From positions 27,550 to 91,549 of the forward strand of contig BCKL01000001.1 of the NCBI GenBank assembly GCA_001600635.1: a DNA stretch of 64,000 nt. The letters run 5' to 3'. The first letter of the stretch is position 1. The number at the start of each line of letters is the position of its first letter. The notes beneath the pieces were generated by a model that saw nothing but the letters and a program-made list of their open reading frames with translations, searched no databases and was not told the DNA's origin. Source of the DNA: Leucosporidium creatinivorum (lineage: Eukaryota; Basidiomycota; Microbotryomycetes; Leucosporidiales; Leucosporidiaceae). Shown here piece after piece: positions 1-64,000 of the stretch. The translations under genes and the position numbers were made by a program.

Positions 1-95
1 GAAGAAGTCGTCGTAGGCGGTGTGAGGGAGCGAGCTCGGTAGCGATTGGTGCAAGTCGAGAAGGACGGCCGTCTCGTAGGTCCAGCAGCGCGAGA
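1..95 (-). repeat. Duplicated fragment of the HOS2-like histone deacetylase gene
   Basis: The first 95 bases match bases 8768-8862 by eye without a mismatch; that stretch is inside the last exon of the histone deacetylase and codes for the segment after the glycine-rich loop (around [12 protein letters not shown]). The match stops at base 96, where the sequence becomes a GA-rich tract, so only about 32 codons are present here, with no splice signals or start. The copy may extend left of the window. A shorter, more diverged piece of the same sequence appears near 1422-1467 and shares the GA-rich tail, which the HDAC gene lacks. Probably a gene scrap moved by local duplication. Confidence 0.85.
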
Positions 96-2026
96 GAGGG
101 CGAAGACGAGCGAGAGGGTAGGTGGCGGAGAGCCTTCAGACTCGGGCTTGACCGGGCTGTGTAGGAGCATGGAGGGTCAGGATATGTAGTTGGAGGCGCT
201 CAAGCAGCTGCTGCGGAATCGGGGAGTAATACACTAGTCTTGCGATGCCGAAGCGCGAGTCCCTTCAACTCGTGCTCGAACGCCGAGAAGCGGACAAGCT
301 CCGGTCTGAGCTTTCCTCGCAGGGAAGAGCAAGGTAGGCAGTCTGCAGGTCGCACTTCAGCTCTTACCGCTCGATGGCCGACTGCATCTCCCGTCGCTCG
401 GCCCTTTCTCGAGCTCCGCGAGGCGAGATTGCGAGAATCGATAGTCGCCGAGAGTGCGCCGAGGTACCGACGCTGCGGACTGAGGTGACTTGAGCGAAGG
501 CTGCAGTGCTCCGAGAACAGCAGAACCCTCTCTTCCAAGCAGGGTCTCAGCTCAAGAACGTTTGTCCTTCAGCTCGATGTCCGTAGGCGAGACGAGAGCT
601 GCTCGACGTGACTCAGCGGTCACCAGCTCTACTGAGTCCGGTAATCCCCACTGCGACAGGCCGCGCCTCAGGCCTTCTATCTGCACTCGACCCATGGCGA
701 ACCGAGTGAAGGAGGAAAGCGTAGACGGGCGCGGAAGCCGAGTCCGCAGACTGCGAAAGCTCGTATTGACGTCTTCTCCCAGTGGCACGCAGAGTTGAAT
801 CGAGGTGAAGGACTACTCCGCCTCTCCCACAGAGCCGAAGCGCAAGGACACTCGTCCTCGAGTTCCGGCGCCGAGCACGGCGACCGTCCTCCGCAGCGAG
901 CCAACGGTGCGCGCTCTTGATTAAGCAGCACGCTATACAGGCCTAATACAGCTCGGACGCGACAGATTTCCCGCCCCACTGCTCCCAAGCAGCGAAACGA
1001 GCCGGTCAAAGCGAGCCGGCGGAGGAGCTCTGCTTCCGCTGCTGCTGTCAAGCTGCAGCGCGACCGTGATCTGATAGCAATACAAAGGACTCGTTTCAGG
1101 CGGCAGACATCCCCTCAAGCAGCTATCAAGCTGCCAGAGCTGGACCTCGTCGACGCGGCGGGACCTCCGCCCAGGCCTGCAGCTACAGCTTCAGCTGTAG
1201 CGGAGCACCGATCAAGGAGGAACTGCAGCGGAACAGCCAGCACCCTTCTGTAGGGCACCAGCCCCTGCGCTCTCCCTGCTTCCCGCTGCTCTGCTGCTCC
1301 TCTCCGATTCTCCCAGCTCCCGCTCACAATGAAGTGCTAGGACTCACCTGCTGTGCCCTAGCATCGCCAATTCACTTTTGTGTCCCTCAGCGCTCAGTTA
1401 TGCCCGCTGCAGCTCTCCATCGGCCGTTTCTCAGACGAGGCGGTCCAGCAGCGCGAGAGAGGGCGAGGGAGTGCTGCAGGCGAGGAGCATTCGGCGGAAG
1501 AAGGTGGTATAGCTAGCCCAAATCGTCTGAAGTCATCCTGGTCGAGCGCAGGCGAAGAGACGAGATGAGCCAAGACGTAGTAGGAGCAAGAGCAGCGAAT
1601 CTCCCGGTCCTGCGCATCTGACTTCCCTACATCGCTGGTCGTCGCCTCGCGCTTCTATCGGCTGAGCTCCTTGTATGTGTGGGGAGCATCTCCTTTGCTC
1701 GTTGTCACTCATTCTCACTGCGAAGCGGCCTCAGTCTTCGGCGCCGTTCTCTCGGCTTCGGCGTTTCGTAGTCGGTCTCATGCTGATCTTGGACTCACTC
1801 GGTCAAAAAGACAGACAGTCAAGTGTTCTTGGAAGTCTCACGACAACCGCCTCTCTCGAGCGACTCCTTCCTGCTGCTGCAACGCCTCGCCTCGCCCAAC
1901 GGAATGCAATCAGAATCTTACGCCCACATTCACTCGACTCCCACCACCACCAGACCAACAGCTTTACACGCTGCTCGTATGGTATCGCGCTCCTCCCAAG
2001 TCCAACCCTCATCGCACAGCCCCTCA
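96..2026. other. Gene-poor stretch, no supported gene
   Basis: Open frames here are short, overlap on both strands and match no family I recognise; none forms an exon chain with good donors, branch sites and acceptors. Around 1550-1660 there is weak likeness to the dispersed repeat found at 3545-3835 (shared words such as gagccaagacgtagt). About 1442-1467 repeats bases 79-104. I read this as intergenic DNA with degenerate repeat pieces. Confidence 0.5.
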
Positions 2027-3157
2027 TTACTCGAGAGGTCGAGCACCCCGAGCCGAGAGGTCGAGCACCCCGAGCCGAGAGGTCGACTCTCGATTGATGA
2101 ACTCAAGGAGCTCCGCTAGATCCAGCTCCGCATCGGGGAGACGTAGAGTATGGATGGATGAAGGGAGCAACGGGATGTAGGGGATGTTGATGAGAGTGAG
2201 GGTGTGCAGCGAGGAAAGTTGAGCGAGCGCCGAGGCCAGTTCTTCGTCCTCGGGAAGGACGGGCCAGCGACCAGTTTCGGCCCTTAGCACGAGGGAGGTG
2301 TGGTTGGGGAAGTGAGGAAAGTAGTCGGCTAGCTCAGGATGTATGAGGAGAGAGGGAGGGATATCGAGATGTCGGAGAGAGAGAGTCGAGTTGCGAAGGC
2401 AGTCTGAGAAGAGGAAGGGACACACTTTGGGCACAGTGAAGGAGGTGAGGGAGGCTGTCGGGATGAGGGGCGTTTCTCTGGTTCGTCAAGGATTCCATCC
2501 GTAGTCACTGCCGAGGGTCAATCGGCGCAAATTGGGCAGGCGAAGGACCAGTTCGTCGAATCCCGAGCCCGCGTAGTCCATCTTGAGCTCCTCAATCTGG
2601 TCAAGCCATCTTGCGTAACAGGTCGCATACGCGACAGGCTCCAGACTGAAGAGAGGAGGGTAATCATAAACGCCTCGGATCTCGAGGCTCGTCACGCCGA
2701 GCGGAATGGCGAAGAGGGAGTCGATGTCGGCCTCCAGCAGCTCCGTTCCGGAGTCGGCGCGTTCAAGTCCCGTCTCGCTGGGATAGACCGAGAGGCGGAA
2801 CTTGTGCACCATTGCGGCTAGTCGAGGCGCCTCGGACAAGGTGCGGCGGAGGAGGGTGCAATTCGAGGCGGTGTGGAAAACCGGCTCGTCTTCCTCATCA
2901 GAGCCGTGGTCGTAGATGTCCGAGTAGACATTGACCTCGGGCGTGTGGTAGAGAAGTCGTTGGGCGAAAGGGAGGAGAGAGGACGAGAGGAGGCACAGGC
3001 GGGCGGCGAAGGGGGAGTCGAACTCGCCTCGAGAGCGTGTTGCATGCCGGAGGATGTCGAAAAGTAGCTCCAGAGGCAGTGATGGTAGCTCAGTGCTGTC
3101 CGGGGCAGCGGTTGGGGCGGAAGGCGTGAATGGCGCTGAGGAGTGTAGGGAGAGCAT
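2027..3157 (-). CDS. F-box/LRR-like protein A (one in-frame stop or 54-base intron)
   Basis: Starts at the ATG of MLSLHSSAPF and carries an F-box-like motif (LPSLPLELLFDIL, about residues 23-35) followed by leucine-rich segments (LPNLRRLTLG, LSLRHLDIP, LSSLHTLTLI). F-box proteins of this kind usually act as substrate adaptors in SCF ubiquitin ligases; the target is unknown. The frame is open from 3157 to 2027 except for one TGA at 2488-2486. A GT-AG segment at 2508-2455 (54 bases, with a CTTGAC branch-like site) spans the stop, and its removal keeps the frame, giving 358 residues. The segment aligns in length with coding sequence in paralogs B and D, so it may be an exon-derived intron or a nonsense mutation. 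The frame is also open upstream to 3406, so an earlier start is possible. The C-terminus lies in a tandem repeat and looks shortened. Confidence 0.65.
2035..2086. repeat. 22-bp tandem repeat at the 3' end of F-box gene A
   Basis: Two perfect 22-base units (2035-2056 and 2057-2078) are followed by 8 bases of a third. Because 22 is not a multiple of three, the array is read in shifting frames and encodes the last residues of gene A (…SARGARPLE, then stop). The paralogs keep about 30 further residues here, so the array probably replaced the original C-terminus. Confidence 0.85.
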
Positions 3158-3544
3158 GTCGGCGATGGCGGTGGGAGGAGGGGAGGGTCTTTGCGGCTGG
3201 AAGAGCGGAACCAGTCGGTTGAGATTCTTCCCGATGTACCGGCATAGGCTCACCACGAGGTTGTTGAGCAAGCAGAGACTCCGAAGCGAGCTTCCTCTGC
3301 GCCGATATCGCCGAACGGAGCTGCAAAATGGGAGATGAGTGTCAGCAGGATACTCGAATGTACATCGAGCTACATGCTTGCACTGCTGCGATTTCGAGCG
3401 TTCCATCGATCTCCCTACAGCCCTCAGAACGGGGCCAACGCGTTCCGCCTCGTCATTCTCGCGTTTGCCGATCTTTCTATAGCTGCGAGCAGTCTATAGC
3501 GGAGAGAAAGCTCACCTCAGCTTGCTGAAGTCGTCGCTGTCGTG
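3158..3544. other. 5' region of gene A
   Basis: The gene A frame stays open on the minus strand up to 3406, so part of this may be 5' coding or leader sequence. No other gene is seen. It separates gene A from the dispersed repeat. Confidence 0.4.
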
Positions 3545-3835
3545 CTTCGCAGCTTCGTCTTAGTCCCCAGAGCCCGTGTCCAGCGATTCCAGCGGGGGCG
3601 ACGAGAGCGGTCGGAAGCTGAGTGAGAGCTGGTCCGGCGGTAATGCTTAGTAGAGCACGTCCAAGTCCTTCTGTAGTGTCGTATCCTGTAGGCGATTCGA
3701 AGTAGCCGAGACGAGCCAAAGATGTAGTCAGAGCTCAACCAGCGAATCGCTTCGACTTGGCCTTTCTTGCTCCTTCCGCTACCTCGTCGGGACTAGTCTC
3801 TCAGCTCCGAGATCGCCGAAAGTACTAGTAGGACT
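3545..3835 (-). repeat. Dispersed repeat, copy 1, between F-box genes A and B
   Basis: Read on the minus strand from 3835, this begins GTCCTACTAGTAC and aligns for nearly 300 bases with 52718-52990 (plus strand) and, less fully, with 39845-39560 (minus strand). The best-kept core is cgaagcgattcgctggttga, present in all three. I estimate roughly three quarters identity between copies 1 and 2. I see no tRNA-like A or B box, terminal inverted repeats or coding domain, although part of the repeat is open in one frame in both copies. Family unknown. Confidence 0.8.
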
Positions 3836-4175
3836 ATCTTGTCCTGCTGAGCTGTACTATACTACCCGCCTCGCCTTCAAAGCTCGCCGGCAAGCTCATT
3901 CGACGGGCGTCGCAGTCCGTGCGCGGTTCGTGGACTCGTACTCGACTTTTTCTCGCCTTCGAAGGTGACATGCATCCCTTTTACTCGGCTTGCGGAGCAG
4001 TGCGCTCACCCAGGCTCTCGCCGGCAGCTTTACTTCCCCTGTGCGCGAGCTCGGCGCTCTGCTTCAAGTTTGGACAGCTCTAAACCACCTCCTGGGTTAG
4101 TACAGCTCGCGACTGTACCGACAGATACTCTGAACTGACCTATTCCCACTACAGTACCGCCTTATACCCGCCAAC
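3836..4175. other. Upstream region of F-box gene B
   Basis: About 340 bases between the dispersed repeat and the start of gene B. The last part (ctgacctattcccactacag, 4135-4154) looks like an intron 3' end, so gene B may have a 5' leader intron. Nothing else recognised. Confidence 0.4.
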
Positions 4176-5375
4176 ATGCTCTCCTCCCTCCCCAATGAGC
4201 TCCTAAACGACATCCTCCTTCAAACCCCTCCCAGCGCCCTCGCCCTCCTCTGCCGCACCTCCAAAACCATCCTCCCAGTCGCCCGGCTCTATCTATATCG
4301 CCATGTAACCGTCACTCTGCGCGAGGACATGTCGGAAGCCTACGAATACGCCCCGGAGGAAGAAGACCATGTCTCGGTCACGAGCGCCGACTGCTGGCTA
4401 TACAACGCCGACGATGCTCTGTGTCGCTGCCTCCGTCGGTACACTCGGATATCGGACCTCGTCGAGACCATCACCATCCGGGCGGAATCGGAGCACGCCG
4501 CCCCGGAGGACATGCTGCCGCCCATCGTCAAGCACCTCCTCCGAAGCTGTCGCAACGCCACGGCGTTCCGCATGCCCTCGGCATTTCACTTCGCTTTTAC
4601 CTACAACATGGAGAAGGTCGCACTGTCAGCAAGCGATGGACTGGGCCCCCAATCGAAGCTGGAAACGGTCACCCTCCCCTACTCCGGCGGCGCATGCATG
4701 CGTTTCCTTCAGCTCCTTCCCGCCCTCCGTTCCCTCACCCTTGCTGATCATTGCGGAGATGAGCCTTCCACCAAGCTGAGGGTGGGTCCCCACTTCCCAT
4801 TTCGCCTTGAGGTCCTTCGCTTGAAATCTCCCGACCTCCATCCGAACGACCTCTTCGCCATGCTCAAGAGCTCGCTCCAATCGCTACATACGCTCGAGCT
4901 CCCTGTTCAGAATGAACGCCACTCCGACCTCTGCCCGCGACTCTCCCAGTTCACCGCCCTCACCTCCCTCCGCGTCCAGCTGGAGGGCTTCCAAGCTTCG
5001 GCGACCATCCTCCCCATCATTTTCCGCAATGTTGGTGCAGGCAGCCCTCATCTCCGGCATGTACACCTCTCTCATTCCTTCCAAGAATACTTTGATTACT
5101 GCTCCGGCGAGGACTCGGATAAGGCGACTTACCTCGACTCGACGCTCCTTCAACAACTCCCCATTTCCCTCCAATCTCTTCGCCTGAGCATCGTGCCAGT
5201 CATGCCTTCGGATCTGGCGGCTTTTATCGCTTCTGGACGGTGCCCCAATCTATACACGATTACGTTCGGCGGACCCATGGGCGGACTATGGTCGGAGAAG
5301 GATTGGACGGCGGCGTTGGAGACGGCTCGGAAGGCAGGTGTGGTGCTGGAGAAGGATAGGTGGAGATGGGAGTGA
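4176..5375 (+). CDS. F-box/LRR-like protein B, intact
   Basis: An intronless 399-residue frame. An F-box-like motif is right at the start (LPNELLNDILLQ, residues 5-16), followed by the CRTSKTILPVARLYLYRHV stretch that all five paralogs in the window share in some form (LCLxSxxLLPxxxxxLY), then leucine-rich segments (LPALRSLTLAD, LQSLHTLEL, FTALTSLRVQL, LPISLQSLRLS) and a C-terminal part ending in GVVLEKDRWRWE. Probable SCF-type adaptor (inference from the family). This copy is uninterrupted and, with gene D, is the best reference for the parts that are broken in A, C and E. Confidence 0.8.
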   Translation: MLSSLPNELLNDILLQTPPSALALLCRTSKTILPVARLYLYRHVTVTLREDMSEAYEYAPEEEDHVSVTSADCWLYNADDALCRCLRRYTRISDLVETITIRAESEHAAPEDMLPPIVKHLLRSCRNATAFRMPSAFHFAFTYNMEKVALSASDGLGPQSKLETVTLPYSGGACMRFLQLLPALRSLTLADHCGDEPSTKLRVGPHFPFRLEVLRLKSPDLHPNDLFAMLKSSLQSLHTLELPVQNERHSDLCPRLSQFTALTSLRVQLEGFQASATILPIIFRNVGAGSPHLRHVHLSHSFQEYFDYCSGEDSDKATYLDSTLLQQLPISLQSLRLSIVPVMPSDLAAFIASGRCPNLYTITFGGPMGGLWSEKDWTAALETARKAGVVLEKDRWRWE

Positions 5376-5646
5376 AGGGAGAGAACTGTAAATAGAGCTA
5401 TCATCTCACTCAACGCTCGCGGGAGCAGCAAAGCGCGGTGTTCAACTTCTCGGCGCGAGTCTGATGGCCGAGTTCGCCCTTCGCTCTGCGCTTTTGAGGT
5501 TTCGCTACTCGGAGGCTCCTCAAGGAGACGATAGCAGGAGCCACCCTATCCATTAAGCAACTGACGAGCTAAGTTCATCAATATGAAACGCCCTATTAAG
5601 CCTCAGCTTACTCTTCCTTCTTCCTCGGCGCCGAGCCAGACGACTC
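5376..5646. other. Convergent 3' region between gene B and the fasciclin gene
   Basis: Short spacer holding the 3' ends of two genes that point towards each other; nothing recognised. Confidence 0.4.
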
Positions 5647-7753
5647 TCAGGCCATAAGAGGAGCGAGCCTCGAGCGCCTGATCCTCCTGGTGGGGATCGC
5701 AGATCCGACCTCGCTAGTGAGGGAGCTGAAAATGCCGCTAGCCGTGGAGACGAGCGAGGAGACGGTGCCGGTCGAGGTCTCGGAGGCGAGCGAGGAAGTG
5801 AGGGAGCTCTCCGTGGTGGTACTGGGGAGGGATGAGGTGGCGACGACGGCAGTGGTGACGTATCCGATGACGCTGGAGGTCGAGGGAACCGAGGGGACTC
5901 TATTCGAGGAGGCGAGAGGCAGCGCCGAGATTCAGCGCCGAGCGACGGAGCGGGGAGGAGGAGCTGAAAGATTGAGACTCACCCACTGACATCACCAGCC
6001 GTGTTGAAGAGAACGGTGTCGATCACGTGCACCACGCCGTTGCTGTGAGTAAGCAGGAGAAGGTCAGCTTTCGCCCTTCAAGTGAGAGGGGAGCAGGGAC
6101 GGCGGCCACTCACGAAACGATAATGTTCTCGCGCACCACGCGAGCAGTAGTGCCATTCGAGACGACGAAGCGTCCTTCCAAGAGGGGGAATGGAGGGGAG
6201 GAGCGGAGAGCGATGATCAGCTCTTGTCGCCGAACTCCTCGCAAGAGAAAGAGAGAGGCTCACCAGTGCTGTTGTTGATGAAGCTGAGCTTTTGACCCGA
6301 AGCGGAGGTGGTAGAAGCTCCCTCGGTGAGATTGGTAGTGTAGAGCTGTAGAGGGTGAGGAGAAGGAGAGTCAGCTCGGCGCTCACTCGTCCACTGCTCC
6401 GAGTCCAAGAGACTCGGTAGATATGAGAGCTCACCACGGTACCAGGCTGCACAAAGTGATTAGCGACGACGTTGACGACCTCAGCGCGAGTGTGGTTGGT
6501 AAGTTCTCCCGAAGAGAGGGCAAGGGTGATGGCCTCGTTGGTCGGCGCAAAGAGAGTGATGCCGGTCGAGTTGACGAGGGTCGAAAGCTCGGAGGGCTGA
6601 GCGTTTTCAAAAGCAGTGAGGTTGACCTCGGGAGTAGGAACGCCGAGGACAGTGGAGAGCGAAGGCGGCCGGCTGCGAGTTGGAGTGGGAGAGCGAGGTC
6701 AGCGATCGCCGAGCTCAGGAGGGAAGCGAAAGGTAGCGACTCACATCAGCACGGAGTCGATGCGACGGACAACGAGATTCTCGTAGGGGAATGAGGAGAT
6801 GGTAGTCGTGTTGACGAGGTCGCGCTGGACGACAAACTGCTCGGAAGGAGGAGAAGTCGGGAGAAGGACGAAGACTTGAGCCGCCGAGTTGGCTGTAGAT
6901 CAGTGGAGGGGAGGGGCGAAAAGTGTCGAAGAGGTGAAGGAACAGTGTGAGAGGTGGAGAAGATCAGCTTCTGTCTTTCTGACCCCTCGCCGAGCACCCT
7001 CTCCTGCTCGGCTCGGTTCAAACTCACGAAGCTGAACCCAGCGAGGATCGGTCAACTCGGTCTCTACGATGCTAGGCTCCTCCTCAAACATTCCAGCGGG
7101 ATCGAGGGGACGAGGGACGATGTGGTAGCTTAGGAGAGCGTTCAGAGTCGCCGGATCGGTCGAGTCGATGGTGAAGCCGAGCGAAGAGGCGGTCGAAGCG
7201 AGCGAGTTGAGGGCCTGTGGGCCAGTGGAGACGGTGTTAGTCGACCGGTCGCCTCATGACCGCTCACTCAGTATATACCGCGTCCGAGGGAGCGAACACT
7301 GTACATCGCCGAGCGCCGAAAGCAGAGGTCAGCTCAGCTCTCGCTCGGCGATCGCTTCCCAGCAACGATGAAGAGACCTACAAGTCTTGTTGGCACCCTG
7401 AAGTAGTCCAGAAATAGTACCACTCGAGTTGCCGACGATACCAGCGAGCACGGTGAAGCTGTTGGAGCAGGCCGAGGAGTGTCAGGTCGCCTCGCTCGCT
7501 CGGCGTCGGCTCCGCAGACTCACTTGTTGGCGTGCAAAGCTGCGATGAGACCAGTGGCGTAGTCGTCTCCTCCACCAGTTGAGTTGGGCGAGCTACTCGT
7601 AGGCACGGGGGCCGGCAAAGCGGTGATCGAAGAGGTCGCCGAGCTCCAGTTCTCGGCGGTCGACCCCGAGGAAGAGTGGTTGTTCCTCCAGTGTTGAGGC
7701 TGGGCCAGGGTGAGAGCGCTGTAGGCGAGTAGAGCGATCAACGAGGCGAGCAT
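5647..7753 (-). CDS. Secreted protein with two fasciclin (FAS1) domains
   Basis: Ten exons join cleanly into 451 residues. Approximate exons on the minus strand: 7753-7524, 7458-7382, 7298-7279, 7214-7028, 6892-6745, 6672-6435, 6345-6264, 6174-6114, 6042-5983, 5899-5647. A signal peptide (LASLIALLAYSALTLA) is followed by FAS1 domain 1 (FTVLAGIVG, LFAPSDAALNSL, LLSYHIVP, RRIDSVL) and FAS1 domain 2 (STLVNSTGITLFAPTNEA, VVANHFVQPGTV, NGVVHVIDTVLF), then a Ser/Thr-rich stalk. FAS1 proteins act in adhesion or at the cell wall. The predicted tail ends in basic residues (TRRIRRSRLAPLMA) rather than the hydrophobic run expected for a GPI anchor, so the anchor is either absent or my last exon is wrong. 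One exon is only 20 bases long. Confidence 0.85.
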
Positions 7754-8047
7754 CTTGTGACGAGACGACGAGGCAAAGATGTGGGAGGAAGGAGAGAGGC
7801 GGAAGTCGACTTTCGACTTGCTCGAGCTCGCCGAGGCGAGGTTGCTCGAACCGAGAGCAAGCCGCTCCCAAGTCAAGTAGCAGACACTGGTGACCTGCAG
7901 AAAAGCGTTTCTTCACTCTTCTGCTCTCCACGGCCACCCGATCTCACAAGCTGAGCTCGCCGAGAAGCAAGACGGCTCGGTCGTGCTAGAAAGTGATGAC
8001 AAACTACAACAAGGCTACTGTTACACCTCACTTACTACAGCTCCATC

Positions 8048-10132
8048 TCACTCCTCCATCGCCTCACCTCCCATCTCATCCTCGGCGCCTCCCTCATCCA
8101 TCCTCAAGCCCCTCGGCGGGACGGGTGGCGCAGGCGGAGGCATCGCTGATCCTTCGAGGGCGACCTTGCCTTTCCTTGCTGGTCCTGCGGTCGTCGGCGT
8201 TGACGTGGTGGCCTTCCTCCGTTTCTTGGCGCCTGCCGAAGCAGCGAGAGCGGCAGAAGCGAGGGCGCCGGGGGACGGGCCCGCGGCGTTGGAGGAGGGC
8301 GTGAGGCGAGAGTTGGCGGAAGCGGTGATGCGTGGTCGAGGTGTGGTAGTGGTGATGGGTCGTTCTCGCTCGCCCCAGTCGGTCGCCGCGCCGTTGAGCA
8401 ACGCCGAGCTCGCAGAGATGGCGGCTGCCCTCTTCTCCCGCCCTCCCGACATGGCCGGCACCGCTCCCCAAACCCCCGCTCCATCACCCTCCCGATCCCT
8501 ATCCCCGTCATACCACTCCCCATTCGCCTTATGCCCATCCTCCCTTCCCTCAGCGCCCCCTTCTCCCTCCTCGGCTTCCTCCTCCTCGAGCATCCAAGGC
8601 GCCAAGCCCGGCGGGATCTCGACCATCCCGACGCTCGGCGCGCCGTGCATGTAGCGCAGCCTCTCCAGTACGCCCACTCGGATCCTCTCCAGTCCCTTGC
8701 GTGTGTTGAGATTTTCCACGCGATTGCGACCCGCGGCGAGGTCCGGATGTAGCTTCCAGTCGGGCGCGAAGAAGTCGTCGTAGGCGGTGTGAGGGAGCGA
8801 GCTCGGTAGCGATTGGTGCAAGTCGAGAAGGACGGCCGTCTCGTAGGTCCAGCAGCGCGAGACGTTCTTGATGGTGTATCCTCCTCCGCCGACGACGAGG
8901 AGAGGAAGGCCGAACGACTTGATGAAGCGAACGCACTCGCCATGCGCCGCGATGGAGAGGTTGAAGCACCCGAGGCGATCGCAGCCGAGCGAGTCGGCGC
9001 CGCACTGGAGGACGATGGACGAGGGTTGGAAGGTGGCGATGGTGGGCTCCATGATGCTCTTGAAGAGGGCGACGTAGGACTCGTTGTCGATGCCGTCTTG
9101 GAGGGGGATGTTGAGGCTGAAGTACTTGCCCAGCGAGTGGCCGACCTCGTCGATGTGTCCTGTACCAGGGAAAAAATCCGCTGAGTACTTGTGGAAACTC
9201 ACCGACATGACCCTGTTGGAGTTGTAGAAGGCCTCTTGTACCCCATCGCCATGATGAATGTCGATGTCGATGTAGAGTACTCGAGCGTGGACCCTGTAGG
9301 CAAGCGAAGGATCAGCGGTCGATCACAGAGGTCAAGGAAGCTCATCAACATACCTCAACAACTCCAAGATGGCCAACACGATGTCGTTGATGTAGCAGAA
9401 GCCGCTCGCCTCGGCCTTCTTGGCATGATGCAGCCCTCCCGTCCAGTTGATGGCGATATCGGTAGTTCCAGCGACGAGCTTCCTGGCGGCCATGAGCGAG
9501 GCACCGGCGTACTGTCGACAGTAGTCCCACATGTCGCTGAAGATGGGGCAGTCGTCGCCGACGTTAAAGGAGGAGAGGACCGAGGTGAAAGAACGGACGT
9601 TCTCGGGGGTGACTCTGCAGGTGGCGAGGGAGAGGAGGAGTTAGATTTGACTTAGGAGAAGGATTCGAGCCGTCGCAGATGGCTTCAAAGCGATGCCCTG
9701 CTGCCTCGCGTCTGCGCCGAGCGGCCTGATCTTGAGTCGAGATCCAAAGCTCACCGTTGCAGGAAGTCGATGTAGTCCTCGTCGTGGAACGCTTCCAGCT
9801 CCTCCTTGGTCGCCGCTCGAGGGTTGTACATGTCCATCTTCTTGTGCAGGCCGTAGCCGACGACGAGGTGGTTGGTGAGGGTCAGGCGATGAGGCTTCAT
9901 CGGGTGTCGTTCCTGTTGTGCGTGATCATCGAGAGTGAGAGGAGTAGATGTAGGTGTCGCGATGGAAGTCGAGGAAGGGTGAGAAAGGGCGAAGGTTGAG
10001 GGGACGAGAGCAGAAGGAGAAGGATGCGGGTGGGAGGTCAGCGGAGAAGCTCTATGCTGCGAGGAAAGGTCTACATACCCCAAAGTGGTACTCTCCGACG
10101 CCTTTTGGGAAGTAGTAGGATACTCGTGGCAT
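8048..10132 (-). CDS. HOS2: Class I histone deacetylase, HOS2/HDAC3 type
   Basis: Four exons (10132-10079, 9912-9755, 9614-9354, 9293-8048) give 572 residues. The N-terminus ([17 protein letters not shown], then [20 protein letters not shown]) and the motifs [46 protein letters not shown] and the C-side [13 protein letters not shown] match HDAC3/Hos2 rather than Rpd3. The zinc ligands and catalytic His residues expected for the family are visible ([19 protein letters not shown]). It should remove acetyl groups from histones as part of a Set3C/SMRT-type corepressor complex (family knowledge). The protein is longer than the usual 430-450 residues because of a low-complexity acidic and Pro/Ala/Thr-rich C-terminal tail of about 150 residues. 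A scrap of its last exon is copied at 1-95. Confidence 0.92.
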
Positions 10133-10552
10133 CGAATGGATCTGCGAAGAGGAGAGTTGAGGAGGAGCGGTCAGCGCCGGAATGTGGCTGAGGGCAGGCG
10201 CTCGGTCGCAGTAATTCGCGGACAGAGCTGATCACTCGTTCTACATCATTCGACCCAGCACAGCTGCTCTCTGCGCCGAGCCGTATGAGTGAGAAAGACG
10301 CGTCTGCCTCGGTGCTTCGGCTTGGCCCCGGCCGCCCTTTGGGGACGTAATTGGTCTCCGCACGGTAGACCTTGCTCGGTTTGCACGTCAAGCGTACATG
10401 AGCTGAAGGTTGCAGCCTCTGCATCGCCGAAGCAGGCGAGCGGCCGCAACTCCCCCGCTCACCGAGCGTGCTGTCCTGCTGCTTCGAGTGAGCAACAGCA
10501 AGACTAGCGTACCCAGTAAAACGCTGTTGTACAAGAGCAAGAAGACCGCACC
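10133..10552. promoter_or_regulatory. Upstream region of the histone deacetylase
   Basis: About 420 bases between the HDAC start and the end of the possible small gene. Only short overlapping open frames are present, with no recognisable motif beyond scattered CG-rich words. Confidence 0.35.
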
Positions 10553-10829
10553 TCATCGCGCAGCTCCCGACGCTTCAAGCGCCGCGAGCAAGTCACGAGT
10601 GAGCGCCTCCGCCGTCCTCTCCTTCTAACGCCATACAGCGTCCACCGCACCACCAGCTGTACCGCACCATCGTACTCACCCCAACGCCTCCTCCGCCTGT
10701 AGCATTGCCCCCCCTCCAAGCCTCCCCCTCCATCTCGCTCCCACTCTCAAAGCTAGCTCCTCCTAATGATCCCGAGCGGTCGAAGAAGAAGGGTGTAGAG
10801 GAGAATGTTGGGTTCAATAGAGCTGACAT
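10553..10829 (-). CDS. Possible small two-exon protein, 73 residues
   Basis: ATG at 10829 opens MSALLNPTFSSTPFFFDRSG; exon 1 ends at 10680 before a good GTGAGT donor, and after a 55-base intron exon 2 (10624-10553) continues in frame with KERTAEALTRDLLAALEA and a stop. The clean phase-0 join and the helical, charged C-terminal end favour a real gene. I recognise no family, and the donor/acceptor pair could be chance. There is no signal peptide or CAAX motif. Confidence 0.4.
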
Positions 10830-11298
10830 GGCTGCTGTAGTCGATTCGAGCGGCGAGGAAGGCGAAAGGAGAGGAGAGAGACGAGTGTTTGGACTCGTGA
10901 GGCGCGCCCTCCCGGCGCTCTTGCTGTAGTGGTGTAGCTTCGAGTGGGGAGAGGAGAATGTGCTGAGCTGTAGGTGATTGGACGAGGAGCTGTAGCCGAT
11001 CAAACGAGGTGAGCGAGAAGACGAGGTAAGCGTTGGAGGTCGAGGAGCCTCGAATTCGCTTGAAGTCTGAGGTAAGGCGAAGACTAATCGAGAGTTGAGA
11101 TTCGGATCCTGGAGTGAGTGGTCTACAGAAGCGAGAGGCTATCGAAAAGCGTGCTCCGAGTCTCTTTCGAATTTGCTGCAGCTCCTTGGGGTGCGTTGAG
11201 CCCCGAAGCTCGGCGCCGAAGGACCTTCGCCGAAAGGAAAGGCTGGCTGTACTGCGATTAAGAGTGACATTGCTGCTCCACATATGGGCGTACAGCTT
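10830..11298. other. Spacer between the small gene and the alcohol dehydrogenase
   Basis: Minus-strand open frames here have no recognisable domain. Probably the 3' end of the dehydrogenase transcript plus upstream sequence of the small gene. Confidence 0.35.
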
Positions 11299-12979
11299 CT
11301 ACTGCATGACAAGAATGGGCTTGATGACCTCTCCAGAGTGCCTGCGGTGAGAGGATGATCAGCGAGATGCTCGGCGAAAGCGAAGCGAATCTAACTAACA
11401 TGGCATGAAGGGCTCCCTCGAGGTCCTCGAACTTGAACGTCTTGCTGATCTTATCGACGGGGAACTTGCCCTTGTTGAACAACTGTGCAGAGAAGGGTCA
11501 GCCTCGGTACTTCGGCGTTGAGGATCAGAAGCTCGGCTTGCGTCGATGAGGAAGGGGATGAACTCGACGGGGTTGGAGTCTCCCTCTGAGAGTCCACTGT
11601 AGGTCTTGGAAGCGATGACGTTGGCGAAGATGCTGTTCGACAAGCGGAGGTCAGCGAACGGCGCCCATCATGTTCGAGCAGCGAGGACTCACTCGATGGG
11701 CACAGGGTTTCCAGGACCAGGAGTGCCACACGATACGACGTGCCCACGGTTGGCGGTAGCGTCATAAGCAGTCTTGAGCACCCTAACATTCCCCGTGCAC
11801 TCGACAGCATAGTTGACTCCTCCTCCGTACTTCGTAACCGCCTTGATCTGCTCCACAACATCCTTGTCCATGCCATTGATGGCGTGCGTCGCTCCGAGCG
11901 TCTTGGCGAGCTCGAGACGAGAGGGAACAATGTCAACGACGACAATGGTCTCGAGCTTGAGGTGAGCGGCGGCGAAGAGGGCGCCGAAGCCGACGGCGCC
12001 GAGGCCGGTGATGAGGATTGATGAGGAGGCGGCAGGTGCAAGCTTGTTGATCACGGCGCCGCCTCTGTGGAGGGAGGCGATCAGCTCCTGTGCGTGCAAG
12101 GCGGAGTGGAGGCTGCTCGCCCAGTCTGGAGACCACAGCCGAGAGGAGCGAGCTGAACGAGGTCGGTTCCGGCGGGGACCTTGACGACCGAATTCTCGAC
12201 GACAAGCGCATGCTTGGCAAAGGTGGATTGGCCGAAGAAGGTGCCGAACTGAATGCGAGAAGGGGTCAGCACACGCAGAGGCAACGCCGAGAGGTCCGAG
12301 CGCCGAGAAGCTCAACTCACGACCTCCTCGCCAGTAGAGCTCTTTCCACTAGCCTTGCCTCCAACAGCAGTATTGCGGACACGTCCAAAGTTGTCTATAA
12401 GTCTCGCAAGGTCAGCTCGGCGCAAAAGAGGCCGTCGACCGAACTCACACTCTCCGAACTTATCACATGCCGCCGGGTGATCCTCCTTGCACGATCCACA
12501 TTCAGAGCAGTGGGAGAAGGAAAGAAGGACCTCATCTCCCGCCCTGACGCGAGTCACAGCGCTTCCGACCTTGACGACCTTGCCTGATCCCTCATGTCCG
12601 ACGGTCGAAGGGAAAGGAGAGGGGAACGAGCCGTTCTGGACGGCCAGGTCAGTGTGGCAGATTCCGCAGGCGACGACCTCGACTAGGACCTCGTTGGGCT
12701 GAGGTTCGTCGAGCTGTAGCGAGTGCCGAGACGAGCGGAAATTGGAGAGAGCCGAGAGGGGGGCGAGTAGGTGCATGAGAGCAGGCGGTGATAGAGTATA
12801 GGCTACAGTCAGCATTCCTGCAATCCTACGGCTGCTGTACAGACTCACCTCGAGCACTTGGAGAACGAACGGAGCGTCCTTGGCTGAGTGCGGAGAGCGG
12901 AAGTTCAGCGAGGCCTTTAGCTGGCTAGTAGAGAGTACAGACCGGCGAGGACGTAAGCCTGAGTACTTTGGGTAGACAT
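11299..12979 (-). CDS. Zinc-dependent alcohol dehydrogenase, aryl-alcohol type
   Basis: Starts at MSTQSTQAYVLA and is spliced from many short exons to a stop at 11299 (end GEVIKPILVMQ). Medium-chain dehydrogenase motifs are complete: catalytic zinc ligands in CGICHTDLA and TVGHEGSG, the four-cysteine structural zinc site (CSECGSC then a Cys seven residues on), and the NAD(P)-binding turn ITGLGAVGFGALF followed by VVVDIVPSRLELA. The enzyme would interconvert alcohols and aldehydes; the likeness to bacterial benzyl/aryl-alcohol dehydrogenases is my impression from the LAPLGCGLQTG and ILVMQ regions. It lies head to tail with bleomycin hydrolase copy 1, with no sign of co-transcription. Confidence 0.85.
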
Positions 12980-13613
12980 GATGATATGGTACGTGCTTTG
13001 AGAGAGTGCGAAAGATCAGAGAGCGAGAGTGAAAGAGGCGAAGCAGCACGAAAGGCGACGTGGGGCTGCTAAGGCGATGGGGGCAACCTTCAAGCGGAGC
13101 CCATTCGGGTCTATAACGAGTATCGGCTGCTATGTAGACCTACAGAGCTCATCTTCCGGTTCTTCAACTCTCGCACGGACCTTGGACCCCTTTCCGCAGT
13201 CGATACAAGGTTTCTGCAGTCAAACAGGTCGTTCTGCTCCTCTGTAGATACTTACTCAGTATCGGCCTCACACTTCCGTTGCCATTCATCTCGGCGTCCA
13301 GATTCCGTCCAAGCGCGGCTCGCTGCTTCTCCGCCGAGATCGACCGGCTCAGCCTTATTGCGAGAGATGAAGGGGTGCACGCGATGAGGAGGGTGCCAGG
13401 GATGGTGATTGTGAAGCGAAGAGCTTGCACTCCGGCTCGATAGCAAGGCTGGAGGAGAAGGAGTGGGCGGGAAGTGCAGTTCGGCGATGTCGAGCTCCCG
13501 TCTCTCGGGCAAGATGCAGGTCGATAGAAATGGCATCATTACACCCAAGCACTCAACGACAATCTTTCTCCCACCTCCCTCACACCGGACCTCCCTCCAC
13601 TCACCCTCAGCAT
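12980..13613. other. Upstream region of the alcohol dehydrogenase
   Basis: About 630 bases between the bleomycin hydrolase stop and the dehydrogenase start, both on the minus strand. No convincing gene; it should contain the dehydrogenase promoter. Confidence 0.4.
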
Positions 13614-15888
13614 CTACGCGAGAGCGCCCATCGGGTCATACGGAGGCAGCTCGGTGACCTTGCCCGTATCGTAAAGCTTAACAAGCTCAGGCGGGACATG
13701 CGAGCGAGGAGAAACAATCTGGAAAACGTTCTCCGTGAACCACTCGTCCGACATGACGAGGAAGCCCTGTCGAAGCGTCGGAAGGGATCAGCCCGAGCTC
13801 GGCGCAGGAAGGCAAGGAGGAGAGCGCACCTTGTTGCAAGCTTCGGGTCCCCACGAGTTCTCGACGCGCCAACGGACGGGGCGCTTCGTCTCGGGGTCGA
13901 GGTGCACTCCAGTGAACATCATGGCGCTGAAAGGGGAGCGAGCAGAGCTCAGCTAAGGCGCTCGGCGAAGATGAGGACGGCGCTGAAGGGAAGCTCACTG
14001 TGTCATCGACGAGTCGCCAGTCTCGAGACGTTCCCGCTTGTTCATGGTGAGAGCCGTGCCGAACGCGTCGCTGTAGTTGTCTGTTCGCCAGACAGGTCAG
14101 CGTCGAGCGAAGAAGCCCAGCGACGGCGAGCTAAAGGTACAGATCTTGGTGTCCATGATTCCCTCGGCGGTATTAGACGCTTTTCCGACGTCACATCCGA
14201 ACCAAATGGGCATGTTGGCCTGCAGAACGTGAGGCGTCATGTCAGCGCCGAACAGATTCGAGCGGTCGCCGAGCTCACCTTAATCAACGAGACGGCAATA
14301 TCCTTCAACTCCTCAACCTCGAGATTGAGGTAGCGGATCGGCCTTCCACCGACAACGTTCCCAAGCCGCTGCACCGTGTAGAGCCGCTCGTAAGGGTTCC
14401 GAGGATCGTTGATGAGCGAGATGGTCGCCGTGGCGTCGTAGCCGGTATGGCTCTTGGCGAAGTCGAGAGGTGTGGTGATGATGCGGTGGTATTGTTTCTT
14501 GACGTCGATGAACTCCCAGATGAACTGTGGAGAGCGAAGGTGAGCTTTCGGAGAGCTGGAGCCAAGACCGAGTGAGGAAACTTACCCGCTCGTTGGGCTG
14601 AGGAAGGGTACCACAGCATGTCGCGAGGATGCGGTAGACCTCCTTCATCTGTTAGACAAAGAGTGAAAGTACAAGAGTCAGCATGGTCCGCTTCACCAAG
14701 CCGAAGGTCAAACTCTCCCTGAACGCACCTGCTCACTCTTCAACTCCCTCGCTCCCCTCATCGCCGTCTTCCGCTTCAATGTCTTCCTCAAATCGAGAAG
14801 ATGCGTTCTCAGCTCCACAGCGTACTCGCGCAACTTGGAAGCGAGGAAGGTGTCGAGCTGGCCCGAATGCGAAGAGTTCCACGATTCGGGGTAGATGGTC
14901 TGAGGAATGAGGCCGTACGTCTCAATCAGCGAGACCGCCATGTCGTATTGACCGCCATCTTGCGTCTCCGAGTTGGCGAGGAGGTATTGGATGCTGTGGA
15001 GTGAGAGAGCAAGGTCAGCGATTGAACCCTGAGCGGCGGGAGTAGCCGACTCACTCCCGAGAATCCATCGGCTCGTCAACGAGATCAAGCATCTGCTCGA
15101 GGAACCAATTTGCTTTCGCCAAGTGATCGTAGAAGTACAGGTAGGACTGTTGAAAGTGGTCAGCTCTCTTCCCCCTTTCGCCGAGCTATCGCCGAGACAC
15201 ACCTGCGAGAGCTGGAAAGTGTCCAGGTTATACTTGCGAGCAACAAAGATGCGAATGACGTTAGTTGTAGCGAAGAGCCAGCTGTTGGGAGAGGGTCGGA
15301 GAGAGAAGGTTTTCGGCGAGGGTGACGAAGCGGAAAGCGAGAAAGATGCAGCAATCAGCAACAGTCACGTAAAGACTAGCTCAGAGAAGTACTCACCATC
15401 GACCCGAGTTCTTCTGGTTGGCGACAGGGTTGCCCTCGGTAGTGATCTGCTCGGAAAAGACTGCTCGGCCAGTTCGGCGCCGAGGTCAGCTCAGGCTTCC
15501 TGCTCGACGTCTCCTCCACCGTACCTCCATCTACTCACCCATAACATTATCCGCCAGTACCTGCCTCTCATCAAGCACTGCTCCCATGCTACACCGACTC
15601 AGCACCGTCTGCGCCAGGCGGAATTGCGGGTCCTTGTCCAGTCCCTCGGTGCAGGCTTTGAGATCCGCCAAGTTGAATGCGCCTGGATCCTCATTGTCGT
15701 CGACTTTAAGGTCGGGTTGACGTGAGAGAGTGTTTGGTGTTGACACTCGTCCGATACGAGAGGTGGAGGCGGACGAGTAGGCGGCGACGGAGGGGGCCTC
15801 GCGGTAGAGGGAGGACTGTAGGGAGTTCGAGGTCAGCTGTGGTCACTCGGGAGAGTGGTGAGATACTTACTGAACGGCCACGAACCAT
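13614..15888 (-). CDS. BLH1: Bleomycin hydrolase (C1 cysteine protease), copy 1
   Basis: About a dozen exons from MVRGRS (15888) to the stop after YDPMGALA, giving roughly 500 residues; the ending matches the conserved DPMGALA-type C-terminus of the family. The papain-like triad is visible: Cys in GRCWLFATTNV (its codon is split by an intron near 15390-15300), His in the HAMMFTGV region (its codon also split by an intron), and Asn in VENSWGPEA. Also conserved are ANQKNSG and YPESWNSS. The enzyme is a cytosolic homohexameric aminopeptidase that degrades peptides, homocysteine thiolactone and bleomycin (family knowledge). A second, clearly diverged copy is encoded on the other strand at 27.8-30.0 kb. 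Confidence 0.92.
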
Positions 15889-16696
15889 GGCAGGGTCTGC
15901 GGTCGTGGTGGGAAGCAAGAAGTCAACCTCGCCCTAAGCCGACGAAGGCAGCTCCGAGGAGACGACGGGAAAGGAGACTTTTTGGGCTATTTCCAATGGG
16001 CCGCGGGTGGAAATCCGATTTGTAAAGGGCACAGCATTTGGCTGTATCGGTTCGATCAGGCCGAAAAGCTGCAAGAGCTGTGCTGATTGCGAAGGAGAGG
16101 TTCGGCGATGGGTCGACGTGGTCATGTAGGCCGATAGGCAGGCTGAGATGCTGGTGATAGATCCTGGTAATTGTGCAGAGCTGCTGGGATGCGCTCACCT
16201 CAGCGTGCAGTCCAGCAGAGCGGTAAAGGTCGCGAGACGGCCTCGGTGGCTCGGCGAAGCAGCTGACCTGGCTGTCACAGTCCTACCTGTCATCCAACCA
16301 GCTCGTTGATCACCCAGAGCTGTAGCTATACTATGTCTGACCCGCCCCGAGCTTGTACCTCATATTATCGTGCTGTTAATCACGCCGCGTCGCCGATTCT
16401 AGATGAAGCGACGAGCTCGGTCGAGGTGAGCTCCAGAGCGGACTGGCTGCACCGTTCGAGCAGCTGTGAGCTCTAGTGAGACCCTCAGCTACCCTGCTGC
16501 AGGCCTTGCTGAACCTGCTGGTGTATAGGAAGCCCCGCGAACCGTCGATGGCGCGGGTCAAGGCGGCGAAGGCGAACTGCTCCTTGCTTCTTACGCTTCA
16601 TTCGATTTACGTCTCTCAGCAGCAGCCTCCTCAGAAGAAAAGCTACTTCGCTTCAGCACTTTCCGCCTACACCCCTACACACCTCCTACACCAAAA
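15889..16696. promoter_or_regulatory. Divergent region between bleomycin hydrolase 1 and COX17
   Basis: About 800 bases between two divergently read starts, so both promoters should lie here. The last 70 bases before COX17 are pyrimidine-rich, as expected for a fungal leader. No gene recognised. Confidence 0.45.
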
Positions 16697-17106
16697 ATGT
16701 GGCCCTTTGGAAGCTCCCCTTCGCCTGCACCAGCTTCGTCACCTCTCGGCCGACCGTTGACCAACTCGGAGGCAGTAGACCCCAAGCTGAACCCTTTGAA
16801 CCCCGAGGGACTCAAGCCGTACGTTCTGGAGTCTTGTACAGCTTCCGCTCGCCTTTGCGCCATTAGCTGACTGTTGTTTCCTCGCCCTTTCGCTTCCCCT
16901 TCTACGCTGTACCGCTGTACTACCTTACAACCTCCGCCTCGCTCAAATGCAGATGCTGCGCCTGCCCCGAGACCAAGAAGCTGCGGGACGACTGCTTCCT
17001 GCAATACGGCTCTAACGCTGACGATGGAGCGGACAGCCAGGCCAAGTGCAAGGAGATCGTCGACAACCACCTCAAGTGCATGAGGAGTTTGGGTTTCAAC
17101 GTATGA
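16697..17106 (+). CDS. COX17: Cytochrome c oxidase copper chaperone COX17
   Basis: Two exons (16697-16818 and 16953-17106) join through a split Pro codon to give 91 residues. The C-terminal half carries the hallmark KPCCACPETKKLRDDC, then CKEIVDNHLKCM and a GF ending: the Cys-Cys copper site plus twin CX9C motifs. COX17 takes copper to Sco1 and Cox11 in the mitochondrial intermembrane space for complex IV assembly. The N-terminal 40 residues are low in complexity (Ser/Pro), making it longer than the roughly 70-residue yeast protein. The intron separates this tail from the conserved domain. Confidence 0.92.
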
Positions 17107-17639
17107 GCTTTGGGTTAGTGTGTACATAGGAGGAAATGATGGATCACCACTCGACATGCAAGGCCGAGGTGCGGGAGGATGGGAGCTGAGAGCGGTCTGA
17201 GATCTGCTGGGCGTGCAAGGACTCTGACTGCAGGGCCAGGAGAAGAGGAAGTGAAGCACTGAGTCTCAACAACCCTCGCCATGCCCTGCATCAGCTCGTT
17301 CAACGACTCCCTCGCCACTCGCGCCGAAGGAAGAGCGCCACTCTGCTTCTCGGCTTCGCTGGTCACGCAAGAGCTCTGAGCTGCGGCGGACAGCTCGACG
17401 CACCACTGAGCTACACCTAGGACCTCGCGGTGCTGTCTGCGAGACTTAAGCTGCTCCTCGACTCGCTCTCGCCCTCTCGCCATCGCCGAAGGAATGATTA
17501 AAAGCCAGCGTAAAGCGCTGCAGCTTAACGTAGTTACACGCGAAAAAGTGAGGTCTAGGTATACAAGGATCTAGGAAGGAGGAAGAGATACACATCTTCG
17601 TCTTTGAGGGTCGTTTCGTCGTCAGAAGAATCGCAGAGC
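17107..17639. other. Convergent 3' region, COX17 and WSC gene
   Basis: About 530 bases where two genes end facing each other. The open frames on the minus strand have no recognisable domain. Likely 3' untranslated regions. Confidence 0.4.
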
Positions 17640-20600
17640 TCAGAACTCCCTCTTCTTGAGCTTGACCTGGTTGCGCTTGGCCTTGATCTTGGCGGGGATG
17701 GTACGGGCGGCGCGGAGAGCGGCCTTGGTGGTGGTGGTCGTGGACTTCGTTCGAGCGGCGTTGAGGGGAGCAGCCGAGCTTGATGAGGCGGCCGAGCTCG
17801 TCGAGGCTACGAGGGCTCGGGCGGCGGTAGTCGAGGCGACCGCGGGGGAGAGGGTGTAGACTGAGAGGGCGGCGGAGCCTCCGCACCACTCGAGCGGGTT
17901 GCCTGTGGAGTGGGAGGTTGAATTAGCGACTTGGACCAAAGAAGAGAGCGGCGCCGAGACTCACCCTTGCAAGGGTAGCCGCAAGACGAAGCAGGCAGGA
18001 CACTGGAGCCGCTCGAGATTGTTGTAGTTGAAGACCAGCACTCTCCGTAGTAAGATCCGCCTTCCGCAATGAGATATAACTGTAGTCAGCCAACTGCACG
18101 CAAGAGAAACGCTCGAAGGCGATCGCCGACAAAACTAGGCTCACCGCAGACCTTCGCACCAGCGGCGGAGCAGGCGTTCAAACAGGCCTCCATTGTATTG
18201 TTGGAGTTGGTGAGCTGCTTGGGAAGCGAGCGGACGTTGTTGACGAGGTCGGAGTAACCTGGGAGGAGAGAAAACAGCCGCCGAGTGTCAGCCGAAGCTC
18301 GGAGGCCGCGAAGGTGATCGTCTTGTGAGAGTTGCAGAGTACTCACAGTTAGTGTAGCTCCATCCACGATAAGAAGCGAAGTTGGGCGTCGTCGGCTGCG
18401 TCAGAGGAGCGACCTGCGGCAAGCGGGCGCCGAGAAGGGAGCGTGAGGAGGGAGAGGCGAAAGGTCAGTTACAGCTCGCATCTTCCAGGTACCGAGCATC
18501 AGACAGACACTCACCGTCTTCGAGATGTAGATGTCAAGCGAGTTGCCGCCTCCGCAAGTTGTCTTTCCAGTCGAATCGCCAGCGCAGGCCATGGTGCAGC
18601 GAGACGCATCGAGGGTCGTCGAAGCCGATGACAACGCAGGTCCACCATAACACTCATTCCCGTACGAGATACCAGCTACAGCGTATCCTGCAGCCTTTAC
18701 GACGGCCAGGCAGCCCTCAATCGTCTTGGCCGAGTTGGTAAGGGTGTAGGGAAGCGAACGGGCGCCGTTGATATTGTCAAGAGCACACTTGGAGTCTGTA
18801 GAGCGTCCCAGAGGTCAGCCGAGTGCACATCAGTACACGAGACCCGCTTGAGGAGGCTCACAAGTCCAGTCGGGGCTCGTGAGCAGCTTGGTCGAGACGG
18901 TGGCGGAGGGCGAAGCCGAGACGGTGGTGGTCGTAGTGGCCTTGGTAGTTGTGGCGGTGCTGTAGCGGAGGAATAGCGGAGGTCAGCAGTGCCCTCTAGG
19001 CGGACGAGAAGGCGACGGCGATGCTCGGCGACGGTCGAAAGACTCACGTCTGGGCAACGGTGGTAGTTGTGACGGGCTTGGCGGTCGAGACGGTCGTAGT
19101 AGAAGCCTTGGTCGTCGTCGTCGTCGTGACGGCCTTCGATGTAGAAGCGGCCTGCAAAAGCTCAGAGGTCAGCTCGGCGAAGGTCGAGATGGTAAAGAAG
19201 GCCAGCTTACAGCTCCAGTACGCTTGTAGAGCTCCATGGCGGCAGGGTTCGATCCTCCGCAGTACTGATGAGGGGCGAGAAGGTCAGCTCGGAGTATATA
19301 CAAAGCTCGGCGCCGACTTGGCTCACCTGAAGAGGGTTGTCGTTGCAAGTCAAGCCGCAGGAGCCGTAACCAAGGGCGCTACTTTGGCTACCGAGAGTAT
19401 TACTTCCCCAGCATTCGCCATGGTACTGGACACCGCAGTAGAAATATCCCTTAGCGTCGCAGGCGTTGATGCATGCCTCGACGGTCTTGTTGACGGTTGA
19501 CAGGCCGTTGGGAAGAGCACGGACACCGCCGACGAGGTCCGAGTAGCAGTCTTGGTAGGTGTAGGCGCCGTATGATTGAAGAACCGAGGGAGCATTGGCG
19601 ACGACTTGCGATCCGGGAGGGCTGCGAAAGGTGAACGCCGAGAGTCAGCTTCAGTTGAGCCTTCGAGTCCGTCAAGTGAGATGAGGGCGTACGGAGCTGC
19701 TCCCGTGTAAGCGGTGGTGTTGGAGTAGACGGCGGGCGAAGTCGAAGAGGAGCAGGGAACAGCGTTGGCCGGGCCCGAGGTGACGGGGTTGCAGCCAGGC
19801 AGTGTCGCAAGTGTGCCGAGGACGACCTCATTGACGTCGGGGGTCTTGGCGCAGGTGTGTCCAGCCTCGTAGAGGTCGAAGACCTTGCCTGCGGGCGAAG
19901 AGGCGTCAGCCAAAGCCGACGAAGCGAAGGTGGCTCGGCGCACAATACTCAATCACGCCCGAGTCCGAGGTGCAGGTATCAATGGCCTCCTGGAGTACAG
20001 CCTTGTCCCAGCCATCTGTAAATCATGTAGAAGAGGCGTTGGTGGTTGAGGAGGAAGGCGCGACGCAGGGAAGTGGAGGAGTGGGCGAAAATCGAGCCGG
20101 AGAAAAGGAAAAGGGAAACGACAAGTCAGCAGCTATTCCGGGGCAGCCTAGGGCAGCTGGGCAGGCTAAAATTACTAAGGAAATCGCCGTGCAGGCCTGT
20201 GCCCACTGCGTCACCCTGTGCGAGAACGAAGGGCTCTGGGAGAGCGAAAAGAGAACGACGCCGAGCAGGAGAACGCAAACAGTCAGCGCTCGCTTCTGCA
20301 GCGGCGTCGCACTCGTCGCACTCACGGGTAGGGTTCATAGCTTGCGAGCGCACGCCCTTCCAAGGGTCAACGGACCACATGATCTGCGAAGAGAGCGAGA
20401 AGGGTCAGCGCCGAGCCGGGAAGGCTCGTCGGTCAAACTCGCTCACCTCGTAGAATAGGGTGACCAGGCGGATAGGGTGAGTAGAAGGACAAGGACCCGA
20501 CTCGCCGCCGATGGGGTAGGCCATGTGCGAGAAGTGGTCGGCGGACTGGGAGAAAGGATCGAAGGTCAGCGCCGAGCAGCTCGGAAAGCGTCGAGCGCAC

Positions 20601-21492
20601 TCACGTCGACCCCAGATCCAGAATAACAAGATGGGAAGCTCAAACAAGAAGTAATGTTAGCGCGAGTGCGACACAGCGAGTGCAGAGAGCGATGAAGGAC
20701 TCACCGAATCTCAGCGCGAAGGCCGTTGGGGCAGTTGTAGGCAGGGAGGTTCGGCTGACGGGTCTGGGAGACGGGAGCGCCCAGGCAGTTCCATCCGATA
20801 GCCTGTGCCATGGCGTTACCGCTGTACGAGCGAAGGAAAGGGTTGCCAGTGAGGATACGAAGACCGTCGGGGAAGGCTTGGACTTTGGTCGTGTCGGAGG
20901 AGTGGTTGCGAGGGAGGTAGTAGATGAGTCCTCCTCCGACTTGGTCGACATCAGTGAATGAGCCGTTGGCCCATTGGAAGTACATCTGCGACGGGAGGAG
21001 AGCGTAAGTCGAATGGTCGTCGAGCTCGGCGCCGAGCGAGACCCGAGTGAGAGCGGCGTCGTTCAAGAAGCGAAAGGTCTGACCTGAGGTGTCCAGTAAG
21101 CCGACATATCCTGCTTGACGAGGCAGCTGTAGACAGAGGTTCAAATCAGTCAACCTTGTCCTCGGCGCGCTCGCTCTCGGCCGACGACTCACCTCGTGCA
21201 CTCGCTGGCCCTCATCTGCTCAAAGGTATTGCTGAGAGCAAAGTTGGATCCTCCAGAGACGGCGTGAACATGACCAGAGATACTGCCGGGGCTGACGATG
21301 GGATCTGCTCGCTCAATGATGAGCGGCTGAGCACAAGGCCTGGAGAAGGAGAGCCGAAGGTTAGCAGCCGCCTCTCAGCTGCACCAGAGCAGCCGGGGAT
21401 ACTCTGTCTGGACAAACGAGCACTCACAAACGCCAGAAAGCATCGGCCGAAGACGCGGTGAGCAAGGCGACCAGCGCCAGCGAAGAGAGCAT
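17640..21492 (-). CDS. Secreted DUF1996 protein with three WSC domains
   Basis: A signal peptide (MLSSLALVALLTASSADAF) opens a gene of many short exons. The N-terminal half is DUF1996: ADPIVSPGSISGHVHAVSGG, TDVDQVGGGLIYYLPRN, FPDGLRILTGNPFLRSY, CSHMAYPIGG-like segment, and HGDF. The C-terminal half has three WSC cysteine domains, each starting near a CYxD(L/I) or equivalent (CYSDLVGGVRALP, LDNINGARSLPY, CYSDLVNNVRSLPKQL) and ending in a CGG motif (QYCGG, KTTCGGG, EWCGG). WSC domains bind carbohydrate, so this is probably a wall-bound or extracellular polysaccharide-associated protein; DUF1996 chemistry is unknown to me. The C-terminus is Ser/Thr-rich then strongly basic (KAKRNQVKLKKREF) with no membrane anchor. 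Exon edges are approximate. Confidence 0.82.
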
Positions 21493-22211
21493 GTTGAGCG
21501 AGAAAGACAAGAGGTGAAGGAGGAGAAAGTGGGGAAAGAGGTGAAGGAAGGAGAGAAAGAGCGAACAAGAGCTGTGGGTCACCAGCAGCCTCGGACCAAG
21601 AGAATTAAAGCCACAGAACACACGCAAAAGCAAGGAGGGCAGCCGCCTTGCCGCCTTTGGAGCGAATGAAAGGCAGGGAGAAGGCACGTCGCGGGGTACA
21701 TTCCACATCTCGCGTTCGATCTGTACGCGTCTGCAGCTGTTGGCCAACAGCTCTCCTTTGCTCGCATACAAGGCTACAGCCCCTCCCGTCGACAGCGAGG
21801 CGAGCTGAGCAGCCAAAGAGGGCGACGGGAAGGCGTGGCTGGCTCGGCTCTCGGCGCCAGATCGGAGTCGACAGCTCCCGTCGGTGGTAATGCAAAGGGC
21901 GTCAGGCTCTATCCGTCGAGTGATAGAGATGTCGGGTGCTTGAAACCGGGTCATCGTCGCTGATGGAGCCTAGAAAGTCTTCCTCGGCTCAACACACCCC
22001 TTCGCCGAGCCTCCGGATTCGCTTGCGACGAGTAGTAGTCTTCCCGTGTAATGCAGATGCATCCTTATTCTCTGACGACGCCTTCCCGCTTTTCCCTTGC
22101 ACTGGGATGATTCGCCAAGCGACGACGACGATGTAAGCTGCGAGGAATCGACGACCGAGTTGCAAAAAAGGTTGAGAGTGAAAGGGTTGTGCGTTCCCCC
22201 AAAGCTTGCAA
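21493..22211. promoter_or_regulatory. Upstream region of the DUF1996-WSC gene
   Basis: About 720 bases between the WSC gene start and the NAA35 stop, both on the minus strand. A pyrimidine-rich stretch on the coding strand (about 21500-21560) precedes the start. No gene recognised. Confidence 0.4.
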
Positions 22212-24965
22212 CTAAACCCAGATCGGAAACCATGGACAATCCCGACGCACATCCTCCTCTCGAGCTTGTGGAGAGTCCGCCGAAGCTTGACGAGCAACAC
22301 TCCCGAGCAGGTTGCTATTGGCAAAGCAGGTTCTTCGAATCGACGCCACCCACTGCGAAAGAGAGACGATGTCAGCACACAAATTGAAAGGCAATTCGAC
22401 GTGAAGGCTAGTAGCCTACTTTGAGCTGATGCTCGGGCTTGTTCGAACAGCCTCGAGCGGCGAGAGGGATGGCTCCAAAGGCAGTGAAGGCGGCGACGGC
22501 ATCTTGGTACGCACGCGAAGCAGCGTCATCGATTTTGTTGGAAGACTGTTGGAGCATTGAAGCTCGTCAGCGAAGCCAGCAAAGCCCGAGAGAAAGTGGA
22601 ACTCGCCTCGCCGAGCGTCGTCACGTCCGCCTTGAACTCGTCCCAGCTCGCCAAGCCATCCAGCGGCAGCTCGTTTGCTCCAAGAGACCCCTTGAGCCAT
22701 CCAAAGCGCTTCTCGAATCGCTGTTGGTCGCGATCCTCGGTGTAGTCGAAGGCGAGGACCGGCGAGCCGAACTTGGGAACGACGGGCGGGAAGAGCAGGG
22801 ACGTCTGTTGATTAGGCATGGGTCAGCGAGCAGCCCATCATCAAGAAGAGAGACGGAACACGCACCTGGAGCGAAGCCTGACACATTGCTCGCACTCCCT
22901 TCGTCTCGAGCCACTTGGCTTCGACGTAAAGCCCTCCCTCGCCCTGCCGCCTCAGCTGCTCCAACGCATCTTGTAGCCGTCCAGCAAGTCGTTCTGCGAC
23001 CCACCAAACGCGAGTCCACTCCTCGCCGTCGTAGAGGTGTAGATCGAATCCCGAGAGCAATGCTTCGAGCAGCTCAGTGAGAAGGAGGGCGCGGAGGGCG
23101 GTGGGAAGGAGTTTGAGGGATGGCGTAGGCGGCAGGGTGTCTTGGAAGCGAGGTTGTAGATCTTCGGCCTGGAAGCAGAAGGGTTAGCGACTCGAACTCG
23201 CCAATTGGGTTTCGCCTCCGCCAAACTCACCTCCTCGACAAGCTGCGCAAGCTGCCTGAAGCCCTTGACGACCAGCCGTCTTGCCCTCGCTCGATTCTGG
23301 CACTTGATCGCCAAGTTTGCGACGAGCTGAGCGCTCACTCGTTCCGCAAAGCCGAGCAGCTTCCGCGCCGGCGCATCCCAGCTCACTTCACTTTCGCGGA
23401 TGGCGGCGAGGGTGCTCCATGTCGAAGGAGGGACGCCGGCGAGGACGTCGAAGAAGGAAGAGGAGAGAGCGAGAGTTGAGGAGGTAGCGAAGAGGGTGCG
23501 GGAAGTGCAGGTGACGGTCTGCGAGCGGGGATGGGTCAGCTCGAGCTTCGGGTGAAGAGCTCGCGACGACGTACCTGTTGGATCGAACGAGCGTAGGGGG
23601 TCATATCTCGCCGACTCAGAGCGACATGGTATTCCTGCAGACGTGTCGAGGATCAGATTCGGCCGGCTAACGAGGCCAAGAGACGGACTCACCCGAACCT
23701 CGCTCCATCCTGCTCCCTTCGCCCACAGCTCCCAAAGCTTCACCGCTGAATCAAGATCCAGCGCCAGCTTCTCCAAGCACTTCCAAGCCTGCTCGATAGG
23801 GAACGGAGCGATCTCGCGCGGTGGCTGAGGAGATGGCAGTGGAGGAGTTGTGCCGAGGGCGAAGATAGCGAGCAGTTGGGGAGAGGGCTCGAATGAGGGT
23901 AGTGGGGTGGCTGAAAGAGTAGCGACAGATTCGGTGACGAGTGCGAGGTAGGAGGAGACGACCTCGGGCGATGTGTGTGGCGGCGAGGTGAGAAGTGCAG
24001 GTCCGTAGACGAGGTTCTGCAGCGCCGAGGGTCAGCGACAATTCGAGACGACGTAGAATACAGACGACCCACTATCCGCAGAGTCATCCGATTCACCAGA
24101 GCCATCTTGAGCGCCTCATCCTTGACCCGGTCCATGACCCAGCCGAGCGCTTCGGAGAGGGCGTGAAGCACCTCATCAACGGTGACGATACGAGGGGGAT
24201 CGACCTGACCAGGCATGCGGAGGCGGGAGACAGGTTCAGGTGGAAAGCACGCAGCGAGGAGAGTGCTGAACTCTAGCGATGCCATGCCGAGGTGAACGTC
24301 CTCGTGCTGCAGCGGGGTCGGTGAGCTTTAAACCTTCGAAAGAAGGTGCAGCGAGAACTCACCTCGTAAACCTGACCCTTCGCGAGCTCTTCCCATATGA
24401 TTTCCGTCGACTTGATCACTCCCAGCAGCATTGCTCGCAAGACTGCGCGAAAGCCGGAAGGTCGCTGAGGATCACCGAGCGAGTCGGGTGAGTGGGAAAG
24501 GGCGGCGAGAGCAGCCGGGCGAAAGTAGTGACATGTGAAGAGAGTACTGGCGAGTGGGTGACCGTCTTGAAAGGTGGTCTGAGTGGGTACAAGTCAGCGG
24601 AAGCGAGCGAGGTCGGCGGGGACGCGGCGAGAAAGGACGCACCTCGAGCCTCAGAACCTCATCCAGGATCCAGAGCAGCTCCTCCGGCAGCAGCTCTTGT
24701 GTGGGGTTGAACGGCGGTAGCTCTTGCTCCTTCTCCCGGCCTTGCTTGAGCGCGAGAAACGAGTCTGTCCTCGGGTCCATAATCTGCGGTTCGAGCGAGG
24801 TCAGCTGTGGTCGTGCAGAGCAGCAGAAGCATGGCTCACCTCAACAGCACTCATGAGGTCCATCAGGGAGACTCGGTCATCGTGAACGAGCTGGCCCGGC
24901 GCGAGATCCGCCAGTGCAGCTTCGAGTAACGGCCGTGCGTCGACAAACTTGGTAGGTTGGGACAT
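22212..24965 (-). CDS. MAK10: NatC N-terminal acetyltransferase auxiliary subunit NAA35/MAK10
   Basis: From MSQPTKFVDARPLLEAAL (24965) the exons run to WFPIWV and a stop at 22212, about 700 residues, in line with the family. The family signature is the N-terminal DRVSLMDLMSAVEIMDPRTD stretch, joined across an intron, followed by LPPFNPTQELLPEELLWILD and a long helical body. MAK10/NAA35 is the scaffold that holds the catalytic NAA30 and NAA38 and binds the ribosome, so that Met-hydrophobic N-termini are acetylated. At least ten introns; several carry the GCCGAG-CTGAC branch context seen across the window. Confidence 0.88.
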
Positions 24966-25742
24966 GGCGGTGGTAGCGGGTAGTCTGTAGGTAGATGCAG
25001 AAGTCAGCTGTGCTCTGTGAGCCCTGGAGAGCGGCTCTGTGCGGCCACGAGCAGCGAGTGCTGGAGCTGTCGAGGCCTCGTGAAGGCGTGCAGAGAGCAC
25101 TACTCGGACTAGCTGACGAGCCGGTGTGGTCCAAGCGGGAAGTCTCGGCTCACCTATGCTCTAGCTCGAGTGGCAGAAACCCTGCTGTCGTCCGGCGAGC
25201 TCAGACGGAGGTTTCGAGCGGAAGCTGCTGGCGTGGGGCGGGAACTGCTGTAGAGGGAGGGTAGGAGAGCCGAGTCGTAGTTCCTGTAGCTTATATCGAA
25301 GCGAGGCGAAAGACGATGTTACAACGAGCAAGTTAGGGCGGGAGAGAGAGCCTCGCCGAGCAGCTCCCGGTGACCTCGCTGGCCCGCTGCCTGTCTTCAT
25401 TCTTTGTAGTTGCTCGTGCGAGAGGTGTACAGGTCTTCTTTGCGCGGCAGAACGGCGTTCTCTGCCCACTAGGGCCATCATGAAGGGGGCAGCTGCTCGG
25501 CGCTCTCCTTTATCTCGGTGCTCAGGTCCTTGCGGCGGCTGAGTATGCGAAGCATCTCCTATACAGCCGATATCATTGCGTTAACCGGAGAGGCTCGATG
25601 AAAGCCATTAAGCTGGCGAGAACAAAGTCGAATCGAGCTCGGCGCTCATGATCACTGAACTCAGTCGCTTCTCACGGCCCAACTAGTTTGAATAGATAGC
25701 TACCAGTGCCCCCCCGCTACCAGTCTAATGATACAACCTCTC
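24966..25742. other. Upstream region of NAA35
   Basis: About 780 bases between the NAA35 start and the end of F-box gene E (both minus strand). No convincing gene in either strand. Confidence 0.4.
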
Positions 25743-27028
25743 CTAGAAACCACTCCGCACCGTAAGCATGATCCCCTTCTTCTCACATGCCTCGGCGAGG
25801 GCTTGCCTCGGTTCCGCCTCCGTCGTGATAGGCCAGATGACATACAGCTTCTTGAGCTTGAGATCGTCGGTCTTGCTGATCCACTCCTGGATGTTTGTCT
25901 CCTTGACATGCACATTTACCTCGAGGTCGATGATGGAGCGAGGAAGAGAGGGGAAGAAGGAAGGGGGATGAGGGTTCTTGGGGTGCATCGAAAGTCGGAG
26001 GGTTGACATCGTGCAGGAGGCGAGTGCGGTAGAGAGTCGCTGATAATGGTCCTCCTCTGATTCACGGGTGTTGTCGTAGTCGTTGGCGTTGATGGTGAGG
26101 AGGCGCAGGTTGCTGAGGCGACGGAGGAGGGCTTTCGCCGAGGGGAGTGTGAGGAGGGTGGAGGAGATGTGGAGCTCTTGTAGGGTAGACGTCGAGCTGG
26201 AGAGTGCCGACTCAAAGATACGAGCGAAGATGAGGTGGTTGCGGGAGTAGCCTTACTGGAGGCGGAGGTAGGTGAGAGGGGAAGGGAGCGGCGCCGAGGT
26301 GTCCCAATCCTCGACCATGGACTCCTCAGTATCGCGGATGCTGAGATCCAGCTTCTTCATCATCGACGACTTGGTGAGAAGCTTCCAGCACTCCTCCGAG
26401 TAGTGCGCGCTGAGCTCCTCCAGCTGCCTGCCCGCGTCGGCGAAGACCTTGAGCACCGACTCGGCGGCGTGTGACTTGTCTCCACCGTCCTCTTGGAAGG
26501 AGAGTCGGACTATCCCTGGGCAGCGAGAGAGAACATCTCCCACCGCGATGGCGACGTACGAGTAGTCGGCTTGCGCGTCGTCCAGCCAGTCGAGCTCAAT
26601 GATAAGCTCGCGAACCTGTCGACCGAGGTGCGGCTGCTCATGAACGACGCTTCGGAAGGGCTTGTCGTTGGTGACGAGGATGGCGGGGTCGTCTTCTTGA
26701 TCCCTTTCCTCCGCTTCTCCGTTCTCGTCGAGTGGCAGCCCGTACCGGCCGAACCGAAGCGTGACCGAGCGGAAGAGGACTTGCTGGCCGAAGGGGAGGA
26801 GCGTCTTGGACACTAGGCAGAGGACGCGGGCGCTGTAGGTCTTGGGTGTTCTCCACGTTTGGAACGCTCACTCGACGGCTTCCTCCAGGATCTTGTTGAG
26901 GATCTCGGGAGGGATTCGGTCCTCGAGGATGGAGAGGGTGGTTTCAGAGGTGGACCTGACGGCGGGGATTGGGAGAAGTGGACGGAAGGATCTATGCAGA
27001 GAAATATTTATGTCAGTCTTCGATCTGA
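25743..27028 (-). CDS. F-box/LRR-like protein E (5' end unresolved; one in-frame stop or 60-base intron)
   Basis: An upstream exon with the F-box-like motif (RIPPEILNKILEEAV) is joined by a GTGAGC...CTACAG intron to LCLVSKTLLPFGQQVLF, the same signature as paralogs A and C. LRR-like segments follow and the frame ends at 25743 after EKKGIMLTVRSGF. One TAA lies at 26255-26253, after LTYLRLQ; the same frame is open on both sides. A GTAAGG...CTCCAG segment of exactly 60 bases spans it and could be spliced out in frame, though its sequence aligns with coding sequence in B and D. No ATG occurs in the first exon I can define; an intron-like end at about 27028 (ctgacat...catag) points to an upstream exon I could not place. 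Confidence 0.55.
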
Positions 27029-27754
27029 GTGGCTTTCTGGTGCACTGCAGCGCTTGACAGCCTGCTCTCAGCGTGTCGGCGATACTCTTCGGCCGCTTTT
27101 GAGGAGGTGCTCGGTCGTGTTGCCAGGGCCAAGCAGACGAGAGAAGTTCCGAATCATGAGAGCAGGACTCACCGGCGTGTAAAGAGCTACAGCTGAAGCG
27201 CGATAAGCTTTTGCGAGTGCCGGGCGCCGCGAGCGTGGGGATTTGAGAGCTCTTGACCAGAGAGGACGCTGGAGACGTGAGAGCAGGAGCAGATGCTTCT
27301 GTAGCTCGGTACGCCGCACCAGACGAGGCGAAAGACGCGAGATAAACGACAAGGACAGAGAAGGAAGTCAAGGAGGGGATCTGCGACTCGGCGCCTTCTC
27401 CTTCCCCGTTCTCGACCGTGCTCGTCCTAACTCGCCGCACCGTCCAGGGATCGCTTTCAAGTGGTCTTAAGGTCCCTCTACTGCTCTCTGGTTGCCTACA
27501 GCCTACTCGGAAGCTCAGCGCCGCCGTCGAGGGCTCTGACCAGCTGTGTCCGCTCCTCCTTCGCCCTTCGCTCGTTTCGCTGATCTCGGGCGACGCTGAG
27601 GCTTCAAAAGGCTCTATTGGAGTATCTCCTCCGCTACAACAGATGACTACGCCTATTCCGATGCATCCCGAGTCTTCACCGCGCGTCTGCAAGTCCTCGG
27701 AGAGCGTTTCGAGATGTTCGCCATCTTTGCGCTCGACCGCGTCGTCTGCTCAAG
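27029..27754. other. Region between F-box gene E and bleomycin hydrolase copy 2
   Basis: Probably holds the first exon(s) of gene E (minus) and the promoter of the second bleomycin hydrolase (plus). The minus strand is open through much of it without a domain; I could not place a start. Confidence 0.35.
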
Positions 27755-29993
27755 ATGCGAGTCTCTGTGAGTGATGAGCTACGAGATCATAGCGCCCCAC
27801 GCTGACCTGCAGCACCCACAGACCCACTCCTCGGCGCACGCTTCGGATTCGGGCAGGGAGGACTCGGCTTCCTCAGGATCCATCTCTCCGCCTCCTTCGC
27901 CCGTTGACGGAGTGCAACTCTTCCATAATCGTAGACCTGAGCCAATGCCCTACAGTCGGGCTCAGCTGGCTGCTCAGCCGCTTAAAGGAGCCATCACCCT
28001 CGACCAAATCGCCGAATGGGAGGCAGAGAGGAAGAAGGATCCTGTCGCGAGGTTGGCGCAGACTATGTTGAGTCGGACAGCGATGGGGATTGTATTAGTG
28101 GGGAGGGAGGCCGAGCGGGACGCCCAGATGGGTCAGCTTCGTCATCGCCGAGCAGTGCGAAACTTGAGCTGATCTCGCTCTACAGTCTTCAACCACAAGG
28201 TCGAGATGAAGAGCTTGCCCGTTGGCGACCAGAAATCATCGGGCAGATGCTGGATCTTCGCTACTTGCAACGTCCTGCGCGTCTTTATCGCTCGCAAGCA
28301 CCGTGAGCGCCGAGTGTCTTCGCTCCGTCCTGCAGAGCTGAACATTCTTCCCGACCTCACATGCAGATGTCGCTGACCTACAACTATCAGCCTCCTACCT
28401 CCACTTCTGGGACCACTACTCGAAAGCCGAGTACTACCTCCAGCAGATGCTCGACCTCCTCGACGAGCCGCTACAGTCTCGGCTCATGCAGCAGCTCATG
28501 AAGGACAGTGTGCAAGATGGCGGCGACTATGATTTGGCGTGCTCTCTTATCCAGCGCTTCGGAATCGTCCCAAGCTCTGTCTACCCCGAGTCGTGGAACT
28601 CGGCCAACTCGGCGCAGATCGACGTCTTCCTCACGTCCAAGCTGCGCGAGTATACGCTTGAGCTTCGAGCTGAGTATGGAAAAGCGGCCAACCAGGGTGT
28701 CGGCAAAAGGAAGGCTCGCGAGAGTGCGAGGAAGCTAGTCCCGGGGATGGTGAGTTCGGCGGCGCGAGTCGACCCTGGCGAGCAGAGGGAGAGCTGACCT
28801 CTTTGAACTTGCAGATGAAAGAGGTATACCGCTGCATTGCGATTACGCTTGGCACTCCTCCTAACCCCACGAGCGTTGTTCGTCTCTGCTTTCTTCGCGC
28901 TCTCTCGCCTCGGCGCCGAGCTGACCTCCTTCCAATCCTCTTTGCCTTGCTCGTTCCCTCTCCTCCCTTCATGCTCCTTCGCATATTCCCCACCACTCTA
29001 GTTCCACTGGTCCTTCAACACCACCTCCAAGTCCACCACCACCCTCACTCGCACACCACTTTCCCTCCTCGCTTTGGACGTCACGCCGACCTACAACCTC
29101 GCCGCAACACTCGCTCTCATGCACGATCCGAGAGCAGATAGGCGTGTACACACTGTATTTGAGACTGATAAGGGCCGGGGCATGGTTGGGGGGAGGAGGA
29201 TCAAGAACTTGAACGTCGAGCTCGCCGAGCTGAAGAAGGTGGCGATCGATTTGATCAAAGTGAGTGCTCGCTGCTCACCTTCGCGGGCTGTCGCTCAATT
29301 GTTTTAACCTCAAATAGGCCGACATCCCCGTCTGGTTCGGTTAGTCGTCTTGAACGTCGTCGCTCTCTCCTCGCTGACCCTTCCCGAACCGTCAGCCTGC
29401 GACGTCGACAAGGCCTCCAACATGGCCGAAGGGATCATGGACCTCAAGCTCTACAACTACAGCGACGCGTTCGGTACCGCTCTCGATTTGAGCAAGGCTC
29501 ATCGACTCGCGACCGGAGACGGACAACCGACGCAGTGAGTTCATCGCCGAGAAGCGATGGCGCCAAGCTGACCCTGTCAACGACAGTGCTATGATCCTCA
29601 CGGCCGTTCACATTGATCCTGAGACGGGCAAAACTGTGCGGTGGCAAGTCGAGAACAGCTGGGGCCCAGAGGCGTGCAACAAGGTAAGCCTCCAACGCCG
29701 AGCCGAGCGCCGAGCTGGGCTAGCCTGCTCACCTCTTTCGTCTTGCAGGGGTTCTGGTGCATGACCGACGAGTGGTTTGATGTAGGATATCGCTCTGTTT
29801 CTCGCCTGAGAGTTGTAGAACTGACCTGCTTCGCTCTCCTCACTTCTCGGCGCCTCCCCATCCCGCCCTTCCCGGCCCTCAGGAGCACGTCTACCAGATC
29901 GGCGCCCCTCGTCCCTTCATCCCAGCTCACCTACTGGACATCTACGACCACTCGCCTGCGCAGATGATTCCGCTGTGGGATCCCATGGCGTAG
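27755..29993 (+). CDS. Bleomycin hydrolase (C1 cysteine protease), copy 2
   Basis: The likely start is ATG at 27755 in a 12-base first exon (MRVS), joined by a 46-base intron with a GCTGACC branch site to HPQTHSSAHASDS. After a Ser/Pro-rich leader comes the conserved body: catalytic Cys in SSGRCWIFATCNVLR (no intron inside its codon here), YPESWNSANSAQ, ADIPVWFACDVDKASN, catalytic His in HAMILTAVHIDPE with its codon split by an intron at the same place as copy 1, and Asn in VENSWGPEACNK. The protein ends in PLWDPMA, three residues short of the usual end. All triad residues are present, so it should be active. Paralog of the gene at 13.6-15.9 kb, opposite strand. Confidence 0.9.
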
Positions 29994-30246
29994 CGAGTAC
30001 AGAACGAGCTCGGCGGGCAGTTTTTGCAGGCGCCAGGCGCTGGGTGTTGGGGATGGGAGGTACATCGTGCTGGATAATAGACCTCAGCTGTCGTATCGCG
30101 TACAACGACTCATATCAGCGAGCAAAAGAGCCTCTGTCGCTTTTCCTCAGCGCCCCCGAGGGCCGGGCTCGCCAAGCGTTGAAGTCGCGCTGCTGAACGA
30201 TCTCTCTGCTTCCTGCATCTTTCTCGTCTTAGCTCAGCAACCTCGC

Positions 30247-33088
30247 ATGGCTCTTTTCACGTCCTCAAAACCACCGATAGGCGGCTATCTCACCCTCATC
30301 AAGCTACTGGTCGCCAGTCTTTTGAGAGAAGTGCGGGCAGCTCCCGCGCTGGCCCCAAGATCAAGTGCATGGACGTCTGGAGCGGGAGTGGGAGCAGCAG
30401 GAGCTGGTGCGATGCTGTGGAAGAGAGCTGATGAGGAGCTGAGCGGTCAAGGTGAGCTACAGGATCAGCGAGGGGCGACGCTCAGGCCGACTCGCCAGCG
30501 TAGCGGGTCTGAGGGTTTTTTGGAGGGCGGTGGAAGGGGATAGATGAGCTTGTCACTGGAGTTAGATGTTTAGGGAGGTACTGCCGGTGCTCGCTGTACC
30601 TCTTTGCACGTCTCGGGGCTGGGTCGGCGCTGCCCTTCCGCTTTGAGCTCTCACGGCTCCAGCTGCAGCAGTCTGTAGCCCTTTTGAGACCCACGTCACC
30701 AACTTACCACTACGAAACAGAATTTTGGACCAAGCTCGCCTTCTCTATCGGTTTCGTCTTAATAGGCGGAGCCCTGTCTGGCCTCACTCTCGGACTTATG
30801 GGTCAGTCCTCGCTGTCGCTCTGCCACGCTCCTCGACTGACCCTTCCTGCACCTACAGGCCTCGACTCTACCAACCTCAAGGTCCTCTCGTCTTCCGGTA
30901 CACCTCAACAGCAGCAGGACGCTCGCGCTGTACTTTCCCTTTTAGCCCGAGGCCGACACTGGGTCCTGGTCTCGCTCCTGCTGGGCAATGTCCTGGTGAA
31001 CGAGACTCTACCGGTATTTTTGGATTCCATCACTGGGGGAGGCGGGCTGTGGGCTGTGTTGATCTCGGCGGGAGCGATCCTGGTGTGCGGAGAGGTTATC
31101 CCGCAAGCGGTGTGCGCCGCGCACGGCCTGAGGATTGGTGGGAAGTGTGTGGGTCTTGTCTACGCCCTGGTGAGTGTAGCTAGTTGGGGAGAGCTTGGGG
31201 AGGCTCGGCGACCGTTCGGCTCTGACCGGCCTTTAACAGATGCTAGTCGAGTTCCCCATCGCCTGGCCCATCGCCAAGCTGCTCGACTACCTGCTCGGCG
31301 AGTCGCATGGGACCATGTACCGCAAGATTGAGCTCAAGACTTTGGTTGGGCTACATGCTCGTGAGTAGTACTTTCGCCGAGTTCCAAGCGCTCGGCGCTC
31401 ATCCCCCTCCTTCACAGACATCGGGGGCGACTCCCTTTCGGAGGACGAAGTGACAATCATCTCTTCGGTACTTGAGTGCGACTAGGAAGTGACCTCGCGC
31501 TCGCCGTGCCCGCTGACCTCTCGCCCCGGCAGCCTCTCCGAAAAGCCTATCTCGTCCATCATGACGCCCATCGCCGACGTCTACACGCTTTCGTCGGATG
31601 TGAAGCTGGACAGGGCCAAGGTCAACGAGGTGCGTTGGCTCCTCGAGAGAGCCTTGCGGGAGCTGACCTCGGACTCGCAGATTCTCAACCTCGGCCACTC
31701 GCGCGTGCCCGTCCATTCAGCGCACAGGCCTACCGACTTCCTCGGCATGCTCATCGTCAAGACGCTGATCACCTACGATCCTCACGAGTGCAAGACGGTC
31801 GGCTCCTTCCCGTTGACGGCGCTGCCAGAAACGCTGCCAGGCAGCACCTGCCTCGACTCGCTGAACTACGTGAGCTTGACGCTGTGAACCAGTATCGGCC
31901 GAGCTGACTTTTCTTCTCGCTCGCAGTTCCAAGGTGGCTCTTCGCATATGCTGCTGGTGTCGAATGTAAGTCAGCGAGCTCTCCACCCTGGCGATGGAAG
32001 GCTCACTCGCTTCCTCCTTGCAGACGCCCGGACTCGAAGGTGGCGCTCTCGGTGTCGTATCACTGGAAGATGTCGTCGAGGAGCTACTCGGCAAGGAGAT
32101 CATCGATGAGACGGTACGTTTGATCTCGCCGGTTTCGCTCGCTCTCAGCTTTCGCTGACTTTCGCTCCTCCCCTACTGTACTCACTCACAGGACCTCTTC
32201 GTCGACAACCACTCTCGCATCCCCGTCATCCGCAAAGAAACAGTCTCACGCTTCTCGGAATCTCACTCTCCTCGCCGAACCTCCCTCGGCGCCATGGGCC
32301 TCGCTCCTCTCGTCAAAGGCCTCATCGACCGCCGAGTCGCTCTTCGCCGCGATTCTGCATCCACCCATGGAGGATCCATCTCCTCGCTCCCGCCCTTCTC
32401 GCCCTCCAGCCCCGCCTTCGCTCCCACGTCGACTCATCCACTCGCCCAGCAACCTACCATCTCTCGCACCGAATCGCCCAGCTACGCTACCCCTCCGCCT
32501 ACCACTACACCTCACCGCAGTACTTCCTCTCTTTCCACCTCTTTCACCTCCGCCTCAGCAGCCGCCTCGGCCTTCATCAAACCTTTCCGGCTCCCTTCGG
32601 CTTTGAGCCCTTCGCAGCAGCAGGGCTACCGGCAGCTCGCTTCCTTCTCGAGCGCAGGGGAGGACAACGAGTCGGATGTAGAAGGAAGCCCGGTACCGCA
32701 TGCGAGCCCTCTGGTTGGAGGGCCGGGAGCAGATGGCGCCGCCGGCGGAGGAGGGAGGCAGGGAGCGAGCTCGGAGAAGTTCGTGGTGAGGGATCGGAGA
32801 CGGAGCATTGCGAGGGAAAGGGAGAAGCAGGCGGCTATCGAATCGGCGGTAGCTGGAGGAGAGACGGAGATGGTCGAGATGGCCGAGTCCCCCTCGCCAC
32901 AGTCTTCGCCGAGCAGGAGGCGGGAGGCCGCTACGGGCGAGAAGGGGTTCAAGTTCCCTTCGCCGCCGCTTGCGTCAGCCGAGCAGAAGGATGACGGGGC
33001 GTTTGTAGGAGTCGGGCTGCACGAGGAGGGCTGGCAAGGAGAGAAGGTAGCAAGTGGGGGTAGCCGATTGTCTGTTGTACCATCATAA
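30247..33088 (+). CDS. MAM3: CNNM/MAM3-type membrane protein (DUF21 plus CBS domains)
   Basis: An N-terminal hydrophobic segment and lumenal part are followed by the DUF21 membrane domain ([57 protein letters not shown]) and a CBS pair ([44 protein letters not shown]). The long C-terminal tail is Ser/Pro-rich with a basic [12 protein letters not shown] stretch. CNNM/ACDP proteins, such as yeast Mam3 in the vacuolar membrane, act in magnesium and other divalent-metal balance. Several short introns split the membrane and CBS regions; the join between the first exon (ends about 30449) and the exon near 30690 is not certain. Confidence 0.88.
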
Positions 33089-33532
33089 GCATTGCTCAGC
33101 TCTGTCCCTCCTCCGTCGTCCATCTCGAGAGGCTTCAGTGCCGAGGAGGAGGGTAATAGAGGTCGAAGCGGAAGTCGACGAGCTGGCTCTCGACGGGAGC
33201 AGGGCGCGGTGCTTCGTTGCCGACCTCAACGGAGGCGCGTCTGCAGATCGCGCTAGACGGAAGCTGGTCGAAAACGCTCTTCCAATGTTGCGAGACCTGG
33301 GCACAGTGAAGGGCGCGATCGCCGAACTTTGACAAGCGCCGAGCCTTTGTCGAACGCCGAGATCGCCTTCGCTTCCTCTCTGCACCTCTCCATCAGTACC
33401 TTCCGCTCGATAGAATCGACTTGATGGACATGCTTTTGATACAATAGACAATCAGTACACAACGGCACCCGAGAGCTCCGTTCGGCGCGAGAGAACCTCA
33501 ACGCCGAGCCTCCTTCCCACCGCTCGAGAGCT
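33089..33532. other. Convergent 3' region, MAM3 and bZIP gene
   Basis: About 440 bases between two gene ends facing each other. Short open frames only; nothing recognised. Confidence 0.4.
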
Positions 33533-34603
33533 TCAAGGCCACCTCAGCCCACTCCCATCAGATCCCACCACCGTGAAGCCGCCATAAACGCTGCTACCGA
33601 CGTCCGACCCTTGCTCCACGCCTACACGCCCGCCGAGCTCTCCGGCGCTCCATCCGAACATCGCTCCCGACTGCAGAGGGTTGTAGCCACCTTGCTGATA
33701 AGGAAGATGTTGATGGGGTGTTGTCTTCTCCGTCGTCTGCTGTTCCACGAGGTGAGGATGGGAGTGTAGATGCGGAGGATTCGACAGGCCGTGAGCGCCG
33801 AGGTAGCTTTGAGGGTTGGTGGGAGCGAGGGTAGCGGGGAAGGCGGTGGAGGTGGCGAGCGCCGGGAAGGTGGAGGTAGCGAGCGTGGGCGACTGCAGAC
33901 CGGCAAAGACTCAAAATAGGATCGCGCTCTTCGTCCCTGCGAGAACAGCGCCGAAAGGACGAAACACTCGCCGAGAGTCCATGGCCGTGGTTCAAGGTGG
34001 GTGTAGATAGTGTGATGTTGCTTGGTAGGGGCGGAAGTGTCCAGGTAGGGCCTTGCCGGAGAGCGCCGAAAGATGTGCTCGAGTTCCAGTATCGTTGCAG
34101 GTCGTATGGCGAGGCTTCCGGCGCGGCAGTCTATGGTGGCAGGGAGCAAACTAGGATCACGAAGTTCGACTTGTAGCGCTCAAGAGCGAGAGAGATCAGC
34201 ACTCGCCAAGTCGTGAGCCGCCGTCGGCTGTAGATCCGCCGATTCGAAAGCGCCGAGGAGGGGGAAAGGTGCTGCTGGCGAGTCGTGAGATGGCGAAGAT
34301 GAAGGCGTAGGTGATGCTGCCGATGTTGCCTGCTTCAAAGCTTCCACCTGCAGCCGAAGCGCGGCGTTCTCCTCCTCCAGCTCCCGAACGCGAAGGTCCT
34401 GCAGTCGATTAGGCGCTCCTTGCTCTTCGTAAGCACGTAGCTGGCCTTCCAGTTGCTTGATGTAGGCTCTCTTGCGCTCCCTGTGCGCCTTTTGAGCCTG
34501 TAGGAAGAGCGGGCGGTTAGCTTCTCGATGCGTACAAGTTTCGAGCGCTGTAGCTCACCACTGCGTTTCTGCTGCGCTCCTTCTCGCTGGGCAATGCAGG
34601 CAT
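33533..34603 (-). CDS. bZIP transcription factor
   Basis: ATG at 34603 (MPALPSEKERSRNAV) is joined across an intron to AQKAHRERKRAYIKQLEGQL, a bZIP basic region with the Asn and Arg spacing of the AP-1/Yap class, and then a leucine-heptad coiled coil (LQDLRVRELEEENAALRLQV). Downstream exons are low complexity: a segment with SPYDLQRYWNSSTSFGAL and a Gln/Gly/Ser-rich end (HQHLPYQQGGYNPLQS) running to the stop at 33533. The basic region and zipper are sure; the splicing of the last two exons is not, because I could not find a donor in the right phase. The location next to the transporter/enzyme genes makes it a candidate local regulator (inference). Confidence 0.75.
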
Positions 34604-35190
34604 TCGTACTGCTTGGTCGTCGATGTAGGGCGTTGAGAGCGCGAGAATCGAGTAAGGTGAGGGAAGAGGAAGAGAAGCGCCAAGCTTGCAGCCGCCGACC
34701 AACTTAGATTAGCGGGCGGAGCTCGATGGCAGTCCAATGATGGTAGGGAGAAGCTGCAGACACTTGGAAACACCTCTCTGTCAGTTTTCAGCGGAGCCGG
34801 AGCGTGGAGCGAGGCAAGGCTCAGCGCCAAATTGTCGCCGAGCAGCTGCTGCTCTCTTTTTTTAGGAAGGAGGTTCGGTGGAGCAAGCGACAACCGGTGG
34901 GAACGCTCAATGACTGTAGCTACTCCATCGCTGCCTTAGAGCTCCATCATGCCTCGCAGCCTGAGACCTCGCAGCCTGTCCAGCGCGACCGCCGAACTTC
35001 GCCGAGCTGGCTGCCCTCATCTCTCACAAGTCAGAAAGAGGGATGGACAAGTACAGACCAATTGCAACACTAGTACACCGATACTGATTAACCCTAGAAC
35101 CTGCTCCCTTGCTCCATACGACTGAGTAGCCGTCGGCGCCGATCGAGCCTCAGCGCCGAGCACCTGCGCCGAGCTTCCCGACAGCCCTGC
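34604..35190. promoter_or_regulatory. Upstream region of the bZIP gene
   Basis: About 590 bases between the MFS transporter stop and the bZIP start, both minus strand. Contains poly-A/T runs (about 34858) but no recognisable gene. Confidence 0.4.
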
Positions 35191-37715
35191 TCACGCCACA
35201 GACTTGTTCTCCACCGAGTCGATCCACACCTCCGTCCCTTTGACCTTTGGCTCAATCTCCTGATCCCCGAACACCTGGTTCATCTGCTCGAGCGTAAGGC
35301 GAGAGGTCCTGCGAAAGGTGCAATTAGCTCGATTGAGAGAGCTGCAGGGAATTAGGGAAGCCGAAAGGACGCACTCCGGGAAGAGGAAAATGTAGCACAG
35401 CGCGGCGACAACATCTGCAGCCACAAAGACGTAAAAGAACTGCGTCCGGAAAGTCAGTTCGGCTTCAGCTCGGCGAAGGGTACTCGGGCGAAGGGTTCGG
35501 AGGCTCACCTTGAAGCCGATGGCGGTCAGAGCGATAGGAGAAATCTGAGCGACAACGATACCAGCGATGTTATTGTTGGCGACGGAGATGGAGGTGCCCT
35601 TGGCTCTGCGAGGTGGGAAGAGAGGTTAGCAAGTTATTGCCGGAGCGCCAACGACGCCCGACCGACGCTCTGCAGCTACAGTGTGGTCCAAGTAAGCCTG
35701 GGGACGCTCACCTGATGTTATAGGGCATCATCTCGGCGGGGATGAGCCAGGCCAGCATTCTGCAGCGTGCCAAGAATCAGCCATCGCTCTTCACTACCAG
35801 CATCCTATAGAACTAACTCACCCGATGCAGGTAAAGCCTAAGTTGAACAGATAGAAGCACGCCACCTGGGCCCTCAATCCGTTCAAGGGAACCTCGGTTC
35901 TGCCCAAGTAAACCTGGGAGAGTACGGCCTGAATGAGGAGGGCCGCTCCGGCGAGGAGAGACGAGAAGATGAGGGCGGGTCGACGGCCGAGCTTGTCGAT
36001 TATCGCGACCCAGAAGAGCGTGAAGATCTACAGCAGGGGGTCCAACGGTCGTCAGCGGCGAGCATCATTGGGAAGAGGCGAGCCTTGCGGGGTAGGGGAA
36101 AGAGGAGGGTGAGAGTGTGAAGAGACGAAAAGAGTGCTCCTCACCAGACCGAAGGCGCCGTAGAGAAGGTTCAGGGCGAGGGAGGTTTTGACGCCGAAGC
36201 CGAGCAGGCCGAAGATGGTCGAGGCGTAGTATTGGATGCAGTTGATGCCGGTGAGCCTGTGGTGGAGCGTCAATGTTCAATGGAGAGGGTTGAAGACGAG
36301 GGGGGATGGACGAGAAGTGTCAGCAACGTCTCGGAGCAAGGCCGAGCCCGCGCCGAGCATCGACCGAACTCGTCGAGAGAAGCAGGAGCAGACAACTCAC
36401 TGGGCAAGCCATTGGAGGAGACAAGAGAGGAAGACACGCTTGCGGTAGGACTTGCGAGTCCAGATCTCCTTCCACGACGGCTCCTGGTGATGCTTCTCGG
36501 CCTCGAGCTGCGCCTTAATCTCGACAAACTCGGCTTGGACGAAATCTGAGCCGCCTTGCGAGCGATGAAGGCGGTTGAGTACCTTTATCGCTTGCTCCTC
36601 GCGGCCCTTTCACACCTGATGATGGAAGAGAGGTCAGCTCGGAGAAGCCAGGCCGAAAGGCAGCGATGCTCACCAGCCAGCGAGGGGATTCGGGGAGGAA
36701 GAATGTGACGGCGACGAGCAAGAGGACTGGTAGCATTTGTAGAGCGAGTGGTGCGCGCCTGTTGAAGATCGAGACGAGTGAGAGAGGTCAGCTTCGGCTC
36801 TTCCTGCGCGCCGAAAGGGCTCGGGCAAGGATCGACAGTCGGACCGCTCACCACTGGATGTCGCCCGTGTAGTGAGTACCGAAGGCGTATCCGATACCCG
36901 TAGCTAGGAAGATTGCCGTCTCGATTCCAACCTGTAGAGCAAGAAGACGTCAGCGGAAGCCCGTCGGGACTCGAGCGAATTCCGAGTGAGCGCCGAGCGA
37001 CTACGCCCTCGTGCTCGATGCGTCTCTGATGAGAAGGCAGGTAGATAGAACTCACCATTTGAAGGCCACCAAGAGCACCACGGATGCTTGCAGGCGCAAG
37101 TTCACTGGCGTAGACGGGCAGGACTGCCGTCAATTGCCCAGCACCGAGTCCCGTTATGAGACGCCCCCCAATCAGCATGGCGACGTTGACTGCTCCCGCT
37201 TGAAGAGCGCAGCCGAGGATGACAACGAGACCGCCCGTGAAGAAGCCTTGGATTCGGCCGAAGCGGTCGGCGATGAAGGCGCATCCGAACGCGCCGACGG
37301 TGGCGCCCGCTGAGAAGGATGAGACGATGCCTGCGGAAGCAGATGTAGGCGAGTCAGATTCAGAATAGCCTATAGCATTAGCCACAGCAGAGAGAGAGAC
37401 GGACCTCCAATCTGAGCCGGTGTTGGAGAGTTGAAGTAGGCTTGGAAGGAGGGTTGAACCAGCGTGGACGAGATCATGCCGACATCCAGGCCTAGAGAGT
37501 AGAGCACGTCAGTCCGAGCCATACTGAGCTACAGAAGCCCCGAGCCATATCGCCCGACAGCGAAGGGCGAAGACGTACCAAGTGAGAGGGCTGACGAGAA
37601 GAAGGGGGAAGAGGGGGTCAGTGCCCATTTCTCGAAGTCCGAACTAGTAGCCGAGCAACTCACCTGAAAGAGCTGCAGCAGCGACGCAGCCAAAGGCAGC
37701 GTAGGAGAAGCCCAT
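35191..37715 (-). CDS. MFS sugar transporter
   Basis: Begins MGFSYAAFGCVAAAAL (37715) and ends EVWIDSVENKSVA (35191), spliced from about a dozen exons. Sugar-porter signatures are present in order: the ADRFGRIQGFFTG loop after TM2, LITGLGAGQLTAVLPVY, the PESPRWL motif at the end of TM6, LTGINCIQYYA in TM7, IIDKLGRRPAL between TM8 and TM9, and AEMMPYNIRAKG after TM10. Twelve hydrophobic segments can be counted. It should sit in the plasma membrane and import a sugar or related polyol with protons; the likeness to Lac12-type permeases is an impression only. It is divergent from the cyclase-family gene across about 300 bases. Confidence 0.88.
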
Positions 37716-38018
37716 GGTTGATTAAGAGGTGGGGAGGGCGAGGCGAAGAGGGGGCTCCTGGTTGGCGGAGTGAGGGGTGCGGAGGAGAGCGTAGATGCAC
37801 GAAGGTGTCGGTCTTTGTACCCTCCCTCTCCGCCAGCAGGGACCAAATCAGCTCAAAGATCAGAAGGGGAAGCGGCAGTGCCGCCTGCTGCTGGACGGCG
37901 GCGCCGGTGGCGAAAGCGGAGGAGAAAGGTACGAAGCCGCCTGGCCGAAGCCCCACACAACAAGAGCGTGACGAGCTTTCTCCCGTTGGAGGACACCAGC
38001 TTCAGCGTACAAGACAGC
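37716..38018. promoter_or_regulatory. Shared divergent promoter, MFS transporter and cyclase-family gene
   Basis: Only 303 bases separate the two outward-facing starts, so regulation is likely shared. The sequence is GC-rich; I could not point to a specific factor site. Confidence 0.5.
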
Positions 38019-39258
38019 ATGGGCAACACCCTAGCAGCACCAGCAAAGACTGTACAAAAGCGCCCGACGTATGCTGAGCTGCCCGAGCTCGTAGCTGGAT
38101 ACCCGACCGGCGCGCCCTACTTTAACGCTCTGGGAGGTGACTCGAGCAGCGAGCGAGATCAACTGGGTACTGTGAGTAGCATTCAAGCCCTTCGAGCAGG
38201 GCCGAGCAGGGCCGAGCTGACCCACGAGCATCCTGAAGCTCAACCATCTCACGAAGGAGCGAACCGCCGAAGCGGCGAAGGAGATCATCTTGGGCGAGAG
38301 CATTGCCTTGGAGTGAGTGTGACTGTACTCGCTGGAGTGTGAATCAAATCCAGAGCTGATCTTCGCCCGCTGCACCTCCCTCCACCTCCACAGCGCGCCC
38401 CTCAACCTCTTCGCCGCCGACTCTCGGGCGTTCGGCGGTCGACAACCTTGCGAGCACACCATCTTCTCCGTCGGTGATGTAGGCCGCGAGGATGCGATAC
38501 AGTTCAACACACAAAGCGCTACCCAGTGGGATGGTTTGAAACACTTTGGCGTCCGAGAAGGAGGCAGTTGGTATAACGGCTTCACCGCCGCCGAGCTGGC
38601 GTCGAGCGATGTGCTGGGCACACACCGTGAGTCACAAAGTCGTCTCCTAGTGCCCCTCGACTCCCTGGACCCTTCAGCTGACCGATTCTCCGCACCAGTG
38701 TGGACCGAGCGAGGAGGGATTGTCGGCCGAGGCGTGCTAGTGGACTTCCTCGGCTGGGCTGAGAGCCGAGGCGAGACTGTCGAGGTCAACACCGGTCGCG
38801 CAATTGCCCTTGACGACGTCCTCGCCGTGCTCAAGCATCAGAAGACGACCCTCAAGCCCGGCGACGTCCTCCTCTTCCGCACGGGCTGGATTCAATGGTA
38901 CCAGCAAACCCCTCACGAGGCTCGCCATCAACACCTCTGCATCGCGCACGATCCTGGAACCCACTCCTTCATCGGTCTAGCCGCCAGCCGCGACTTCATC
39001 GCCTGGCTCTGGGACAACGAGGTCTCCGCCGTCGCCTCCGATACTCCAGCTTTCGAGAGTACACCCCCGCCTGCTACCGGCTGGCTGCACGAGCATCTCC
39101 TAGGAGCGCTCGGGATGCCCATCGGCGAGCTGTGGAACTTGGAGGAGCTGGCGGTGAGGTGTAAGGAGGAGCGCCGATGGACCTTCTTCCTCTCCTCGAC
39201 ACCTCTGCACATCCCAGGAGGAGTTGCTAGTCCCGCCAACGCTGTAGCAGTCATGTAG
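38019..39258 (+). CDS. Cyclase-family metal-dependent hydrolase (kynurenine-formamidase-like fold)
   Basis: Exons starting at MGNTLAAPAKTVQKRPTYAE join through LNHLTKERTAEAAKEIILGE, DAPLNLFAADSRAF and the metal-site region SATQWDGLKHFGV to VWTERGGIVGRGVLVDFLG and the C-terminal PAFESTPPPATGWLHEHLLG. This is the pattern of the fungal putative cyclase family (PF04199), whose members hydrolyse amide or cyclic bonds with a His/Asp metal site near the DGLxHFG motif. PGDVLLFRTGW and LWNLEELA are typical of the family. It stands next to a transporter and three oxidoreductase-type genes, which suggests a part in breaking down a ring or formamide compound (inference). Confidence 0.85.
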
Positions 39259-39559
39259 AGCACATTAGGATCTTGTAAGAGCCTTAGAAGCCGAAGAAAC
39301 TGGCTTGACCCGAGCGAGCGCCCGAGCCGAGCCGAGCTTGAACGTCTTCAGAGCACTTCGACCGGCGCCCGACCGTGTGGCAAGAGTCCGAACGCCACCG
39401 CACAAACACCTCGAAACACGCAAAGCGAAGCAAAGCCATCTACGAAGCGAAGTGCGATCAGCGAGATGCTCGGCGAAAGGGTCGTGCACTCGTGGGTGAC
39501 GAGCGAAACTGGCAGAGCAGGGCAGCTTACCTAGATATATAGATATGATGCTGTAGCCT
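39259..39559. other. 3' region of the cyclase-family gene
   Basis: About 300 bases with no gene. Bases 39457-39479 nearly repeat a word found inside an intron of the alcohol dehydrogenase (11356-11379, atcagcgagatgctcggcga). Confidence 0.35.
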
Positions 39560-39845
39560 TCTGTAGAGCTTCAATCCCACCCCGAAGCCGAGTAGAACGA
39601 GCTCAGCGGCTTGTGCTGAGCAGAAACGCGAGTAGATAGTGTAGCTGTGTCGGTAGAGCAGTAGCGGATCGATCAGTAGTCCAATGTGCTGTACGTGAGT
39701 CGACGAAGCCGAGGCAAGATGTAGTTAGTATGTAGTTGAAGTTCAACCAGCGAATCGCTTCGACTTCGCCTTCTCGCTTCCGCCGCTACGTCGTCTCCAA
39801 TCGTCTCACAGCTCCGACATCGCCGAGAGTATTACTAGGACTAGC
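39560..39845 (-). repeat. Dispersed repeat, copy 3
   Basis: Minus-strand sequence from 39845 begins GTCCTAGTAATAC and follows copies 1 (3835) and 2 (52718) closely for the first 90 or so bases (tcggcgatgtcggagct, then cgaagcgattcgctggttga), becoming more diverged afterwards. Unlike the other two it lies between a cyclase-family gene and a SnoaL-like gene rather than between F-box genes. Confidence 0.75.
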
Positions 39846-40004
39846 TCTCTCTGCTCTGCGACTCATATCCTGCCCCCTTCGCCCGCCGGAGTCGCCAGTC
39901 CACAACCGCGCGTTGACCGCCCCTCGCTGCAGCTGAGCATGTTCCCGCCGGCTTCTCTCGCTCTCGGATCGACTCGAAGATCCGCGCACAACGTATCTTG
40001 CACT

Positions 40005-41124
40005 CTACAAACCCCACACCTCCGCCTGCTCCTTGTTCTGCCACTCTGGTCCGTCGTAGGTCTCGAAAGGCTTGGGGCAGCCCGGAATCGAGTCCTGAGT
40101 GAAGGATGTCGTGTAGGGGTTGTGATAGGTGGTCGGCAAGAGGTCTGGTGAGCTGTGGTGAATTGCCAAGGTGTGTCAGAGGGCTTTTGGCGGCGGCTTC
40201 GGCGATGGATTCGGCGATGGGTTCGGAAAGCTCACTTCTCGAGGGGGCCGGCAAAGGCCCATGTCTGGTCTTTGATCCAGCCCTGGTAGTGGGAGGCCTA
40301 AAGGTTGTGATGCGGAGGAGTGAGTGTGTGTCAGCTGAAGCTCGAGTGCGACCGTCTCTCGATCGACCGACCGAGCTCGCTCTCGCCGAGCACTTGTTCT
40401 CGACGAGCGACGAGGTCTCGGTCTCATCGGAGGCAGAGGTGAAAGACCTGATGACCGACCTTGATGAGGCGGTACCAGTCTGGGATGATTTTGGGGGAGG
40501 AGGTCAGCTAAGGCCATCGCCGAAGGCTCGGAAGGGCCGAGCTGGAACTCACGGAAGTGCAGGATCTTCCACTCGCCATTCTTCTTGACGAAGTCGACTG
40601 TAGGAAGATGCAGAGTGGTCTGAGCGACTGGATCGGAACCTCTAGACGCCCTACTCACCAGCATAAGCGCCGAATAGCCAGACGGGGTCAGGCTCCCCTT
40701 TCCCATCCTTCGGCATGACCGACTGAACGCCGGGAGAGCGCCATGTACCCTTGGCATGGCGACCATCACCAGCCACCTCGATCATCGGGGTCGTGAGAAA
40801 CGGGAACAGCATGTTTCCCTTGAGTTCGGCGGCGCCGAACTGAGCTTGGAAGAGGGTCTCCAGCGCTTTGCGGCCGACGTACACGCCGCGGTCGCCGACT
40901 TCTACTGAGACTGACGGGTCATCTAGGTCGAAGAACGACAGAGTTCGGGCCATGTTCTTCATGAGGTGGTTGACGGTGTGTCTGCAGGCGAGGGTGAGCT
41001 TCGGCGAGAGGGGCTTCGGCGAGGTGACACACCTTCCCATTAGCATCTCGATGGCGTGTACATCTTTCAGGCGGCTAATCTCGTGCTCCAATGCAGCTAG
41101 GCGAGTTTCGATATCGCTCGACAT
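40005..41124 (-). CDS. SnoaL-like (NTF2-fold) protein
   Basis: ATG at 41124 opens MSSDIETRLAALEHEISRL, a short helix, then HTVNHLMKNMARTLSFFD, DRGVYVGRKALETLFQAQF, HAKGTWRSPG and VDFVKKNGEWKILHF, the pattern of the SnoaL-like ring-hydroxylating-beta/polyketide-cyclase fold. Later exons add HWYRLIKASHYQGWIKDQTW and the C-terminal YDGPEWQNKEQAEVWGL, ending at 40005. Proteins of this fold act as small cyclases, dehydratases or decarboxylation partners; no substrate can be read from the sequence. It is divergent from a short-chain dehydrogenase across 353 bases, which supports a shared pathway. Confidence 0.82.
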
Positions 41125-41477
41125 GTTCGGTCGGTCGCTGAGAGGTGGGGGTCGGTGGGAAAGCTGCTCGGCAAGTTCGTCTCTCTCCTTCGTCTCGAAT
41201 TTCGCCGCTGACCTCGTCCGGCTTCTCCAGCGGCGTGCTCGCTCCTTATGCCGGTCTCCGCTCGTGGCTGCTGTCCTGCATGGTCACGCTGGCGGCGCCG
41301 CTCCCGACTTGCTTCTGGAGCCGTGATCGGAGGCGGCTCTCCCGCTTCGACCAACGGCGAAGGAGACGGCGGTGCCGCTTCTTGAGATATCCTACAACAA
41401 CCCGCCTGACGCCAACCCGACGGCTGCAAGGCTTCTCTCGCTCCACTTCTCCCACCCGACTCCCCACCTCAGCATCA
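41125..41477. promoter_or_regulatory. Shared divergent promoter, SnoaL-like and SDR genes
   Basis: 353 bases between two outward-facing starts. GC-rich with a pyrimidine-rich run before the SDR start; no known site recognised. Confidence 0.5.
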
Positions 41478-42622
41478 ATGTCGCCTGCCTCCAGCTCGTC
41501 CTCCTCCTGGGCCTCCGACTGGGTGCACCCTCAAGGGAGCGTGATCATCATCACTGGAGCAGGTGAGTGATTCGTGCTACCTCGTCCAGCGGCCCACTGA
41601 CCCTCTCGTTGACGTGCAGGCTCGGGAATTGGACTCGCAACTGCCGTTCTCGCTGTTGTACAGGGCTACGAAGTCGCGGCTTGGGATATATCAGAGGAGG
41701 GACTGAAGACTACCGTCAGCATGGCTGGCGAGTTCGCATCGAGCATTCACCCTATCATCGCCGATATTGCCTCGGAAAGTGCTGTGAGTCGTCTTCGCCA
41801 AGATGCTCTCGCTTCAACTGACCTAAGGCTCACGCAGGTCAACGAGGCGATGGAGCAGACGGTCAAGATCGGCGCTGTGCGAATGCTGGTGAACAACGCT
41901 GGTCCAGGTGAGCTTCGAGCTCATTCTGCGCCGGCTCGACGAGCGCCGAGCCTCGAACTGAGCTGACATCTCTCGCGCATCCACAGTCGCTATCGGAGGC
42001 AAGGGAGGCTTCATGGATATGACTCATGCCGCATTCGCTATGGTGCACTACCCTACCGAGGCGTTCATGGCCACCAACCCGCCCGAAGGCAGCTCAATCG
42101 TCAACATTTCCTCCGTTGTCGGTCCCATTCAAGGCGGAGGTGAGTCTGAGTCGCCTCTTGCGAACCTCAATCTACTCTTCTGACCTTTGCCTACCTCCAA
42201 CAGGCGGTGCATGGTACTCGGCAGCAAAGGCAGGCATCGCTGGGTGAGTTGGAGCGCTCCCTGATCGTCTTATGACTCAACTGACCTTCATGGCTCCACA
42301 GATTTACCAAGAATCTGGCTGTTGTGTACAGGGGCAAGGTCCGAGTTAACGCCGTCGCCCCAGGAGGTCGTGAGTCGAGCTCGGCCGTCCATTGTCCAAT
42401 CGCCGAAGCTAAATTCATCTGTCTGCAGCTATACGGACACCTCGCAACTCCAAGTTCATCGACGACGGCACCTTCGCGTCCATTCTCAAGCGTAACCCTA
42501 CAGGACGACCAGGCAAGCCCGAGGAGCTGGCCAACGGCATCATGTTTCTCCTCTCGCCCGCCGCTTCATACATCAACGGCCATCTGCTGGTCATTGATGG
42601 AGGTCTGAGTATTGCCGAGTAG
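41478..42622 (+). CDS. Short-chain dehydrogenase/reductase
   Basis: Start at [18 protein letters not shown]. The classical SDR motifs come in order across the exons: cofactor loop IIITGAGSGIGLATA (split by an intron after GAG), ADIAS, MLVNNAGP, the active-site region IVNISSVVG, then YSAAKAGIAG (YxxxK), VRVNAVAPGG, and GRPGKPEELANGIMFLLS with INGHLLVIDGG near the end. All catalytic residues are seen. It should oxidise or reduce a hydroxyl/keto group with NAD(P). The ending IAE is normal for the family and the length, about 280 residues, fits. Neighbours suggest a common pathway with the SnoaL-like and dioxygenase genes. Confidence 0.9.
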
Positions 42623-43119
42623 ACTTGATGTAACTGAGCTGCTCATCTTGCACTAAACGCTGTCACCAAGGTCGAGTGCGAAGCTCGGTCGTTGATTGAA
42701 CAGCGCCGAGAATTGCGGTGAGGGTGGCAAATGAGGTGTGTTCGCCGCGTGCTGAGCTCTCTTACGTGATGAGCTCTCATATGAAGCTGCTGACTCCTTG
42801 ACCGGCCCCCTTGACCTCCATCAACCCTCCGAACCTGCTCGCAAGCTCACTTGAGCTGCTCGGCGGGTCGACCGAGGGGAGCCCTCTCTTGTTCTGCTCC
42901 TTCTCTCGCCAGCTCGCCGTTTCCTCGGAGCTCGAAAGCTCGAAAGCTCGAATGCACCTGACTTAGGACTCTACAACACGGCTTTCGAACGGCATACATG
43001 CAGGTGGACCGACGAGCTAACGCGAGGCTGAGGTGGGCGAATCGTCTCTTTCGCTCCTCCCGTACGCTCCCAGCAGCAACCTTCGAATCGCTCGTCGTAC
43101 ACATTATCAGTCACCGACC
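42623..43119. promoter_or_regulatory. Upstream region of the dioxygenase gene
   Basis: About 500 bases after the SDR stop. There is a small direct repeat, gctcgaaagctcgaaagctcg, near 42931. No gene recognised. Confidence 0.4.
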
Positions 43120-44641
43120 ATGTCTTCTTCGCCTCAGACTACATCGACGCCGCCGCCAGCCGTCAACACAATCCCTCCTTTCGCTTACAAGGACCTGCTC
43201 AAAGGCGGGCCCTTCGGAGACTGGCGCGACGACTACGAGCGGGATGGATACGTTGTGATTCCAGCGATTCCTCGAGAGCGTGCACTGCAGTACCGGGACC
43301 GAGCGTTCGGCTGGCTCGAGGGACTAGGGTACGGCTTCAAACGAGACGACCTGGCGACCTACACGCAGTCGCATCTGCCCATGTACTCGAGGCGAGCACT
43401 CCAACTCCTATGTAGCTACCTGTCTGTGCTAACCAACCCCTCTTCGCCTCCAAACAGAGGAGGAAGTGAGTCCGCTGGCGTGCCGGGCCGGCCGAATGTC
43501 GAGCTCGCCGAGACCTACAAAAACGCTTACAGAAGAGCTGACCGTGTCCTTAAAACGTACAGTGTATGGCGGGAACGCCTACGGCATTGGCCAGTCTCAA
43601 CTGCTCTGGGACCTCCGCACCGAGCCTGGCGTTCTCTCGGCGTTCGAGAAGCTCTGGGGCACTTCGGAGCTTGTAACCTCTTTCGATGGTAGGTCTAATC
43701 GTTCGAATTCGTGCAGCATCCCGCTGACCCGTGCCTCAACTATCAGGCGGATCCCTCATGCTTCCTGGTCAAGGTGAGCCTGCTTCTCGGCGTCGGCGAT
43801 GTCTCGGCCGAGCTCTGCAGATTCGCTGACTCACCCCGTTCCACCTTTACAGCCGCGAAGGAAGGTGAAGCTACCTCATGGCAGCACATCGACCAATCAC
43901 CCTCTCGAGTCGGCTTCTTCGTCGCCCAGGGCCTCGTCAACCTCAACGACAACGGCCCCGAGGACGGCGGTCTGGTCGTCATGAAGGGCAGCTCGAGGCT
44001 CATGTCCAAGTTCTTTGACCTTCATGGGCGTCCTCCCGTACCAGCAGAGAGGGTGAGTCGTACTGCTCTCCCCTTGTCAGATACAGGACGAGCTCCGAGA
44101 TCAGCAGCTCACCGAACTTGTCGAGCAGATTGACTTCCACATGTTCAGCAACGAGGACAAGCAATGGTTCCTCGACCAGGGCTGCGAATGGATCAAGGTC
44201 GACGCCGCGCCTGGCGACTTAATCTTGTGGGACAGCTCAACGATGCACCAGAACCGCCCTCCTTCGGGCCAGCGCGATCGTATGGTGACCTGTGAGTGGG
44301 CTATGATGCGTCGCTGAGCCGGAAGCTGATAGTTTGCTCGTGCAGACGTGTGTATGGGAGCTGCTAGTCTTCTCACCGAGAAGGACAAGGCGGTTCGCAA
44401 GACGGCATTTGAGGCCGGGAAAGGCTCGGTCGGTCTTGCCTGTCTCGCTGGCCTGCTCTTTCGCTGACGCCTCCTGGATTAGACGCACACTCCTTTCCAC
44501 GGCTTCCACAGCTTTGCCTACCCCGAGGTCTCGCCCATCCGCCCCGAGACGGGCAAGCCAGACGACAAGTACCGAATCGCCTTTGATCCTCGCAAGGAGA
44601 CGGAGCAGGTCCTCAAGCTCGCCGGTGTCACTCCTTATTAG
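43120..44641 (+). CDS. Phytanoyl-CoA dioxygenase-like Fe(II)/2-oxoglutarate enzyme
   Basis: Starts MSSSPQTTSTPPPAVNTIPP. The family pattern is clear: DYERDGYVVIPAIP, LLWDLRTEPGVLSAFEKLWG, SLMLPGQ, the iron site WQHIDQSP (HxD), VNLNDNGPEDGGLVVMKGSS, the second half of the site APGDLILWDSSTMHQNRPPS (distal His), and the end AFDPRKETEQVLKLAGVTPY. To join LATYTQSHLPI to YGGNAYGIGQSQ in frame, an 8-base microexon (43458-43465, AGGAGGAA) must be used between two introns, giving IGGM at the join; the longer reading through the first intron hits a stop. Probably hydroxylates a hydrophobic or acyl substrate. Confidence 0.88.
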
Positions 44642-45055
44642 TATTCCTTCTCACTCTGTAGATGTTCGCTGTTCATAGACTCTGTTGGTCCAGCTCGAAG
44701 CGAGAGGAGCGGGCTCGGCGAAGCCAGTTTGCAGTCGGTCGTCCAGTCTGCTCCGTCCGAGCGCCGGCAAGGTGTCCCTTACCTTATCAGAGAGCGAGAT
44801 CTGTGCCGTCTACGTCTCTACCACCCTGCAGACCCTCGTCGCCAGCACCTCTCCCGCCAAAACCTCGCCTTTCGCTCTCTTGCTCCGACCGCTTCCTTGT
44901 CTTTCGCTCTTCGCCTGGCCTCGCTTCTTCGACTACAAAAGCTCGCTCGCTCGCTCCCAGACGCGCTCTACTACTCAGAGCCAGAGTTCTGCACGTCGCC
45001 GCTCGTTGAACAGCACGCCTCGCTTCGAGACGCCCGAGTCGAACTTCAACGAGTC
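44642..45055. promoter_or_regulatory. 5' region of the PER1 gene
   Basis: About 410 bases, the later part pyrimidine-rich. The PER1 frame stays open upstream, but the coding start is better placed at 45056 (see that gene). No other gene seen. Confidence 0.4.
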
Positions 45056-46249
45056 ATGTACGTCGCTGCAACACGTCTAGCAGCTCGAGAAGTGAGCTCT
45101 ACTGACGCTCTGGCGCTCTACAGGAGATCGTTCGCCCTGGCGCCGCTACCGCTGCTGGTTCTCGTCCTCAGCGCGCTCCCCGCCGCCCAAGCCTCCGTCG
45201 GCGACCGCTCCCCGGCCTATCAACGCTGCCTAACGACCTGCAGCTCCGCCTGTCCCTCTGCCCCTCCTTCCAAGCTCGCCCTCTGGCCTTGCGCGCACGA
45301 ATGCCGCTACACCTGCCTCACTTTCCTCACCGACCTCGCGCTCGGCTCCTCCGAGCTGGACCATGCGCTACAAGGCCAGGGAGGCGCTTTGGAAGGTCTA
45401 CCGATAGGCAGGATGGTCCAGTTTAACGGCAAATGGCCGTTCCATCGCATGGCGAGCGTGCAGGAGCCGCTGTCGGTCTTGTTCTCGCTCGCCAACTTGT
45501 GGGCGCATTGGCGGGGGTGGAGGGATTTGGGAAAGATGGGGAGTGGTGCAGAAGGACTGCGGAAGGCGTACAGGATCTACGCGCTCTCGGGAATCAACAC
45601 CTGGATCTGGTCGAGCGTATTCCACACCCGAGACGTCGACTGGACGGAGAAGGCCGACTACTTTAGTGCAGCAGGGGGGATGCTCTGCGGACTATGGATC
45701 GCAGGAGTACGGCTGGGAGGGCTGTACGGCTCGACAGGCGCAGGGAACGGCCGTCGAGGACCTCGCTCGGCGATTCGGCGGGGATGGGCCCTCCTTTGCT
45801 CGACCATCTTCGTCGCCCATTGCGTCTACCTCGCCTCGGGAGATCGGTTCGACTATGGCTACAACATGCGCTTCAACGTCACCATCGCCCTCGCCCAAAT
45901 CCTCCTCTGGGCCGCCTGGTCAGCCTACCACCAATTCGTCCTCTCCAAACCCTCCCCCTTCATCTCTGTACACTCTTCCACATCCACCAAAGCGACTCGC
46001 GCCCCCCATTCTCATCTACCTCTCCTCCCTCTCCTCCTCCTGCCTGCCCTCACCGCGCTGGAACTCCTCGACTTTGCGCCGATCGGACCATTCGGCCTCA
46101 GAATGCTCGATGCCCATGCGCTGTGGCATTTGAGTACCGTCGCGGTAGTGAGGATGTGGTATGGGTTCTTGGAGAAGGATCTGAGATGGGTGGAAGGGCA
46201 TAGTGTGGGGTTAGAAGAGGTGGAGGGCGGCAGGAGCAGGGTCGAGTGA
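45056..46249 (+). CDS. PER1: PER1/PGAP3 GPI-anchor remodelling protein
   Basis: Family motifs are complete: cysteine-rich lumenal domain (CLTTCSSACPSAPPS, CAHECRYTCL), FNGKWPFHRMASVQEPLSVL, WIWSSVFHTRDVDWTEKAD and the C-terminal DAHALWHLSTV. PER1 is an ER membrane hydrolase (CREST superfamily) that removes the sn-2 acyl chain from GPI anchors. The start is odd. A GTACGT...CTACAG intron of 66 bases (45058-45123) begins right after AT; splicing creates ATG-AGA and a perfect signal peptide (RSFALAPLPLLVLVLSALPA). If the intron stays in, the same ATG reads MYVAATRLAAREVSSTDALA and continues in frame, because 66 bases is 22 codons without a stop. Spliced length is 375 residues, close to yeast Per1 (357). 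Confidence 0.9.
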   Translation: MYVAATRLAAREVSSTDALALYRRSFALAPLPLLVLVLSALPAAQASVGDRSPAYQRCLTTCSSACPSAPPSKLALWPCAHECRYTCLTFLTDLALGSSELDHALQGQGGALEGLPIGRMVQFNGKWPFHRMASVQEPLSVLFSLANLWAHWRGWRDLGKMGSGAEGLRKAYRIYALSGINTWIWSSVFHTRDVDWTEKADYFSAAGGMLCGLWIAGVRLGGLYGSTGAGNGRRGPRSAIRRGWALLCSTIFVAHCVYLASGDRFDYGYNMRFNVTIALAQILLWAAWSAYHQFVLSKPSPFISVHSSTSTKATRAPHSHLPLLPLLLLPALTALELLDFAPIGPFGLRMLDAHALWHLSTVAVVRMWYGFLEKDLRWVEGHSVGLEEVEGGRSRVE

Positions 46250-46593
46250 TCGCCGAGATCTGGAGAGGGTGAGTCGGGCTGTAATGCTTCGGGTCTAGTA
46301 CGCTCAGCTGACGCTTCGTGTGTTAGCAGATGGCCCTTTGCCCCTCTTCTAGACTCAGCGCGCTACTTACGCCGCGCAAACAGCGAACATTGGCTGCTCG
46401 GCGCCGAGAGTGGAGGGCTTGGAGAGGACTCTGGAGGGTGGGAGGGCATAGCATTACACACGAGCCTGTGCAAAGTCATCTTAGAACCCACAACATTGAA
46501 AATTGACCCCTCTGCACCTTCACGAGATCAGCGCGAAGTTGCGCTCGCACGCTGCTTTCGCTCTGACTTTCTCCTCGTCTGCACCTCACCAGC
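46250..46593. promoter_or_regulatory. Upstream region of the JmjC gene
   Basis: About 340 bases between PER1 and the JmjC gene, both plus strand. No gene seen. Confidence 0.4.
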
Positions 46594-48222
46594 ATGAGCT
46601 CCGTCAGCGCCGAAGCAGACGAATCTCGCGGCATACCACTCCTCACACCAGCACAGTGCACCTACAGCTACTTCCGACAACATCATCTTCTACCAAACGC
46701 GCCTGTCCTCCTTCCTCCTTCTCTCGTCGCCGACTGGCCCGCATGCCATTGGCGCAGCGCCGAGGATGACTCTACAACAACGCAGCTACCCCTCTCTGCT
46801 TTCTGCGACCTCAAGCTCGAGGAGAGCGGAGCTTACTGGCCTTTGCCTGGCGCGGTGGACGAGGACGGCGCTCTGGACACGCTGGGCGATCTGTTCGATG
46901 CGTGGCAGCAGGGGAGGGCTAAAAAGGTGTATTTGAAGGATTGGCATCTACCGCTATGGCTGGCGAATCGCGGAGACGGCGAGGAGAGCGTCAGGAAGGA
47001 GCTGTACGAGCTGCCGATGATGTGGAGGGATGACTGGATGAACGAGTATTACGGTGCAGAGACGAAAGACGATTTCCGGTTTGTGGTGAGTCGCTCGCAG
47101 GTTCCAGGTGCCATTCCGAAGCGCCGAGCTGACCTCTCTTCGTCCTTCGCAGTACGCTGGCGGGAGCGAGACCTGCACTCCACTACACCGAGACGTGTGT
47201 ACGTTGTCTCGTCACTTCATCTACCCCGACCGAGCCTCTGACCCCGTCTCCGCGACCACAGACTGCTCCTACTCAATCTCGACAAACCTCTTCGGCGCCA
47301 AGCTTTGGCACCTCTTCCCGCCGATTTGCACACCCCATCTGCTGCCGCTGATCGCTCAAGCTGAAAGAGAAGGGGGTTCGGTTGATGTGAGGGAGTGGGA
47401 CGAAGTTCGGTTGGCAGAGATGAAGGAGCTGGGAATGAGGGTCGTCAGGCAGGAGCAGGGCGAGAGTATCTTCAGTGAGTCGCGTCTCGTGGTCGCTACG
47501 ACGCTCCTCATAGCTTTTGAGGGCGTGTACCTCAATTGCTGACCTTCGCTATCTCCCATAGTCCCCTCCGGCTACTATCACCAAGTCACCAACCTCTCGC
47601 AACCGACTCTCTCCCTCAACCACAACTGGTGCAACTCGCACAACCTTCCGACGATGTACTCGTCCATGTGCGATGAGGTCGCTCGCTGTCGGGAAGCTAT
47701 CGACGATGTGAGGGAGCTGTTGATGAGGAAGGCTCGACAGGAGGGCGAGGAGGCGGGGGATTGGAGGGTGGAGTGGGAGGAATGCGTTGCTGAGTTGGTG
47801 AAGCAGAGTGCAGGTTGGGAGTGAGTGCTTGCTCGCGGATTACGTATGGCCGTGGACGTCGTGCTGACGACTTTCGGCGTTCGCAGCTGGACGACGTTCT
47901 GGCGGATGATCCGACACGCCCTCAGATCGCTGGTCGAGCTCTCTCCACAGAGCCACGCCGTACGCTGGCCATCTGTTCCCTCCTCAGCACGTCCACCGCC
48001 GGCATTTGTGGTCGAGCAGGTGAGTCTTCTCTCGGCGGCCGTTCTCGTCGAGCTTTCAGGTCGATCGAGACTGACCCCTCGCCGCTCATACAGGTCCGCC
48101 CGCTACTCGTAGCGTTTCTTGTACGAGAAGAGGAGGAGTACAGGCTCACAGCAGGGCTTGGCGAGGTGCTGGAGGACGTAGCGCGATTACTCTCGGCGCT
48201 GGAAGCAGGGCATGGCCAGTAG
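46594..48222 (+). CDS. JmjC-domain oxygenase, JMJD4 type
   Basis: From MSSVSAEADESRGIPLLTP, exons give the JmjC core: VYLKDWHLPLW, LPMMWRDDWMNEYY, the iron ligands HxD in YAGGSETCTPLHRDV, then SISTNLFGAKLWHLFPP, and VPSGYYHQVTNLSQPTLSLN with HNWCN, where the distal His sits in YYHQV. The VPSGxxHQVxNL...SINHNW pattern is that of JMJD4, which hydroxylates a lysine of the translation release factor eRF1 (family knowledge). Two C-terminal exons (WTTFWRMIRHALRSL and VRPLLVAFLVREEEEYR) complete the protein at 48222. At least six introns, all with CTGAC-type branch sites. Confidence 0.85.
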
Positions 48223-48542
48223 ATCGAGGCGGCTAGGAGTAATAGACGCTGTAGCTCATACACAACTACCTTCCATGTCGGCTAGGCTGCTTAAGGCCTT
48301 GCCGAATACCTAGTCGTTCAAGCTCGGCGCCGAAGCAAGGGGTTAAGAGAGTCAGCTGCAGTTCAGGCGTAGCAGAAGTGATCATCTGCCGCTGTCCGAG
48401 AAGTAAGACTCTGCTCTTCACTCCAATCAACGAGCTCGCCCCCACCATTCATCGGCCTGAGGTTGAGGCGGAGGCCCACGGCGCCGCTCTCGCTCTTGAT
48501 TCTCGCTCATATTCTTTCGGCTCGCCTCTACGACGCCACACC
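48223..48542. promoter_or_regulatory. Upstream region of the Zn2Cys6 factor
   Basis: About 320 bases between the JmjC stop and the next start. No gene seen. Confidence 0.4.
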
Positions 48543-51154
48543 ATGGACAGCATATCGACGAATCGTAATGCAAGCCCACCAACAGCCCGGCGGAGTGTCA
48601 GAGCTTGTCTAACATGCGTGAGTACGAATCGCGCCCACCCTCTCGCGTCGGGTTCCGAGCCGTCTCCGCGCAGAGCAAAGCAGAGGAGCTGACCCACATA
48701 CTACCACAGCGAAAAACCAAGAACCGCTGCTCCGGCGACGAGCCCAAGTGCGAGCGCTGTGTACGGCTGAACAAGGACTGCCATTATGATCGCCCGGATC
48801 CAGTAGTCACACCTGGCGCTCGACTACAGGAAGAGGTCGATACCTTACGAGTAGCCCTAGTGCATACTGTCGCCGCTTTACAAAAGCGAGGCCACCTGCC
48901 GTCGGAATTCTCGGCGTTCGCTGCTGAAGCGGCTCGCCATGTCTCCTTCGCCGAGCCTTCGACCTCAGCTGCCGGCGTGGATGGTTCTCACACGCTCGAT
49001 CAATCTCGGAAACGACCCCGAGGTGACTCGTCGGCCTCCCCAAGCGCTGGTGTCGGCACCGCTGCCTCGCCTCTGTCATCGCTTCAGTACCGAGCGCCAG
49101 ACTACCCTCTCAGTGTGTTTCTGTATCTACTCCAACCGCGTCTTGAGACTCTAGCTAACCCTGCCTCCCCTACACAGAGCCGTACCGCTTCCAACTCTAC
49201 GAGAGCCGAGCTGTAAGCCCCGTCGACGACGGACTTGATCTGCCCAACTCGGCGATGCAGAGCGAGTTCGAAGCCGTTCACGCCACGGAGGGGCCTTCGG
49301 ATCCGACAAGTACTCGTATGCGGCGTGAGCCTGCTCCACCACCTGCGTTCCGCAATGTGGTCGAGCTTCAGGTCGTCTCGGCGACGGAAGCGAGGGATCT
49401 CTTCAACTTGTGAGCTTCTCTTGACCTCTTCATACTTGATGCACGACTAAACGAGCTCTACCTAATAGCTACACGACCAACCTTCATCCCTTCTTCCCCA
49501 TCTTAGACCTGCACTCGGACACCTTCGATTCGCTCTCGGCCTGCTATCCCTGGACGCTCAACAGCTGTCTGTTCGTCGCATGTGCGTTACAACATAGCTT
49601 GATACGAATGAATGTTGACTTTGAGTCTACAGGTCGAGCGCAAGTTGGCTCCAACTCGCCTACGCCCCTGCTCGAGCGCCTGATGGACGAGGCGCAAGGA
49701 ATCGCTCAAGCCTCCCTCTTTGCCATCACCACTCAAACAGCCGATATCCAAGCCATGGCGATCCTCGCCGCCTTCTCCATCAACGCCATCCTTCCTGCTT
49801 CGCATGCCATGTCAATGGGGTGAGCGGTCGTGCGCCTCCGCCGATTCAACGATCGCCGAGCTGACTCGCCGTCTCGCTCTCAGAGTCGAGTTCCAGCTCC
49901 ATGTCGCTCTGAGCACACTCTCGCGCAGCTCAAGACAGCTCTCTTCCGAGGAGGAGATCGGAATCGCAACTGGCGCTCGAACTTGGCTCCATCTCATTGT
50001 CCTCCAGCATAGCTCAGGCCGAGGCAAGGGAAAGTCGCTCCGAGTCGTCGACAAGGACTCCGTCTGCCGCGAGCGCCTTCTCTGCCTCACACAGCATCCG
50101 ACCTCGAACGCTTTCGATATCGGAGTCGCCGCTCAAGTCGAGCTCATCACGCTCCAGGCTCACGCCGACGCGAGCCTCGCCATGCTCAACTCACTGCCGA
50201 GCTTTTCGAGGCAAGGTGCGGACATCATCAAGGGGTTCTGTCAGGATATACAGAGACTGTACGCCGTGTGGGATCTTCAACTCGGTGCGTTCTCTCGATC
50301 CCTCTACGCCTTCCTCGCTGACCCACCCTTCGCAGGCGCCCGCGCCTCGGACCCCTTCTTTCCCTTCGTCAGCCGCTGCATGGCTCGCACCTTCAAGCAA
50401 GCCGAGCTCGAGGTCATCGTCGGCGGTATCCGAGGCCGCTCCATCCGCCAAGCCCTCACCGACCTCACCTTCCGCGACCTCGTCGTTCAGGCTCGGACTT
50501 TGGCGCTGGAGAACATCGAGCTTCACTCGAGCAATGGAGTCGCTCTACACTGCATGACCCACTCAATGGTCCTGGAAGCCTCGTTCTGCGCGCTGCTGGT
50601 GCTCAAGGTGACGAAGGTGTTGCCGGAGGGGATCGAGTTGGCGAGGGTCGTTCGGGAGATTAGGTCGCTGAGTGAGGTGAGTGACGGTCCGAGCCGCTTT
50701 GAAAGATGGCGAGCTGATCTTGCTTTCTTATCATTCTTATCAGACGCTCTTTAGTACACCAGGAGGCGCGGTCTTCAGTCGCATCGTCGTGTGGGTCGAG
50801 CTTCGGCGCTCGACGCTTGCGATGCCTTCTCTGACCTTCTCCTCTCGGCATAGATCGGCTCTGAGCCAGTTCATACCATCCGATGACTTTCAATATTCGT
50901 TCCCATCAGCAGGAGCAGCCCCTGCAGGCCTGCAAGAGCTCCTCATTGCCTCTCAAGCACCGGGCAACGGCGCGCCGAGCATGCCAGATTGGCTTACGGT
51001 CGACAATCTCAAGTAAGTGGCTCTATAGCGCCTTTGTTGTTCGTTTTGCCAACTTCTCGGCGTCCACAGCTTCGATCTCGACTGGCCTCAACTCATGAAC
51101 GGAAGTCAGGATCTCGGCTGGGGCTCGGCGGTGCCGCCGAACTTCAGTTTCTGA
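48543..51154 (+). CDS. Zn2Cys6 fungal transcription factor
   Basis: ATG at 48543 (MDSISTNRNASPPTARR) leads to the zinc cluster, joined over an intron after the second cysteine: RACLTC then RKTKNRCSGDEPKCERC and VRLNKDC, the C-x2-C-x6-C-x5-C-x2-C-x6-C pattern. A linker and short heptad-like helix (LQEEVDTLRVALVHTVAALQ) follow. The middle is a fungal-specific transcription-factor domain (FYTTNLHPFFPILDLHSD, AMAILAAFSIN, NAFDIGVAAQVELI), and the protein ends NGSQDLGWGSAVPPNFSF. Such factors often control nearby metabolic genes; the SnoaL/SDR/dioxygenase set lies 4-10 kb upstream, so a link is possible but unproven. Confidence 0.88.
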
Positions 51155-51338
51155 AACCTATCGGTGCAACGAGCCACGGCAGCTCTTTCGCTGCTGCTAG
51201 TTTGCGCTCGTGAACCTTTCCTTCGCCCCCGAGAACGCGAGATGCGAGCACGGCTGGCGAGCGCCGAACTTGCTCTCGGACTCGCTTGTGTCGTCGCGCC
51301 ATTCTGCGACCCTGAAGCATCTAAATTACCTGAACACT

Positions 51339-52460
51339 CTACTTCGATCTCCAACTCTGAGCCCGTACATCCCACCAGACAGGCCTGATTCCCCGCTCCC
51401 TGCAAGCCTTAGCAACGGCCTTCCGCTTTTTCATCGTCCACTCCCCCTCCCAACTCTCGTCAAAATTGAGCACCTTCAATGCTGCTGGCGCTTGAAGAAC
51501 ATAGTCGAGGATGTAGGCGGCGCTGGAATGGCCGTCCGAGAGATCGAGGTGGGTGATGGAAGGAGGAAGGCGGAGGAGGAGGTCGAGAGTGAGGTCGACT
51601 TCGTCGTCGTCAATATCCTCGGTGAGGCGGAGGTGATGCAGAGATGGAAGTGCGTGGATGTAGGGAAGGAGAAGCTCCATATCCGAGTTGGCGTTCCAGT
51701 TGTTGAAGTTGATGCTGAGGTAGGTGAGCTCGGCGAACGAGGCGAGGCTGTGTGGAGTTGAGGCGAGCTGGGCCAGGTGCGTGTAGTGTAGGGTGAGGCG
51801 GCGGAGGGAAGACGCAGACGAGAGGAAGATGGAGGAGAACGAGGCGTGGTTGTCGCTTCATCCGTGGAGCTCCAGTGAGGTGAGAGCGAATGAGAATGGA
51901 CCGGCGAGACAATCGGCAGGGAGGCGCGGAGGAAGGCGCTGAATGATGAGAGTCTTAAGCCCGATGAGACGGGACAGTAGTGGTACGAGTCCCTGGCTGA
52001 AGACATGGATATCGAGCGTTTCCAGCTTCAAATCGAGGTCGGCCACGGCGCCGACGAGGATTGAATGCCCCATGGTGGACGCGGAGAGCCGTAGGCGATG
52101 GAGTTTGGAGCACGCCTGGAACAGCTGGCGGATGTTGTATGCGAGGAGTTGGGGATCTTGGCACGAGTCGAGGAAGAGGGAGAGCGTGCGGACGGGGATT
52201 GCGAGCCGAGGTTGGGTTTGAAGCGTGGCGAGAAGGGTCTTGCGAAATGAGACGCGGGCGCCCTTGATCTCCATATAGTCGTCCGAATGACCTTCATCCT
52301 CGTCGAGATCAATGGTTAGGTCGCGATATAGCGACGCCTGCGCGGTCACGGCCAGCGATTTCGAGAGGAGGCATAAGCCGGCCTTCTCATCGGCTTGGAC
52401 ATCCTCCATCGCGAAGTCGAGGATATCGTGTAGGAGTTCGAGGGGCAGCTTCGGCGGCAT
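51339..52460 (-). CDS. F-box/LRR-like protein C (single in-frame TGA)
   Basis: Begins MPPKLPLELLHDILDFAMED, with the F-box-like motif at residues 4-14 and the shared GLCLLSKSLAVTAQASLY stretch. LRR-like segments follow (LIGLKTLIIQRLPPRL, ALTSLELHG, SLRRLTLHY, LPSLHHLRLTED). The frame is open for 374 codons except for one TGA at 51860-51858, directly after LTSLELHG; the downstream part up to RAQSWRSK is in the same frame and keeps the repeats. I found no GT-AG pair that would remove the stop in frame. The position matches that of the stop in paralog E. It is either a recent nonsense mutation, an error, or read-through. Divergent from gene D with a repeat between. Confidence 0.6.
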
Positions 52461-52717
52461 AGCTGAGCAGGGGGGGCGGACGTCGAGGGCGAGCGCCGAG
52501 ATCGTTCTTCCGGTGAGCTGTCGGGAGAGGCGGGGTCAATCTGCTGGTCTGAAAGGACATGGAGACCTGTACAATGATATAACTCACCTCGGCAGACAAG
52601 AAAAAATCGAGAGGCAGTGCTCGAACTGCGTACGGTCAGCCACGCCAGTCGAGGGAGAGCCGATAAGCCGGGAGGGCGGAGAGGGCTAGTCTGGTACACC
52701 TGAGCAGGTCGAGCGGG
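52461..52717. other. Upstream region of F-box gene C
   Basis: About 260 bases between the start of gene C and the dispersed repeat; on the minus strand one or two intron-like signals are present, so a leader exon is possible. Nothing else recognised. Confidence 0.35.
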
Positions 52718-52990
52718 TCCTACTAGTGCCCTTGGCGATGTCGGAGCTCAGAGACGAGTCCAGACGAGGTAGCGGCAGGAGCGAGAAAGGCGAAGTCGAA
52801 GCGATTCGCTGGTTGACCTCCTCTGTCTTCGGCTCGTCCCGGCTTCTTCGACTCGCGTACGGAATACTCGACTACAGAAGGACTCGCGCGTGCTCTACCA
52901 AGCTCTACCATCGGACTAGCTCTCGCTGGGCTTTGACCGCGCTCTCGTCGCGCTCTCTCAAACCGCTGGAATCGAGCTGTAAGGACTAGA
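52718..52990 (+). repeat. Dispersed repeat, copy 2, between F-box genes C and D
   Basis: Begins GTCCTACTAGTGCCC and aligns with the minus strand of 3835-3545 for nearly its whole length, and with 39845-39560 over the first part. One frame is open and reads alike in copies 1 and 2 (FGSSRLLRLAY here, FGSSRLLRIAY there; then YRRTRACSTK against YRRTWTCSTK), which may mean a decayed coding unit or simply recent common origin. Confidence 0.8.
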
Positions 52991-53393
52991 CCGACGTTGC
53001 TGCACGCTGCAGAGATACCTGACGAGTGCTAGGTAAGCTTCCTCATTCTGTTACCCCGTCTCCTCAGAGCTTTGGTAGGGAGGAGAGTGACATTCAAACC
53101 CTGGAGCGCGTTGAGCAGGAGCGACGGGCGCTGGGATGGGCTACAGACGATGCGACGCAGCCTGGGGCCGAAGTGACTTATGTAGTGGACTCAAACTGAC
53201 CTCCGCTTGCTTTCACTCGACCAGATCTCGTCCACTCGCTCGGCGAAGCTTGCTCGCTTCCTTCTTTCTCCGGCGCCGGTTCAGCTTCCTCAAGGTGAGC
53301 CTAGCTGCGGCAGAACACCTCGAGGAGCAAGAGGCTGACATGATGCCTCACTGCAGTCTCCCCACGACCTCCTGCTCCCCTTCACCCGCCGAC
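52991..53393. other. Upstream region of F-box gene D
   Basis: Holds two intron-like signals on the plus strand: CTGACCTCCGCTTGC...CGACCAG near 53195-53223 and GTGAGC...CTGACATGATG...CTGCAG at about 53296-53356. Gene D may therefore have a spliced leader. No other gene seen. Confidence 0.45.
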
Positions 53394-54593
53394 ATGTCCC
53401 CCGCCGAAGCCCCCTCCTCGCCATCCCCCTCCCTCTCCCATCGACTACCGCTCGAGCTCATTGCTGCTATCTTCGAGCACGACACCGTAGACGACTACCG
53501 ATGCCCCACAAGCCGCCTCTGCTTCGTCAGCCGAGCGCTCCTCCCCGTCGGTCGGCGCCTGATGCACCGGGAAGCCACGTTCACCATCTTCTGCATCAAC
53601 GAGCCCAACGAGGACGACCCATCTCTCCCGAACAAAGTTACTGTTCATTCCGACGAGGTCCCCTTCTTGGACAGCTTGGCACGGGAGCCGAGTCTCGCAG
53701 CCCATGTGAGGCGTCTCACGATCAACCTCGAGCACTACGACACCTACTCGGACGAGGACTACCCCATGTTTGCGCCAATCCTCGAGCTCCTGAGGACCTG
53801 TTCCAAGGTGACAGAGCTTCGCATCTTCGTCTTCGTCGGAAGGGAGGAGAAGCGTATGGCAGCGGCTCTCGCTCGGACCCTTCTTAGGCACAAGCTGGCG
53901 TCGCAGGTCGTCGAGCTAAGGTTCCCGTACGCGGGGATTGATACCCTCTACTTCCTGACCACTCTGCCGAGGTTGGCCCATCTTATTCTGGACGACGCTC
54001 GCGGATACGTCCCCGAAGGATCGGTCTTCCCTACTTCCTACCCCTTCCGCCTCTCTTTCTTCAAAACCGATAGCTCCTGCCATCGCGCGGTTCACGCTAT
54101 CATTTCCGCATCCCTCCACTCCCTTCAGCACCTCGTCCTCCGCGACACCCTCTTCTTCGATAATGCCGCTGAATTACACAAGTTCGCTGCTCTCGCCACG
54201 CTCACCATCAAGTTCGACTACTACGGGGGTACGCAACCAGAGCGCGTGCTACAATCGCTCTCCCTCTGCACCACTCTTCGCACGCTTCACCTCCACAAGC
54301 TGTCCGACCCCGACGGCGCCTTCCTCACCCACCTTCCCCCCTGGATCACTCAACTCCACCTCGACTCGGGCAAGAATCGCCTCAGCGTTCACAAGATGCT
54401 CGAAGATGCCGTGTGTCCTAAGCTGCAGGTCCTCTGCCTTCCAATGGCCAAATGGACCGAGCTGGAGCGGGTGGAGATGTGCCAGGCCGCTTTGAAGACG
54501 GGCGTGGAGCTGAGGAACGTGGAAAGCAAGAAAAGTGCTAGCCCAGAGGATTTGTGCGGGGAGGAGTTCTACGGCTATGGTTCATTTTGGTGA
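53394..54593 (+). CDS. F-box/LRR-like protein D, intact
   Basis: An uninterrupted frame. I place the start at 53394 (MSPAEAPSSPSPSLSHRLP), because the earlier in-frame ATGs at 53340 and 53343 fall inside a likely leader intron; this gives 399 residues. The F-box-like motif LPLELIAAIF is at about residues 18-27, followed by RLCFVSRALLPVGRRLM, the family signature, and LRR-like segments (LPRLAHLILDD, LHSLQHLVLRD, FAALATLTIKF, CTTLRTLHLHKL, CPKLQVLCLP). Probable SCF-type adaptor. With gene B this is the intact reference for the family in the window. Confidence 0.75.
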   Translation: MSPAEAPSSPSPSLSHRLPLELIAAIFEHDTVDDYRCPTSRLCFVSRALLPVGRRLMHREATFTIFCINEPNEDDPSLPNKVTVHSDEVPFLDSLAREPSLAAHVRRLTINLEHYDTYSDEDYPMFAPILELLRTCSKVTELRIFVFVGREEKRMAAALARTLLRHKLASQVVELRFPYAGIDTLYFLTTLPRLAHLILDDARGYVPEGSVFPTSYPFRLSFFKTDSSCHRAVHAIISASLHSLQHLVLRDTLFFDNAAELHKFAALATLTIKFDYYGGTQPERVLQSLSLCTTLRTLHLHKLSDPDGAFLTHLPPWITQLHLDSGKNRLSVHKMLEDAVCPKLQVLCLPMAKWTELERVEMCQAALKTGVELRNVESKKSASPEDLCGEEFYGYGSFW

Positions 54594-54871
54594 ATGCAAG
54601 ACGCCGAGCATTTCGCTGGAACCGACCGAGAGCTGCGAAGGGCTTGGGCGGTCAGCGAGTCGGCTGCTGTGCTTTAAGAGCAAGCCGAATGACAAGCGGA
54701 ACTGCTTCCCTCGTCTCCCTCGCGCCAGACTCCTCTAGCGTGTTTTGAAATGCGCTCGAGGGGAGTGAGCGACGAGCCTTCGCCGAGCAGGGGGATCTCT
54801 CACGTCGAGTCCCGAAGTGAGGAACGCAAGAGCTGCTAGACGACAAGTTTACATCTCGCTACCACAATCTG
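54594..54871. other. Convergent 3' region, gene D and DBR1
   Basis: About 280 bases between two ends facing each other. Nothing recognised. Confidence 0.4.
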
Positions 54872-57124
54872 CTACTCGCCCTCCTTCTCCCCCGCCGGCT
54901 CCTCGTCCACCAAGGTCCCCGCCGCCTCTACCTCCCTCAAAGCCTCAGCCCTCGCCTCGGCCAACGCCTTCTTCTTCGCCTCGGCAGCGGCGAGGGCAGC
55001 CACCTTCTGCTCAGCTTCAGCAGCGAGTGCAGCTGCTGCTTGAGCCTCGCGGAAGCCTTCGGGGACGGGGTTAATCTGATTGGGGATGCCGATGAGGGAG
55101 CAGAAGGCCTCGGTTTGAGGGTTGGTGTACCAAGAGACTGGAGAGAGAAATCGTCAGCTTGAGGTCGAGAAGAGAGAGAGCCGTAGCGACTTACGAGGTC
55201 CATCCTGCTTTCCCTGCTCAGTCATCGGCGCCGTCCTCACAAACTTCTGCACCTCGTTGACCTCGACCATTCCATCGCCGTTCTTCCCAACATTCTTCTT
55301 GATCCACTTGAGCGACTCGCCGATGCGCTTGTCGAAGGAAGCGACCGGCGGGAACTCCTTCTGGCGGTACTCGAGCGAGAGGTACGGCGCGAAGGTCTTG
55401 ACGATGGCGAGCCAGTGAGGGTCGAAGAAGAGGGTGGGAGTTGCCCTGGTGGGAGGAGCGGGGGAGGAGGTGGTGTCGGCGTTGGCGGAAGGTGTAGGTG
55501 CGGAGGGAGGTGAGCGTTCGAAGCCCGCTGGAGTAGGGACGTCGACGATCTGCGAAGGATGAAGGTCAGCATGGACTCGACTTATCAAAGGGTGATACTA
55601 CGCACCTGCATGAAGTCCTTGCCGAAAGCGGGCTTGCTGAGGGCGAGGAACCTCGTCGTCTTCTCCTGCGGCGCCGACTTGGCCTCGACAGCCGGTGGCG
55701 CCATCTCGACATCCTTGCCCTTGCCCTTGCCCTTGTCCTCTTTCCTTCCCAAAAGCGCCGCGCTGACCTCCTCGTCCTCCTCATCGTCGTCCATCTCAAC
55801 GTCAATCTCGTCCGGGTTGGTCTCCTTTTCATGGCCGCAACCATCCTTGCATCCCTTCTCCTCGCTCACGATCCCTTGACCTGCCAGCTCGTCGTCCTCG
55901 TCGTCATCCAGCAGGATCTCGTCGGGGTTGGTCGTAGGCGCAGGCGTCGTCGCGACTGTGGGAGGCTCGTCGTCGTCCTCATCGACAAGCATGATCTCGT
56001 CGGGGTTCTCGAGGGGGCGCGGTGGTGGTGCGAATTGTGGAGGTCCTCCTCGGCGATTGCGGACGACAGTAGGCTTGCCCGAGTGGTGGAAGAGGGCGGC
56101 GAACTTGACGTGCATGTGCGCCGAGAACCAGAATGTGGGTTGGAGGGTAGTGAGGAGGGCGTGGAGGGGAGGGGAGCCGAGGCAGTTCTTATCGATCTGT
56201 GGTTGAGGCGAGAGGTAAGGTTAGCGAAGAAGAGAGAGTCGGGCGAGCGCAACGACGAACATCCTCCTTGAAGAACGGCTTCTCGCGGATCAGAGCTCCA
56301 ATATCGCCGTGCTGCTCGATACCGAGTGGCCAGTCGTGCGAAAGGAAGATGTCCATCGGTGCGCCGCGAGACTTGAGCTGTGGACGAGAGCTGCCGAGGT
56401 CAGCTGGGCTCGGCCTGGGAAATCAAAACGACGACCTCACCTGCAGCAGCCTAGCGACGTCGTACTGACGGATGTGGTAGACGGAACGGATGGTACGATC
56501 GTCGTAGGGGACCTTCTCGAAGTGACCTGTAATGCCAACGAGATCAGCGACGCCGGGCCGAACGACGGGGGAGATTGCTCACCCTTGGTAAAGTCGGGCT
56601 GCTTGAAGATACCGCTAGCACCGCCTATCCTGAGCCATCCATCAACAAGAAGACATCCAGCGAATCCGAGGAAGTAGACGTTGGGCGCGAGCCATCCGCC
56701 GTGGTAGCTGTGGGCGAAGGGGAAGGTCAGCGACGGGCAACGAAGAGACAGACCTGGCGGGGACTCACTTCTCCCATAGATAGCCTGTACTCTCGTGGTT
56801 GCCTCCGATGACAATGGTGAGGAAGGGAGCCTTCTTGCGCTCGGCGTAGTAATCGTGAAATTGGCCCAGCTCTCGGTACTTGGGAGGGCAAGCCATCATC
56901 TGGAGGTCGGACGTGTTGCGCATGGCCTGTTGGGTAGTACCCGAGTGGTCAGCAACGCCCTACAACGCACCCGAACAGCGAGCGCTCACCTGGAAGTCTC
57001 CGCAGCAAATCATCAAGTCCACGCCGGGCTCCTTCTTGCTCCGAGCTTCAAGATCACAGCGTTCCGCCGAGGCATAGATGTCGGACAAGCTCCCGTGAGA
57101 GCATCCTACTACAGCGATCCGCAT
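54872..57124 (-). CDS. DBR1: RNA lariat debranching enzyme DBR1
   Basis: ATG at 57124 opens [20 protein letters not shown]. Metallophosphoesterase motifs are in order: [44 protein letters not shown], and [12 protein letters not shown], followed by TRFLALSKP, all as in yeast Dbr1. The enzyme cuts the 2'-5' bond of excised intron lariats in the nucleus. The usual C-terminal domain ([16 protein letters not shown]) comes after a long acidic insert in which NPDEI is repeated three times ([42 protein letters not shown]). A coiled Ala/Glu-rich tail ends the protein at 54872. Longer than the 405-residue yeast enzyme because of the insert and tail. Confidence 0.92.
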
Positions 57125-57839
57125 TGAGAGGTGGAGAGGGAGGGGAGCGTCCTGCGCGTTGAAAGAGAGTGTGAGCCGGACGTGTAGGCTTACAGAGAGC
57201 AGCGGGTACTTACTGGTAGAGTGTAGATGTAGTGCTAGTGATCGTAGGATCCAGCAGCGAAGTCGAAGCGAGCGAAACGAGTCGAGAGAGGGTGAGCGAG
57301 TTGTGCAGCTGCTTCAGGTGTAGAGGGCGCTGAGTACTCGGCAGAGAGTGCTACAGGTGATTTGTAGCGAGTTTGATGACGTGCAGAAGAGCTGTAGAAA
57401 GACGAGCGAGATGTAAGAGCAAGAGCGAGCTGGGCGGACGTTTCTCACATAAGACGAGCGTCCGTCTGACTCGGATCAACGTACAAAAGGCTGCCGAGTC
57501 ACTGTAGTATCGAGTCAGCCTGTAATGACTCGCTTCGCTGCTTTTTGACTCGCTTTGGTGAGAGATGAGCGCCTCTGCCTTCGCCCGCGCCGAGCATGGT
57601 CTCGAGCTGGCTTCGGCTTTGAATGGCTGAAGAGCAAGTACGGGTCTCGTGACAGGGTCCACATAACTCTTCACTATCCCTATCGGTCGCCGGGGGTGAA
57701 GCAGTAGCTGTTTCGGCGGCGAACAAGCGGCGCCGAGCTCCTGCGCCGAGGCCAGAGAGTCCCGTCGAATCGCCCACAGCCGAAGCGATAAGCGGTGATA
57801 ATTCAGCTACTTTTACGAACCTGCACACCCAGTTGCCTA
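57125..57839. promoter_or_regulatory. Upstream region of DBR1
   Basis: About 715 bases between the DBR1 start and the SMP-30 gene stop, both on the minus strand. Open frames on the minus strand carry no domain. Contains the DBR1 promoter. Confidence 0.4.
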
Positions 57840-59349
57840 CTACATCTTGACCCCCCTCAGCGCTCCAACTCCCTCAATCTTTGCCGCCCACACGCTCGTC
57901 TCCGAAAGCAAGAACAGCACACCATCAGGACCGAAGACGAGGTTGGCGCATCCTCCCTGCTGCCCTTCACTGTCGCGAAGGAGGATCTTGCCGAGCAAGA
58001 TGCCCTCGGGAGAGTAAATGTCGACCCCCTCGAAGGTGCCGGTGTAGACGTTGCCGTTCGTATCGCATTTGATCCCGTCTGGTGCGCCACAGGAGGTGAA
58101 AGCGAAGACTCGTTTGTTGTGTAGTTGGGGTGCTTCGGTGCCGACGATGTCGTAGGCGTAGCTGTGGAGGATGGTGATCAGCTCGGTGCTCGACGGTTGG
58201 CTCGGTGCGAGTCCTGCGAGTCCCTCGGAGCCTGAAGCGACAGGTAAACACGCACATGGTACCCGCACGAGTAGGATCCATCGATCCATCGCCATGAATG
58301 AAGTCGGTATCGGTCACGTAGCATGTTTTGCCATCGGGCGAGCAGACGATTCCATTTGGCTTCTTGAGGTCGTCGGCCACCATATTGAGCACACCAGTCT
58401 CGGGCATGAGCCTCCAGACTCCATTTGGTAGCTGTGAGGGTCCCTTGAAGCCTTGTGCGAGTCCGTAGTCCGGGTCGGTGAAGAACATGGCGCCGGTGGG
58501 GGAGTGGCAGCAGACGTCGTTGAGGGCGTTGAACTTGCGGCCGTGGAAGTTGTTGACGATGGGTGTTGCAGAGAAGTGGCCATCGTTTTCTCGGCACTGT
58601 AAGCAAGGGTGAAGGTCCGTCAGAGACGCGGATGGGGCAAGGACAGCACCGAGCCGAACTCCGAAGGGTGAGCAAATCTGAGCTTACAAGCATGAGAGAC
58701 CCAGCGACTGGCTCTTTCCCAGCAGGCAAGCGCAAAGCTTGTCCCTGCGAGCACCAGAGGATATCGTTGCCGTCTACCGAGGCAGTCGCGCCGTTCGCCA
58801 TCACGACGAGCTGAGCGAGCTCGTCCAGGTCCTCGTACTCGACTCCCTCGGAGACAAGCACGCCAGCGTTGTTCTCCTGTGATGGTACTAACTGTCAGCG
58901 ATGTACGAAGATTGCATCTGAGCAACTGCAACCGCTCACCGAAGGTCGGAGGTTCGCTTCGGCTCCAGCGCCAAAGTCGTCGCCGAGTCTGAGCCGGCAG
59001 ATCTGGATGTGCAGCGAGTTGTCCTCTTGCTCAAGGATGTTCGACGTGATGTACAGGTCGCCCTTTCCCGTCTCGCTGCGGACCCACACGCCCGCTTCGT
59101 GGAAGAGCGAGATCCCGCTGCCTGTAGAACAGTGAGATGGTGAGCGTGAGATACAGCAGAGCAGGACAGCGATCACTCACCCCCTACGTCTTTCTCCGTG
59201 CTGGCGATCAGCTTCAACTTGGGCTCTGCTCCAAAGACGGCGCTCCCTCCTGGGTGGAGCTGCAGGAACGGTCCCGCTGCAGCTGAGTGAGCCGATTGGG
59301 CAGCTGGGCGACCTAGTTTACTAGTAGGAAGTACAAGCGATGCGACCAT
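57840..59349 (-). CDS. SMP-30/gluconolactonase-family lactonase
   Basis: MVASLVLPTSKLGRPAAQSA starts at 59349; the end is KIEGVGALRGVKM at 57840. The six-bladed propeller motifs are visible: the Glu-containing EGVEYEDLDEL early strand, FHGRKFNALNDVCCHSPTGA (metal-binding Asn), FFTDPDYGLAQGF, LKKPNGIVCSPDGKTCYVTD, GAPDGIKCDTNGNVYTGTFE and GVDIYSPEGILLGK. Enzymes of this family hydrolyse sugar lactones with a bound divalent metal. There is no clear signal peptide, so the protein is probably intracellular. Its start is only 124 bases from the divergent start of the tungstate-binding-like gene. Confidence 0.88.
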
Positions 59350-59473
59350 GGTGCTGTAGCGAAGCGAACGAAACGGTACGAAGGCAAGGAGCTGCCGAGC
59401 GGCAAGGCCGCCTCGACCTCCGCCTGACCGCCAAAGTCTGCTCGCTGTTCTGTCTCTTCCCACAGGCTTCGAA
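59350..59473. promoter_or_regulatory. Short shared divergent promoter, SMP-30 and TupA-like genes
   Basis: Only 124 bases separate two outward-facing ATGs, so these genes almost certainly share control elements. No specific site recognised. Confidence 0.55.
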
Positions 59474-60593
59474 ATGACTCGGTAGGTTACATGGAAGCTA
59501 GCACTCGCAGAGCTGACGCCCTTCTGCAGAACTACAGCTCTCGTGACCCACGGCCTGGTTGCATCTCAGCCCTCCGAGATTTACGGACGGGAAGGAGGAC
59601 CAATCGCTTTCAGGCTCGGCAACGGCGGAGCAGGTGAGTTAGATAGCCGCGCTCTACGATCCCTGCTCACACAGCTCTTACAGGCCCCACGGGACTCCTC
59701 AAGGTCCTCAGCGAGAACTTCCTCGACGAGCATGCTCCCGGCCATTCTGTACCCTGGATCTGCAACCATTCTCGAGGCACTCAAATCGCGCTCTTCCAAG
59801 ACCATGTCGACGTGATCCTGGTGTACGAGCGGGATCAAGAGAAGCTCTCGGCGGACGAGGGATGGGCGCAGGAGATAGGAATCGCTTTCCATGACCATTT
59901 TGTGGTCGTCGGGTGAGTCTGTACATCTCTCCTACTAGTCTAGTACTCATACCTCCTCCTCGCAGACCGCTGAGCAACCCTGCGGGCGTCAAGCTGGGTG
60001 ATTCGCCCGAAGTCACCTTCAAGAAGATCGCCGAGGCTGGCGCTCCCTTCCACTCTCGAGCAGACGGCTCAGCTACAATGGTCAAGGAGAGGCACATCTG
60101 GTCACAGCTCAACCTCTCTCCATGGACGACTACACCATCATGGTACACTCAGACGACTCTCACTCCAGCCGAAGCGCTCGTCAAGGCCGACTCTGCGGGG
60201 GCTTACCTACTCTCCGACCGCTCCACGCTCTTACGACAAACTCAGCTGCGCACCATTAGCTCTTGCACTGTCTTCTACGAGCCGTCAAGCACCACCGACT
60301 TCCTCATGAACAGCTGTGCGGCCATGGTGTCGGATCGGCCTTCGGAGATGGCCATGCGCTTCGCTCGCTGGCTTCTCTCGACAAAGGCTCAGTCTATGTA
60401 AGCTCACGCGCGCAGATCCCCCCCAATTCCCTCGCTGACCTTCTCCTTCGCCTGCAGTGTCGCAGGGTATGGTCGCGCTCAAGTTGGACTTCCATTCTTC
60501 GCCGCCGTCGAGGCGGGCTACGCGCAGTCTACTCTACTAGGAGGCTTTCCGTTGGACGGGAAGTGGAGGTCAGCATCTCAAGCGCGACTGTAG
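59474..60593 (+). CDS. TupA-like periplasmic-binding-protein-fold protein (tungstate/molybdate type)
   Basis: ATG at 59474 sits in an 8-base first exon (ATGACTCG), joined by a 48-base intron with GCTGACG branch site to TTALVTHGLVASQPSEIYG. The body matches the bacterial tungstate-binding protein family: LGNGGAGPTGLLKVLSENFL, HVDVILVYERDQEK, HDHFVVVGP, FKKIAEAGAPFHSRADGSAT and ERHIWSQLNL, ending in GYGRAQVGLPFFAA. In bacteria such proteins feed an ABC importer. No signal peptide is seen and no ABC partner lies nearby, so its role here is open: anion sensing, storage or a recruited enzyme. A bacterial origin by transfer is plausible, but it now has introns. Confidence 0.78.
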
Positions 60594-60833
60594 CGGAGTA
60601 GTCTGTGGCTGTTGGGCTGTGAGGTTAGTCCTTTCTACTGAGCTCGGCGATCGACGCTTCGCTCAATAGGCTCCAGAGCTCACTCGCTGTTTTGTCTGCC
60701 TCTTACACAGCGTTCAATCTGTGTAGCTCGGTCCAGCTGTCTCGTGTACCTACCTGTCGCTACCATCGCCCGCTATCACTCGCTGAGACTGCTCGGCGAA
60801 GACCTCCTCGAACACCACCGCCATCTGCTTCAA
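60594..60833. other. Convergent 3' region
   Basis: About 240 bases between the ends of the TupA-like and BTB-like genes. Nothing recognised. Confidence 0.4.
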
Positions 60834-62013
60834 CTAAGCTCCCACCAAAGTGCCTGACAACCCTTTCATACTACTGAGGAGAGCGTTGAACGTCGCTTTC
60901 GCTTCCTCCAAGCTCTTCTTCTGCCTCTCATCTGCCGCCCTCGCGAGCGAGCTCAACTCGGCGCGAGCCCTCTTGACGAAAAGCTCGAGCTTGGAGACCG
61001 AGTTGTAGCTGCGAGACTCTTCCCAGAGCTTCCAGATGGTGCCGACGAGGGTGCAGTCGCAGAGCTGGGAGGGAGAGAGGGGGGCGTGGCTGGAGACGAA
61101 GGAGGAGAGATGCTGGCCGAGGCGAGTGCGGAGGAGTTGGGCGCGCTCTTGGTGCTGGTGGAGGAGCAGAATCTACTCGGGGAGGAAGTGAGTAGTTGTC
61201 ATTCAATGATTCCGACAGAGCCCACAGGCCCACAGGCGAAACTCGTCTCGAAGCAGAAAGGCCGAGCTGGACTTACGAGCTTCGGCTGAACCTCGACCGG
61301 AAAGTGAGCCCCGATGTGGTTGATCCAGCGCAGCAGATCCTCGGTAGCAGGCTCCTCGTCTAGCAAACGCTTCGTCGCGACCACCTTGAGATCGGGGAAA
61401 CCGCACTCCGAGGCGAAGACCGCCGCCTCGAGATCATGCTCGGCGATGGGAGTCGACTCGGTCTTGAGCCGTACGCTGTGGGTGAGCAGCAGGATGTTAG
61501 CGGGGGTTTTAAACGCTATTTAGCTGCTGCTACGTACTTGAAAGTGACCTTAATGGCCCCCAGAGCCCGAACGACCTGCAACCGAGAGCTGCTCAGCGCC
61601 GTTTTGGCGCCAGTTTACTTCAGCCGTAAAGAGGCGGCTCACCTGGTACTTATGAGCAGCACGAATGACGTCCCACTTGTCGGAGCCGAATTCGAAGCCA
61701 GGCATGAGGAAAGGGTAGCAGTAGCGAGGAGCGTTTCGACGACCTCCTTCGACTCGGCGAGGTAGATGCGAGGCTTCTGATCCTCTGCAAAGAGCTGTCC
61801 GTCTTCGAAAGCGTGCTTGAGGATAGCTGAGCTCGACTCGAGCATCCGTCGCTCGACGGCAAAGTGTACAGCGCTACAAAGGAAGCGATCAGAGTCAGCT
61901 CGGCTCAAAGCGAGACGGAGAAAAGCTACAGACTCGGCAGAGACGAGCACGAGATCGCTTGTAGCGTTGGGAGTGAAGTTGAGGCTGTAGTTGATCTCGC
62001 CGTTGGTCGTCAT
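60834..62013 (-). CDS. BTB/POZ-like domain protein
   Basis: ATG at 62013 gives MTTNGEINYSLNFTPNATSD and then LVLVSADAVHFAVERRMLES across an intron, the hallmark BTB pattern (D-G/A-V-x-F-x-V-x-R-x-x-L-x-x-x-S). The strands and helices that follow (IYLAESKEVVETLLA, then SVRLKTESTPIAEHDLEAAV and FPDLKVVATKRLLDE) complete the fold, and the C-terminal part is a charged helix (ARAADERQKKSLEEAKATFN) ending in GTLVGA. BTB proteins commonly dimerise or join Cullin-3 ligases; fungi have many uncharacterised ones. Exon edges in the middle (61550-61640 and 61180-61270) are approximate. Confidence 0.7.
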
Positions 62014-63275
62014 TGTGAGCTCGAGATGAAGCAAGAGGGAGTCAGAGGTCGCTCGCTTCGCACGGCTCCTCATCTCTCGCCCGAATTGCTCGCTCCTCTG
62101 CTCGTTTCGCGGCTGCTTGAGGACCGCTATCAGCTAGGTAGGGCTTTATACACTGCTCTCGGCGTCTGCTGCTCGCCTGTACCTCGTCAAGACCTGGCTG
62201 GAGTGGGCGCCTGAGATCTCGATCTGTAGACGTTCGCCGAGCAGCAAGTGCAGAGCCGAGGCCTGCGAACAACGTGCAAGGCTGTTTGGGCCCCATCAGC
62301 ACGTCAGAGCTGCATGCCTTGCTAGCGTGTGGAAGCTTCCTACGAGGCGCGAAGGAGGCTGCCTGAGCTTGACAAGCGCGTTTGTAGCTCCCTGCTGCCA
62401 CGCCGAAGCTCGAGCGTGATTCTCTCCGCCGATACAGATCTGCAGAACTCCCTTGCTGCACGAGATGCACGAGACAGCTGTTATCCCCATTCGGCGCAGG
62501 TTCAAGGACTTCGCTGAACACCTCTATCCCCACCTTCCCCTCTCGCTTGTTTCTGCAGGCAGACAGAAGCGGGAGTGCACGCGCCAGCGTCAAACTCCCC
62601 TGCTCGGCGCTGATCTTGCTAGTCAATGTCTCAGCGCAGAGAACAGATCACCCGTTTTTCGGGAGCGGCTGCGCTTCATCTCCCTTCATTCGCTTCATCA
62701 ACCCAAGCTCGGTCGAAGAAAGGTGGCTCGTTGAACGGCTCAACTACTTCGCCTGCAGCTTCTAGTACACCCCGCTCTGCTCGCTGCAGCTGTGGCAAAG
62801 AGCGAGGCGTCCGGCGACGGCAATGGGCGATGTTACAGCTCCGATTGTCGAGTGCTAGCGTCTAGCTCTGTAGTCCAAGTGCGCAGGACCGAGGTCAAGC
62901 AGAGCCAGCGGGGTTTATTCGAGCTCTCGTTGACCTCCCACGACCTGGGTGCAGCTACGAAAGAGGCGCTCTCGCAGCCAGCGCCGAGGGGGAACCTCCT
63001 CGTCGGGACCGGCTCGCTTCGGCTCCTTGCCTCATGCATCATGCTTCAACATGGAACTTGTTTCCAGAACGCTATCTACTGTTCCAGGCGAGAAATTGAA
63101 CTTGGCCAGCAGCTCCAGGAACGCCGAATTCGGCAAGGAGGGCTCGTACCCACTTTCGCTGGCCTCGACGGGCTTTCCCACATCTCGCTTCTTTCAGCCT
63201 CCTCCTCTGTCTTCTTCCTACCACCACACTCTTCTCGCTACCTCTATCTTCTTCGTCGCTCCTTTGTTTGCAGCC
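62014..63275. other. Divergent region between BTB-like and RGS genes
   Basis: About 1.26 kb with overlapping short frames on both strands and no recognisable domain. The last 120 bases are strongly pyrimidine-rich and end tttgtttgcag-ccATG, so the RGS gene may have a leader intron with its acceptor just before the start codon. Confidence 0.45.
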
Positions 63276-64000
63276 ATGTCGACTCTCGCTCCTCCTCAGC
63301 AGCCCCAGAAGCTTCGCAAGATCCAGCCTCAGCCTGCTGGTCTGCGTCCCAAGAAGGGCCACCCTTTCCCCGTGTGGAACCTCATCAAGGTGCCCATTCG
63401 TGTCCTTAGCCCTCCCAAGGCTACTGGCATGGTCGGCTCGGTCAGGTCGTTCAAGTCGACCCCCTTGACCGACGTTCGCCTCGCCGACGTTATCGCCAAC
63501 AAGCACTTGTCGCCACTTTCGCTCAAGGACTTCGAGGTGAGTTGCATGCTTTCACTCCCTCTGCTTCCTCTTTCCTTCCTTCCGTCTCCCACGCCATGGC
63601 CGTCGCTGCCTCCTGCTTTTCATTGAGCGCTTAATTAACCAGCTTCTCCTTCATCTCGCGCGTGCGCAGGGCTACCTCGTCTTCAGGGAGTACTCGGCAG
63701 AGTCGCTCTACTTCATTCTCTGGCTCAACGAGTACGAGAAGGAGTACACCGCCTGGGCCAACGACCCTTCCGTCGAGCACCCCGCTCAAGCTAGCAACGC
63801 CAACACGGACCCTACCGCCTACCGCACCACCTCCCACTTGCCCGACTACCTCAGCGAGTCGCTCCGTCGTGGCCTCGACGTCTTCTTCACCCCCGATGGA
63901 CCGCTCGAGCTCAACCTCCCCCACACTACCCGCGACAAGGTCCTGGTCGAGGCTGGAAACTCGGGAAACCCCACCGACTTCGCCGAGGCTCGCGACATCA
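63276..64000 (+). CDS. RGS-domain protein, 5' part only
   Basis: ATG at 63276 opens MSTLAPPQQPQKLRKIQPQP, continues through PVWNLIKVPIRVLSPPKA and SLKDFE, and after an intron (about 63537-63669) reads GYLVFREYSAESLYFILWLN, the start of an RGS domain as in fungal RGS/Rax1-type proteins. RGS domains speed GTP hydrolysis by G-alpha or act as membrane scaffolds. The gene runs off the right edge of the window, so the number of membrane segments, which would tell Rax1-like from other RGS proteins, cannot be judged. Confidence 0.7.

Follow-up and report, generated by a model that had tools for sequence, protein, structure and literature searches.

We found that three interrupted F-box/LRR paralogs, here called A, C and E, are probably copies that were disabled recently, as pseudogenes or null alleles, through ordinary turnover in an expanded gene family. 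They lie, with the open paralogs B and D, in a stretch of 64,000 nucleotides (bases 27,550-91,549 of contig C1, hereafter the window) of a genome of 27.7 Mb in 63 contigs. An exon of the phenylalanine ammonia-lyase of this genome has PDB chains 1t6j and 1y2m, the Rhodosporidium toruloides enzyme, as its nearest matches (189 bits, against 97 for the one after), so that the fungus is probably a basidiomycete related to the red yeasts of Rhodotorula. Lesions in the family are scattered and differ between copies, A and E each carry a further one, and identity between copies comes in patchy tracts. From these comparisons we infer that A, C and E have lost their function, and that they did so recently.

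Interrupted and open paralogs in the window

A, C and E are related to B and D in tblastn searches, and B and D are open throughout. The initial annotation had reported one internal stop in each of A, C and E, which we found at the positions given (Table 1), and coding sequence on both sides. The latter was borne out: the off-frame stop rate of 0.017-0.020 per triplet, taken from 31 paralogs then without a stop or detected frameshift, predicts about seven stops in about 390 codons, and the frames contain one or two. The further description, a single stop and no frameshift in each gene, applies to C only. E has another TGA in its F-box region, and A contains a frame-shifting tandem repeat, past which family-like C-terminal sequence resumes in a different frame, to about position 1930. 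Compared with their open relatives, A and E have two lesions each; for C a single lesion was counted.

Table 1. Positions of the F-box/LRR paralogs and of their lesions in the window
Feature	Position	Strand	Remark
A, interrupted F-box/LRR paralog (C1_29603)	1930..3157	-	start MLSLHSS at 3157
Stop in A	2486..2488	-	in-frame TGA
22-bp tandem repeat in A	2032..2086	-	2.5 copies, 100% match
B, open paralog	4176..5375	+	399 aa; divergent neighbour of A
E, interrupted F-box/LRR paralog	25743..26990	-	start codon provisional
Second in-frame stop found in E	26868..26870	-	TGA in F-box region, earlier than the TAA
Stop in E	26253..26255	-	in-frame TAA
C, interrupted F-box/LRR paralog	51339..52460	-	
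Stop in C	51858..51860	-	in-frame TGA
D, open paralog	53136..54593	+	485 aa; divergent neighbour of C

A and B, like C and D, form divergent pairs (gaps 3157-4176 and 52460-53136), and the upstream DNA of both pairs resembles that of other paralogs at about 72-90% identity over 144-480 nt, partly on the opposite strand. The head-to-head pair C/D (51339-54593) is duplicated as C1_143868/C1_145862 (C1:143868-146869) with nearly equal spacing. Three of these four copies are broken, each by a different lesion. C1_145862 has a TGA, and its nearest uninterrupted paralog is D (score 447). C1_143868, the sister of C, is stop-free at the position of C's stop and aligns there without a gap; it has single-base gaps that are absent from C, the nearest lying 17 nt past C's stop. 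Neighbouring genes in the window include a histone deacetylase domain (8048-9208, - strand), a sugar transporter (36585-37385, - strand) and a Per1-like protein (44729-46249, + strand).

Family identity

The assignment to F-box/LRR proteins held in Pfam, profile and fold comparisons. Among 24 aligned paralogs, PF12937 (F-box-like) was matched in seven at E <= 0.01 (best 3.7e-6) and Pfam LRR_14 in three; B on its own stayed below the PF12937 cut-off (17.7 versus 24.3 bits). A profile built from the 24 paralogs matched designed LRRs (2.7e-9) and TIR1 (4.7e-9). The AlphaFold model of B, built with D as the sole aligned sequence (mean pLDDT 71.5), has F-box helices followed by an LRR arc of alternating strands and helices. 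Its top three Foldseek matches were 4i6j_B (which we take to be FBXL3), COI1 and SKP2, with E-values of 4.8e-6 to 1.0e-5 and TM-scores of 0.26-0.50; NLRP3 and other LRR proteins followed at lower ranks. The predicted fold of B thus resembles FBXL3, SKP2, COI1 and TIR1 in its helices and arc, whereas its identity to them is 11-15%, with TM-scores of 0.21-0.51.

Across the whole genome at least 128 PF12937 matches were found in six frames. The PF12937 row in PMC10662464, as far as that row itself goes, reads 20, 34.6 and 13.1, which we take as that strain, then the mean and spread across other Rhodotorula genomes; its methods differ from a six-frame count.

Stops and frameshifts across the family

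We surveyed 54 paralogs, comprising 44 regions from searches with A and C, 8 added from listings, and B and E from the window; 10 further listed places lie outside this sample. Lesions were detected by tracing the frame through codon usage, by a C-terminal check and by frameshift-aware alignment to at most three nearest uninterrupted paralogs. This alignment was added because codon-usage tracing on its own had overlooked C-terminal frameshifts, as well as the second of the one-base gaps in C1_143868. Of the 31 genes first taken as uninterrupted, five are cut near the C-terminus (C1_181254, C1_152929, C1_486078, C1_301148 and C1_248416). A frameshift was accepted, at our own judgement, on codon usage, on a sister DNA alignment or on at least two of three paralogs; that of A was accepted on its tandem repeat alone, and the location of the frameshifts in C1_152929 disagrees between two alignments. 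Frame changes relative to just one of three paralogs, found in 12 genes, among which C shows one close to its start and D one close to its end, were left uncounted; if real, they would raise the number of frameshifts and reduce the excess of stops described below. A frame change near the start of B, seen against two of three paralogs, was also left uncounted, since the reading frame of B opens at the F-box with an ATG of its own; that near the start of C1_499667 entered the count.

The survey yielded 22 in-frame stops in 19 of the 54 paralogs, so that A, C and E, which the initial annotation had singled out, are not exceptional. There were 16 frameshifts in 14 genes; stops and frameshifts occurred together in five, and 28 carried at least one lesion. 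By hand tally, 12 genes carry one stop without a counted frameshift, and eight carry one frameshift without a stop. The two kinds of lesion co-occur at chance level (odds ratio 1.03), as frameshifts are present in 5 of 19 stop-bearing and 9 of 35 stop-free genes. Protein kinase and MFS searches, tried as controls for stop frequency, proved unsuitable since in-frame introns seem to place stops within the matches.

The ratio of stops to frameshifts, 22:16 (1.4), compares with about 0.3-0.4:1 predicted from flanking DNA. The flanks of paralog pairs held 16182 substitutions and 1490 indels not of length 3n, and the nonsense share of coding substitutions is 0.027-0.034. For 22:16 the binomial P is <0.0001 at an expected stop fraction of 0.26, 0.0002-0.02 at 0.29-0.40 and 0.10 at 0.46. 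This calibration draws on overlapping, non-independent pairs and only on matches of at least 60 aligned bases with <30% difference; in their coding parts we counted 108 indels not of length 3n and 4413 substitutions, so the flank indels may partly be alignment noise. Because the search reads through stops and not through frameshifts, it is biased towards an excess of stops. Among the 43 of 54 genes that can be found by the N-terminus alone, however, the ratio is still 19:13, and this bias alone is therefore insufficient. The excess could be accounted for by a lower rate of indels in coding sequence, by frameshifts that escaped detection and by the search bias. The argument of the initial annotation that no frameshift is needed does not hold for A or for 5 of the 19 stop-bearing paralogs. 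Its intuition retains some force in that stops are more frequent, relative to frameshifts, than neutral flanks would predict.

Selection on either side of the stops

Whole-gene dN/dS between paralogs was 0.36-0.56 (Nei-Gojobori, 13 pairs). On either side of the stops it was 0.27-0.57, and in 10 of 12 comparisons the value past the stop was the lower one. These include A (its sole comparison, with C1_9522: 0.54 before and 0.56 after); C and E are part of neither this set nor the outgroup tests. In outgroup tests, five of eight comparisons summed gave 172 amino-acid changes in stop-bearing copies versus 134 in their partners, some of which carry damage themselves, and 71 versus 67 synonymous changes; the amino-acid changes divide into 93 versus 71 before the stop and 79 versus 63 after it. 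This excess leans slightly to relaxed constraint, though it is not specific to the part after the stop. The overall pattern fits recent loss and would also be compatible with retained function.

Patchwork identity between copies

To describe similarity along the genes we compared ten paralogs (45 pairs) and used the 15 pairs formed by six with similar downstream flanks (C1_372576, C1_481960, C1_422888, C1_499667, C1_626973 and C1_329054). Mean divergence was 24% upstream, 27% at fourfold sites of the F-box, 55% at fourfold sites of the LRR and 24% downstream, and the LRR exceeded both flanks in 14 of the 15 pairs. The exception, C1_372576/C1_481960, was reversed, with 6% at LRR fourfold sites and 22-23% in the flanks. 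Tracts of 86-94% identity (at least 120 nt at >=86%) join different partners along different parts of a gene; C1_329054, for example, has different partners at about 90-93% for its F-box, LRR and downstream flank. Segmental exchange among copies is the simplest cause of this patchwork, and gene conversion is perhaps the route by which the patches arose. Between C1:181254-182288 and C1:227056-228078, which are 81% identical, dS was 0.15 before the stop and 0.45 after it, which suggests that the N-terminal part may have been homogenised more recently.

Alternative explanations

The initial annotation had offered regulated read-through, alternative splicing of the stop segment and recent nonsense events as explanations, and the last is the one that our data support. 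Programmed read-through at a specific site common to A, C and E is extremely improbable. The stops of C and E had been placed at the same aligned position; they fall in adjacent columns (235 and 234), which would suit such a site, but not in one codon, and that of A is at column 217. In an alignment covering 48 of the 54 paralogs the positions of the 22 stops are compatible with an even distribution (KS P = 0.14), clustering was not found (5 pairs within 3 columns against 4.3 at random, P = 0.41), and the last third holds just three of them. Moreover, B and D are stop-free, and the frame of E is already interrupted within the F-box region. Read-through of a more general regulated kind likewise gained no positive support, since the positions are scattered and all three stop codons occur (TAG 8, TGA 7 and TAA 5 among 20 internal stops). 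This mix fits that expected of one-step nonsense changes (TAG, TGA and TAA at about 0.50, 0.27 and 0.23); the terminal stops of the 31 genes then deemed uninterrupted were TGA in 19, TAG in 12 and TAA in none, and the stop of C1_227056 lies opposite a sense codon one base away in its 81% identical partner. The UGA-CUA context of fungal read-through, which yields peroxisomal isoforms in an account given in part of PMC4207609, likewise involves nuclear genes with coding sequence past the stop. Unlike in those genes, none of the four stops in the window has it (TGACGA in A, TGAAGC in C, TGAGCG and TAAGGC in E), and one stop in 20 has it, within a gene that bears four lesions. Sequencing or assembly error is very unlikely, as 19 of the 54 members would have to carry single-base errors, and these would have to show the codon mix that real mutation gives. 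That the stops lie within short introns or exitrons of length 3n is a little less credible still. By eye, GTAAGG...CAG encloses the second stop of E in reading order at a spacing of 60 nt, and GTGAGC...CAG encloses the first at 39 nt, the latter below the 42-nt floor of our test, and protein kinase matches in this genome often hold stops that we took as introns read through. However, both candidates lack the CT[AG]A[CT] branch motif. None of 20 stops lay in a frame-preserving GT[AG]NG...CT[AG]A[CT]...YAG stretch of 42-150 nt, compared with 0.004 of 3000 random codons; illustrative introns were selected with this same pattern and so do not validate it. Looser GT-AG candidates enclosed all 20 stops, yet also 0.928 of 3000 random codons. 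Furthermore, paralogs align as coding across the stops, as C does, ungapped there, with its sister. A-to-I RNA editing that removes stops is also exceedingly unlikely. Correction of premature stops is described for filamentous ascomycetes in PMC7306014, but a passage of the same review states that this type has not been reported in basidiomycetes. Editing would yield Trp, and none of 20 stops faced Trp in the first-listed paralog (two of the 20 lay opposite a gap); Trp does stand opposite the late stop of C1_248416.

A different possibility is that stops of any type and at any position are read through usefully in some cells, so that stop-bearing copies would be functional and frameshifted ones not. 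We regard this as distinctly unlikely, although several observations speak for it: the excess of stops relative to flanks, dN/dS that is alike on both sides of the stops, and the 12 genes with a single stop and no counted frameshift. The first two of these also count against the pseudogene reading, as retained function, too, would give a dN/dS without a rise past the stop; a further such point is that just three of the 22 stops lie in the last third of the alignment. A precedent exists in the insect receptor pseudo-pseudogenes of the Drosophila Ir75a type, which, in the portion of PMC5615767 that presents them, belong to a receptor family and carry a premature stop while the rest of the frame is intact. 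In contrast to that system, the fungal family has frameshifted siblings and second lesions, including those in A and E, and read-through is without positive support. Frameshifts are as frequent in stop-bearing as in stop-free genes, the stops have no common context, and amino-acid change is slightly higher in the stop-bearing copies. More broadly, it is unlikely that stop-bearing copies are alive, whether because nonsense is tolerated above frameshifts through a low level of useful read-through or because the copies form a silent store of LRR blocks. In the latter variant, LRR blocks would be copied into expressed genes between a homogenised module of promoter and F-box and the downstream flank.

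Discussion

Our preferred reading is that A, C and E are disabled copies in a family that would turn over through duplication, patchwork exchange and loss, with single-base nonsense changes and small indels probably striking copies independently. Such fast turnover would leave most broken copies with just one or two lesions and still coding-like on both sides, and the youth of exchanged blocks may help explain why broken copies look fresh. Judged by the predicted fold, the working copies would be putative substrate receptors of SCF ubiquitin ligases, in which the F-box would hold Skp1 and the LRR arc would select the target. The family recalls the F-box genes of nematodes, since an excerpt of PMC5041008 describes a large, clustered family in C. 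elegans with many pseudogenes; it differs in belonging to a fungus, in its LRR arm and in that 28 of 54 sampled copies are damaged.

These results mostly settle the suggestion of recoding, as the stops are part of a load that spans the family, with a disabling lesion in roughly one of every two copies sampled. Were the excess of nonsense over frameshifts real and functional, it would represent an equivalent, in a fungus, of the pseudo-pseudogenes. The combination of similar promoters and F-boxes with far more diverged LRRs is what would be expected of recognition genes that diversify by exchange.
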